Of a stretch of DNA of 64,000 nucleotides, positions 1 to 64,000 are shown piece by piece. A model generated the notes under the pieces. It was not told the DNA's origin, made no database searches, and saw only the letters and a program-made list of their open reading frames with translations. This DNA comes from Linnemannia hyalina (Eukaryota; Mortierellomycota; Mortierellomycetes; Mortierellales; Mortierellaceae). The position numbers were made by a program, and so were the translations under genes. Every line of letters begins with the position of its first letter. Position 1 is the stretch's first letter. The stretch lies in contig JAHRHY010000002.1 in assembly GCA_019671135.1 (NCBI GenBank), positions 2,108,001-2,172,000 of the forward strand, written 5' to 3'.

Positions 1-50
1 TGGATGAGGATGATTTGGAGGACATTGAGGAGGATGAGGATAGCGAATAG
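1..50 (+). CDS. Partial CDS, acidic C-terminal tail of an unidentified protein
   Basis: The frame whose first full codon is at position 3 is open from the window edge to a TAG at 48-50. It encodes 15 residues, almost all Asp or Glu (DEDDLEDIEEDEDSE). Such acidic tails are common at the ends of nuclear and ribosome-biogenesis proteins, but family assignment is impossible from this fragment. The gene body lies outside the window. The call rests only on an open, strongly biased frame that ends just before non-coding sequence. Confidence 0.5.
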   Translation, partial: DEDDLEDIEEDEDSE

Positions 51-3000
51 AATCCCTACGCGCTTTTTGGGAAAGAGGTAGAAGGGGTTGGGTGAAGAAG
101 GTTCGTGCCAGGCGCTTTGAGGGAGGTGGGCTGTAATTCTATGGCGGCTCATCGTTCTTTTTGTTTGCGTCTCGGCACGGCCCTCCGTCATGTTTTGCCT
201 TTTTATTTGTCTTGTACTCCCTGACCACTCTCTCTTTTTCTTCTACTCACATGCACATCCCACTTCAACCACATAACACACTACCAACAATTCACCCATT
301 ATTCTTCTATTCCACCACGCATGCATTTCATACATAAATTTTCATTTGTTTACTTTTTGTCATCTTTTACCCTCCTTCTCAGGCACAGGACCCTTGTACT
401 GAATTGAGTACATCGAGACTTGGTGGCTGTAGGGTAGGGTAAGGTAGAGTTGTTGACATGCCAATGACTGGCTGGCCAATGAGGGTCTATGTTGTGTCAC
501 TAAGGTTTGCCTTTTTTTTTTGTTTTATTTGGATAAGAAAAAACACGGCCAACTTTTTTTCCTCTCTTTTTCGCGGTTGTGGAGAAAGGTGAGGGGGAAA
601 AAAAAAGAGGTTAAGTGGGACCTGTGAGGGTGGGCGGGGGGAGTCTCACGGAGAAACCCTGCCTGTTTCGGGTATAGGTATCTGGCGCTGAGATATGAAC
701 CTTAGAGCCAGAGAGCAGGAGCGAGAGCACTGAGAAAAAAAAGAAAAGAATGAAAGGAATGGGTGAACCCCTAAAACTCGATCATACAACAGCTCTATTT
801 GTTTGCTCATTTCTAAAAACTCTTTTTTTTTTTTGTCCACATAACAGAGCAAAAGGTGTGCAAAGGAATAATTCTTAATGATTTATTTTCCGTCCGCCTA
901 GATCAGCATGGTGGTGCTTCGTTGGCAAAGAACCGATCGACTGGCATGGTTGGGCGCAATCACTGTCATAAGAGAAAAGATGGAAAAGAACGTGGCGGAG
1001 GAAAAAAAAAAAAAAAAGAACTAAAGAGAGATGGCATGTAAGTGTGTATGCATGCATGCAGTCTGCGGTAAAGTAATTTATCTAGCAAATGAGGTATGGC
1101 GTAGTTGACGTCTTTTCTGCTTACGCTACGGTAGACACGAGCAGACAAGTCAAGAGTCTAGGCAAAGGGCAAAGGGTCTGGCGAAATTCTCGTATGATGC
1201 GAGGTGCGGTGCTGGCCGAAAAAAGTTCTTCCCTTTCTGGTTTATCTACTCTTGCTGTACGCTCAACAGCCCTCTGGTGTTCGCTCTCGCTATCGTCACC
1301 TCCTTCTTTTTTCCTCGGTGTTTCGGGTCCAGCGAGGTGCCTGGTGGCGTTGTGGCGTAGAATAGGGTAAGGTAAGGTACAGGATAAGGTAAGGATTAGA
1401 GTGGCACGGACGGTATTCGATGCTGATTGACTAGAAGAGAAAAATAAAAGGTTAGGGGGTTGGAGTAGGCGGAGTAGGGAGCAAGGGTAGCTGGGTTATT
1501 TGGTTGAAATGGCGGCGGACCTGTGTGTGTGTTTGTGTGTATGTTTGTGTGCGTGTTTGTGTGCGTGTTTGTGTGTATGTGTGTGTGTTGTGTGCTGGCC
1601 AACAAGAAGATGGAAGGAGAGATCAAGCAGGGGTGTAGGTTGGTGCATGGCTAATGATTGGTCGATTGGTCCACTGTATTTTTTTTTCTTGGAGTGTGTT
1701 GTTCTCTTCGTCCTGTTGCTTTTGAAAATCCTTATTTCAGTAAACACACAGTGCGTTGATAGGGCGTAGAAGGAGTGTAGGGAGGGTAGGGAGCGAAAAG
1801 TGTAAGAAGGGCTGAGGGGTTTAAGTGTAGGAAGGGGTAGAAGGAGGATCGGGTGAGGCCTCTCTTTCTATTACCTTAGCCTACAGTTCTGAGGGCGATG
1901 AAGGGCTACTTCTCTTGTTTGCCTTTTGTCTTTTTAGGTTATATGTGTGGCGGGGGTACCTTTCTAAAAAGTCCCCGACGAGTTCAAAGGGCGAGCGCAT
2001 AGAAAGTCGACTGGGATGATATTCATGACTGTACTACAGAGGTGATGATAGACCAGTTTGGTGCCGTTGTTTCCAATATGTTCTTCCCGCCATGATGTTC
2101 AGCTGCCCGGTTGTGTATCGAGATTGCGCGTCATTGTTATCGTTAGTCATCTTGTACATCCTTCCCGCGCTGCGTGTATATCGTTAATGTGTTTCCATCC
2201 CTGGTTGAACAAGAGGTGCATGGGTATGGTCGCACCTGGATGGAGAAAAGAATCATTTAGCATGGTACAATGATGGATACATGGGACAATGAGGAAGACG
2301 GAGAAAAAAGAAGGAACCCTTGTTTTTTTTCTTTGTCGACGAATATGCCTGTGCTTCCGCTTCGATGCTCACCATGGTTCTTTGTGTCTACTTTTTTTTC
2401 CCCTTCTGTCCTGGCGAGACATGTCTCTGGAACTTTTTTCTCTGTCGCCCTTTCTTCCCCCGTTCCATTCCTTTCCTTTGAATTGTGTTTTTGACCATGT
2501 GTCCGCCACGATCGAGTGCGAAAGGATAGAATAAGAGAGATGGTAAACCTAATGGGGTCTGGACATCGTCTTTTTGCTTTTGTTCGTGTCAACAAAAACA
2601 AATATGCCTTGTTCTTTGTTTATTTTCTCCTCTCCGCTCTCACTCCATCCCTTGTTCTTTTTGGGCTGCAATTTTGAGAGCACATTGCTCATTACATCCA
2701 CCACACAACACACACAAACATCTCGACACACGAAAGGGAAGGCACGCACATATCCTACAAACCCTATCCTTGTCCTCCCCTTCACTCTAATCCGCTAATC
2801 ATCCACTTGATCACCCACCCTTTTTCTTTTCCTTTTCTCCCTCCTCGTCCTAACCACACTCCTCGGGCCTGCAGGTCGACTCCGCTTCGCTTTTTTTTTT
2901 GCTCTGTCTCTACTCTCTGACTCTCATTTGCTCGTTGTTCACCTCTCTGATTTTTTGCATTTAAATACGGAGCCCTCTCCCGGCTCTTTTTATTTTTTGA

Positions 3001-3573
3001 TTCTTTCCTCTTTTTATTTTTTTTTCTTCTCCTCTCTGCACTCTCACTTCTGAAGTCATTTTGCCACCTCCTCCGCCCTCACTTCCTTCCTTCGCTCGTT
3101 CTTTTTCTCTCCCTCCCAGAACTTTTATTACTCCATCCTCGCTTGCGTGCCACGGCTCAATTTACCCGTCTCACTTGCTTCTTGTGTCTTTGCTTCAAAA
3201 CCAGGACCTGTAACGACTAATCCGGTTCCCCTCTTCACATAACGTAAGGTCTCAATAATAACGTCATTGGCACCAGTTGACGTCGTTGACGCCACCCTTA
3301 TTCTGTCCTGGTTTTGTAGGTCATAGACATTCTTTCCTCTTCACTGACTCTCTTTTTCTTCTTTTTTCCCTTCTCACTCCTCTTCGCATTATTCCCATTT
3401 CACTTCACTTGACTTCACAACACTCCACTTCACTTCAATCTCTCTCACACAACAACCCCCTTGTACATACAACACACATTGACCGTTACGCCCACGCTAT
3501 CCACCTCTCTTCATTTAACTCCCGCATCATCTATTCCCTCACCTCTCCCTCACAGAACAACAAAAACACACAT
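51..3573. other. Intergenic region, 3.5 kb
   Basis: No convincing gene was seen. The region holds short low-complexity ORFs on both strands, T- and A-runs, a TG-rich microsatellite (1522-1594), GGTAA/TAGGG-like short repeats near 430-447 and 1364-1395, and from about 2800 a strongly pyrimidine-rich stretch that leads into the downstream transporter gene and probably contains its promoter and 5' leader. Confidence 0.6.
1522..1594. repeat. Imperfect TG/GTTT microsatellite
   Basis: About 70 bp are nearly pure alternating TG with interspersed GTTTGTGTGC and GTAT units. The repeat creates spurious open frames of Val/Cys/Leu on one strand and Thr/His on the other, which are not genes. Confidence 0.9.
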
Positions 3574-4992
3574 ATGACGACGGCACCCGAAGGACACCAG
3601 GTGGTGTACAAACTCTACAAGGCCCGGTACTTTGGCCTCTTCTCAATCGTCCTTCTCAACATTGCGACCGGGTTCGTCTGGCTCTCATACTCGTCCGTCC
3701 CTGACGCAGCACGGGACTACCTCAACGCCAATGACTTCTTGGTCTCGCTGACGTCGATCCTCTACTTTATCGCCTACATCATCATGGCCCCCGTCTCCGG
3801 ATGGATGTTCGAGAAGCATGGAATCAAGAAGTCCCTCATCTTTGGCGCCTCGATCCAGATCGTCGGCGCTTGGCTCCGGTATTTTGCCAATTTTATTGAC
3901 TCGACTCCCGATAACAACACGGGGCGGTTGGTCTTGACCATGGTCGGCCAAATTATTGCTGCAGGCGCTCAGCCCTTCTTCTTGAACTTACCTCCTAAAT
4001 TCGCGGCGGTCTGGTTCTCGGAGAATGGACGGACAACGGCGACGATGATCGGGTCTGTCTCCAACGCCCTTGCCGCCGCCCTAGCTCAGCTCATCATCCC
4101 CATTGTCACTGACAACAAAGTCCCCAGCACAATGTCCAACACGACCTTGTTCACTGCCATCCTAGCCATTGTTGCTTTGATTCCAGCTCTCTTTGTTGCT
4201 GACCGCCCTCCTAGCCCACCTTCCCCCTCTGCGGCCGAGGCGCTTCAGGAGACTGCAGAGGAGCCCTTCAAGACATCGCTCAAGAAGACCACCTCTAACA
4301 AGCAGTTCCTCTTGCTCATGATCACCTTCGGTTCCCTCGTCGGTGTCTTCAACACCGTCACGTCACTCATTGCTACTTTCTCCCAGCCCTATGGATACAC
4401 TGTCAACGAGGCTGGATACTTTGGAGCCGGAATGGTCGTTGCTGGACTCATTGGTGCCGGTATCTCGGGCCCCGTGATGGACAAGACCAAGCAGTACAAG
4501 TCTCTCTGCAAGCTCGGCGTCCCCGTCGCCACTGCCTTCCTGGTCGCGCTGATCTTTGTCGTCCGCGTCAACTGTTTTGCGGGCATCATGGCCGTCATGG
4601 TCTTCATTGGCGTCTCTGCTTTCGCCGTCCTTCCTGCAGCACTTGAGCTCGCCGTCGAGATCACATACCCCGTCACTCCTGCTTCATCCGCCTCGGTCCT
4701 ATGGGCGTGCGGTCAACTTGTCGCCGTCATCATGCTGTTCGTCTGCACTGCCCTTCAGAACAACGACCTGTCGATCGAGAAGGGTCTCAACCCTCCATTG
4801 ATCTTCCTCGCCATCTGGGCTGCTGTCTTTGGCGCCGCCCCAATCATGCTCATCACCTCACCTTACAAGCGGTTGGAGGCTGAGGCTGCCAAGCGGAAGC
4901 GTGATGGGGCCGACAGTCTGACTACTATTGACGGTGCCAATGGCGGCAAGCACGAGTACCTTGAAGAGAAACAGTCTGCTAATGTCGTTTAA
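3574..4992 (+). CDS. MFS transporter, SLC49/FLVCR-like
   Basis: Single-exon gene for a 472-residue polytopic membrane protein. The ATG at 3574 is preferred because the in-frame sequence upstream is low-complexity leader without ATG support, and the usual MFS N-terminus begins about 20 residues later. Hydrophobic segments fit twelve transmembrane helices in two halves separated by a hydrophilic loop near residues 215-240 rich in Pro and Ser. The stretch around residues 130-160 (QPFFLNLPPK followed by AAVWFSENGR and TTATMIGS) matches the FLVCR/SLC49 signature after helix 4. Family members in animals move heme, choline or related organic molecules; the substrate in fungi is not established, so only a plasma- or internal-membrane facilitator is inferred. 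The C-terminus is a short Lys/Glu-rich cytosolic tail. The gene stands alone with long non-coding flanks and a CT-rich leader. Confidence 0.88.
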   Translation: MTTAPEGHQVVYKLYKARYFGLFSIVLLNIATGFVWLSYSSVPDAARDYLNANDFLVSLTSILYFIAYIIMAPVSGWMFEKHGIKKSLIFGASIQIVGAWLRYFANFIDSTPDNNTGRLVLTMVGQIIAAGAQPFFLNLPPKFAAVWFSENGRTTATMIGSVSNALAAALAQLIIPIVTDNKVPSTMSNTTLFTAILAIVALIPALFVADRPPSPPSPSAAEALQETAEEPFKTSLKKTTSNKQFLLLMITFGSLVGVFNTVTSLIATFSQPYGYTVNEAGYFGAGMVVAGLIGAGISGPVMDKTKQYKSLCKLGVPVATAFLVALIFVVRVNCFAGIMAVMVFIGVSAFAVLPAALELAVEITYPVTPASSASVLWACGQLVAVIMLFVCTALQNNDLSIEKGLNPPLIFLAIWAAVFGAAPIMLITSPYKRLEAEAAKRKRDGADSLTTIDGANGGKHEYLEEKQSANVV

Positions 4993-7674
4993 GTGATACT
5001 CTGTCCATAGTGGAGGTTAATTGGGACATTTTCTTTGGTTGGGAAGGCCTAGTGCCAAATATTTTGTTAATAATAATACCCCTATTTTTTTGATCCTTGA
5101 TGTACTTGGACATGTGTATATCCATGGTGCGACCATGTTATTTGCCTTTTGTGGTACGATGCGGATGAATGGATGGTGTACAGTACGTATGCTGCAAAGG
5201 ATACTTGTTGCATGCATAATGTTTGCCTTTTGAGATGGGAGATGGTGTTCAAATCTATCCTGCAAGGGAAGTGGGGAGGAAGGAAAGCGGGACAAAGATG
5301 AGGTGTTTTGTGTTTCTTGTTGTCTCGTATGATATGTGAACCCACCTTTTTGCCTTTTTTTTTTCGTGTTCCACTCCCTTACACTGGACTAGGACAATCG
5401 ATTATTCACAATACTGTCAAGCAGAAAGCCATTACTTGGTATCACTTTTGTTTTGCAAGTACTGTGAGTTGTGAAAGACGCAACAGGCCCGATGTGACAG
5501 AGAATGTAGCCTCTTCTTTGCCTGATCGACATTTGCTTCCTCAGTCCCCACCCAATGCACAAAGCCTGACTTGGACCTTGTCAGCAGCCTTATATAAGAC
5601 AAACAAGAGAATCGCTTTTGCAATGAGACTTATTAGTAGACTAAGCTAGCGCGCGATAGACCGATGACTCGGCGTCGATTATTCTCGTCCTATGCATCTC
5701 GATGACGCGTTTGGGAACGAAGGGTTTCTTATCACCCACGAAAACCGGCCACGACGATCTTCAGACATTGAACCCGCGGACCTGCCCATTGGAGGCCAAG
5801 GAGGTGATTCACGCTCCACCACATGGTTTCCCACCACCGCACGCCCCGCGCGGCTGCGGTATCTTGATGAATCATATCGTCGGATCGAGGCGCAGGCGAC
5901 CAGCCGAAAGAAATGCAAGAAGTGACGGTGAGGGAGGAAAAATATCTGGCTTCAAGGTGGATGTTCATGGGAGTACATATCTTCACAGGTACATAATACA
6001 CAGGCAATCAGGCGTGGAGAGGCCTAAACTCGTTGTCCACTATGGCGACCACGCGCGGAGGATCCATAACTAAGCGGTTGGTATACAGTGTTGTCGTGGA
6101 CAAACACATTGAGAGGAAGGAAGAGGAGGAGGAGGAGGAGGAGGAGGAGGAGGGGCGGGATCGGTCCCTGAAGTGTTTCTTGAGATGACCATATTTAGCG
6201 GAAAAAAGATAAGAGAAAGGAGGTAATAGGGCTTGAATATCTTGTGGAGGAATGATGAAGACAATGAAGGAAAATAGGTGAGACCTTGGATATGGGTAAT
6301 AAGGGAGGAGAAAGTGCGAGTTGACATGGGTGGGGAGTGTCGGTTCAATGTGGCTTGTGAGCATGTGTGAAAGTGGGGTGAGGGATGGGTTTGTTGTAAG
6401 GACATGTCCTCGAGTGAACACATGAAGGGATACCATGCCTTTTGTCAATATGCATGGCAGGCCCCTGTTGATTGTTTTTTTTTTTTTTTTTTTTTGGCCT
6501 TTGTATAGTTGCAAGGAAAAATACTCTGCTGTGGATGAACCAAAGCACGTCCAATCCGGACAGTCAGGTCAATCTCTTCTTGTTCATATCAGATTAGATC
6601 GTATCTTATCTCTTCATCGGCCTTTCCTATTTGATAGAGTAGTTTCTGATAACCTTCTTTTTGATCTTTTTATTTTTGTCGACTTCCATCACGACAGCTG
6701 CAGAGGTGTGCAAATCCTTGCTGAATAATGGAAAAAAAAACATATAAAGTACATGCAACACAAGGACCCTATGAAGGCGCGATGCGAAGAAAGAAGGAAA
6801 AAAAAAGAGAAACAGAGTGCATGCTATCCTTCTCAAGGGTTGTTGGTCACATCCATTATTAATAAGAAACATGGACCCCGAAAAAAAAGCGGGAGTGTGC
6901 TTTGAAGAGAGGCTATCTGTTCTTTCTTGTTTCTTCTTCCACTGCCCCTGCATATCTCTTCCCTCTAACAACCCTAACTGAGTCTAATTTCTTTTCCCGT
7001 GCAGCTCGAACAAGTCATTCTTTGATCAACCTACGTTTATTTTTGGCATGCATGGTACCCCTTTTCTTTGTCTCTGGCTCTGTTACCTTGATCTGCTAAT
7101 GTGCGGTACGCAACATTCAATCCAAATTGTGGGAGCGAATGCCGAAAAAAGCGTTCACAAGCAAGCAGAGTTTATACGGCAAAGGTAGAGTTTCCCTATC
7201 CCTTATTGCGCAGGAACCCCCCGCCGTCGCATTGCTCGTTAGCAGAGCACAAGTAAGGCGGACGCGTGGTAGAGAGAGAGATATTTACCAAAGCATTGAT
7301 TAACCAAGCGGCTCCATTTTTCCTATAGTATGGTTTATTGGGAGTAAGTGAAGAGGAGGAAGAAAATAGTGAGGAAGGAAGTGTAAAGTGAAGGAACAAA
7401 AAAGAGAGGAAAAAATGGCACATTGCGCTTGCCTTTAAACTAGCAACCTCGCCCTACTCACTTTCCCACATGCCTGCCCAATGCTTGCAAAGTCACTCCG
7501 TTGCATTCAGACTATCTCCGCCAGATACCATGAACCTTTCTCCTTTCATTTCAGGTATATAAAAAGGAAAACCATACTAACTCATTGACTATTCATATCT
7601 AACACACAACTGCATGTTATCTCATCTCCAAACCAACTACCTCCGATTGCAACGCCATTTGTACCTATTTAATA
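4993..7674. other. Intergenic region, 2.7 kb
   Basis: No supported gene. The open frames here (for example around 5692-6073 and 6008-6514) are short, overlap on both strands and show no recognisable domain. A GGA trinucleotide tract lies at about 6124-6154 and a T-run of more than 20 bases at about 6474-6495. The right end carries a TATA-like element before the next ORF. Confidence 0.55.
7556..7565 (+). promoter_or_regulatory. TATA-box-like element
   Basis: The sequence TATATAAAAA lies 110-119 bp upstream of the ATG at 7675 and is followed by a pyrimidine-rich leader. Position and form fit a core promoter for the unidentified ORF downstream. Confidence 0.5.
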
Positions 7675-8610
7675 ATGGGCAAATCTTTGTCTCTCGTCAC
7701 CCTCAGGCGCCTTGCAGCTGTCGAATCCAACGCTCCTCTGTGCTCTGACTCTGGGTCTCTTTGCCGCGATGCCTCCGAGGCCCTTCCTCTCCTCCCCCCC
7801 AAGCAAGTAATCTTCTCGCACTCTGAGATCCATGGCTTAGGTCACCGTGCGCATCGTCTGTCTGTTGGCAATGACAAGTATACAGACCCCATCACCTATC
7901 TCCCGTCTGGGAAGAGCGGCACCAACCAGGACCTCGACCAAATGATACAGGGCGTTATCGACACAAACATGGAGTTTAGATACAGCGGCGACAGGTGCCA
8001 CAAAGCCCTCCTCGGCGCCATCTGCAACCAACGTCCAAGCAACCTCGATATGTTTATCGTGAATGCAAGATCAAGAGCATCTCAAATCCATCATCGAGAT
8101 CAGTCCTCGCCTTTTGCATCGTACCTCACTCTCGACTTTGACTATCTGGCATGTGATATCATCGCCTAGACCTTGAACCACCATATACCTTTTTTCATAT
8201 ATCTCCCTTTGTCTCCTTTTCTCAATATATCAGCCTACAAAGTGTTTCTTTGGAATAAGCGGAACAAATGGCAAAACACATATATTGTTATCAGCTGCCC
8301 ATCATGCCACCACGGTGGCTTCAGCCCAGTGCTCAACTCTGCGGTCCTATCCTCTTGCTCACCAAACTGCCTCTTCTCTGCCTCAAGGTACTTTGACCTG
8401 GCCGCCGTGGTAATGCCTGAACTGGGTCAACAGCGCGCTGGTCTTCTACCATCCCCTCATCCTTCATATGTCAATCCTGCGCAACTTAATCATACCGCCA
8501 CTGCATTCGCCGCAGAAGTAAGCAGGTATGTTCATCCACAAATTGACGCGTCTTTTATGCTCAATTTACCAATCAACTTCGCACTTATCAAAATGAAAAT
8601 CGCATTTTAG
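7675..8610 (+). CDS. Unrecognised ORF, interrupted by one TAG or an 81-nt intron
   Basis: I do not recognise this protein. From the ATG at 7675 the frame is open for 164 codons, meets TAG at 8167-8169, then stays open in the same frame to 8608-8610. If 8153-8233 (GTGATA...CAG, 81 nt, a multiple of three) is removed as an intron the stop disappears and a 284-residue protein results; the donor is weak, so a nonsense mutation is an alternative. The product is Ser/His-rich, with no signal peptide and a CPSC motif early in the second part, which could be half of a metal-binding site. A TATA-like box lies upstream. The ORF ends 69 bp before a DNA transposon, so it might be an accessory gene or a relic connected with mobile DNA. 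Codon-level coding quality cannot be judged by eye. Confidence 0.35.
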
Positions 8611-8679
8611 CTCGTAATTGTCGCGCAATGATAGCATGCTTAGCTCTCGCTTTTTCGAGAACGAGCAAAAGCAATATTA

Positions 8680-8751
8680 CCTCCATGAAAGAGGTATTCT
8701 AAACCTTGAAAACACAGTCTCGAATATATAGTGCACATGAGCATTGACGCA
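8680..8751 (+). repeat. Left terminal inverted repeat
   Basis: It begins CCTCCATGAAAGAGGTATTC and ends ATTGACGCA. Aligned with the reverse complement of 10997-11067 it shows five substitutions and one single-base gap. Confidence 0.9.
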
Positions 8752-8752
8752 C

Positions 8753-10902
8753 CTATGCACAGAGAAAGAAAAGGAAAGTCATGTTATATTCATGTCCATT
8801 CGCAACTTCTTCAATCAACTCTTCATCCCTAACGGCCGTACAAGCACGCACAAGGTGTTTTACTGCTTTTCGGACCTCCTCCTTCCTTCCTTGGCCTCGC
8901 TCCCCACTCTGTCGCACTCGCTTGATACCGTCGATTTTGAGAACATCACTGTCTCTTGCCAAATGTTTCAGCGTCTCGATAGTCGCATAGATATCTGTGT
9001 CTGCGATGAGTGAGCTTCCAGGATCCTCGTGGCTTGAGCAATCGCCAGTGCTTACTTGATCACCGCCCACGCTTTCCCCTTCTCCACCCTCCTCATCCAT
9101 TTGTCGTAGCTCCTCCTCGGCCTGCTCATCCCTGCTTTCTACCGCTCTGAAACCCACTACATTCGCTTGCCCAATCTCAGCGATGATATGTTCGAAATAT
9201 GCCTTCTCCTGCTCTTTGTATCGTTCGTGCTGGGTAGACTGAGGTTTTATCTGCTGCTCATCCTTAGTTGGCCATCGTCTTCGAAGCTCCTCGGGCATTT
9301 CTGTTGGAAGGACAGGGGTTTTGGCGAAGCAGTTGTGCAGTGTGGAAGGTTTGATCTCACCCCATGCGTCTGGGATCAGTGTCTAAGCGCGCCCATTGGA
9401 AATAGTCATAGTTTGGTCGAAGTTACGAGCAAGATATATTTCACGGCCAAGCTTCTCCAGAAACGCTCGTTCGAAAGCACTGATAACGCCGGCGTCGAGA
9501 GGCTGGGTAATCGATGTTGAGTTTGTGGGTAGTCGCCGGATGCAAAGATACTTCCAAGGAATTCCATGTTGATGGTCGCGCATATCGATATCATTGTGTG
9601 ATCCTGCGGAATCTAGAAGGAGAAGAATTGGCTGTGAGAGCTCATTATCCAACTGTTGCAGCCAGCGTACGAATACATCGCCGGTCACCCATCCTTTCTC
9701 CGTCTCTTCTTCAACATCTCTAGGGATGTGTTCGCCTAACGGGTATCAAGCAGCCATAAAGGTTAAAATCTAAAAAAAGAATGCTGTCATTTGTAGCACT
9801 GTCATACATATAGTATATTACCGATAACCACTGGCCTCAATGACTGTTTAGTCTTGGCCAAGGCGAGAGACGTGCCAGAGGCATTGATGCAAAATAAAAT
9901 GGATACTTTGCAGTCCCGGAGAGCCTTGGCGCCAGATTTGAAAAGCGATGTCGTGTAAGATTTGGTGTCCAGTTCCTTTACATACGTCCCAGTCTCATCG
10001 CAAATGAAGATAGTGTCGGGAGTGTACTGGGCGCAAAACTGGCGAATTTCAACGAGCTCGGGCTCGATTGCCTCCAAATCGACCGATCCCGCCTCTCCAT
10101 GAAGCTGACAATACGAGATACGATGCTGTTTCCTGAGTGAGTCGAACCAATAGGCCGAAAAAGATAACGGCACCTCGGATACAGTGCTACCCGAATCGTC
10201 CTTGAGATCGCAAAGAACCATACATGCGAAATGAGCTGCCGACTTCATCATCTTGCCCGTCACAGGAACATTCTTCTTGCGTTGATCGTGCAGCCAGTAG
10301 AGCAGGGCCTGCTCGATCACTAGACCTTTCCGCTTGACGATGTAATGAGCGTCATCGGGAAGTGTCTTAGCTGCAGCACGTAGCTATTGATTGACATATT
10401 GTAAGTAACAGGAATCTTAATAAATTACTTTTGATGTATACAGCTCTTGGCAGCTTGTTGAAAATAATAATATACCTTATCTTCTCGGCTCAGCATGCGT
10501 TCAAAAGTTTTTCTTGGAAGGTTGACTCCTATCGCAGTCCCAAAGGAGCGGGGGGAAAGCTTGAAAAATGGGATGTTCTCCTTCCGTTTTTCGAGATAGT
10601 GATATATGTCCAGCAGTTCGACTTGCGCTCGTAGGGAGCGAGAGACTCTTGCACGCGGAATCTCGAACTTGTCGGCAGTAGGGAATACAATGACAGCAGC
10701 CATGTCATCGTTCCTGGCGCTGTTCAAAAGGTCGTTCTATCGCAGTCGGTGAGTGGCGTTGATCTCTTCAAGCTTTCGGTTGGTGTATATGTTTTGTCCT
10801 TCTTGGAGGTGAGCTGAGGAGGGCGGGTTTCTGTTTTTGGGCTCGCGTCTTAACCTCATCCGCAAACGAGCGGCGTCGACGCTTAACTTTATTTGTTGCC
10901 AT
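8753..10902 (-). pseudogene. Disrupted pogo/Tigger DDE transposase
   Basis: The gene reads leftwards with a basic start (MATNKVKRRRRS), a helix-turn-helix DNA-binding region (about 10630-10790), a CENP-B/Tc5-type second helix-turn-helix (LVIEQALLYWLHDQRKKN region, about 10250-10350) and a DDE_1 catalytic core. All three acidic positions are visible: Asp in FICDETGTY, Asp in LLLLDSAGSHN, and Asp in TSITQPLDAG. Two introns restore the frame, at 10384-10475 (phase 0) and 9736-9821 (phase 1, giving VVIGEHIPRD). Lesions: an in-frame TAG at 10737-10739, another TAG at 9383-9385 just before the conserved DAWGEIKPSTLHNCF segment, and an apparent frameshift between the basic N-terminus and the first helix-turn-helix near 10775-10800. 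The family cuts and pastes DNA at TA sites. This copy should not make a full-length enzyme. Confidence 0.85.
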
Positions 10903-10996
10903 GGTGAATGACGAGTTACTGAAATGTATAATGTATAAGATGCGTCCATGGTGAATGTAAGAGAGATGTAAAACTACATGGACATGGCTGCATGGC

Positions 10997-11067
10997 TGCG
11001 TCAATGCTCACGTGCACTATATATTCGGGACATGTTTTCAAGTTTTAGAATACTTCTTTCATGGAGG
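10997..11067 (-). repeat. Right terminal inverted repeat
   Basis: The minus-strand reading begins CCTCCATGAAAGAAGTATTC and continues to ATTGACGCA, matching the left repeat over 71-72 positions. It is followed by TA at 11068-11069. Confidence 0.9.
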
Positions 11068-12665
11068 TAATTCAGTCCGTTTGTTTCTTTTTTCGGTTCA
11101 TTTTCACTAGTAAAATGGGCCCAAAAACCATTGTCGACTGTACTCACTTATACAAAACATGGCCGCAGTCATTATGATGATGTAAATTTTGGACGATTGT
11201 GCGGTGGTCAACCACAAAAGACAACTGTTGCGTACCACACTTGGCTCTAATTGTTTCTATGAGCTGTAAGCCAAGGGACAAGTTTCAATGCTGTATTTTT
11301 TCATGAGCGTGGTCTATGAGCTTTTCCATGGTGTGGACAAACAATGTCTACAACGGAGTTACTCGATGCGAATAATTTTTTCTGCCTTCATTATGCCTTG
11401 AGATGATGCATTCATGCATCCTGTTTCTACATTCCATCTCCTCGCAGTTGGTCTGATAGTTCAACAGGGGACATATGCGTGGGACTAGCTCCTTTTCCAA
11501 GGTAGTGTGACTAGTGTCGAGTGCGAAAATAAACGGCGCATGCCGTTTTCAATCCTGTGGGTTGTTGCTTATAGTCAGTATTAAACAAAACGTCGAATAA
11601 CACCTGTAGCGTTTTTTACTTTCTTTTGTGATATTTTTTTTTCTTCCCCCCCCCCTGCAGATATTTCTTGTGGGATTGATTGATTTCTTCCCCTGTTGCA
11701 TTGGATGCATAAGTTCGGCTTGGCGGCGGCCTCCTCATCTATCATTCTGACCGCAGCCCTGCCTCCTCGTCAGTCATTATGACCCCGGGAGTATTTGTAC
11801 AAGCCATTTATCGCCAGACCTATGCGCAGGCAACGAAACATCGAGTGCGATGCCGTTATTATCTTGGAAAGGGCTGGTAAAACTTGATTATGTCCGTAGG
11901 AACTAGGACCTCGGCGGCAAGTGAGGTGGCTGAGGTGGGCTTGGATCTATCCAAAAGACGTGACAGGAAATTTTGGCTGTATTGTCATGAACGAGGACCA
12001 CGACGGATAAAACTTTAATATGGTCGCAAGGAACAAAAGGTGAAGGAGGCGAAGAAGATGAAGGAGGAGGAGAGGGATTGCGTTTTTGTACAGTTCGATT
12101 TGGTTCATGAATTCTATCCAAAAAGCGACGTGAATGAGATAACTGGATGCGCGTGTGTGTGTATGTGGGGTGTTCGAGAAGTGTGTGTTTGTGTGATAGA
12201 AAAACAATAAAGGTGAAGAGGACAAGTGCAAGAGAAGGGAATGCTGTACCTATGGGTGCGAATTGAGTGTATACACACCCAAAGGGAGCGACGGATGTCG
12301 TCAGGGGAGTGGTGGGGAGGATGAACGAAACCCTCACTTTCTGGTGCTCCTTGTCTGTGGCTTGTGTGCCTAGTAGGGAATGATCGTCCTGGGCGCAATT
12401 AAGCAGATACGCAGAGTTTGATCTTTGATCTGTTTGGCTCAGAGGGGATACATTTCCCTTTGATGTAACTCTTTCAAGGGGCATTCAACAGAGATAGATA
12501 ACTAGGCTTTTTGTACCCTGCCCGCCTGCAAAAAGTCACGTGCTCTGTCTCGACACAAACAAAAACGTTTTTTCTCTGTGTGTTCATGGATCTCCTTCAC
12601 CTTTACATCCTCCTCTCTCATTTCTCACGCGCAGCGCGGAAAAAAAAACTCAACACTTTTCGACC
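11068..12665. other. Intergenic region, 1.6 kb
   Basis: No supported gene. The stretch to about 11900 is of mixed composition without long frames. From 11900 to 12480 short frames exist on the minus strand but are low-complexity (Ser/His/Thr-rich). The last 150 bp are pyrimidine-rich and form the likely promoter and leader of the eIF3e gene. Confidence 0.55.
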
Positions 12666-14931
12666 ATGGCTGCCCAGTATGATCTCACCTCCAAGATGAT
12701 CCCCTTCTTGGATCTCCATCTCGTCTTCCCCCTCTTGGAGTTCCTCGAGATCAACGAGGTAAAACAAAGGGCAAAACAACAACAGTCAGAGGAACCCTTC
12801 ATCTATCTATTCAGCACAGAGCACATAGCCGCAGAGAGCAACGAACGGCGGCAGCAACAAAAAACAACAGCTAGGAGTGAAATCCACTGGTGGCCAACGA
12901 CAACAAAACATCAAACCTGCGCTGCATGGATCGGCTGACAGAGGTGCACATCGATCGAGGAGCAGGCCAGCAAGTAGAGCCGGCACAGCGCAATGCAGAC
13001 CTTCAGGGACAAACATAACCATCAGATCGCCACGAACGTTTGTTTGAGGCACACACTCGGCCAGCTCTTCAACTATAGTCGAAAGGGAAGAGGAACAAAG
13101 CAGCACAATGACATGGTGTACACCCGTTGACAAACTGCAGCAACGAAAAGCGGTAGACGATTGAGTTGTCAAGATATTGCCGTTAAACATGTACCTATTT
13201 GGACACCATCATTACCTTATAGCTCTTCTACACCCCTACCACCCTGTTGGAGGCCCGTTATGAGCTGTCCCTGAAGACCAGCATGATCGACCTTATCGAC
13301 AAGCTTCACGGCGAGTTGAAGGATGCCGGCGTTACCACCGCTCGTAAGCCCTTTCAACATGATGGTTGGCTGTTATCTTGCAGGTGTATGTGGCTTGCCA
13401 ACAACAATGCGTACCTAACTGACAACTGAACGTTCCCTACCTTGAATATGTAATAGCCATTGAGCTTGTTGAGAGACGCAAGGAGGTCTTGGAGAAGTTG
13501 ATGAACTCCCAGGCCGAGGCTCAGAAGGTCATGGATGTCATTGAGAACCCCGAGGTTATCAACGCCCTTCGTCAGGACAAGCTCCAGAACTTGCAGTTCT
13601 TGAAGGACAACTACGGCGTATGTCCTACTATCATGCTGCTTATTATGCTAGGATTACTACAGGAGCACGTCTTTATGTGCATCTTGTAAAAGCAGACTTG
13701 TTAACCCTTTTGTTTGTTTTTGCATCGGAAAATAGATGACCGCTGAGATGATCCAGACCTTGTACAAGTTTGGACAGTTCCAGTACAGCTGCGGAAACTA
13801 TGGTGGTGCCGCTGATATGTTGTACCATTACCGCGTTTTGGTATGTTATCATGCGAGCTGCTACATCCTGACTTGGTTCTTCTGCCCACGATATGATTCT
13901 AGTAACTGACCCGTTTTATTTTTGTTTTCAAACTATCATAGTCGACTGATGACACTCTCGGACTCTCTGCTCTCTGGGGCAAGTTGGCTTCTGAAATCTT
14001 GGTCGGAAACTGGGAGGTCGCTTTCGAGGCCGTTCAGGAGTTGAAGGAGATCATCGACAAGACTGTACGTTGATTATTTTCCTGGATCATTTTCCTGTCA
14101 TTTTTACTGCGGCTGACTCAAACTATCAGCAGGAACTCGAGCCCAAAATTTAACACCTCCACATATTTCTTCTTCGCAAAATAGCACTTTGCTTCGCCTC
14201 TTCACCAGTTGGAGCAGCGCACCTGGTTCCTTCACTGGTCCCTGTTCGTCTTCTTCAACCACCCCAAGGGGCGTGATGCTGTTGTCGACCTTTTCCTCCA
14301 GCCTGCCTACATCAACACCATCCAGACTTCGTGCCCATGGATTCTTCGTTACCTCACTGCCGCCGTTGTCACCAACAAGCGCCGCAAGAACTTGCTCAAG
14401 GAGCTCGTCAAGGTTATTGAGCATGAGACCTACCAGTACCGCGACCCCATCACCGAGTTTGTTGAGGCTCTCTACGTTAACTTTGATTTCGACCTCGCCA
14501 AGCAGAAGCTCGCCGAGTGCGAGGAGGTTCTCGAGAACGACTTCTTCTTGGTCGCCATTCAGGAGGATTTCATCCAGAACGCCCGTTGCTTCATCTCGGA
14601 GACTTACTGCAGGATTCACCAGAAGATCGATGTCGCTGAGTTGTCCCAGACTTTGAACATGACCAAGGAGGAGGGTGAGAAGTGGATTGTCAACTTGATC
14701 AGGGATACCAAGGTCGATGCCAAGATCGACTACAAGGAGAACACTGTCTTGATGAACAACAACACCCAATCGGTCTACCAGCAGATCATTGAGAGGACAA
14801 AGGGTCTTTCTTTCCGCTCCCAGGTCTTGGCCACCTCGATCGAAAAGCGTGAGGCTGCCCAGATCAAGGCAGCACAGCACGAGAAGAACCACCCCTCGAC
14901 TGCCGTCTCAGAAACCGCCACCAAGGCTTAA
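12666..14931 (+). CDS. EIF3E: Eukaryotic translation initiation factor 3 subunit E (INT6)
   Basis: Six exons (12666-12758, 13223-13343, 13457-13617, 13736-13840, 13942-14064, 14185-14931) join in frame to a 449-residue protein, close to the usual size of about 445. The start [20 protein letters not shown] and the segments [29 protein letters not shown] and [20 protein letters not shown] are hallmark eIF3e sequences. The N-terminal half is the helical eIF3e region; the last exon carries the PCI domain (about residues 220-400) that packs against other subunits in the octameric eIF3 core. It acts in the cytoplasm in 43S pre-initiation complex assembly. The first intron (464 bp, directly after codon 31) is unusually long for the locus, whereas the other four are about 100-120 bp. 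The last 25 residues are polar and variable. A 262-codon open frame on the opposite strand of the last exon is a shadow. Confidence 0.97.
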
Positions 14932-16798
14932 ACTAGTATTTGCTGACATAACTCCATTGCCCCCTTCCCTACCCATCTCACATTTGTCTCTTCGTAGCTT
15001 CCCCTCCGTAGTTTTTTTTTCTTCTCACTCGTAAACAATTGTCTTTTTTTTTGTTTCCCATTCACGAACTCTGGGTACTCTTACCAACCTTACTTGGTTC
15101 CTGAAATTGGTCAGTAATCGAAATGTTCGTGATTAATTCTCCGTTCGTTGACTTTGTACCGTTCTTTGAGCGACCTGCTGTAAATGACAGAGCGTTCATC
15201 GGCGGAACAACCTTATTTTGGCACCCACAAAAGGACAAAAGAGAGCAGGGTGCGCCTCCAGAACGTCCAACTATAGCACAAGCAGACAAAGGTTGGCGTT
15301 ATCAACTGGTCAGTCAAAAAAAAGCAACACAAACAATAACCGATGGTACGAATATCCTCCTAGGCATGACTTTGTTTTTTATTTATCTTATTTGTCGACA
15401 TATCCTCCTCCAACCCAAACATTGCTAAACGCCCTTCCCTTCCATCTTTTCCTTCTCTATCTCTCTTCCCTCTCCTTCCCCCTCCTCCTCTAGTCGTTTT
15501 CAAGTTCTCTGTTCCCCGCTTCTTCTTTCGCTTTACTTCGACTCCCTCACACATCTTCTAATTTCTTACCCACTTCCATTAAAAAGGAGGACGATAGCTG
15601 ATCTTGTAATTGATCTCGGATGAGGAAGAGGCGGTTGTGGAAACGCATGGATCCAACAAATTGGTAGTGAAGAAGACCGCTCATTCAAACCATTGTACGT
15701 ATTCGTCACTGAAGCTGGCGGCGACATTTATGTTGAGAGGTAGGAAAAGCAGGAAAAGGAGAAAGAGAAGAGGAAAGAGGAAGAGGGTGATCCAGTGGGG
15801 TTGCGCGGTTGGTGGACGTAATGCTCCGAAAAACAGGTGGACGTTGGGCGTGCCAACTCTGAAAGTCAGATAGGGGATTTGCAGCAGCAGGTAAGGGCGT
15901 AGCAACAGATGCTGCTCCAGAAATTGGCCAGTCGGAGAAGTGAGAGGGATGGTAAAGATCGGCATGGGCGTGTGCGTACGAAGGTAGGTGTAACATATAT
16001 AAAACTGGATAGGCGCGCTGATTGGGTTATGATGAGAGGGTTTTTAACCGAATTTTTTTTTTGGTGGATCGTGTCGGTTAATCGGTCAAAAAGTGGTCTT
16101 GATTTCTACTTTTCGGACGCACGACCAAACGCAAGTGTATTTTAGATGGAGAGTGATCGATTAACGCGTACCAATATCTACACCCGCTTCATGACGCATA
16201 CGCCAAGATCTTCAGCTACAATGAAGGCGAAAGGGAAAAAGCCAGGAGAACGACAGCGTATGTGTGCATTGCAGCGAGAAAGTGTCGAGAATGCTTTGAT
16301 GGGTCGATGGTTCTAGTTCCCTCATCTCCCAACTAAAAGACATGGGGCGGTTTACTCTCCCGCGGAGGGCGGAAGGACATTTAAGATTTTTGTTTGCTCA
16401 CCCCGAGGAAAAGTAAAAGTGATGCAGGGAGGGCGTATATGAAGTGCATGGTTAGTATGCAGCCAAGGTCTAGATTCTTTTATGTCTTTCTTGCCCCAGC
16501 CTCATGCTCTCACATCTATCGCAGCAAGCCCTATGGGGAAATTCTTATTTTATCTTTGTTTGCTGATTGACCTCTTTCCACTCTCTTTCTCTCTTCATCT
16601 CTTCCTTTTCATTTTTTCTTATCCCACCACACCTTCCCCCCCCTCTCTCTCTCTCTGATTCACAGTTCCAAACCTTGGACACCATCGTACACACCCGCCT
16701 GGATATATTTTTCCATTCTTTCGCATTTTATACCGAGTATTCGCAACCATCTCTTCACACCACCACGACTACCACCACCACATATACGGCCCCTTCGA
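14932..16798. other. Intergenic region, 1.9 kb
   Basis: No supported gene. The region contains the eIF3e 3' end, AG/CT-rich strand-asymmetric stretches around 15420-15560 and 15740-15790, and a CT-rich leader from about 16560 with a short CACCAC run just before the next ATG. Frames such as 15610-15873 consist of Arg/Lys-rich low-complexity sequence. Confidence 0.55.
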
Positions 16799-19700
16799 AT
16801 GGCAGATTTCATCGTCAAGATTTCGGAAGACTCTGATGTTGAGGCTGTGCCACTGCTCTCCACAGATTATCAGGCGTCCTCGGCTGTTGTATCTTCCTCA
16901 CCAAGCACCATTGCGACCAGCGGAGCAACGGCACCATCCCGGCCGCCCAAAAGTATGGGTCGACAGAGCCTGCGCTTGTATAGTCCATAGGTCAACTTTT
17001 CAAAGCTGATACCTAACACGTCCTCTTTTCAATTTGACTTTGATTTAATAGCATATCGGTGGTATTTGCATGATTCTGACGACGACTCAACCCTAACTGA
17101 ACCTAGCCTCGCCTTGGACGACAAGTAAGTCTACTATCAACAACAACGGCTTGCCACATACGCTAAGTGGTGTTGGCCACAGATAGGTACATATGCTTCC
17201 TGAAAAACAACACTCAAATCCTCTCCCACTTCTTTTTTTGTTCTAGATACCATGAACCTGTCAAGATCAGAGCGTCCAATAGGTTGATCAAGGTAAGCTA
17301 GATAATCAGTTTGAGAAAATGACTTATGTCTGTGTTTTCAGTCTGCCATCGGAGAACCGAAATGTTTACCCTGTTCACTTCGTTTTTTATGTTTAGTGGG
17401 AGATCGTGCTGCCTTCGGACCGCGAGAAGGGAGAGTTCTACGATATCGTCCTGGGCGTGTCTACACGAAGCTTAGACATGGATGCCATCGAGTCCATCCT
17501 CATAAGAGTCGAGCAAGAGAGGGCGACGTATGGAAGTTTCGAGTGCGAGGTAAGTTTTGGCACATTTCCAGTTGACATTCTATTGCTCAGCGCTGCCAGA
17601 GTATAGTGCCGTTTCATATTCTAGCCAAATACCTTTGTGTTGTTGTCTTTTTTATAGGTTTTCAAACGTCATGAGTTAGAGCGAATGTCTATGGTGGATG
17701 AGGTGTACAAGGGCACGGACAAGGACACGGACAATGGTACGGACAAGGACAAGAACGGCGTGAAGGAAATGCATGGAGAGGAGATCGAGAAGAGTGTTAC
17801 AGAACTCAAGTGGAAATTGTTCACTCGATGCTACGGGTTTGGCGACAGAGTTTCGATCACCATGGAGATCAACACATGGCCGGAGCTGCCTTTGGAGTTC
17901 GGGTCCCTGGCCCTCCACTTTGTTGAACTCTGCACCGATTCAACTGTTCTATACAAAGCAGGTACGAGGATGCACATAATCACGTATTTATGGCCATTGT
18001 ATCATTTTTGCTATCGAAGTATTGAAAAATAACACCAAATTTACTTTTGCAGATCCACTCTTTAAAGAGCATTGTCCATATTCAACCTGGTTGGCCGACG
18101 TCAATCGCAGTGAATGCCACGAGTATGATTTACTGACAAGAACATTCAAGCGAGTGACACACACCAGCTATTCTGGTGATGGACGCTTTATGGTCATCAA
18201 GACACTTGCGGGTGAGGATGAGTTCTTGGAGGTATGGGATCTGCTGGACCACGAGATTGCTAAAGTGCTTGGTGGAGACAACTCTGAAAGCACCAAGGAG
18301 GCCATGGTAAAGCCATACCGAGCCACACCGGTCGCTTGGATGCCCTTGATTAGAGGTGGAGAAACCGATGTCTCCATCTCCTGGGACGGTTCGCTCGTGG
18401 CCCTCTTTGAAACAGAGAGGCCAGAAGCCACCGAGGACGACAAAAAAGATCCTCTTGAAAATTACGAGGGCCGCTTTGCGATCTACAAGTGCAGTCGGAA
18501 CGATAACGGAGCATCTGAAAAGCCATCGTCGCGGATGAGTCTTGTCCGACATGATGTTCAGCACACCTGTCCAGGACTCAAGAACTACATTGGAGAAGGA
18601 GTCTTTCACATAGTTGACAAGTCCAACCCGAATCCCAAGGATGAGCTCTTTGTCGCCTGCAACGGCATCACCATCGAAATCTACAGCACTTTCGAGGACT
18701 GGACTTACCAGCGTAGCATCGTCATGGACTCTGCCTTCGCCAGGCAAAACCTACAGTTCGACATGGCGTTTACCATGTTCAACCAGATCCAAGGACGCTA
18801 TCTTATTACCACCAACGACACGGTCGCGTTCACATTCGATATTATCCTGGGAACTCTGGTGTCCTTCTCAACGAACCTATCAAATGCCCAGGTCACCTTG
18901 ATGAACTATTTTTCCAGCGTCAGCGCGGATGGAGACTGGGTCGCGATCCCAGGTTATGGACACGTGAATGTCTACCGGACTCAAACCTGGACGTTGCAAG
19001 GGTCGTATGTCTTTGACGAGGTGGAGTCAGACGAGAGAGTTACAGAAGTAATGTTCATGGACAGTGGCAGACTACTCTACATCATGGTTGGGTTGATTGC
19101 GAATATGTACTGGCAAAGACGACCTGGATACATCTTGGATGTTGCAACAATGTCCGTCGTAGGTCGGGTGGCCCCCACGGGGTGTGATTCAGTGAATTTA
19201 GCGCGGCTGGATGGATCGGGCCAGGACCTGATTTGTTCTGGATATACAAAGCGGTGGGGCACGCGCCTTACGGATCTTCGAACTCATCGCTCTCCCACCG
19301 GAGATGTCAGTCGTTGCACTGACCGTTGCAACCATCCAGATTCCATCAATTCCGGGGTCGGGGAAGGAACGTCTCCATCTGGACTGCGCCTCAAAGTCCA
19401 AAGGACAGATACCTCTATCGGTTCACAGCTCAAGCGCGACAAGAGATCGTCTGTAACTGTGACGATGACGGATACGACTGGCACTCAGATCAAGAAAATG
19501 GTCGTCCCCCTGCCTAGAGGATCCACCCTCGAGCAAGCCGCCTTCTTTGCCGATTGTCGATATCTTTTGGTCGTTGCCAAAGGCACATTCATGGCATGGA
19601 GTGTTCCAGCAACGGCTGAAGGAGAGTTCCGCCTACAGATGATCCTCCAGGGAGAAGACGACAAGGAATGGACTATTTGCACCCACGGAATCGTTGGTAG

Positions 19701-22578
19701 GAGTAGCGACGAGGGCGAAGAGGGACGGCATCACGTCGGCCATGTCAGGCAACCGTTTACCGAACCTCTTGCGGCGGAGTTCTTGGTTGGACTGGGAAAC
19801 ATGGTGGCGTTCTACGAGCTCGCAGATGTTGGGTTGAGGCAGGATATTCTCCGCTACTATGGACGGCACATCAACTCTTACCCTGACAAGGCCAAAGAAT
19901 ACTGGAACGTGCTGGGCACTTGTGCCTTTATGTGGAGCCCGGACAATCACCACACGATGTCCCGCTTCATTAAGGACCTTCTGTCCTTTCCCGGAGTGCG
20001 CTGGGTTCCGCATTACAGCATGTCCATCGAGCTGAACCCCTTGGCTGCCCTTCTTGATAAAGCCAAAACAGAGCCATTTGCAAATGCCGGTGTTCAGATC
20101 ATCGTCGACTATTGTCTCCGCCAGGCAAAGGCAGCGCAGGACCCACATTTTCTGTCGCCGATCCTGCAATGTCTTCCCTCCATTGTCGATTCCAAGCAGC
20201 TATACTCCGCGATGGCCCGGACCATATATCGAGAGGTGGCGTTCTTTCCCGCTCAAGGTCGCGACTTCATCATCGACAACCACATCCTCATCAACTCGTC
20301 GACATTCCGATGGAAATTCTGGCAATCTTACCCATGGGGTCTTCACCAATACAAGGATCAAGTCCTGCAGTTCAACACCCACAAAATCCCCAATCCACCC
20401 AAGGGCAATTTCACCCGCGACATTTTCCAGGCATCGTTCGACCTGCTCTGGCACAAATCTGAGGATGCGGGGTCTCAGGATAGCTCTGCAGGATCACAGG
20501 GGGCAACCATCGCCAAAGCCTTGTTCTCCTGGCCCCATGCTATTTGGACGATGGTCTTGAGAAAGTGCACGCTGCGCTACAACACGACAATCGAGTGCTA
20601 TCCTTTCGAGCTCGAAGCACTCGACAACCCTGCACTCATGGCTCTGGTCGAGTACAAATGGTAAATTTCACTTCGTTCTCTTTGATCTCGCTTATTTTCA
20701 TGCGTTTCTTGAACTACAACAATGTATTGAATCTTTATTTTTCTCTCACGGATTCACGAAGGAACACGATTGGGTTCAAATACTGGTTTATTCGATTCCT
20801 TGGTGAAATGTGCTTCTACCTCATGGTTCTGACGGCCATATTTTTTCAGATATATGTGGAGCCGAATCTCGTGGAGGAGAACAATGGCAGGATCGATCTT
20901 GGTCTGGAGAGCCTCTTTGTTGCCATCATTGTGGTGGCGTTCATTTTCCTCTGGCTGGAGCTGGTTCAACTTCTGAGGGACAAACGAGACTACATCCGGT
21001 AAGTCAGCCAGATATAAGTTCATTGATTTGTGAAAGCATCCGCTGGTAGCACAAAATAGTAGGTAGAACTAACCACCTCTCGCTTTCCATGCCCAACACT
21101 CTTTTCTCGTGACCATCTCATAACAGATCCGTCTACAACTGGGTCGACTTGCTCGTGTTTTTATTGCCCCTTGCGGGTGCGATCAACCAGATCTTGATTA
21201 TCCAGGGCGTGATCGAGTTGGGTCTGAATCCTGGCCTTCTCAGTTTCTCGGTCCTTTTCATCTTCCTTCACTTTGTACGTTATGCCTTGGTTTACCATCA
21301 CCGACATACTTTGGGGCTCACAAAAACCACACGGATTCTAACCCACCACTCTCTTTTTCTTCGTTATTTATTTTTCTCTTAGTTGTTCGAGCTGCGAGTG
21401 TTCAAAGCTGTCTGTCACTTTGTATCGATCATCATCCGTGCCATTCATGCGATCCGCGTCTTCTTTTTCGTCTTCGCCGGAGGTCTTTTGGCCTTCTCTA
21501 TCGCTATCGTCCATCTCTACCATGTCTGTACTTCCGACGAGTGCTCTTACCTCACGGATGGGTTCTCAAGCAACCTGCTGCGTGCCTTTTCAATGACCTA
21601 TTTCATGATGGTAAGCACGGTTGATATGTAAATGCTGAACCAGCACAAGTTGTGTGAAGTAATTGAGATGCTAACCAATAAAAAATGGCACTTGTATTTT
21701 GTGACCCTGATAGGGGGGCAACTATGACCCGGTCGAAAATGGCTTCTCGGGCAACAACTTTGCATTCCACATGATGATGATTGTGTTCTTCTTCTTCACT
21801 GTCATTCTCATGTTGAACGTTCTCATTGGTAAAGATCTTGATTGTGTTGTGCCAGCTCACGTCCCCTTTTTATAGTATCATTTGTTTTTTTTTCTTTCTT
21901 GATTTCATCAGCTAACTATTTCCTTCTCTTTCCCGCTGCATAGCTTTGATCAACAATGCAATCGTCGATGGCGACCATACCTGGCGGCTGGACTGGCTGG
22001 AGTACCGTATGCGATACGTCGAAAGTGCTGAGAACATGACCTACGGCATCCCAGGTAAGTACTCGCACCCAGAAAAAAAAATATGCGATGGCGAGTCAAC
22101 GTAATGGGTCTATTTCCCAGTCCTTAACTGACAAATTTATATCTTCGCCCCCCCCTTTTTTTTTTTTACTTCGTCCATAGGTTTCCGTGAGATGGATAAC
22201 TTTTTCCCCGATAAGATCTACTACACGGGCACACCACAGCAGGTGCGCGATTACGAGAAGAAGACGAAAGAAATCGAGGAGCAGGGTGCACCAGATGCTG
22301 ACAGTCTGACCAAACAGGTCCCTGAATCTTCTTTTCCCACGACCTCGGATGTTGTTGTCGCTGCGGCTCCAGCCGAGAAATCGGAGCTAGTCCGGATGGC
22401 GACTCGTCGTCGTGGTCCAGCGACCGATGCTCAATTGACGCCGTCAGGAGAGACTGACCTGCGGAAGCAATTGGAGTCTGTGCAGGCGACCTCTGAGAAG
22501 CACATCGGCGAATTAAAGCTGCAGTTGAAGGAGCAGCAGCAGATGTTGGTCCAGATCTTGGCCAAGCTGGATCGATGA
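16799..22578 (+). CDS. Propeller-type N-terminus plus six-TM TRP/Ion_trans-like channel (paralogue P1)
   Basis: Twelve exons (16799-16952, 17052-17124, 17247-17292, 17397-17549, 17658-17961, 18053-20660, 20762-20998, 21127-21274, 21383-21610, 21714-21828, 21944-22054, 22181-22578) join in frame to 1,524 residues. Residues 1-75 are a divergent leader with the motif FIVKI. Residues about 90-240 form a beta-rich module with YDIVLGVSTR. Residues about 245-1112 are WD-like (SYSGDGRFMVIKT...LEVWDLLDH) and end in a conserved NPALMALVEYKW just before the membrane part. Six hydrophobic segments follow; the sixth (VILMLNVLIALINNAI) is the typical inner helix of TRP/Ion_trans channels, and a WLEYRM...ESAENM segment follows it where TRP channels have their gating helix. 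The tail contains DKIYYTGTPQQVRDYE and ends in a coiled coil (last 40 residues). Cation conduction and a sensing role for the propeller are inferred. It faces P2 tail to tail. Confidence 0.85.
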
Positions 22579-22613
22579 ACGAGGGATGGGTGATGGTGTT
22601 TTGGAGGACAATG

Positions 22614-22619
22614 AATAAA
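22614..22619 (+). terminator. Polyadenylation signal of P1
   Basis: AATAAA lies 35 bp after the stop codon of P1, within the 277-bp gap between two convergent genes. Confidence 0.6.
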
Positions 22620-22854
22620 AGTAACATATTTAAGATTCGACTGATGAGCTGATAGGAGTTGAGTGACACGGATACGAATGAGTGAGACCTGTGACCTGAA
22701 CAGTACACAACCAACCAGAAGACGTTTGCTGAGTTGAGGAGGGAGCTTAATTTCGTCAAAGGAGCAGTTACGGCCGGGGGAGGATAGATTCATGGATGTG
22801 TAAGCCGTAGACATGTTTATTTACTAAAGGGTCGCGCTTTGTCTAAAATCGGTG

Positions 22855-25800
22855 TTAGCTGTTCCTTCGCTCCTTCTCATACTCTTTAATCTCTTTCGCC
22901 GTCGCTGAGTAGTAAACCACATCCGCTATGATTTCGTGATACAGAGAACGTAAGAATTAGTATGAAGGATCTGCCTGTTGTCGTAGTCGCGCAAAAAGCG
23001 ACAACCAAAAAAAAACAGAAGGGCATAAAAAAAAGGGAGGGGGGGGGGGGGTATACCTGAAGTCTTGTAGGACATGTTCTCGGCGCTTTCGACAGTCTGG
23101 AGTCGATGCCTGAACCACTCTTGCTTCCACTCGTCCTGACCCCCTTTCTTTGACGCATCCTGAATCATAACTATGTAGTTTGACAATAGCAAGTCATTGC
23201 TATGATGCGTTAAAAACCAATGATGAGATCCACGATCGCGTTTCCATCTTCCTTGTCCCGCTTCTGTGGTATCAAGTAGGAGGAAACAAACTTACCGATA
23301 GCCATGTTGATGAACATGATGACATTGAACAAGAAGAACGTTAAAGCCAGGAAAAAGTTTGCCCAATGGTCGGTATAGAACAACCCACCGCCATCCCATC
23401 CACTCCGTCCGCTCTACACATCAATTATATAGCAAAAAGAAAAAAAGAAACGCGTGTTAGCAGACAAAAGATCCTGGTAGGAACATATATTCTTCCGCGA
23501 CACAGCACATGATGGATCATTTGTTACCAGTTGAGTTCCAGACACGGCTGCAAAGAAATCGGATGGCGTGTAACTCATGAAGGAGGAGGGATTCTGACAA
23601 GACGCAGAGTCAGGACAAGCGGGGATCATGTGCATAAACGCCATGACGAAACCCAACACGCCCAGGATGTAAACGCACAGGAATGCAGCGATGGATTCGA
23701 TCCCGCGGGTGGTGGACCAGACCACTCGGGCTACGGGTTTGAAAACTCGTAGTTCGAATAGCTATTATGGGATTGAAGGGTAAGTGATTGGGTTAATAAG
23801 GCTGACAGCGCAAACGGGGAGTTGCTTGCACGGGGAAGGGAGGAAGAAACGATTGAAATGTGCAAAGCAAACAACTAACTTACAAAGTGGAGGAGGACAA
23901 TGAGGACAGAAAAACTTAAGAACCCAGAGTTCTGTCCCGGAGGGGTCAGGACGCCCATCAGTGCGCACAGTTGGTTAAGACTTCCCGCAAACGGCAACAC
24001 CAGAACCAACAAGTCTGCGACATTGAACACCGATCTAGAATTGTCCCACAAAAAAAACAGTTAGCATCTCGACTAGATGAGCTCAGACCTTATACAAGAA
24101 AACAAAGAGTCGAAAATACACTTACCGAAAGTAGGAGAACAAGCCCTCTCGGAACATCTGGACGACTTCAACGCACAGAAAGACGGCGAACGAGGTGATC
24201 GAGATGTCAATGAACACCCCGATCCAGTTGTAGACTACAAGGCCCTCGGCGCCGACTTTGCTCTTGCCATAGATCTGTAGTGCCACTGCTAAGAGTACAA
24301 GAATGTAGTAGCAGCATCGGGCCATGAACTGCCTTCTCCAATATGCGAACCCTACTACACCCCTAACGAAAACAAGGATAAATAAATATGGCTGAAGTAA
24401 GTAATGAGTACAACTTGCGACAACCTCTCCAACAAAAAACAGCATATGCTTACCATTTGTACTCGGCCAGAGCCACAAGGGCGGGGTTGCTACACTCCAG
24501 GTATGCAGAAGGATAACACCGGACAGTGTCCTTTCTCAACAACTTGAAGTTGTGCGCAATCATCCTCCACAGCACACCCAACCACGAAAAGATCATCTTC
24601 CCATTGCCGCTGCTGCCTTGCCCGCCACCGCCACCGCCACCGCCACCAGTCACCGCTGATCCAGAATCAATCTTGTACCAGAGCATATCACTCGACGCAT
24701 AGTATAGGTCCTTCGAGAATTTATCTTTCCTGAGACCTAATCCTGCCCGCGTCCCGGCCCATTGCAGCTCCTGCTCCTGATCTGAAGGGCCGATAGGTAA
24801 CCGCACTGGGCGTACTGGGAGGTACGCGAATCCTCTGTACAACTGCGCTACGAACTCCTCCATGCCCAGAGGCTGCTCCTTGTCCACGACCATCAGTTCT
24901 TGAAGACTCCGGAGAATCGGCACCAAGAAATAATGGTCCTTCTCGATCCTAGCCCTTTGAAGCAAGTACTCGCCTAGAACTTGCGCCACTTCCATTGCTT
25001 GGGATTCCGTTCTGGCCTTGTTGATCATGCACAGGATTGGATTCCCTTCACCTTCTTCCTGGCCATGGACGACGGTATGAGGTCTCGGGACCCACCGGAC
25101 CGAAGGGTGAGTGTTCTCGAGCAGCAAGGCACGTAGGAACAAGACTATTGCCGAGTGTTTTGTGGGAGTCCAGTTCTCGCAGATGTGTGGAACGATGCTG
25201 CTACCGAGGTGATAGTCGGAGAGCTGGCAATTGATGTACTTCCCGACGTAGCGGAGAATATCCTGTCGTAGAGCGTCGTGGTCGTCGTCGACAGCGGTAA
25301 TAGTGGCGAGTTCAAAGATTTCGACGAGGTTAATAACACCGCTCAGGAAAATGCAAGGGTTGCCTTCTTTAATGGGGTCGAATATGGACCGATCGTAGAT
25401 CAAGCAGTCGTCCTTGTCCTGTTTGCCGCCGCCGTTGTTACTGATGCCGTTGTTTTTGTCGTCAGAGGCTTTCCACCCATAGAGCTGGCTATGCGGACAA
25501 ATTTTCCACGTGGTATCACTCTCACCATGCTGAGCCCACCGTAGAATAAACCCTCCTCGTGCAGACTTCGGCGTGCTCCAGACCATGATCCACTTGTTCA
25601 GAACAATCAATAGATACGAACATCCATCCTTGCCGCCCACAAACCTCGCGCTGCGGAAGACCGCTTCTCTCGGAAGAGGTGTCGACATCCTCTGAATGAG
25701 AAGACCATTGCTGTCACGAGCTTCCACGGCGATAAAGGGCAGCGTCTCGCGGCGTCCGTTGATGACGATTGGTTTCATGATCGCCTCGGCCCTGAACGTC

Positions 25801-28456
25801 ATTCCTGCTGCTGGCAAGAACACCTCCTTCCTCCCGGCAGAGTTCTTGAATGACGAGACTAACGTGCAGGATGCGTCGCAAAGATCCCGCAACTTGGTTG
25901 GCGATTGGATGATCCGGTTCTGAAGGTCAAACAAGGACACTTGAGAGCTCCCGATGCAATAGACCTGTGGGTTCGTCCAACTGCCACCCATCTTGAACGA
26001 GAATACATCCGATCCTTGTGACACGAAACGCTCCACCACCGCCATCGTCTCAGTGTTGATTATGTAACCCTTGTTCTTGCGATAGAATGGAACCTCCTCC
26101 GAGTCCGAGCCAACGCCAACACCGACGACGATCTGGGTATCGTTTCGAATAAAATGAACATCACCAATGGCCTCCGTGAGCTCCATGCTGTCAAAAGCGC
26201 GTGTGCCAGCCAAGGTCCAAGTCGCCGTCCAGAAGAGATCGATGTGTTGTCGTCCAGGAATCACAATCAGCTGCCCGTTTGAAGACATGGCAGAAATCCT
26301 GCTGATGTTATATTTTTGTTCGGGTGTGAGACCTGTGAAAGACGAGACACGGACACCTTGCTCGACATCCCATGTGCTGACCATTTGGTCTGCACCAGGC
26401 TCTTCGACGACGAAGTAACGTCCACGGAGCTGCTTGGACAGGGCCGAGTAGACGTTGTGGATGAACTGTGGTCGGTTCCGGGCGGGATTCATGAGGATCG
26501 ATCGGACATGAGTCCACTGTTCATAAACGCTGTAGATCTCGACCGAGACACCGTCGCAAGTGATAAACATCTCATCTCTGATATCCTGACCCATGGCCGC
26601 AATAATGTGAAACTGAGCCCTCCCGTGAAAATCCTCGAGTCCTGCGGTGGCGCGTATCCTCTCAGGATAATGCCTCACAAGCCCAGATCCTGCAACAGCT
26701 CCTTCTGCCGCCTCAATCTGATTAATGTCGCACCTGTAAAAAGTACTGGTGGTCCTGTAGTTCTTCCTTTCATCTGGGGAGAGGCTCAACGGCTCCAAGT
26801 CCAGAACCACAAGCTGCGATCCATCCAAAGACAGTACCAACTCCAAGTTCCACGTCTTCATCGTCGCAGGAAACTGCATCCACGCCACCAGCGGCGACCC
26901 AGACCCCTCTTTCTCCTCCTTCAAGGATACAGCTTTCTCCGGCGTCGATGGTGATACTGCAGTTAGATCGCGGAAGTTCCAGAGCTGCAATGAAAATGTT
27001 GTCTCGCCCTCTTTCCGTCCAGCGGTGGTTGCGACAACGACATGTGAGCCATCCTTCGACACACAGTAGTCGCTGATGATTTGCGGGTACTCCGCCGTGG
27101 TCGAGTCCAGGAACTTGTATCCTGTCCTGTTGATATCGACACAGTGAATGAACGGTTGATGCTCCCTGTACCTCGGATCTAGATAGTGATGAAAAGCAAG
27201 ATATTAGATACATTCGCAATTTCGTCCGCAATTGTGACAGCGCACGATACAGTAAGTTAGTCATGTTCTACCCTTGGAATAATAGTCTCGCGCGCCGGTC
27301 ATGATCTCCACGAAATGCAGCCCAAACGATCCATATTCTGTTGACGACGAAGCACCACCGACACTAACGCATTCGTCATCGGCATCGTCATGGTCATCGC
27401 CGTAATGACTCGCACCAAGATCCCGGGTCTTGACCTCTATGGCCACCTCCAATGCCGATTCCGACAGAAACACCTTCTTATGCAACCTCCACTTCCAAAC
27501 TTCACTATTGCCCTCCTCCGGCTCCTCCTTCCCTGCAAGGTCCGCGTTCTCGCTATCATATTGTAAAGCAAGCACCCTCCTGGATAGCCGTACAAGTTCC
27601 TTTGATGTTATGACCTAATTGGCCAGCATGAACGATGGGTATTAGCAAACAGCCACTAATTATATATTCCTTAAGGCATATCCTTCTTATAATCCCCCTT
27701 CCTTATTTACCTCTGATTGTACATTCTTGGCGCCAGTGACTCGGTTGTATGTGACGATAATAGCCTCGACGGTGTTAAGGTTCAGGTCCCGAGTCGACAC
27801 GCCCAGAACTATGTCGTAATGTGTCTCCCGTGCTGTGCTTTTCGGTATCGTGAACTATGACAACGTGTACAGAGGAGAAAGGAAGGTAAGCGAGAGGGAA
27901 GACAAAGTTCGTTTTTGTATAATTGCATTTCTATGCTCTTGCATTTACTTTGGTGTACTTGGTTGCAGCATGGATAAGGATTGTAGGTTGGATCCTGTCG
28001 TTGAACAAAGAGAGAGTGTATGTGAGAATGCATGGTTATGTGTCACAGGTATGGTGTGTGTTGAGTATACATGTCCGCTTGATTGCTTTATCACTTACTC
28101 TTCTTGTTCTACTACGGCGAGAACGAGCTCTCTACGATCGACGTGGCCCTCCTCCTCCAGCACCTCCTCTTCCTCCTGGTCGTCAGCAATGCGTCCACCC
28201 CGTCTGAAGTACCATCTCGTTCCTGAATTAACAAACATTGTTAAAAAAAATTAATTAGTGATATGCACGTTGATCAATGGTCGAATGGAACAAAAATTAT
28301 CAATATCAGGAACGGGACATTACGAGCTCCGTTGTTGTTGCTGCTGCTGGTGAGTTTGTCGAGGTTGCTGATTGGAGGTTCTGTCCTTAACTGCGGCGGT
28401 TGCTGTGAGGGTATCGGTGCCAAGTCATCGAGGATTACAATAACATGTTCCGACAT
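22855..28456 (-). CDS. Propeller-type N-terminus plus six-TM TRP/Ion_trans-like channel (paralogue P2)
   Basis: Twelve exons on the minus strand (28456-28324, 28222-28099, 27994-27949, 27854-27711, 27614-27272, 27178-24454, 24362-24126, 24034-23884, 23761-23528, 23413-23296, 23170-23057, 22925-22855) join in frame to 1,479 residues with the same layout as P1. The first exon begins MSEHVIVILDD, comparable to the MADFIVKI start of P1. The third exon is 46 nt as in P1, and the first transmembrane exon is 237 nt as in P1. Conserved pieces include HYDIVLGVSTRDL, SVRWVPRPHT, LRQDILRYVGKYIN and NPALVALAEYKW. Differences: a poly-Gly linker shortly before the membrane domain, a diverged sixth segment (FNVIMFINMAI in place of LNVLIAL), and a tail of only about 24 residues after the ESAENM element, with no coiled coil. 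An intron near 23037-23051 contains a long G-run. Channel function is inferred from the family layout. Confidence 0.82.
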
Positions 28457-29675
28457 GGGTGCAATGAGAGATGCGAGCGAGGAAGGAGATCACGGTGATG
28501 TAGCAAAAGAACGCGAATCAGGATGAAGAGCCAAATCTCGTTGATGTCGGGGGAGTGTCAAAAAAATAAGCGCTTTTTAGCTCATCGCCTCGCCGCCGTC
28601 GTTGTCTTCGAGAGACGCCGTCCGTCCGTCGTGGCGAGTGGGAAATGGAGGCTTTCGGGACTCTAACCAGTGAACGTGCGCTGCGAGTGGGGAAGACAGA
28701 AAGGAAAAAAAGAAGAGCGACTCACTGTAGAGTACCTGCCATTCCTCCTCCGAGGGAGTTTTTCTACTTCTCGAGGGAGTTTTTCTACTTCTCGAGGTCA
28801 ATCGTAGATATAGACGTTGTTGTTTGTTTGGAAATGAGAGTAATAAACCAGATCAGAAAAAATTAAAGGTGCCTAGCGGACGAAAGGAACGAGGATTATT
28901 GCGTTCTTGTGTGGTGTTTTGGGTCACTATGATTGGGCGCTAAATGTAATCGTGTGAGAGCGTGCGCAAGGATTTGAGAAGAACAAAAGACATTCGAGAC
29001 TGGAGATTGAAGATTCTTTCCCGCATGATGTACGAAATCGGCAGATGAATCAGCGCACAGGATCTCGACGGGTGAAGGTCGATGCTTTTGCAAGACAGGG
29101 GTGAACAAGACTAGACAGCAAGAAGCATGAGAAGTAGTCACCAACTAGGCATTGGTCGTGCTGGTATGTCTAGGACGATAACCGGGTTGTGTGCAATGGA
29201 AAAAGAAAAAAGAAAAAGGGTGGGAAATATTTGCTCGTGCGATCGCATTTGCCTGGGAAAGAGTACAAATTATTCTTCATAGACTTCGCACTCGTCTTTC
29301 CTTCGCTGCTCACCCAACAATCAAAATGCCCTTTTTGTTGCCCTCTCTCGTGCTTCCGCCATTCATTAGTGCTCTCGACACAGACACACGCACATTCGAC
29401 GCATTGGTCCTTCTTTTATCCATTCCCCGTCGATTCGTCTTCTTTCGCTCTCCTTCTCTTCCTTCTGTTTTCACACAGACATTTAGACACACTTCCCACC
29501 CCTCTCTTCTCTTTCACATTCGATATCCTTTTCCTCCTTCTCTCAGTTCACCCACATACACACACCCACTCTAACGATCAACGATACCCACCATACCTCA
29601 TCAACACCATTAATCAACATATACCTCCACTACAAAGATGCCGATGCTACTTGTGGCTATTCCTCTGCAGAAGTC
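28457..29675. other. Intergenic region, 1.2 kb, divergent promoters
   Basis: The gap lies between the divergent starts of P2 and the PPxY membrane protein and must hold both promoters. It contains a perfect 21-bp tandem duplication (28751-28792) and a pyrimidine-rich leader at about 29290-29640. The frames at 29189-29734 are low-complexity leader sequence, not supported genes. Confidence 0.55.
28751..28792. repeat. Perfect 21-bp tandem duplication
   Basis: The unit CGAGGGAGTTTTTCTACTTC plus T occurs twice without mismatch, followed by a partial third copy (CGAGG). It sits about 300 bp upstream of the P2 start. Confidence 0.92.
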
Positions 29676-32183
29676 ATGGCTCGGTCTATCCTACTGGAGA
29701 ACGCCATCCATCATGGAGCTACCCGTCGAACTAGAGGTAGCTACACCTCTTTCTCCCTCCCCTTCAGCCTCCTCTCATTCTTGCACACCTCCAACTAAAT
29801 ACCCTTTTCAAAGGCTCGCACACTCAACGACAAAGGACCGACTGCCTCCTCAACTTCTTCCGTTGCATGAACAACTTAACTGTTCGCATGGCAGCTGTTC
29901 AGGTCATGGCCGAATGAGCAAGCAACAGTGAATAGTAGACAATGAACCAAGGGTGACAAAAAGAGGAGCGAAGACTCTCGGTCCCCTCTTCAGGATAAAC
30001 ATCATTCTCCCATTCCACCCCTTGATGTCATATTCCCTCAAAGGAGGAAGCAAGTTGAAAGATGGCACATGCACCCAACGGTCTTTTTAGTATCTTTCTT
30101 GCTTCCCCTTCTTCCTTGCCCCCCTTTATTTACTACTGCCAGAACTCGATACAATTGTGTTCCGTGCCTTGTGCTTGTGGACAGGGTCTGTCCTTTCCAG
30201 GGAACAATGCCTAAAGGAACAAGAGACACAACTCTCACACTCACCACATCTCCAGAGCTCTCTTGTCCAATGCAATCGTCAACCCCAGAATCTCAAACCC
30301 ATCCCTCACCTTGACTAACGCCCATCTTTCCTTACCGCCAAATATGAACCGCATCCCATAGTACATACCCTACGAGGAATTCGAGGAAAGGTTCTCGAGA
30401 CTGAACCAGATAGCGAGGCCCACCTACCCAACCATCTGGCCCAATATCCTAATGGTCTTTATCTTTGGTGCCCTGATCGTAACTGCTGCCGTAGGAATGG
30501 CTCGTAACCAGTCTGGACTGGCTGTGATGGGACAAGTCGCCTGTTTTGTGATCCCTATCCTTGCCATTCTCTGGATCCGGGTTCGTAAAGAAGGCAAAGC
30601 CCGCGCACGGAAGCAGGTATGGAAGGAGGAAGAGGGGGTTGTCACTTGTGATGTTGATGTGCGAAGAGATGAACCTTCATGACTGATTATCGGATCTGAC
30701 ACACGCAATCATCTTTATTCACGATTTGAACCCTTTTTCTCTTTTCATTTCTTTTCTCCTATTCCTCTCTTTCTTTCTTTCCTTCCTTCCTTCCCTCTCA
30801 CACCAATTGAAACTCTCCTAACCCTTCAACCTCATCTGAAAACAGTTCAAGAGAAGGTCGATAAAGTTACTCCGGGAATGGACAGAACAGGACACAACAG
30901 CATTCGCAATCCAGTGGAAGCTGCGCTTGCGAGTGTGGAACGATGTCCGCCGCAGACGGGCTGCTGCGGTTGCTGCTGCGGGGTCAGATCATACTCAGGA
31001 ACAGGAACAGGACCAGGACCAGGAGGTTGATGATATGCAGGAACAACTACCAGCGCAGCAACAGAGTGTTCCTATTCACATCGAATCCGTAGACGGCAAC
31101 AACAATGACACAGATACCCAGACAACAACGACGATTCAACGCCCACCACGCGTCGCAGACGTCTATGCAGCACTACGACTTCCTACACCCCCCAACTATA
31201 TCAGCTCCGACACCGACGATACTCCCACACTCTCTACACCCTCACTCACATCGACGACTACGCCATCCCGCCGTCGTATGAGAACACCACCATCACAACA
31301 AACACCGCAACAGCAACAACAAGAACCAAGCAGCACTCAATCGACCTCCGACTCACCGCACACACTATTGGAGACTAGCCGGCGGTCTTGGATTGAACAA
31401 CTACGAGATCTTTCTTCTCGCTTACTGTTCACAGAGACGCGGGTGTGGATGATCGAAATTTCGAGGAGGGATGGCGTCATGGACGAGTATGCGTTGGCGG
31501 TGCCTAGTCCTGTTTATTGTGGGTACCGATTACCGGGGTATGAGGATGTTTTGTTATCTCAGCAGTTGCAGCAACAGGATCAGGCACAGTATGCTAGGGG
31601 AGGGACGGGTGGAGATGCGGTGGCTATTATCAGCGGAGTACGACTGTCGCCTTCAACCACTGCTGTGAATAGTGTATCACAGCAACAGCAGAGTCGGTAT
31701 GGAGGACCGCCTCCTGCGTACTTTAGTGACTCGGAGGATGAAGATGAGGAGGATGACGACGATGAGGAGGAAAGAGTGCAGAGCGGTACTATTACTCCTG
31801 CGGCTGGTGATAGTAGTAGTGGCAATGGAGGTATCAGCGGCCCGGTAGAATTGTCAACAGGAGGAGTGACAACGAGTGGCACACTTCAACACCAACGACC
31901 TATAGAGATGACTACTGTTACTCTATCATCCGGTCCCACCATTCCTTCTGCTGCACCCAATGCACGGATAGGAGGCCACCTAGGTCGACTCGGAAACCAT
32001 CATCGCCAACAGCAAGGATCGACAATGAGTGGGAGCACGATGACAATGTCGTCGACCTGTTCTGCGGCGACCTCTCGGACGACTCTTGCCTTGACCCTCG
32101 CCGACAGGGACAGGGACGGCGACGAGGATGATGTGGGAGATGAGGATGTCATTTCTTCGACAAACAAAGAAGGAACCAAATAA
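29676..32183 (+). CDS. Two-segment membrane protein with PPxY motifs
   Basis: The best-supported part is two exons, 30362-30616 and 30846-32183, joined in phase 0. They encode an amphipathic start (YIPYEEFEERFSRLNQ), two hydrophobic helices (NILMVFIFGALIVTAAVGMA and VACFVIPILAILWIRV), a basic juxtamembrane stretch and a long disordered cytosolic region rich in Gln, Ser, Thr and acidic residues. It contains two PPxY motifs, PPNY (about 31190) and PPAY (about 31715, followed by FSDSEDEDEED), which are ligands for WW domains of Nedd4/Rsp5 ubiquitin ligases. The 5' end is less certain: ATG at 29676 with exons 29676-29736 and 29814-29902 (ending NNLTVRMAAVQ) joins in frame but needs a non-canonical GTCATG donor. 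With it the protein has 580 residues. Adaptor function for a ubiquitin ligase is inferred. Gln tracts of two to five residues may vary in length. Confidence 0.68.
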
Positions 32184-33229
32184 ACATCACCCTATTTAAC
32201 TCATCATGGCGCGCAAGAGTGCTGTTGTTGTTTTTGCAAACATGTTTATTGTTCATCAATTCCTCTTGTTGTAGGGTCGTTTTCTGTTCCCTATCTCCTT
32301 TTCATTCCTTCTGTTTGTAATATGCTCCCCATGTGTTCAGCTGTTTGCAACAAGTAACGAAGAAGTAACTTTCAGATATCACACGACAAAAACAGATGCA
32401 TTGCCCAATCAAATTACTCTGAAAAATCTTCTCGCTCACTTTCCAACAGTTTTTTACACCCATCTCACCCGGCTGTCTGTGTGTTACCCTCATGATACCT
32501 ACTTGAAGAATAAATGTAAATGGTGCAGGATGGCGACAGTATTCTAAGAAAGGGCAACTTGTCAAATCCAGTAGAAAAAAAACTAGCAAGGGGAATGTGG
32601 TATCGCATAGCCGGCTTGTTTGCCTTTCTCACCCCCTTATTGTTACCTCCCATTCCTTTCTTCTTTTCCCCAAAAGAACAAAGATTTAACGGGGATAGGG
32701 GGAGAAAAACTTTCGGTGGTGTATGCTTGTAAGCAAGAAGACAGGTGCAGCTCAAGCAAGAGAGTGGACAAGACAGGGCATCCGTTTCGATGAGAAGATT
32801 GGTGATGGAGGAAGAGACGAGTGAGAAGGTGAAGGCGGTAAGGAGATGATCCAATGGTTTAGGTGTGGGTATGAATGTGTATGTGTGTGTTAGAGGAAAG
32901 AGGACGAAGGGGAGGATGAGGAAAAGAGATCGAAAGTTGGAGACAGAAAAGTGAGTGAGAGAGGGAGGGTAAGAAGAAAGAAGGTTTTGACTTGCGATGA
33001 CTCGACATGAGATACTCAGATTCATCGTTTTAGTTCCAGCAGAAGTAAGAGGCAGAGAGGGAAGAGGGCTCTCTTTCTAACAGAGCACAGATGGACGACA
33101 GAGGAAGGGCCTTTGAATAGGAGAGAAGAACAGGGCTGTGAAAGAAGAGAACGTGAAAGGCGACCCCATTCGCCCATCAATCTCATGGCCATGGGTTTAT
33201 TGCTTATCTTGACTTGACCCCTCAGGACG

Positions 33230-33237
33230 TATAAATA
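33230..33237 (+). promoter_or_regulatory. TATA-box-like element of the PQ-loop gene
   Basis: TATAAATA is followed by a CT-rich initiator region and lies about 330 bp upstream of the ATG at 33569, leaving room for a long pyrimidine-rich leader. Confidence 0.55.
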
Positions 33238-33534
33238 CTCTCTCTACCACCCCATCCTCGCCCTTTTTTATCTTCACTCTTCACTCTTTTCTTTATACCG
33301 TTTTTCCCCGTCTGCTCAGCAATTTGTTCATAGTCCTTCTTTCTCCTCTTTTTCGCCGCTGAACCCACTCTCACCCCAGACAACAACAGGAACTCTTTTG
33401 TTTATTCCTCTTCTTTTTGATCTCTCTTTTTTCTCTTGTATATAACTCATTCATCGTTTTCGAGATCACCCCTTCATTCTCTTTTCTCACTTGTCTCCCC
33501 TTTTCATTCTCCTTCAACAACATCAAAAACTGCA

Positions 33535-33562
<28 letters not shown>
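33535..33562 (+). repeat. CA dinucleotide repeat in the 5' leader
   Basis: About fourteen uninterrupted CA units end six bases before the start codon of the PQ-loop gene, so repeat-length changes would alter the start-codon context of the mRNA leader. Confidence 0.85.
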
Positions 33563-33565
<3 letters not shown>

Positions 33566-33568
33566 CCG

Positions 33569-36503
33569 ATGGTTGCACACACAGTCCTCTACTGGCTAGC
33601 AAGCCAAGGAGCCACCTCCACCACCGCTTCTACAGTCGCAGCCACAGTCGCAGAAGAGGCCGCCGTCCCTCTCAAAATATACCTCTCCAACATTGCCGGT
33701 TCCTTATCCATTCTCTGCTGGTTTATCGTCTTCACTCCGTAAGTTATTGTTCCTCTTTGTTTTGTAAACAGCAACGCTCATTCACCTCACCAAAAAAAAA
33801 GTGAGTGAGCGATCTCGAGGATTATTTTTTGCCACCAACTCAATACAAAAAACTACTGGCGAACAGAGCAGGAGCGAGTGAGAAAAAATTTGACTTCACC
33901 GACAAGCGATATCTACCAGCACAAGAAACAGGGGAACATGGAGGAGGGAGCATAGGCGGGACAGATGTCGAGGGAAAGGAGATGGAGATGGGATAACAGT
34001 AATAGTAACAGCAACAACTATGGAAAGAGAGGGAGTGACTCAAAAGGAGACAGAAGAGATAATGATGCGAGGAGGGAGTGAGAGCAAACAAAACGGGAAG
34101 ATCGCATGCAAGAATGTATTGGCGAGAAAGAGTATGTGTGTGGCGATGTATGCCCAGTTCCATCTCCAGCTGCATACATGCAAAGGAGGAAGGGACAAAT
34201 CAGGCGCACAACATGATAGAAAACTATAACATGCAGGCATACCTTTTCTTCATGTTGTTGTCGTTTGATTACACAACAACTCGAGGAAACAGGCAGGTGT
34301 TTACTCCACGGAGGATAACTAAATACGACGGCCATTCGAAACTAACACAACAAGGACAATTTGGACACAAAAACATGGATATACGAAACCGCCGGTTGGT
34401 GGGAGATACTGAATCAGATGATACTTCAAACACACCTCACATGAACAAATTCATCAACAAAGAGCAATGTTCAAAGGAAGGAAAGGAACACGACAAGGAA
34501 CAACAGGGACAGTGCCGACAAGGATACCTGCCTTACATGGAACACAAGTGGGCACTGACTTGAAACTAAGAAACAAAGAACAAAAACACAAGGAAAGAGC
34601 GGGGGCGAGTCTGTCAGCAAAAAAGGAGGGAAACCTTGTTGGTGGTGCGGAGTACTTCTAAACCGCACAATGAGTCCAGTGGCGTATCTCTCTGCTTTCT
34701 CTTCTCACTCTTCGTGTGTGTGTTTGCTCAACCCAGGAACGAACGGCGTCGTTGTTGCTGTTGTTGTTGTTGGCTACAAAGACTAGTCCAATGAGTGTCA
34801 TGAGTTCGCAACTCTAATATCACCGTGCATCGCGTTCGCTCTAACGTGTACCTTTACTCATGTTTTTTTTCTTTCTCACGCCTACCTTTTAGTCAATTCT
34901 GGATCAACTACAAGCGTCAGTCAGGAGAGTCCTTGTCGCTCGTCTTTCTCTACATCTGGCTTGCCGGTGATATCATGAACCTGATCGGCGCAACCATGGA
35001 AAACCTGCTCCTCACCATGGTAAGCATCCCTTACGAAACCTGCCGTTCCTGTTATTGTTGTTTTATTGTACCACCAACAAAAAGTTTTCCTCCTTGCTTC
35101 TCGCGCTCTCTGAGCAATCTTTGCTAATCTCCTCTTTGGTCTCTTCCTTCTCACTTTTTATCTGATTAGCGTGTCCTTGCGTGGTACTACACCATTGCTG
35201 ATGTAAGTCCTCTGGCGCCATCATCAAGCGTACCTTTTCTTCTCTCCTCTACTGTTTGTTGGGGGCATGCACGTTATTTTTGTGCGCCTATATGTACGCA
35301 GTACACCAGTGTCCCTAACCCCTTCTCCTCGTCTCTATGGAACATCCATCCTTATTATAGGTTGCTTTGATTGCCCAGATCTTTTATTACCGAAAGAACT
35401 CGGTCAAGGCGAGCTTCGAGTCCGTCATCACCCACGCCAACCCCGACGCCCTCCACAGTGCTGCTGCTCACGGCGAGCACGCCCCCCTCATTGCAGGTTC
35501 GACGGCCCACAACTACTCGAGTATTGCCCCCTCTGAGCACGTCCACGAGAATGAGCACGACCGTGTGATCCACCAGGCTGCCATGGTTGCCAATGCCACC
35601 GCTGCCACGGGACACTACAACGACGATCACCACCCTATTGCTTCTGGACTCCCCACAACTGCCGAATACCACGGCCAACGTCAACGTCGCCCCTCTGCTC
35701 ACTCTGCCTTGACTTCGGGTTCTGGACGGTATCGATCCAAGAAGGCCAAGCGCCAGCAGATGATTCGTCGGGTGGTAATGATTGTCTTCCCCATTGTATT
35801 GGCTTCATTCTTTATCTGGGCTTACTACGACTGGCTCCAGTGCACCATTGGCGAGGATACCGAGGAGGGCTCTCGTTGCGGACGCGGAAACGGTGGTGGA
35901 CATGGCAAGCTCCCTCCCTCGCCCAAGCCCCCATCCTCGGATGACGACTCTATTCTCTCGGTGATGAACAAGGGCGACGGCTCTGAAGAAGAAGACAAGA
36001 CGGGATTCATGCAAGTCTGGATGCCATTAATCCTTGGCTGGGGCAGTGCTATCCTTTACCTGGGTTCTCGCCTCCCTCAGATCTACAAGAACTGGCGCCT
36101 CAAGTCCTGTGAGGGTCTGTCGATCATGATGTTCTTGTTCTCAGTCTTTGGCAACGTCTTTTACGTCGCCTCGATCTTTTTGAACTCGCTCGAAATTGAC
36201 TACTTGATCAAGAACATGCCCTGGTGGTTGGGTTCTGGTGGAACCTTGGTCTTTGATTTCACAATCTTTTTCCAGTTCTATATTTACCGGAATAACAACC
36301 CCCTGGCCGAAGCGTTGAAGGAGGCGGCCGAGTCGGGCGAGTTGGACCAGAATGCGCTTTTTGCTACTGCTGAGGATGATGGGTCTTCGTCGATCAGTTC
36401 GAGCGAAGGGGAAGATGAGATGTCGACGACTGAGACGTTGATTCCTCAGCACAAGAAGTCCAAGTCCCAGCAGCACCTTGCTTCCGGCTCCTCCAACGTG
36501 TAA
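33569..36503 (+). CDS. PQ-loop repeat transporter, Ypq1/SLC66-like
   Basis: Four exons (33569-33738, 34893-35019, 35170-35202, 35361-36503) join in frame to 490 residues. Both PQ-loop motifs are present: PQFWINYKRQSGESLSLVF near residue 57 and PQIYKNWRLKSCEGLSIMMF near residue 347. Hydrophobic segments fit seven helices in the usual 3+1+3 arrangement, but a long hydrophilic insert (about residues 120-260, His-, Ala- and Ser-rich) separates the halves. Relatives export cationic amino acids from the vacuole or lysosome, and that location and role are inferred here. The C-terminal tail is acidic and Ser-rich. The first intron is 1,154 bp, more than ten times the local norm, while exon 3 is only 33 nt. 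Upstream lies a PPxY membrane protein that could be a ubiquitin-ligase adaptor. Confidence 0.92.
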
Positions 36504-36632
36504 TGACTCTTCTTTTTTTTCGTTCGTCTTTTTCTTGCACTGTACCCTCTTTCTTTTTTACTTTTGTGGCCGCTGCACAAAAGTTGTACAATAGTGTTTT
36601 CCCTTTGTTCTCTTGTACTCTTACTAGAAACG

Positions 36633-36638
36633 AATAAA
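36633..36638 (+). terminator. Polyadenylation signal of the PQ-loop gene
   Basis: AATAAA lies about 130 bp after the stop codon, followed by AC-rich sequence, in the gap before the convergent MFS gene. Confidence 0.5.
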
Positions 36639-36815
36639 ACAAACATTCCCCTTCAACAAACATAACAAAAACAAACAGGCATTTGCACGCTTGAACGAGT
36701 GTCAATTAACAATATGGGTGTAATGTATTCAAAATAGTATGATAATGTGCGAAGAGGGGGTAGATACAAGTTACATGGACTAGATTAAGAAAAAAAAGAA
36801 CACAACAAAAAGAGC

Positions 36816-39800
36816 TCAAGGCATGTCAAGACGGACATCACTACGTGGTACTCCACCACCAAAATCATTCCTCAAAGTGCTCGTCCCACTAATCGTCGCA
36901 GCCGGGACGGGAGTCTCGATCCTAGGCGGCATCGACGCATCACCCCTCAATAGCGAAATCTCGCTCGTCCCCGAAGGACCTGGGGACCCATTGTTGGCAG
37001 ACCCTGGGGATCCACCTCCACCGTTTCCTCCGATACCGATACCGATACCACCAAGGAGGCCACCGCGGGAGGAGGTGTCGATGTTCATATTCCCGACCCC
37101 TACACCGGTATTATTGTTGTTGATCATACCGCGGTCGCGTTCTGTGCCGCCCATGACGTCGCCCATGGATCCTGTTGTTGTTACTACTGTTGTCTCCTCA
37201 TGGTATTTGATGTTCTATTACGATATACGGTAGGATAGTGGACAGGAGAGAGAGAGAGATAGGTTAATTTTTGCTCAACTTTTTTTTTTTTTTTTTTTTT
37301 TTTTGGCAAGCGCGCACATACGCGAGCGAGAATAACAACAAAAGAAAAAAGAAAAGAGAGAGAGAGATAAACATACCTTCCAGAAAGAGGTCCACTCCTT
37401 TTCTTCCTCCTCGGGCTTCAAGTACTTCAGCTTGAACTTGAACGTCCCAGTCTTCTCAAACCGCAGAATGCGTCCAAAGATACGCATTCGTGTCACTTCT
37501 CCTCCAACCTTGGGCAGCAACCGATCCTTGACCGTCGAGCGGACAAACAAGAGGACCAAAAACCCAGACGCCGCACAGGCACTAAGCCAATAAAAGTTGG
37601 CGTTGTAGACCTCGGGTGATGCGGCAGTGTAGCCCCGGACACGGATGAGGTGGTTATAGATGAGTGTGAAGAGGATACCACCTCCGACACCGGCGATACT
37701 CCAAGCCGTGAGGAGGATTCCATGGAGTCCCGAGATATTGTTGACGCCAAAGAGGTCGTGGATGAAAGCCGGGATGGTTCCGAAGCCGCCTCCGTAGGCA
37801 CAGGTCAATGTCCAGATCGCCAACAGGAACGCCCAATAGTTCTTTGTCAAAAAGATCAACGGCAAGACAGCCAGGATAACAACTTGAGTTCCCAACATGA
37901 CCAAATAACTCGGCTTGCGTCCAATAACATCCGACAATGACGAGAACATTAGTCTTCCCACAAAGTTGAATCCACCATTGATCGCCACAACCGTGGCAGC
38001 AGTATCGGCCGACTTATCAAACACATTAATACACATATCTGCCAGACGCGAAAGGATGACCAAGCCCGACACCAGATTCGCCAGGAACATCAAGTACATC
38101 CCCAGGTACTCATACGTCGTCAAGGCCTCCTTCAACGTCAAATCAATCGCCGGCTCAAACACAATCCGATTCTGCGCAACTCCATGTCCTGGACCTCCAT
38201 ACGCATTCCCTCCAATACTCCCACCACCACCCAACCCGGGGATCTTCCCATCCCCCACCGTGCCTCCCAAGGGCGGGATCGACTTTTCAGCCTCATGGCC
38301 CGACGAGTACTTCAACTGTTTGCGCGTAATAAACAGGGTCCCGTTCCTATAAATAGGCCCACGGATCCTGTTACGTTCGGGTGGTGGGAAACGGAAGACG
38401 ACGGCGCAGAACATGAGAATGACCCAGTAGACTGCCCCGATGACGACAAATGTCTTGGTGAGCCCAATGGCGCTGATGAGGGGGAGGGGGATCTTTGCAC
38501 AGATCAATCCTCCAATTCCGAATCCTATTAGGATGGTTGTGATAAAGGTGAAGAAGAGGAGGGAAGTTGAGAGGGGTTAGTATGTATGTGTGTGTGTGTG
38601 TGTGTGCGTTTAGATGCCATAGAAGGAGAGTGTGATGCAAGGACAGGGAAAAGAAGGGGCGTGCTTACCACAGACAGAGAGACCTGCTCCAAATCCTTTA
38701 CGTTCCGGGAACCATTTCTGCAACGCCGAGATAGGACTAACAAGTAGATAATCAAAATATGTGAAAGCCATACGTTAGCAGGCTAGCAGGGGCAAGGTGA
38801 GAGGAGCCATGACGTGTGACTAGTGTAACAATGCAGCGGACTAAGAAAAAATAGTAAGATAGCATTGACATAGCGACGCATTGGATAATTACACAAACGT
38901 TCTGATGTGGTGTAAATGTGCGTGTGTGGATTGCTTACCTGATGTAGCAGAGTCCAAGACCAAGACCTGAAACGACTCCGTATCCAAAAAAGACCAAAGA
39001 CATGGACTAGTGGTCAACAATGAGCGATAATAGATGTGGTGGGAGAGCGTATATGCATGCATGCATGAACGGTTATTAGTTGGAACCACGCAAAAACAAA
39101 AACGGTAGAAAAAACACAGACAGAGATACGAGCATAGGGGCGATAGAGGGAAACACAGCGAGAAGGAAAGCAAGAGAGTATACACCATCCACTTTCCTCT
39201 TCATCTCCTCTTCCCTCTCCTTTTCGCAACTGTTCAAAGGGACCATCTGCATGATCGCGAAAAAGAGCTGTTGTCCGTGTGTCCGTCTGTCCTGCCCGTC
39301 AAGAAAGGGGTTCAAACGAAAATGAACCCCTAGGGACAGTGTATCTGCAAACTATACCTTGAGGTGGATGCCAAGGGCCGCGATCCAGTGTCCAATGCAG
39401 AAGAGAGTTCCTCCTATGATGGCAGCCTTCTTAGGTCCGTGCCGTTCCAGCCAGGGACCAAGCAAGGAAGCAGCCAGTCCGAGGCATCCAATGTTAATGT
39501 AGAACGTGATTGGTGCTACTTTCTATTTTGTTTATTGTGGGATGTGGTTCATGTGTGTGTAACAGGGAGGTGCTGTTAGATGGGCATTGTTGAAAGTGAA
39601 GGGAGAGTTTAATGCGTGAAGAGGTATCGAGTTGGTAGGAGAGAAGGAAAGGCAGGAAAATTTTCAAGGAGGTGGAGAGATGGAAGTGTGTGTGTTGTTG
39701 TGATGTTGTGTGTAGAAGAAAGTGAGGGGGGATGGACATAGGGGAAAGAAGAACCGCGAGAAACGATTGGAGAAAAAAAGGAGAAGGGGCAGAAGTGAAG

Positions 39801-40388
39801 GGAGAGGAAGGCAACTATAGTAACAAAAGCCAAACGCGAATGAGTAAAAAAAAAGGAGGAACCCAGAAAACAAATGTATATATGTTTGCTGCTGGATGGG
39901 GATGAAGGGGTTAAGTAGGAGAAGAAGGAACTGTTGAACAAGAATAACAAAGAGAGAGAAAAAAGAAGAGGGATGGGCAAAAAGTATAATAGCAAACAAA
40001 GTTGCAAGGTGTGGTCCTAATTGGACGACCATGGCAAAATCGTGTGCTTTGCTTCTGGCTCCTTATATCGACCTCCACTCAGAATAACCTTGTCTTCATT
40101 ACGCTCTTACTCGCACAATGGATGTCAAAGAAACAGAACAGCAAAGGCAACGCCAAGGATTACCTGATCGGAACCGTAGATGGCAAAGTCGATGGGGAGG
40201 TTGAAGACGGACCAGGCATAGACAGATCCGCAGATGGCCTGGAAGACCATGGCAGCGGGGGCAATGTACCATCGCTTGAACGGTTTTCCCATTATTGTCC
40301 TGTCATTTTGGATTGATTGCGGTGTTCCATTGTACTTTGTCTCGCCATAGTAGTTCTGGATCTTGCCCCACAGGTAGCTATCCTCCAT
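36816..40388 (-). CDS. MFS transporter, oxalate/formate-antiporter-like
   Basis: Six exons on the minus strand (40388-40164, 39522-39358, 39006-38939, 38736-38669, 38524-37377, 37214-36816) join in frame to 690 residues. The N-terminal sequence MGKPFKRWYIAPAAM followed by GSVYAWSVFNLPID is typical of the OFA group, whose bacterial founder exchanges oxalate and formate. Further support comes from LGPWLERHGPKKAAIIGG (loop 2-3 MFS signature) and RLMFSSLSDVIGRKPSYL (loop 8-9). Twelve helices are expected, with a central hydrophilic loop rich in Gly and Pro. The last exon adds a soluble C-terminal tail of about 130 residues rich in Gly, Asn and Pro. A small organic anion such as a monocarboxylate is the likely substrate, not proven. 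Introns 1 and 2 are long (641 and 351 bp), the latter with a perfect 8-bp hairpin near its donor. Confidence 0.88.
37279..37304. repeat. T-run of about 25 bases
   Basis: A mononucleotide tract lies in the last intron of the OFA-like MFS gene; read on the coding strand it is a poly-A run. Confidence 0.85.
39307..39330 (-). other. Perfect 8-bp stem hairpin in an intron
   Basis: GGGGTTCA, an 8-base loop and TGAACCCC form an uninterrupted stem. It lies in the second intron of the OFA-like MFS gene, about 27 bases from the 5' splice site, where RNA structure could affect splicing. Confidence 0.6.
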
Positions 40389-43300
40389 GCTTGTGTAGTT
40401 TTTGCTGGAGGTTGAAGGTCGTGTTAATGGGTTAGATAGGAGGAACAAAAGAAGGGAGATGTGTTCAACTCTGAGGTGTCAAGAGATGAGTGTGACTCAA
40501 GACAAGGAAGAAGGGAGGAAGAGGCAGGTATGACGAAGCGGGGCGAATGGGTAGTGATTCGTTGTGAATGGACAAATGAAAGGAAAAGAGAAAAGAATGG
40601 AAATAGGGACGAAAAAGAGAAAAGGAAGGAAAGAAGAAGAAAGAAGGACGGAGAGATAAAGAAATTAATGAAGGGAGTGAACTATATAGGAAAAAGGTAG
40701 CCGGTTGTAGAAAGAGAAAATGAAGTGAGGATTATAAGGAGAAGGGGATGGGGCGGAAGTGGAAGGGATAAAGGAGGATGGTGGCAGGACGACAACAATA
40801 ATGGCGCGAAAGAGGGTAGGGTAACTATCATAGCAAAAGTGAGTAGAAAAGACAAAGGAAACCTGGTGGTTAGATATTGAATGCATGAATGAACTATGAA
40901 TGAATGAAGAAAAAGGGTGTTATCGCAGAACACGCACGATACAGATGCTATTATTGCTATGGAACAAAAGTAAACGTAAAAGATGATCGTGTTCTTCTTT
41001 CTTGAAGCTCTTTCTCTTTGTGTCCAATGCTAATTAACCAACATATTAGAGGAGAAGAAGTTGGTGCTTTGGCAGTGGTTGTGGAAGTAGTAGTGGGTGC
41101 AGAGCTACAATATCAAAAAAGAGAGATGCCCAATTGACATGTCGACGAGGACAGAAAGGGCATAGCATAATCGCGGAATACAAACGCAAAACACACAGTC
41201 AAGAGAAAACATAGATCTCGGCGCCAAAAGCAAATAGGATGATCCGGGTTACTGGTCTCCGAGAGCGGTGTTGAAAATTGCGTGTGTTTAGGCGCTGTGT
41301 ATTTGAAGATAGGAGAAGAGAGAGGTACAGTAAAGAGGGGTCGAGTATAGGGAACTGATGGAATTAGCCACCTAACAGTTTCTTTTGAGGCAAGAGATGG
41401 GCGAAGACAAGTTTTGGGATGGTGTGACAGGACTTATTAAGCTTCTAGGATATGTGTGTGATACATACGCGACTGAAACAATTACGACCTCGAGTTTGTT
41501 GTTGGTGAAGGATCGGAACAGGGTAAAAAAAAACAACGAGAATGCGAGATGGAGGAGATATGGGACGACGGAAGGAAGGAGGGGAGAGAAGGAGGAAGAG
41601 AGAAAAGAGAGGAGAGAGAGGTAGTAGGCAGAAGAATAAGGAGGAAAGGGGAGGAAAGGAAAGGAAAGGAAAGGAAGGTAAATAAGTAAAAAGGGCAAGG
41701 GCACCAACCTGGCGAATCGATTTTTATTTGGGGACACACCAGACGATAGATAGAGAGAAGCAGCAGGAACTCCACTCATTTTTTGTTTTCTTCTTTTCTG
41801 GTGGCAAGTATACCACTACTTGCTTTTGTCACTTAGATAGCCTTTAAAATGGGATTGCTCGCAAGGGTCGGATGCTTCGCATAAATGTGCACTATGGTGC
41901 ATGAGATCGATCCCGCTCTAGGTGAGACATAGCAAGAAATCGAAAGAGAAAGGGAAAAAGAGTATTGGAAGTAGAAGAATATGAGTTGAGGGTTGTAATG
42001 GAAGGTAGAGGGTGGATAGTGACGAAAGTGACGAGAATGGGATAAGATAGGAGCCAAGGTGGTTACCAGAAGGAACAAGAAATTACTAACATATAGAAAA
42101 ATGAATGAGAAAGTGGCAGGCCCCGTCAGCGAAAAAGTGGCCAATACATTCCTGTAAGAAAAGGTGCCCAAGGCATTTGTAATTGAGCAAAGTCAAAGGC
42201 AACGATTGACTGGTATGTGACCAGATAGGAACAGAGGAAAAAGAAAGGGGGTGGAAGGGGGTGTGCTCATTGGGAAATGTGAGGGAGGAATTGACAGACA
42301 AGATGTTAAAAATAAGGGAGGGGCATGCAGAGAGGTGGTTCCAAGAACAGAAAAAAAAGAAAAAAAACACGGACGTAATAAGTAATGGATGTGTGCGGGG
42401 GACATACCTTGGGGTACATTCATGGCATTACCTATGCACACGACATACCTCTCTTGTACCTCTTGCTGCTTGGCATAAAAAGCGATTAACAACGAGGTTC
42501 TCCATTGACAATAACTGGATCGGTTAGACTAACAGTCTCTTGTTGTCGTTCAGGTGGAAAGGAGGCAAGGATGTGGTCCCTGGTTACAAATGGCAGGTAT
42601 TACAATGGGTTGACACTATTGTGCCTGGTGACTAGAGAAGTTGATGTGGCACGAAAGGAGCATAAAAGGTGGTCTATGATGACCGCGAAAAAAAAAAAAC
42701 TCCCGGTATTTAACCTCGCTACGAGGGAGGCCCCTCCTTCACTGTATCTCAGTTATCCTCCGTCCTCCCCACATTCCTCCACCTCCTTCCTTCTCTTACC
42801 CATCGACCCTCTCTCTCTTCAAACGAAAACAAGGAAGATTCATACGATTAGTAAGAAAACAGGATTATCATGAGCCAGGGATCCTTTTTTTTAGCACAAA
42901 TGTACTTGCCATTGTGTCACTATGGAGACATACGTCGAGCGAGCGTTCGAGACAAAGAGACAAGAGGACAACGAAGAACGGCAGAACGGTCTTTCTGGAG
43001 GGGAGAAGGAAGACAAGGGACGAGGAGTGTGAGAGATTAAGAAGAGATCGGTTGTTTATCACGTCTCTGCCGCCTTAGTCCAGGCTTCCCTGCACCTCAC
43101 CTCCCATGAAGGGCGCGTCTTGTGAGAGTGAGACTATAAACTAGATCGACAGCTTACATACATACTTGAAAAAAGAGAAGGATAATGGACCGTTCTGTTC
43201 TTTTCTCGGTGCAGCAACGGTTCGTGCTGGGAGAGCTGCATTGTAAGGCTGTTTTCCTGAGGAAGCCAAAAAAAAAAAAAGATCACGTTTCGCCTTGAAG

Positions 43301-45254
43301 AGAAAGAGTCCAAGCCACAAGATGACTTCCCTGTCCATGGGAGAAGAAATCTTGATAGAGCGACAGAGCAGAGCAGGTCCTTGCATATACATCTCGTCCT
43401 TCTTTCTTTCAAGACAAAGATTCGATTGTAAGTCTTGTCTGCCTTATCCTCCTTCTTCGCTTCTCGCTTATCTTCTTTCTTCATTGACAGCTTCAAACCT
43501 CCAAAGTCCCAAAAGAAAACAATCTCCATTGTCGACTTATTTACACCAAAGGAATGAAAAAACAGAGCACACCGCCTCCCCTCCCACGCCCCCCATCAAA
43601 CAAGAGAAACGGTCAATCAATAACAACAAGAGAAACATGAAATGAAAAAAGCCCGGGCTTGCACTGCCTTGCATTTTTATTTTCAGGAGAGAAGGTATCG
43701 ACTCTAAACCTGTGGCGAAAGTCCACTGGGCTTGGTAAGTGCGATCCAAAATAGCAGAAAAAAGACAGAAATGGGGGGAGGAAATGGCGTAAAAAAAACA
43801 AAAATTCGTGATAAGAAAAAAAAAAAAACGGGATCATGCTGTCGCGCATGTTATGTACACTTCCCTCACGCCCCACCCTCAGCTTTCCTGGTCGTCATGT
43901 TCTCTTGTTTATTGTTTTGGTTGCTGTATGCTTGGTTGCGTTCGTGGTTGCGGTGAGTGCGTGTGAGCATATGAAAGAAGGATAGCAATACTAAGCGCAG
44001 GAGAGAGAGTGTGTGTGTGAGAGTGCGAAAGAGTAGGGGGTGAGGGAACATCGCCGATTGGGCTGCCAAGTGAGAGAAAATAACAACGGCAAGCAAACTG
44101 TCAGCGACAATCATACAGTGAGAGAAAGGAGGGAAAATAACAGGATACGCCCACTTGCCCGTCTCTCGTACTCTCCGCTTCAGACCCCCTCGCCCCTCCT
44201 CTTCTTTCCCCCCTCGCCCCACCCTCTCTCGATTGTCGGATAATACCCCTCAGCCTGTATGTTCATCCCCCCCCTCCCAACGCAACCCTTTGCTCCAGCT
44301 CCTTCGCTTTCCATTTTTCGCACACAACCCCTCCTGTCCCGTTCACCCTCAGTCTTCGCCCTGCCAAAATCCCAATTGTTTCCACTGTCAAAAACACCAG
44401 CTCTTCGCCCTCGCCCGCCTTCCCCTCTTTGTGTTTCTGTATCAGATATGATCAAGACATCCATAGAGCTTTGCTTTGCTAATTATGCTCACTCTCGTCA
44501 TTTACCTACTCCCTCCACTCCATTGGCACTCGCCAAAATGTGATATTCCAGAAACCTCATAGCTCACAAAAGAAATAAACACCAAGAAAAATGACATATG
44601 ATAGGTCGAACTGGCAAGGTGTGTGTGCGTGTGTGTGTGTGTGTGTGAGAGAGAGAAAGAGACTGGCTCGATTATCTCCGCCATCAAAATCGGGCGGGTG
44701 GGGAGAAGGGAGAGACAGACAGACAAAGAGCGCAGACGAGGGAAGGGAGGGACGGAGAGACGAGACATGACAGAGAAGGAGAGAAGGCTAGCACATTCGA
44801 TTGATTTTTTTATTTTTCTCACAAAACAACAAGATGAGAGGTACATACACAGAGGACAAGAGAACCCATGGAAATATCGTCGTTCGTTTTGTTGTTTATT
44901 ATTTTTGCGAACGACAAGAAGGAATAAGGAAAGGAAGGAAAAAAAATGTTGGGCGATGACAAAGGCGTGTGGACTGCAGACAACACACCCCTGCACGCTC
45001 TCACACCTCCTTCTCACTCACATCCTTTGCCCCTTCTCTCATCGTCTTTTTGCAGCTACACCCCTTTGCTCATTTGGACCTCCCCCTTTTGCGGGATGAA
45101 AGGGCCAATATCAACAATGCTATCGTTCCTCGACTTCCATCGATTGAGGCTGGTGCTACAGCTCCTCCTTCTGCTCAGTTTCATCCCGGGTTTGGAGTGG
45201 CGTTGCTTGAAATGGCTGTTTGGACTCTTTTCTTCAGGTAGACGAAAGACGTGG
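40389..45254. other. Gene-poor region, 4.9 kb
   Basis: No supported gene on either strand. From 40389 to about 42400 the plus strand is dominated by purines (GGAAAGGAAA and GAAGGA runs), which on the minus strand is the pyrimidine-rich leader style seen before other genes here. Around 42700-42850 and 43440-43640 the plus strand turns CT-rich without a following gene. A GT microsatellite lies at about 44620-44647. The longest frames are simple-sequence artefacts rich in Ser, Pro, Leu and Phe. Confidence 0.5.
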
Positions 45255-46865
45255 CTACTGTTGCTGCTCCGCCATCTCGGTGTCCACATCCATTTCTTCA
45301 TCCTCTTCCTCATCAGAATAGTCTTCCTCGTCATAAGGATGGGACTGATGAGGGGGGGAAGAGAGAGAATCACCCGTAGGAGAAGTAGACATCATCGATG
45401 CAGCGGCACCACCGTCATTGTCCGCGTCACCATGACCACCAACTCCACGGGATCCGACAGTGACACCATGCGCAGAGAGCATATGGCGGACTCGGGGCTC
45501 TATCCGACGGAAGGCTTGAGGGCACATGGGACATTTGTAAGGCTTGTCGTCCTCGCTCTGACCGTGAATCCGGTGATGTCGCCGCATGTCGTAAATTCTC
45601 GCAAACGACTGGCCACATTGTGGGCAGGGAAAAGGTTTGAGGTTGGTGTGGGTCAATCGGTGAGATTGGAGATTGCAGCGACGAGTAAAGATGCGGGAGC
45701 ATTCTGGGCAGGCGTGCTGCTTCTTGGGCTTTGGGGTGCGTGGCGGCTTGCGCTCTCGTCCTGTCGGTGTCATGTTTGAAAGTGCTGGTTTGGGTTTTGC
45801 TGTTGGTGTGGGTGTCGTTGTTGCTGTGGTTGTTGCTGGAGCATCAGGAAGGACAGGGGCGTCTGCTCGTGGCAAAATCTGGCGTTGGATTCCTGCTGCT
45901 ATTGTTGTTGCAACTGTTGCCGCTATCGTTGCTATTGAACCTGATGATGATGACGATGATGGTTCCGACGGTTGCTGTTGAGGAAGTTGCTCTTCCATGG
46001 GCTCCACTTTGGTTGTTACCGTTGGAGACGAAGATCGTCGTTCTATCTTTTCTTGTCGGTAGTGTTGTTGTTGATTGTCATATTGATGATGTCTGGTTGG
46101 GTAAGGGTATTCATGGGCTGCGTCTGGATAGTCTTGAGCGTATCCTTGCAAATGTCCATGACCGTACGCATATTTCTGGCGCTCATAATGGCCGTATTGT
46201 GGATAATAGTGCTCGTACTGGTGGTTGCGTTCGTGCTGAGGATAATGACGTCCCTGGTGATGATGATGATGATGATGCTGATGTTGATATGGACGATGTT
46301 GCTGCTGCTGATGCTCTGCTACTGCAGAAGATGAAGAAGCAGCAGAAGTTGAAGCGGAAGCTTGCCCTGGCGAGGGCGTCCGAGAGTAGGTGTTGTTGTA
46401 GTCGTTGTAGTTGTGAGTTGTGGACAGGGTCGAGCGAGGACGGGTTGGGGCCAGAGGGGAGCGCGAGCGCGAGTAGGTGGGTGGAGGTGAAGGAGAGCGA
46501 GAGTATTTGTAGAAGTATGCACGCGAGGGTGGAGGAGAGGGCGAAGGGGTGGTTGTCTGGGCGGCGACGCTTTTTGTGTAGACGAGGTGCATCTGTTTCT
46601 TTTCTCTGTTGGCGAGTCGTATGAATGAGAGACGGACGGTTTGCGGCTTAGTAGTTGAGCTTGAGCTTGAGCTTGCACTTGTGCTTGTGCTTGAGGTTGC
46701 TGTTGATGGGGGGTGGTGGTGTGTTGAGGTTGAGGTTGAGGTTGATGCAATAGCAGTTGATGTGCTGATGGAGGAAGAGGACGACGAGGTTAAGGAAGGA
46801 GGAGAAGGAAGGGCGGAAGAGGAGGTAGAGGAGGAAGTAGAAGAGGGGGCCTGGTGGGAGTTCAT
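45255..46865 (-). CDS. Three-finger C2H2 zinc-finger protein (ZF1)
   Basis: Single-exon gene for 536 residues. The first 370 or so are disordered and of low complexity: Ser/Thr-rich, then a His/Tyr/Gln-rich stretch with a run of seven His. A basic segment (RKPPRTPKPKKQ) precedes three C2H2 fingers at about residues 380-465: CPEC...RRCNLQSHRLTH, CPQC...RIYDMRRHHRIH and CPMC...RIEPRVRHMLSAH, with normal Cys and His spacing. The C-terminus is strongly acidic (EEDYSDEEEDEEMDVDTEM), a form common in activation regions. A nuclear DNA-binding transcription regulator is inferred. Its fingers are nearly those of the gene at 49006-50247 in the same orientation, so the two arose by duplication. The leader upstream on the coding strand is CT-rich. 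Confidence 0.9.
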   Translation of the reverse strand: MNSHQAPSSTSSSTSSSALPSPPSLTSSSSSSISTSTAIASTSTSTSTHHHPPSTATSSTSTSASSSSSSTTKPQTVRLSFIRLANREKKQMHLVYTKSVAAQTTTPSPSPPPSRAYFYKYSRSPSPPPTYSRSRSPLAPTRPRSTLSTTHNYNDYNNTYSRTPSPGQASASTSAASSSSAVAEHQQQQHRPYQHQHHHHHHHQGRHYPQHERNHQYEHYYPQYGHYERQKYAYGHGHLQGYAQDYPDAAHEYPYPTRHHQYDNQQQHYRQEKIERRSSSPTVTTKVEPMEEQLPQQQPSEPSSSSSSGSIATIAATVATTIAAGIQRQILPRADAPVLPDAPATTTATTTPTPTAKPKPALSNMTPTGRERKPPRTPKPKKQHACPECSRIFTRRCNLQSHRLTHTNLKPFPCPQCGQSFARIYDMRRHHRIHGQSEDDKPYKCPMCPQAFRRIEPRVRHMLSAHGVTVGSRGVGGHGDADNDGGAAASMMSTSPTGDSLSSPPHQSHPYDEEDYSDEEEDEEMDVDTEMAEQQQ

Positions 46866-49005
46866 GGAGAAAAGAAAAAAGAAGAAAGAAAAGAGAAAAG
46901 AAGGAAAGAAAGAGTGGGCGAGTGTTTATGTTTGTGTTGGCGATGAATGAGAGAGAATGAGTTGGGGCGAGGGGCGAAGACGAAGTAGAAGGTAGACTTG
47001 AAGAAGGCAACAGCATAAAACAACAAGTACACAAGGTCAAACAGAAGTAAGAGAGAGGGAGGGCGAGGGAAGAGGGGAAAATCGAGAGACAGAGTACAGA
47101 GAAAGGAAGAGGAGGGCTAAGACGCAAAAAATGGACGATGACGTGCAGGGCTGCCTCTCGCTCCTTAAGGAAAAGTCATGTCATCGCCGGACGATCAACT
47201 GGTCAGGTGATGAAATAAATCGTCGACGAAGCAAGAAACGAACGTACTTCTTACGCCTGGGCCGTTCTTGTTCTTTGAAAAGAAAGACATGGCCTTCGCC
47301 CTGATCGTTGTCCAACGGCCAAGCAGGACACGTTAGAAACGCACGCAAAGGAGCTGCGCAAAGCAAAACCCTCCTCAAATGCACATCTTTTCTACCTTTA
47401 AGTCCTAATCCTGGCCCATGATCCTGTTTCTTTGCTCACTACGCCCAGCGTCCTTGCTTGGCCAAAGGCACATCGCAACAATGGCTGCCAATAAAATGCA
47501 TGCTGTTAGAGAGAAATACTGTAGACATACCACAATGCTTGAAAGAGCGATATCTTCTGAGTGGATTCTTATCTATCTGCTACGCCATTGGTGGTTCTGT
47601 ACTACAGGAGTTGGAGAGCTATCACAAATGAAAAGGAGTGAGCGCACCAGCCTTCCTTTTTATACATTTTCCTGCGAAGTTTTGGCGAAGACATAAGACT
47701 TCGACCAGGCTAAGCCCGCCTACTCTTATCCCTTTTTATAAAAGACGTTGTCGGTGAACACGTCAGGATCCCTTCCTATTTATTCCTTCTATTTTCTTCT
47801 CCATTTCTTCTTCGCCTTCGTCTTTCTCCCTCTTGCTTTCTCTCACCTCCTTTCTCTCACTTCCCATTTGTCGCCTATTTCCTTCTACCTTCACATCCCA
47901 ACTCTTTTTCACTCGCCAGCTGACTATGTTACTATGTTCCATGGAAGGATCTGATAGACAAGAAAACGCCCATGGCTACCTCGCATAGCCCTGCTCACCG
48001 CCACGGCCACCTTTTCTCTTTATCTGCAAAGTAAGCATGTCATGCATTCCCGTTCCTCCCCAATTAAAAAGAAGTTTCTCTCATCCTACGTTGTGGTGGT
48101 GAAGTGTATCCCGCCAAGCCCGTCCCGCCAAGACCTTTCTCTGTTCAAAGCGCCCTTATTTTACTCACCCATCATTCTACCCTCCCAGGGCGCAATACCC
48201 TGCCATCCATGTTTTCGATATATCTCTTTTTTGTCCCTTTCCAGTCTTCCTTCTTTCTTCATTTTCCTAAGCAATATGCAACACAACACATACACACAAC
48301 ACATACACACGACACATACACACACGTACATGCACACACGCACCCACACTGACATCTGTTCATTCGACCAACCCCGTCCCATACGCCCTCGCCAATCTTA
48401 TTAGAAGAGTCGACAGAGAATTCCCTCTCTCACCCTACTTGCCTGACTTGGCACGGTTCGCTCTCTTACTTTCATTTTGTTTATTGCAATTTTTCCTTCA
48501 GTTCGTCCATCTGTTCCCTGTCCGTCTGGGCATCTCCTTTCTTCCGCATGACATGCATGACAACAAAACAAAGCAGAGCAGGCGGGACAGTGTACAAACT
48601 CGAGCATTTTTGCTGTCTCACGACGTGGAATTATAAGTCTTCGCCAAGCAAAAATTACGTCTCTCGTCCCTGTAGTTCTGCACTGCGGATATTGAGACAG
48701 GAGGCACAGCGAGGGAGGAGGAAGGTAAGATTCTGTTACACGTATGAGCCAGCAACAGACCATGAAGGGAACACACAGACACAGCTAACCGTCGCCTTTT
48801 GTGCAAGAGTGTTGTTGCAACCATCATATACCAACATACCAACACACTAACAGGTCTTTTGTTCTGAGGTCGTTTTTCATCGCAAATAAGTATGATAGTT
48901 TATTATAAAACGTTTTGGGAGGGGTATAAGGTTATAAAAAACATGAGAGAAAAGATACTGTACAAGAACGAAGCTATGACTATGCAAAATAATAAAGGAC
49001 TGCTC
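46866..49005. other. Intergenic region, 2.1 kb
   Basis: No supported gene. The first 250 bp form the pyrimidine-rich leader of ZF1 read on the minus strand. From about 47740 to 48420 the plus strand is CT-rich and includes a CA-rich minisatellite (48284-48350). The frames at 47418-47696 and 48042-48404 have no recognisable features. Confidence 0.5.
48284..48350. repeat. CA-rich minisatellite
   Basis: Repeated ACACATACACAC-type units of about 13-15 bp with small variations occur in an intergenic region. Confidence 0.75.
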
Positions 49006-50247
49006 CTACTTGCCAACCCATCCATGAACAGACTGACAATGTCTGTTCCTGGGTTCAGTCCTCTTGAACCTCAGGGAGCAGCTAGGGTCAAGGCAAGGAT
49101 AGGGCTTATCCTCAAGCTTGTTGCTATGGATCCGTTTGTGGCGCTGCATGTCATACACGCGAGCAAAGGTCTTGTCGCACTGGGAGCAAGCATGGGGTTT
49201 GAGGTTTGAGTGGGTCAGGATGTGGGACTGGAGGTTGCAGGCGCGGGTGAATTCGCGCTGGCATTCTGGGCAGGCGTGGACGCGCTTCTCGCCCTTCTTG
49301 GCACGGGAGCGGGGGCTTCTGGAGGATTGGGAAGCGGGCGATGGGGGTGGTGGTGGAGATGTGGAGAAAGAGGAAGAAGGGGAAGAAGAGAGTGAAGGAG
49401 TAGGAAGCAGCTGGATTGGGGTAGAGGAGATCATGGGGACAATAATGGGGGCGACGACGACCTCGTTGTCGCCATCATTGTCACAGTCGCTGTCACCATC
49501 GCACTCGTCGTCATCATCATCGTTCTCGTCGTCGCTTGACTCATCAACGTCCATGCCCACTGATGCATTCTCGACGGGTTCGTCTTGTACAGATACAGGG
49601 AAGAGAGGCACTTCTGAGGGGATAGCTGTATACTCGGGCTTGGGGCACGGGGGGGCAGCGACAAACATGGACAGCTTCTGGTACTCCTCGACGTCAAAGG
49701 GGACATCGTTTTCGACTCCAAAGTCCAGGAACCCACAGTCAAAGTTGAGAAGGTCGTCGTCGGGGTTCTCGAGCTGCTGTTCGTAAGGAGAGGAGAGCTC
49801 CAGGCCAGGGTAGTAGTATTCTTGACGGGTGTCGAACTTCTTGTTGTCGTTGTTGTTTCTGTTGGTGCGGTTGTTGAGAAGGTTATTGTTGCTCTCGACC
49901 AACTCGTCAAAGCTGGAGTAGAGGACGTTGTGGCGGTGGTGGTGACGGAGCGCATGGGGGTTGCTGAAGACAACAGCTGGTTCAGGGGTGGCAGTGTTGT
50001 TGCTATGGGTGTTGAGGATAAGGTTCTGGGTGGCCTCGGAGGTCATGTCGATGAATGGAACGGGGCCGTTTAACAACTGTTCGAGCGAGGCGGCGGACAA
50101 TGCGGCAGCAGCAGAGGTCTGGGTAAAGTCGAACAACGAGTCCATCATGAGGTCGTCCTGTCGGTCGGGGATCGGCTGACGAGGGAAGGAGAAGGTGAAT
50201 TGGTTTCGGCCGCGGTGGAGCGCGTCGAGTCCAAAGTCGAATGCCAT
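49006..50247 (-). CDS. Three-finger C2H2 zinc-finger protein (ZF2)
   Basis: Single-exon gene for 413 residues, starting MAFDFGLDALHRG. The N-terminal two thirds are disordered, with Asn runs, and a strongly acidic block (about residues 225-260, mostly Asp) lies before the fingers. A basic linker (SRAKKGEKRVH) leads to three C2H2 fingers at about residues 320-408: CPEC...RACNLQSHILTH, CSQC...RVYDMQRHKRIH and a third with CLDPSC (four residues between the cysteines) then RTEPRNRHCQSVH. The protein ends five residues after the last finger. The finger helices match those of ZF1 at almost all DNA-contacting positions, so both may bind the same sites, but the acidic block is N-terminal here and C-terminal in ZF1. 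Nuclear transcription regulation is inferred from the domain. Confidence 0.9.
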   Translation of the reverse strand: MAFDFGLDALHRGRNQFTFSFPRQPIPDRQDDLMMDSLFDFTQTSAAAALSAASLEQLLNGPVPFIDMTSEATQNLILNTHSNNTATPEPAVVFSNPHALRHHHRHNVLYSSFDELVESNNNLLNNRTNRNNNDNKKFDTRQEYYYPGLELSSPYEQQLENPDDDLLNFDCGFLDFGVENDVPFDVEEYQKLSMFVAAPPCPKPEYTAIPSEVPLFPVSVQDEPVENASVGMDVDESSDDENDDDDDECDGDSDCDNDGDNEVVVAPIIVPMISSTPIQLLPTPSLSSSPSSSFSTSPPPPPSPASQSSRSPRSRAKKGEKRVHACPECQREFTRACNLQSHILTHSNLKPHACSQCDKTFARVYDMQRHKRIHSNKLEDKPYPCLDPSCSLRFKRTEPRNRHCQSVHGWVGK

Positions 50248-51168
50248 TGAGTTGAGGATGGGGGGAGGTAAAGATGACAGAGAAAATAAGTGGAAGAGGA
50301 AGTGGTGGCAGTAGTGTTGTTAGCGAAGGAGGGGGTTTGAATAAGAAAGAGAAAGAAGGATAAAGATGGTGGTTCTTGGGTAATAAGGAAGTTGATAGTC
50401 AATGGTTGTGAGAAGGGGAGAAGTGGTTGTGGAAGAAAGAAGAGAGAAGAAAGAAGAAAGAGGAAAGAAGAAAGAAGAAAGGAGAGGATAGAAATAAAGA
50501 AAGAAGGAAAGGTATCAATTAGACACAAGGGAGGAAAGAGAAGCCTCAATTGCTATGAGCCTGGCAAAGCTGAGCAGGGTGGCCCATGGTATCATCGGAC
50601 AATACGATGGCACAGCAAAGGCACACACAAACCAGCCACAATGCGAAATTGGCTTGTCCTGGCAAAGAAGTGAGCCAAGACAACCGTGTTTTGACCAATC
50701 AGGTTGCAGCGTTGGATTCGCCAGAAAAGATGGAAGAGAGGAAAGAAAGAGTCAGGTCCATCCAAAAGAGAGCAGCAGTGTGGACGGACCCTCCAATTTC
50801 TTTCCCTTTTTCAGACGAGAAAGAAGGCTATTGAATTTGATGGCACAAAACCCAACAACGGTTATCAGTCATACCTGATGGTTGCTTGCTCTTGCTCTTG
50901 TCGTTGACTATCTTGTCTTACCTGCCCTGTGTTAGTCCACCAACGACTGGTCCATACGTCTAATAATGATTCAATCACTCGAGGATGTGTCCTCCCTCCG
51001 TCTACTTTGTATGGCTAAAATAAAAAAATCCAGACTGATACCACCACACCACTACCACAGCCTCCACTTCTTCTCGTCCCTCTTCCTTCCTCTTCCCTTC
51101 CTCCACCCTCTGCCATCGCCTCTTTCTGCATCCCTTCCTTTTCATTCTTACTTCCTATTTCACCACCC
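50248..51168. other. Intergenic region, 0.9 kb, divergent promoters
   Basis: The gap lies between the divergent starts of ZF2 and P3. The left third is purine-rich on the plus strand (AAGAAAGAAGAAAG runs), the ZF2 leader. The right end, from about 51040, is CT-rich and is the P3 leader. No gene is supported. Confidence 0.6.
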
Positions 51169-53660
51169 ATGTCATACTCATCCCCCACATCTCCCTCTCG
51201 TAAGTAGTCCCTCTCCCACACTCCAATTATCACTCTCGTCGACTCTCTCCTCTTTGAAGCTGACCCAACCACACTCGCCAAACCTCTTCACGTAGGCACG
51301 CGGAGGTACTATGAAAGAAGCGCCACGACCCCGACCGAGGAAACATACTTTGCCGTCTGGAGGTACATTTGCTCGGCAGTCATCATAGCATGTGGATGTT
51401 CATGGGCGTGTCATAAACTCAATTATACTCATTCGACTTTGACTAAACTACTGCGCTGGGCATCTCTTTAGCGCTGTACCGCCCATGACCCTCACCTCGG
51501 ATACAAAGTACATTAGGGTGAGTAGCAAGAGGCGAAAGTGCAACATAATGAGAACACAAGTGCACAAATATATATATTAATACGAAGCTCTTTCTTTCAT
51601 AGTGGAATGTCCCAGTGCCGACGAATGGTGGCGCATACCGCGACATTGTGTTGGGTGTCAAGGTCAACAACCTGCAGTTTGCCAATATCGAGGCGATTGT
51701 AGTCTCTGTTGACCAAACCGTCAATGAAAAAGTGATCTTCACCTGCGAGGTAACCGGGAACTTGTTGTTACATCACATATCCACAAATCAAATAATGCGG
51801 TCGGCTACTTACGACACATTTTGTGTATGCCGGTGTAGGTCATTACTCCAATGGAGCTGGAACAGATGTGCGCAACGGCCAATGACAATACCACACATTA
51901 CTCGGACTACTACGGCGACCATGGAATCATGAAATGGAAGCTGAAGGAGCGACTGCTGGAGTCTGAGGGCGAGCTCCATGTGGCGATGGAGGTCAAGACT
52001 TGGGACGGAGCACCTCCGGACTATGGATCTATTGAGATCTACTGGGTCGAGACACACATCAACTCACGGGCGTTCTACCAACATGGTAACAGGCCCAGCA
52101 AGTTATTTAATTTGATGTTCTTTTTTGTAACTTCCTTATGTATTTCGCATCTAATTATTGTTACTCCCAATCTGGCATATAGACCCTTTGTACAGTGAGC
52201 ACCGACCATATTTGTATTCACTGGCCGTCGACAACACAGGACGACCAGAGATTGACAATCTTGGTCGTGGAACAAAGCTGGTCGAGTCATACGTCTACTC
52301 CAAGCAAGGAGCACATGTACTGGTCAGTGTGCGAACCACACCAGGGCTCATTATTCAGCTCTGGCAGATCCGATATCTTCCCGCCTCTGACCCACGATGC
52401 GTCCGCCAATTCGACACTTTAAATCTGAAGGAACAGGATGACGAGAAGGCGTTTCAACCCAAGGTCGTGGCGTGGATGTACCTTGCTGATGTGCCAAAGT
52501 TTAAATCGATTGACCTTGTTCTGTCGCATGAGGGGACGCAACTTGCGATTGTGGATGAAAACGTTCCTGTTCAGGATGGAGGCGAAGAAACGCAGCTATT
52601 AGGAGGTGACGAAGGGGAGGCAGCTGAAGGAGAAGGAGAGGAGGAAGAACAGGAGGCAGCAGAGGAAGGTGAAGATGGTGAAGGAGAAGAGACATCGGAC
52701 AAGGAAGAAGATGAGGAAGGGGAAGGAGAAGTGAAAGAAGTGAATACTGTAGAAGGAGGCAAAAATGATAGTGAGAGCTGGACGGCATTCTACAGGTTCA
52801 GTCCCGACATTATTGGAACAGGAGAGACACCGGCAGGAGCAACATCAGGATCTGGACTGGTGCGGATGAATGTCGAAGAGACCTGCCCTGGCCTCGCTAA
52901 CTTTTTCGGCCGCTCAGAATTTCACATCGTCGCAACAACGGATCAGGATGTCAAGGACGAGATCTTGGTCGCGTGTGATGGTGTGACGATCGAGGTGTAC
53001 AGTGTCTTTGGGGAGTGGAATCATGTCCGGACGATCGTCATCGACCCCACAAGGACCAACCCTAGCTTCAGGAGAAACGTCTTTGCGGCACTGTTTAAGC
53101 AACTGCGTGGGAAATACATGTTGCTGGTGGATGCCGACGGGACCGAGGTGACGACGTGGAACATCGAAACCGGCGAGGCGGTGGCATCCAGCACCCGATT
53201 TGGCGTCTCCGAGTTCTGGGCACTGCGACATCTTGCAAACGTGACGCGGGATGGACGACTAGTCACGGTTCCGGGACACCGAGCGCTCGAGATCTACGAA
53301 ACAGCTACGTGGGATATGGTGGGGTGGTACCAGTTCCCGGACGTAGGGTATGGCGAGTTTGTGAGCGAGGGGTTGTTTTTCCGAGGCGACACACATATCA
53401 TGGTGACAGTCGATTCAGAGCAGCGGCCGTTTTATCGCAACAACCGCGGGTTTATTATTGACCTGGGCGATATGACTGTCGTGGAGTACTATGCGAGTGC
53501 GGGACATGGGCGGTTCGAGTTGTTACCCAAGATGGATCCAGAGGAGGAGCAGTTGTTCTTGGCGGTGGACACGTCTAGTGCCTGTGTGTTTTCGATGGAA
53601 GGGCGACTACTTATGGCTCCACCTCCTCCACAGATTGACGACGATTCACAAGGCCCATAG
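51169..53660 (+). CDS. Truncated propeller-channel paralogue without membrane part (P3)
   Basis: Six exons (51169-51199, 51296-51362, 51472-51517, 51603-51749, 51839-52085, 52183-53660) join in frame to 671 residues. They correspond one to one with the first six exons of P1, P2 and P4, including the 46-nt third exon, and carry the same pieces: RRYYERSATT, YRDIVLGVKVNNL, WKLKERLLESEGELHVAMEV, DPLYSEHRPY and VACDGVTIEVYSVFGEW. The frame ends with TAG at 53658-53660, about where the others continue for another 400-500 residues of WD-like sequence and then the channel. The last residues (MAPPPPQIDDDSQGP) are not conserved. No membrane segment is present, so a soluble cytosolic protein is expected. 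A highly acidic insert of about 60 residues (52600-52750, mostly Glu) is unique to this copy. AATAAA lies 12 bp after the stop, arguing that the short form is a settled gene and not only a broken one. Confidence 0.8.
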
Positions 53661-54195
53661 ATAGTTATGTGAATAAACAACTCGCAAAAGTATGGCGCAG
53701 ACCTTGCGAATCAAGAATGACGAAAAACCCCAAAGAAATGAGGCTTGGCGACGATGCGGAGGACTTCAAGGTATGTGGCAAGCAACTCACATCAAGGGCC
53801 TAGAACCTTCCAATGGTTCAAATTGTGTTTGTTACACAGAGCAAAGAAGAAACAGTCGATGTTGTTTTCCATGTCTAATCTTTGCTTGAGTCAAATGGAC
53901 CGATCACTCTAGACCTTTTGGGCTATGCAACCAAAGCATATCATCGGTGCTTTTCTGCACAAATCGTTGTTGCGATACGGACATAATGTATGTTACCAAA
54001 TTACTCCCAATGATCCCCTATGCATGCCTCCTCTTCCTCTCCCTTGTCTTCCCTCTCCCTCTATTTGTTTATCTCAACCGCCGGTAATGGTTCGCTCTTT
54101 CTCTTCTTTTTGTTTCTTCTCTCTTACTTTTGTCTCCTTTCACCTCACCAATTCATCTAATCATCCCTAATTTCTTCTTCTCATTACATTTTTCC
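53661..54195. other. Intergenic region, 0.5 kb
   Basis: The gap holds the P3 3' flank with its poly-A signal and a CT-rich leader-like stretch (54020-54190) before the relic ORF. I could not see remnants of the missing P3 channel exons in it. Confidence 0.55.
53672..53677 (+). terminator. Polyadenylation signal of P3
   Basis: AATAAA begins 12 bp after the P3 stop codon, unusually close. Confidence 0.5.
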
Positions 54196-54495
54196 ATGAC
54201 TGATCGATCCCTCAATACTCCAACAAACCTTCCCTCTACGACAAAAAATACTTATGACACGACACATGTCTTTGCCGAAATACCTCTCGACGTACAGATG
54301 GACAATTCTTCTGAGTCTGTGGAAGAGGAAAAGGGCTCGAACGAGACTGTCACTAACTTGAATGTCACATCACCACAACGCAGCGCACTGGATATGATTT
54401 TCGTCAGTTGTGGATTAATCTCGTTGTTCCTCGCAATGGGCTCTGCTCGAGATCTGTTAGAACTGGCTTGTCTTGGAATGAAACCTAGAGAATAA
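54196..54495 (+). pseudogene. Internally deleted relic of a propeller-channel gene
   Basis: A 99-codon ORF joins two non-adjacent parts of the P4-type gene. Its start (MTDRSLN...YDTTHVFAEIPL) aligns with the open sequence before P4 exon 2 (LDRPLN...EYTNFIVDIPL). Its end (LFLAMGSARDLLELACLGMKPRE) aligns with the end of P4 exon 7 (LFALSSARDLVVLMCLKMKPRE), part of the first half of the channel. Everything between, about 1,000 residues in P4, is missing. The splice donor used in P4 after KPRE (GAGTAAGT) is GAATAAAT here, so translation ends at TAA. One hydrophobic segment remains. It has an ATG and a CT-rich leader, so it may be transcribed as a small membrane protein, but a decaying duplicate is the simpler reading. 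Confidence 0.7.
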
Positions 54496-55034
54496 ATCTT
54501 TCAGAGCGTATCTCGCAGAGACAGTGAAGGCATGCCCAAACTTTTCGTTTTGTAAGCTTCGTTCGCACATTCTACAGTAGTTTGTTGTGTCAATGCAGGG
54601 GCGGGAAGAGGCGGGAGAAGGAGAGATATTTGACTGGTGTGAAGTGAGAAACAAAAAGTCTGAAGTTGTGAGGATCGCTATGTGAAGAACTAATTTTTCT
54701 TCCTCGATTCCGTCTCGTCCACGCCATCCATCAGTGTCCTCGCCACTCACAATCGTCCTCGCCCTCTCGACCGTGACTTGCTTTGACCATTTTTTTTTCT
54801 TTTTCATTTGTCTCAATCACGCACACATATCTCTTGGACCGACCTCTCAATTATGCTACGGCCTCTCCTTCTGAAACAGGGGCTGAATATACTAACTTCA
54901 TTGTCGACATACCCCTCACCGCACTCAGGAATTACCCCTCAGCTCCAGGGCAAGTCGGGGAGACGGGGTCTACTGTATCTTGTCCATTATCTGAACCAGC
55001 CCAACGCTCAGAATGGTGGGTAAAACAGAGCGAG
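54496..55034. other. Leader region of P4 with an open stretch lacking ATG
   Basis: From about 54777 to 55034 the P4 frame is open and, from about 54829, homologous to the start of the relic ORF, but no in-frame ATG occurs before 55035. The relic ATG aligns with CTC here. Either P4 begins at 55035, uses a non-AUG start, or has an unseen upstream exon. Confidence 0.55.
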
Positions 55035-58000
55035 ATGCATGGTGAGTGTTCTTTGTGTGCTAAAGATAGTACATATGGGTCAGTTATATTTGCTGCAGGT
55101 CGTGGTAAAAAAAAGGGGGAGAAAGGGGACAATGCTGGACGCACTAAATCCATGTGTGTGTCTGTGTGCCACGAGGGAGGACAGCAAAGAAAAAATGAGA
55201 AGAGACGGGGTTGTCGTAATTCCTTCTCGACCCAGTCCTTAACAAACAAAGAAAAAAAATGGCTGGACACATAGGTAGAAACACATGGGGTCAGTTCGTT
55301 TTAGTATGTAAGAATGAGCTATTCTGTCCCTGGTATTTGACAAACATGAGTATGGTTGCTGACCTTTTTCTCCTTTTTCCTTTCATTGTTACCGCTCATA
55401 AGCACATCGATGGTTCTTCACGGACACGGGATCAGGGTCCTCTTCTACCTCTCGACACCTTCAACTCGTCAATGAGTAAAGAGAATGGGAAGCTGATTTT
55501 TTTTGTTCGTCATTTGTGTAACAAAGAAAGCTTTCATCGTTTGTGTTGACGGAGAACTGCCATTGCTGCTTTCTGTGATCACTTTTTCTAGGAACAAAGG
55601 ACCTGTCGCCATCAATGTTGTTACCAACACAAACACCCAGTCCATTGAGGTAAACAAACGCATTACCCGAGCACAGTTATATTTTGTTCATCAGCTGGTT
55701 AGGTAACGCACAAAAAAAGGATAGCAAACACCTTCCTCTTTTTCCCTGCATTTGTAGTGGCAAATCTCACTTGGCAACCTCCCTCAAGGGCCCTTCGAGC
55801 TGGTTCTTGGGATCTCGTCACAGGACCTGGATCTCAATGCTGTCGACTCTATAACTGTTGGTTATATCAATGGACCCAACCAAGCCCTCAGACGCCCCAG
55901 TGAGGTACACAGGAACTGCTCTTTTTTTTTTCTGGGAGGGACTATTTTGTATTTGTGCCCCAACATGCGAACGAACTGACAAGGACTCTCAATTTTTGTA
56001 GGTGATTCCGAATATAACTCTTCGCAACCTCTTTGCGACACTCCCAGTTGGGGACAATGTTCTACGGTGGAGGCTCTACGAACAGATCGCAATCGAGTCT
56101 GGAGCAAAAGGGGCGATCAGTGTCATTTTGACCATCGAAACCTGGAAGGGTGTATCGCTGAACCCTGGAGCCATTGGATTACATTTTCTGGAGCTGCACC
56201 AAGACTCGCTCACAATGTATCGGGATGGTATGTTTATATGGCTACAAGGCATATCAAGCAATGAAGTGATTGCACTACATATCTGCAGAATGCTTACCCA
56301 GGCCCATTTATTATGTTAGACCCGAGCTACAAAAAGCACCATCCGTTTACTTGGTGCATCGATGTCAACCTCACGGTCGACAATCCTCCCAATGGCACTG
56401 CAAAGGAGATCATATCCTACCACTTCTCCGGTGATGGTGCCTATGCCGCCTTGCTGACATTTTCTACCACAGGTCAGCATTTGGAAGTCTACCGCATCGA
56501 ACAAGATTGCCCCTCCTCACCACTCACAGCATCATGGGTTCTTTCGCCATACTCAACTACAGTGTCCGACATATCCGTCTCCTGGAACGCGACCCAGATC
56601 GTGGCATTGGACCTCACTGACAAAAACTTCACTGCCATCTATGTTCGTCAGAATAGCAAACACGGGACCCGAGACTTTGCTACCAACGCCCCAGAACTAT
56701 CAGAGGAGCAGTACATTGCTAACGAGCTCCACCAAGACCTCGGACGCTATAGCGGTAGAGGCATGTTCTACGTTTCTGGAAGCCTGAACAAGATCCTCAG
56801 TGACGAGCTCTTCGTTACTTTCGATGGAATGACTTTGGTAAAATATTCTATTTGTGGGAGGTGGGAAGAGGCCACAACGATAACGATTGGTGGACCGAAG
56901 GACTCGATTGACTTCTACCCGTACTGGAAGGAGCACCTACGAGGAGACTATTTGGTGTTGCTGAACACAGAGAGAGCCTACGTGTCTATATGGAATCTCA
57001 GGAAGGAATGCTCAGTGACAGCAATGGACATACCGACCACAATATCGGATAACCCGTACATCGTTGCTTGCTTGTCAGAGTGTGGGTGGCTTTTTGTGAT
57101 GGCTACAAGGCGACATATCGACGTTTACCTCACCGAAACTTGGACTAGTCTTGGATCTTGGTGCCTTCCAGTCACCGAGCAGATGGACATATCTGATGTT
57201 TACTTTACGGGTGAGAGTGATTACATCACCGCCGACACTTCGAATCTTGCGCCCGTCATTCACACTCAAGGATATGTCGTCAACATCAACACCATGACTA
57301 CCGTGAACAAAATCCACTGCAGGAACCTCCATCCCCATTCGCTTTTCGCCCTCGACTCGGTTGATCGCTCAGCACCCATACTGTTGTACCAGACCCAGAC
57401 GACATTGGGGGCTCTTCCATATGCCGATCGTGTAGTGAGAATATTTTCCAAGGCGGCGACATTGTGTACCCACGACTGCACTCCTCCCCTATTCTCCCAA
57501 CCTACATTGTCGCCTATTTTACAAGCCGAGGTTGTAGAACGAACAATCGGACCCTGGGATAGACTGATCACACTGCGCTTCATCTCCATTACAACAAGGA
57601 TGCCCACTGATGTCGCCGTTGAGGTCATGTCCGTCCCGCTGCCAAAAGGATCCGAGTTGCTGAGTTTGAGGTGGACATTGGTCGATGACCACTACTTCTT
57701 GGTCGTGGCTATGAGTTCTTTGGTTCCTGTGTGGAAGATCCAGGCGACACTGAATGACGAGTACGAGTTGCTTTTGGTTAAGGAAACTACAACTGATGCG
57801 GACTGGAGGATCTGTCAGCACCATCAACTGCATCGACATGACAGGATCACTAATATTATCACGGCAACGAACTTACTGGATCCACGCATACACGATCTGA
57901 CTGGCTTCCAGGATGGCATCGTTCAGTTATCAAGGGTATTCAAGGACGCCGACGACAAGTCAAAGCGTGGCATTATACAACACATGGAGCGACACATAAA

Positions 58001-60552
58001 CCATGGCCTTGATTCAAAGAACAACTCAGCAACCGTACTCACCCGCCTCTGCTCTTCATGGTCACCAGAGTATCACGAGCACTTGTTGGCTTTCATCCAC
58101 GCGCTCTTTGGATCGGCTTCCTTCCGCTGGATACCAACTACTGACATGAATCGAGAGACCAACCCTATCTCGATCCTCCTCGGTCATCTGAACGCTAGTG
58201 TTGTGGTTGCAGACATTGTTGAGATCATGATCAGCTATTGTGTCCACCAGGCCAAAGCCGACAGCGATCTACGATTTCTCGATCCGGTCTTTCTTTCTCT
58301 ACGAGCCGCTGTCAAGTCCAAGTATATCACCCCCGGACTCCTGTCGAAGACAATGCGGACCTTTGCCCATTTTCCTGCCCGCGACTTCCGTTTCGCGATG
58401 GACCACCACGCGTTCGCCTTGCGCATTTTCAAGTCCCGCGAACGGAAAAAGATGCTGCACGAACGGAAAAATCCTACTCTGTATTTGACATCCAAGAACG
58501 TTCACAGGACGGGTAACGAAAGACTGACGCCTCACCTCTACGTCGCATCTTTTGACATGCTCTGGGTCATTGAGGAGATACCATTTCCGAGGCAAAGACC
58601 TCTTGCTATTCTCCTTCGCATCCTTCTCTTCGTCACGCTTACAACCAGGAAACGGTATGTCTGCCATCCTTTTAGTCTGAGAGACTTGGACAACCCTGCA
58701 TTGGCTGCCTTGATCCGGTTCAAATGGTAAGTAATTCCAGTGCTTGACTGAACTCGCTTTAGTTGCGTTTGCTTCCTTCTACCTTTTCCTAACTTTTGTT
58801 TAAACTCCTCCAGGACACAATTCGGATACGCCTATTGGATATACAGGATCGTGTTCTACAGTTACATTGCATGGTTCTATTCAGCTCTCATTCTCAGCAA
58901 TCAGCTCTCCGACAAAGAAGATGATGGGCCAATGGGAAATATCTACAACGCCAATGTATGTCTGTCATGGTTGTTTGCTCTGAGCTCCGCTCGCGACCTG
59001 GTGGTATTGATGTGCCTAAAAATGAAGCCTCGAGAGTAAGTGTGCCGATATTTTCAAAGAATGTACGAGAACCTACTCGTTCATTATGTTTTCCCGCATG
59101 ATGACACCTGCCACGACGTGCGCACACTGAATTTTTTTTTTTTTTTAAATGTCAGCTTTGTGTACAAGATTGTGGAGATCCTTGTCGCTTTCGTGCCTTC
59201 GATTGCACTAATGGCTATCGCGTTTTCGTTCAACTTGGACCTGTATTACTTCGTCACGGCACTTTCAATTCTGATACTTCTGCTGCAATTGGTAAGTACA
59301 GAAGGGTTTGTTCCCATCAGGCGAGCAAACTATATTCACCAAAGGTGTCATTCAGTCCACTTACGCGCCTTCCGATAACAATTGTATTTTTTTTTTTCTT
59401 CAGCTGTTCGAGTTTCGAGTGATGAAGACTGTAGGTAGCTTCCTGTCGGTATTGTGGCGTGCGCTCGAGTCGGTCAAGATCCTACTTGCGGTCTTTGCCT
59501 ACATTATCGTTGCATACGGGGTTGTCTTTTATTATTTGCAATACCTGGCCTGCGAGGATGACAAGTATCCCAAGTTACAGGACAACAACTCGGCCGCTTT
59601 TTGTGAGCATTACCACGACGTACTTTATGACTGTGAGTAGTTTTTGCCTATGAGACTTTTTCGCTGGAGAGGAAACTGGCATTCAAAACTTTTCTGCGAC
59701 TGTCTTCTCAATTGCTAAAACATTTTTTTTTTTTATTTCTTCTTTCTTTGTCTAGGGAGGGATGTATGCTTTGGTCGACGAGAAGATCAAGACAGGAGAC
59801 TGGATCATAAATGTTATTATGGTCACCTTTCTCTTTATCGTCACGATCATGCTCAACATCCTGTTCGGTAAGTGAGCTAAAGGCATGCAAGAAAAACACA
59901 TAGCTCTTGCTTTTTGAGTGGCCATTGCTCGCCACTAACTTTTTTCACTTTTTTTTTTTTTTTTTTTTTTGGGCCGCCGATGAATGATAGGGACGGTGAA
60001 CCACGCATTCGGTAACCACGACCGCACGTCAGAACTGGCGTGGATGGAAGACAGGATGATCTTTATGATGAGAGCAGAGAACCTGTTCCGGCGGATAACT
60101 TGTAAACGTACTCAGACTACAAAAAAGGCATCTCGTTCCTGGGCTCTCAAGTTTCCATCGTGTTCCCTCTGCCTTATTTTTTTTGCGTTCGCTAATCTAT
60201 GCGTGTTTTTTTCTTTTTTTCTTTTTTTGTCTTGCTCATAGATCTTCGAAACAATGGGGCTTGGTTCCCAGAGAAAATCTACTACACAGCAACGCCTCAG
60301 GAGGTCCGCGATTACATACTGGAATCACAACGACTAGCCAAAAAAGCAGCGGCCGCTGCTCTCCCGCTCGAGGATGACACCCAAGACAAAACGCCAGTGT
60401 TGAATGAACCTGCCGAGAACGCTGTCACTACCGAGCAACAAGTTTTGGAAAAGCAGCAACCTTGGGTGGATCAATTGAGGGTGGACATGAGAGCAGAGTT
60501 CAAGGAGGAGTTGAGGGAGCAGCTGGAGGCCCAGAATGAACAGATCGCATAG
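55035..60552 (+). CDS. Propeller-type N-terminus plus six-TM TRP/Ion_trans-like channel (paralogue P4)
   Basis: Twelve exons (55035-55041, 55403-55475, 55592-55649, 55758-55904, 56002-56227, 56320-58726, 58814-59035, 59156-59291, 59404-59632, 59760-59867, 59991-60101, 60242-60552) join in frame to 1,344 residues from the first in-frame ATG. Exon 2 is 73 nt as in P1. The layout is that of P1: AHRWFFTD, FELVLGISSQDLDL, the WD-like region (YHFSGDGAYAALLTF), SFRWIPTTDMN, NPALAALIRFKW, then six hydrophobic segments. The sixth is IMLNILFGTVNHAF, followed by WMEDRM...RAENL and PEKIYYTATPQEVRDY. The tail ends in a predicted coiled coil (FKEELREQLEAQNEQ). The acceptor of exon 10 is ambiguous: TCTAG at 59755 or GGGAG at 59759, with donor alternatives that both keep the frame and change the pore loop. 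Channel activity is inferred. A relic duplicate and P3 lie directly upstream in the same orientation. Confidence 0.8.
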
Positions 60553-61597
60553 CTGCCAGCCCAATTGAGCGAAGTCTTGGCCGTATTGAGGATGGGATCC
60601 AGTGCACCAACATCTTACTTCAAATGACTTTACCGTCTTATGTCATTCGTTCCGTTTCGTTTCGTGTTGGTTGGTTGGTTGGTTCTGTGTTGGATGAGGT
60701 TTTTCTTTACCTTTTCTTGCAACCTCCTTACCATACCATGCATATCAACAATAAAAAACAATATTCCTATAACATTTCCTTCTCTTCTTTCTCATTTTCC
60801 TTTTTTGTTTTCCATCTTTACATCTCACACCAAACAAACAACAAAAACACAACCAATTGATGAGAACAACGGAACTTTCTACACCCAAATTTGCTGACTT
60901 CAAAAAGGGTTGTACATTGTGGAAGAGTTTTATGACGCCGACGAGGCGCTAACTGGACCTTTGTTGATCGGATGTTATGGTGGGACAAGGCTCCTCTAGG
61001 TTTATCATGGCGATGTTGTACCAAGAATAGTGCGAGCTATCGTCGGTTACGGTACGATCCGACCGCGCGCGCGGGCGGGCCAAAAGGCGCCATCTCCCGT
61101 TAACCGAAACCTACATTCAATGCTTGAGGCCCGCAAAAAAAAAAAAATTGAACTCTTCTTCCAGCTACTGGACGAGAGAAAGCCAGTCGAACAGTTTTTT
61201 TTTTTTTTTGTTGGGACGCTAAAACATCGTATGCGGGGATCGACGCAGCTTTTGTTCTCAAACATGTCCTGTCAATCAAACGTGCGTGTTTCTTTGAAAA
61301 GGTCGGGTTCTGATAATGACAATCAAAAAGTCATTCGCATTCAAGGATGTGAACTTGGATGCATACTGGCCTAAACAATTGCCTATTGGTGCTGATGATA
61401 AAAAATAAAATAGCAAACGCTTTTTGTGTTTATTTATTCAAGTCGCCTGCAACTTCTGCAAACCCCCTATCCTGACACTCCCTCTCTCCCCACACTACCA
61501 TGCTCAACAATGAAAGCAAGTTGAAAAAAAAATATGAGCAAAAATAACAAAATACATAGTGCAATTTTGCCTCCGCTTTTTTAAGCCCTGGCCCTCT
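60553..61597. other. Intergenic region between convergent genes, 1.0 kb
   Basis: The gap separates the 3' ends of P4 and GCN2. It holds a probable poly-A signal for P4 at 60750, a CT-rich stretch to 60840 and a short CG-rich run at about 61064-61080. The frame at 61030-61374 is interrupted by homopolymer runs and shows no domain. Confidence 0.55.
60750..60755 (+). terminator. Polyadenylation signal of P4
   Basis: AATAAA in an A/T-rich context lies about 200 bp after the P4 stop codon. Confidence 0.45.
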
Positions 61598-64000
61598 CTA
61601 TGACCAGAAATGATACAGGATTGAAAAATCATCTCGGTGAGAATAAAGCCAAAGATGCTTCTGCCCACCCTCCTCCTGCCGGACCTTGAGCATTGCTTCT
61701 CGGATCGTGATGCAGTAATCGCGTTGAGATGGGCTCAACTGATCGAGTACATTCTTCCTGAAGCTCTCATCCTCCGCCACATTGCACTGCGCCAGCTTAC
61801 GGATGTTGTCCTTTGACAGATCCACAGCCAGTACTGGAACCGTCGCATTGGCCAAGCTCTTGGTCACCCCCACCAAGTTGTTGATCGCTACATCATCACA
61901 CATCAAAAAAAGGACAAGTTAGAGTCAGCTGCAAGTGCGATTATCACATGTAGATCTGAAAAAGAAAGGTTAGAGACTCAACATACCTTTGTCGATGAGC
62001 ATTGTTTTCTGCTTGTGCTTCAGCCGGTTCCTGGATGAACTGACCACGTTGACATTAAAGTCGGGCTGGATCTGAGGCGACTCTCCCGACGAGTTGTGGT
62101 GGTGATCATGTCCGTGTCGCGCTCCACCAGATCCGGCTGTCGTCTCCAGCGTGTGATGGTGATGATGATGCCCGCTCGTCATGTCGATAAACTTCCGCGA
62201 CTTGAGTCCGCCTCCGGATCCAACACTGGCGGCAACCATGTGGTCGAGTCTCGTCTGCTCAGCAATCTCCGCCTTTAAAAGAATGCAGAGCTCCGACCGT
62301 AGAACTTCCTCCTCCGTCTTGCGTAGCACATTCTTGACCTTGACCATGCCCATCATATCCCTGTTCATTCGCTGGTGAGAATCCTGTTGGTTCTTGTTCT
62401 TCAGGATCACAATCCAGTTGATGCACTGGTGCTTGCATGTCGTCACCAAAGTTTCTGGAGTCAGGTCCGTTCCGTCCTCGAGCATGTAGTCGGCCTTGAT
62501 CCCATGCGCCCACAGCTCCTTAACCAACTCGAGTCGTTCCTGCAAAAGAACCTTTCCAAAGCTCGCCACATACACATCGCAACGCTTGGGAGCCCAAAGC
62601 CCAAATGACTTCTCGTCGTCATGTCCAGAGCCGGCGCCGCCGTTCGAAGTTCCTCGGCTCTTGTTGCTGGCGACAAAGTACCGAAAGTGTTCCGACTGAT
62701 ACTGCGACATTGCTCCAATGATCTTTTGCATCGCAATATTGACTCCCACGGCGAAGACCTTGCGATGAGGCCCACCAATGACGGGGTGTCGAAACTGTTG
62801 GATCAGCGAGTCGTAGCGTCCTCCGGCTGCGAGGATATTCTTCCGTTTGGCGTCATCCACCGCCTGGAACATCATCCCGCCCTTGTAGTACTGGTTGTTG
62901 TACCTAGGAGAACACAAGTCAAAGTTAGCGAGGTTAACTGCTGCTTGCGCAATATCACTTGAAATGAACTGTAAATGATGCTTACATGAGTAAGGGGCTA
63001 AAGACAATCTTGTGGCGGACCCCCAGGGTCTTGCAGTACATCATCAGCAGTCGAAGCTCGCCAAGGGCATCCTTCAGCTTTGTCTTCATGGGCTCTGCAG
63101 AGACCAACTCCTCTAAAGCCTTGACCACTGTCTCAAAATCGCCCTTCCTGTCAAACAGTTCCAGTTCATCCAGTACACTGCGCGGGAGATGATAGACCGA
63201 CATAAGATGGTTCCTGACCTGCGACATATGCTGATACTGGCGCCCCAGTTGACCGAGGATTGTGTAGACCCCAGGTCGAATCTCTGAAGGTATACGGCAA
63301 TTGTCGAAAATCGCCTCTACAACTTGAGTGTGATTGACCAGGAAGAACACGCCGTTGGTCGATTTGAAGGGCGGGAACTCCTCCAACAGCTCATCGACCA
63401 CCTTGATCATCTCGGCGTCCGTCACCATGGGGTTCAGGGTGTTGTGGACAATATCAAAGTCGACCTCGTTAACGATCTGGGGTTGCCCGCCAACGGTGTT
63501 CTCGCGGTAGACCCGTCCAAAGCAGAAGCGCTTGAGCTGAGTAATCCCGTTCCTGCAGATGAACCGCGCAAAAGGCATCGTCAAGTCGTACGGAAGCTGA
63601 ACCAATCCTCCAGTCGAGTCCATCAGCGCCACAGACTTTTTGTCGGTATCGTGAAGGTCACTCTTGGGTGTCAAAAGTGGCGTCCCGAGCTCCACAGCGC
63701 CATGGCACCTGAAGACGCTGATCATCTGGGCGCGGACCTTGCCGTAGAACATTGCAAAAAATGGGTCGTAGGGCTTATTCTCCGAGTTGAAATCGTAGGT
63801 GTAGTCCTTGTGTTTGTCTGCGTTTTGTGCAAATAGTGCTGACATGAGGCGGTGGTAGTAAGGAGTATTGGGGTTGGCGATTGTGCGAACACACTCTTGG
63901 ATATACTCGTCCTCCATTTTGGGTGGCAGCAAGTCGCTCTGTAGCAATTCCAGACTGTTGGGGCGTTCCTTGAGATTGTGGTTCAAAAGAGCTCGGATGA
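61598..64000 (-). CDS. GCN2: eIF2-alpha kinase GCN2, C-terminal part
   Basis: Three exons read leftwards from the right edge (to 62986, 62903-61987, 61887-61598) and join in frame; the N-terminal RWD and kinase domains lie outside the window. The visible start (IRALLNHNLKERPNSLELLQSDLLPPKMEDEYIQ, read across the edge) is the end of the kinase domain and the linker into the histidyl-tRNA-synthetase-like domain. That domain is recognisable by DLTMPFARFICRN, FCFGRVYRENTVGGQPQ and AAGGRYDSLIQQF, and is followed by an anticodon-binding-like region (KRCDVYVASFG) and the C-terminal domain ending LYSHRDDFSILYHFW. GCN2 binds uncharged tRNA during amino-acid starvation and phosphorylates eIF2-alpha. 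The HisRS-like part is regulatory and not catalytic. A His/Gly-rich insert with a run of six His (about 62090-62175) interrupts the C-terminal half. P4 is convergent with it. Confidence 0.95.

What the first reader, a model, noticed from the sequence alone, without database searches (positions are those of the whole stretch)
16799..60552. A local family of propeller-like/TRP-like channel fusions
Three full-length genes (P1 16799-22578, P2 22855-28456, P4 55035-60552), each of 12 exons, fuse about 900-1,100 residues of beta-rich, WD-like sequence to a six-segment Ion_trans-type channel and a short regulatory tail. A fourth copy (P3) and a relic belong to the same family. Exon lengths 46, 73, 147 and 237 nt recur between copies, intron phases agree, and blocks such as DIVLG, RW(V/I)P and NPAL.AL..KW are kept. 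The layout suggests a cytosolic sensor gating a cation channel, a combination I do not know as a described class.
Basis: partly seen in the sequence, partly recalled or inferred. Interest (0 to 1): 0.78.

Follow-up and report, generated by a model that had tools for sequence, protein, structure and literature searches.

The report
Propeller-fused TRP channels in soil fungi
This stretch of a soil fungus genome carries copies of a gene family that joins a wheel-shaped protein-binding domain to a TRP-type ion channel, a combination I found no description of, and it may be how these fungi turn internal signals into ion currents.

The parts
16799..22578 (+). P1 gene, 12 exons (16799-16952, 17052-17124, 17247-17292, 17397-17549, 17658-17961, 18053-20660, 20762-20998, 21127-21274, 21383-21610, 21714-21828, 21944-22054, 22181-22578), 1524 aa; GenBank KI688_005989 (P0001) reads as the same gene with pieces of the sequence of exons 6-8 left out
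17272..17942 (+). P1 N-terminal beta-rich domain (aa 85-237, across introns)
   Evidence: profile match; coordinates converted by hand from the exons
17952..19254 (+). P1 first WD40-like propeller region (aa 241-644)
   Evidence: profile match 468 bits; fold by relative P0036
19261..19725 (+). P1 second beta-rich segment (aa 647-801), perhaps part of a second propeller
   Evidence: profile match; 11 strands in the model of P0036
19855..20337 (+). P1 helical region (aa 845-1005) that in a relative's model overlays TRPV cytosolic sequence before S1
20605..22020 (+). P1 channel: pre-S1, S1-S6, pore helix, TRP helix (aa 1095-1381, from the end of exon 6 to exon 11)
   Evidence: Ion_trans 4.6e-12; profile match 435 bits; fold by relative P0142
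21596..21728 (+). P1 pore motif TYFMM/GGNYD split by intron 9
22021..22266 (+). P1 conserved segment with IYYTGTPQQVRDY after the TRP helix (a strand in the relative's model)
22454..22575 (+). P1 C-terminal heptad-like helix, presumed coiled coil
   Evidence: sequence; long helix 678-752 in the model of P0142; inference
22855..28456 (-). P2 gene, 12 exons, 1479 aa; channel with diverged filter (VSGTQL/SGRSGWDG); no match to the tail-strand profile
   Evidence: (Ion_trans 4.1e-9)
51603..53660 (+). P3: exons matching exons 4, 5 and the first half of exon 6; N-domain plus first propeller, stop, no channel; upstream exons not settled
54418..54510 (+). relic of a P4-type channel exon 7
   Evidence: tblastn 48% to P4 aa 1023-1053, E 2.6e-4
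55035..60552 (+). P4 gene, 12 exons; GenBank KI688_005997 (P0199); no Pfam match of its own, but all six family profiles
59404..59632 (+). P4 exon 9: the reading frame slips by one before the pore helix compared with orthologues, which are open here

Best explanation
P1, P2 and P4 belong to a Mortierellaceae gene family of TRP-superfamily cation channels whose cytosolic N-terminus is a beta-rich domain, a WD40 propeller and further beta-rich sequence, joined through a helical region and a TRPV-like coupling region to S1-S6, a pore helix, a TRP helix and a coiled-coil tail. Most likely mechanism: four subunits form a cation pore; the propellers bind a cytosolic protein or membrane lipid, and binding pulls through the helical and coupling region on the TRP helix to open the pore, letting in Ca2+ or other cations. 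Shown here: gene models, shared introns, homology to TRP channels, predicted propeller and channel folds in relatives, co-occurrence of both parts in 204 of 225 relatives. Inferred: tetramer, coiled coil, cation flow, ligand, gating. P1 looks fully equipped; P2 has a changed filter and could be a modulatory subunit; P3 would be a free propeller; P4 is either freshly broken or mis-assembled in the pore exon.
Against: No transcript, no recording, no ligand. The propeller model has pLDDT 67.8 overall with long disordered stretches; its whole-chain Foldseek overlays are poor (TM-scores 0.08-0.17 by query length in the 50 rows); Pfam propeller families stay below their cut-offs. The structure models are of relatives, not of P1, P2 or P4. 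Ion_trans does not ring in P4 and rings in no single exon of the window's contig. P2 lacks the pore motif, and assembled P4 loses it. The 204 of 225 are gene predictions, and the profiles were built from 28 of the 225, P1's own record P0001 among them.
Confidence: 0.6

Rival explanations
1. A channel whose propeller is only a scaffold: it docks the channel to trafficking or signalling partners (as COPI, G-beta or Atg18 type propellers do) and does not gate it.
For: The propeller's best structural neighbours are docking proteins: an Elongator Elp123 entry, Atg18/WIPI, G-beta, Sec12; COPI beta-prime and IFT-A among the top whole-chain rows. That these dock partners is recalled.
Against: The cytosolic part joins the channel through a region that overlays the TRPV cytosolic part next to the TRP helix; this is geometry only.
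Confidence: 0.25
2. Ordinary vacuolar TRPY1/YVC1 channels with a long N-terminus.
For: Some relatives carry a precomputed YVC1_C (PF23317.2) annotation.
Against: P1, P2 and P4 show no PF23317 match at E<=1; two relatives with that annotation, P0028 and P0075, do not show it at E<=0.1 in our copy of Pfam; the genome's own YVC1_C exons (3 hits) lie at C2 and C9, away from the loci of this family.
Confidence: 0.05
3. The soluble and membrane halves are separate genes that the models join wrongly.
For: No RNA evidence was available; some relatives are half-proteins (15 channel without propeller, 6 propeller without channel of 225).
Against: 204 of 225 predicted relatives hold both in one protein; intron 6 splits one codon of the conserved EYKW block (RFKW in P4) in P1, P2 and P4 alike; no stop separates the halves in the spliced models.
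Confidence: 0.04
4. The copies in the window are mostly decaying duplicates with no current function.
For: P3 truncated with a relic behind it; P4 frame slip; P2 pore motif lost.
Against: P1 is 91% and 87% identical over full length to proteins of Mortierella sp. GBA39 and M. hygrophila, P4 73-85% to P0200-P0204, and P1 and P2 are open over 4.4 kb or more of coding sequence. The published L. hyalina assembly is from PacBio reads with no second technology named, so a one-base slip may be an error.
Confidence: 0.06

Closest known systems
TRPV channels (TRPV1, TRPV3)
   Different: No ankyrin family found by Pfam; propeller in the N-terminus; filter MGG with an acidic residue three places on, not the GMGD-type filter (TRPV filter recalled)
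TRPM2 and relatives
   Same: Best channel-only sequence match (3.4e-10), with a W-containing segment after S6 aligned in both; presumed C-terminal coiled coil
   Different: TRPM N-terminal domains and Nudix domain (recalled) were not found in the Pfam scan
TRPY1/YVC1 of yeasts
   Same: Fungal TRP-superfamily channel; some relatives carry a YVC1_C annotation
   Different: Window proteins do not match YVC1_C; separate YVC1_C exons exist in this genome; no propeller known in TRPY1 (recalled)
WD40 propeller plus helical solenoid proteins (COPI beta-prime, IFT-A, Elongator)
   Same: Propeller followed by helical region
   Different: None ends in an ion channel (recalled)
CatSper auxiliary subunits (recalled)
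   Same: Propeller domains associated with a cation channel
   Different: There the propellers are extracellular and in separate subunits (recalled)

Membership tests
TRP superfamily | sequence homology of the channel domain to TRP channels | tested here: met
   60 of 60 rows shown (165 in all) are TRP channels, best 3.4e-10 (profile from 15 relatives); P1 and P2 over the Ion_trans cut-off, P4 not
TRP superfamily | S1-S6 with pore helix between S5 and S6 and a TRP helix after S6 | tested here: met
   predicted in relatives P0036 and P0142; P1, P2 and P4 align to P0142
TRP superfamily | tetrameric cation conduction | not testable with these tools
   monomer models only, no recordings
TRPV subfamily | N-terminal ankyrin repeats | tested here: not met
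   no ankyrin family in P1, P2 or P4 at E<=1; a helical region overlays the TRPV cytosolic part but is not identified as ankyrin
TRPV subfamily | TRPV-type coupling region | tested here: inconclusive
TRPY1/YVC1 | YVC1_C domain | tested here: not met
   no PF23317 match for P1, P2 or P4 at E<=1; genome hits at C2 and C9 only; precomputed on some relatives
WD40 propeller | closed multi-bladed propeller | tested here: met
WD40 propeller | curated WD40 family score | tested here: not met
   best 21.9-22.9 bits (P2) against a cut-off of 496.3 for that model; every propeller model listed is below its cut-off
PKD channels | PKD_channel domain | tested here: not met
   16.4 bits against a cut-off of 22.4 in P1; not listed for P2 or P4

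The most novel reading that the evidence does not exclude
A TRP subfamily not yet described, in which WD40 propellers take the place of the ankyrin repeats on a TRPV-like channel, expanded across the Mortierellaceae with pore-altered and propeller-only copies, so that protein or lipid binding to a propeller gates ion entry directly.
Probability: 0.45. Interest if true: 0.78.

Novelty: new variant of a known kind. Interest (0 to 1): 0.62.

Why it matters
If true, it adds a new sensor type to TRP channels and shows how a channel fold can swap its cytosolic module. It would give a family of soil fungi a large private set of ion channels, and the natural copies without the pore motif or without a channel offer ready comparisons of what the propeller does.

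Tried and rejected
Rejected: a plain YVC1 identity; separate genes for the two halves; a purely local family. Pfam propeller families were tried and stay below cut-off. The channel-part search listed only the best 120 of 340 proteins, and searches scored only the candidates sharing most words, so relatives outside Mortierellaceae are not excluded; a Glomeromycota link was looked for in print only and not tested by sequence. P2 was not searched on its own, so its closest orthologue is unknown. The N-terminal domain (153 of 225 relatives) has no identified fold. The second beta-rich segment was not folded alone. VIA listed no channel among the 50 rows for the P0036 model; its notes say one domain can fill the list; hence the second model.

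Paper searches with no fitting paper; one search covered the organism name. Of papers: PMC8778642, matching passages only; PMC3410928, matching passages only; PMC8444964, whole text; all others, search listings only.

Full report
Source. The window is G000:C12:2108001-2172000 of a 51,506,068-base genome in 50 contigs. P1's best hit is KI688_005989 of Linnemannia hyalina, 96% identical over full length; the two differ where that record leaves pieces out. The published L. hyalina SCG-10 genome is 51,558,230 bp in 52 contigs, PacBio Sequel reads assembled with HGAP4, no second technology named (PMC8444964, whole text). I take the window to be from that species; the strain is an inference.

Gene models. 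P1 (16799-22578, +), P2 (28456-22855, -) and P4 (55035-60552, +) each give 12 exons with GT/AG introns and a single terminal stop: 1,524, 1,479 and 1,341-1,344 aa. Aligned together with 15 relatives, 9 of 11 introns share column and phase in all three genes, intron 1 is within 2 columns with equal phase, and intron 9 is within 3 columns but differs in phase in P4. P1 and P2 are 29.6% identical, P1 and P4 about 26%, P2 and P4 22%. So this is one family with old introns, beyond chance.

P4's pore exon. In orthologues P0200, P0201, P0202 and P0204 exon 9 reads on into TYFMTGG; in the window the frame slips by one in exon 9 before that point, and the motif lies in another frame. The GenBank model P0199 reads as if it used a different junction there. 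Intact copies exist in relatives. With PacBio reads only I cannot tell a real break from an assembly error.

P2's pore. P2 reads VSGTQL/SGRSGWDG where P1 reads FSMTYFMM/GGNYDPV. A family pore pattern (a simple expression for TYF..GG-like strings) is found in 156 of 225 fetched relatives, most often TYFFMGGRY (39); at least one of the 156 looks like a chance match.

P3 and the relic. P3 has exons matching exons 4, 5 and the first half of 6 (51603-51749, 51839-52085, 52183-53660), open for 623 residues and ending after the first propeller. A 93-base relic of a P4-type exon 7 follows at 54418-54510.

Family size and range. Exon-wise searches of the genome find family exons at 14 places by my grouping, some of them fragments: eight on C12 (the four of the window and four more between 1.98 and 2.31 Mb), three on C9 and one each on C6, C16 and C22; such counts are lower bounds. 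An exon-wise Ion_trans search gave 18 hits, none on C12. Protein searches gave 108, 340 with the best 120 listed and 27 matches. The rows with an organism name belong to genera that the taxonomy places in Mortierellaceae. 225 distinct proteins were fetched. A tree of 205 sequences (relatives plus P1, P2, P4) puts P1, P2 and P4 in different clades, each with relatives from other species (support 1.0 for a 9-tip P1 clade, 1.0 for a 16-tip P2 clade, 1.0 for a 12-tip P4 clade; midpoint root). P2's best fetched relatives are only 33-38% identical.

Domain content. Profiles built from 28 of the 225 (P1's own record among them) were run on all 225 at E 1e-5: N-domain 153, propeller 1 210, beta segment 2 199, helical 222, channel 219, tail strand 208; propeller 1 and channel together 204; all six 139; 15 with channel and no propeller 1, 6 with propeller 1 and no channel. 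No unrelated proteins were run as a control. P1 matches all six and P2 five; P4 matches all six with either junction, channel 115-121 bits. Many of the exceptions are short predictions.

Mechanism. Inferred: a tetramer whose propellers bind a cytosolic protein or lipid and act on the pore through the helical and coupling region and the TRP helix. No ligand, localisation or current is known. P2-like and P3-like products could modulate P1-like ones; speculation.

What is known. PMC8778642 (passages) reports TRP-CC expansion in Neocallimastigomycota and Glomeromycotina; its main text has no 'wd40'. PMC3410928 (passages) surveys cation channels of pathogenic fungi, also without 'wd40'. The searches gave no paper on a propeller-TRP fusion among the titles and abstracts listed; the library is open-access only, so this is not proof of absence.

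Noticed in passing
G000:C2:1144620-1145746 and C9:1256992-1257300: Separate YVC1_C (TRPY1-type) exons in the same genome, outside the propeller-channel loci.
   Followed up: partly
G000:C7:719920-724641 and 848301-852917: Dense groups of strong Ion_trans exon hits, perhaps four-domain or other large channels (the kind is a guess).
   Followed up: no
window 3262-4992 and 37275-38576: Long open frames that look like MFS-type transporters (named by eye, no family scan).
   Followed up: no
window 45255-46925 and 49006-50319: Two minus-strand open frames ending in C2H2 zinc-finger-like sequence, between P2 and P3 (by eye).
   Followed up: no
window 22579-22854: P1 and P2 lie tail to tail with 276 bases between their stop codons.
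   Followed up: no
relative P0173: A predicted protein named BLOC-1 subunit 2 joins PF10046 to the channel; may be a gene-prediction merger.
   Followed up: no
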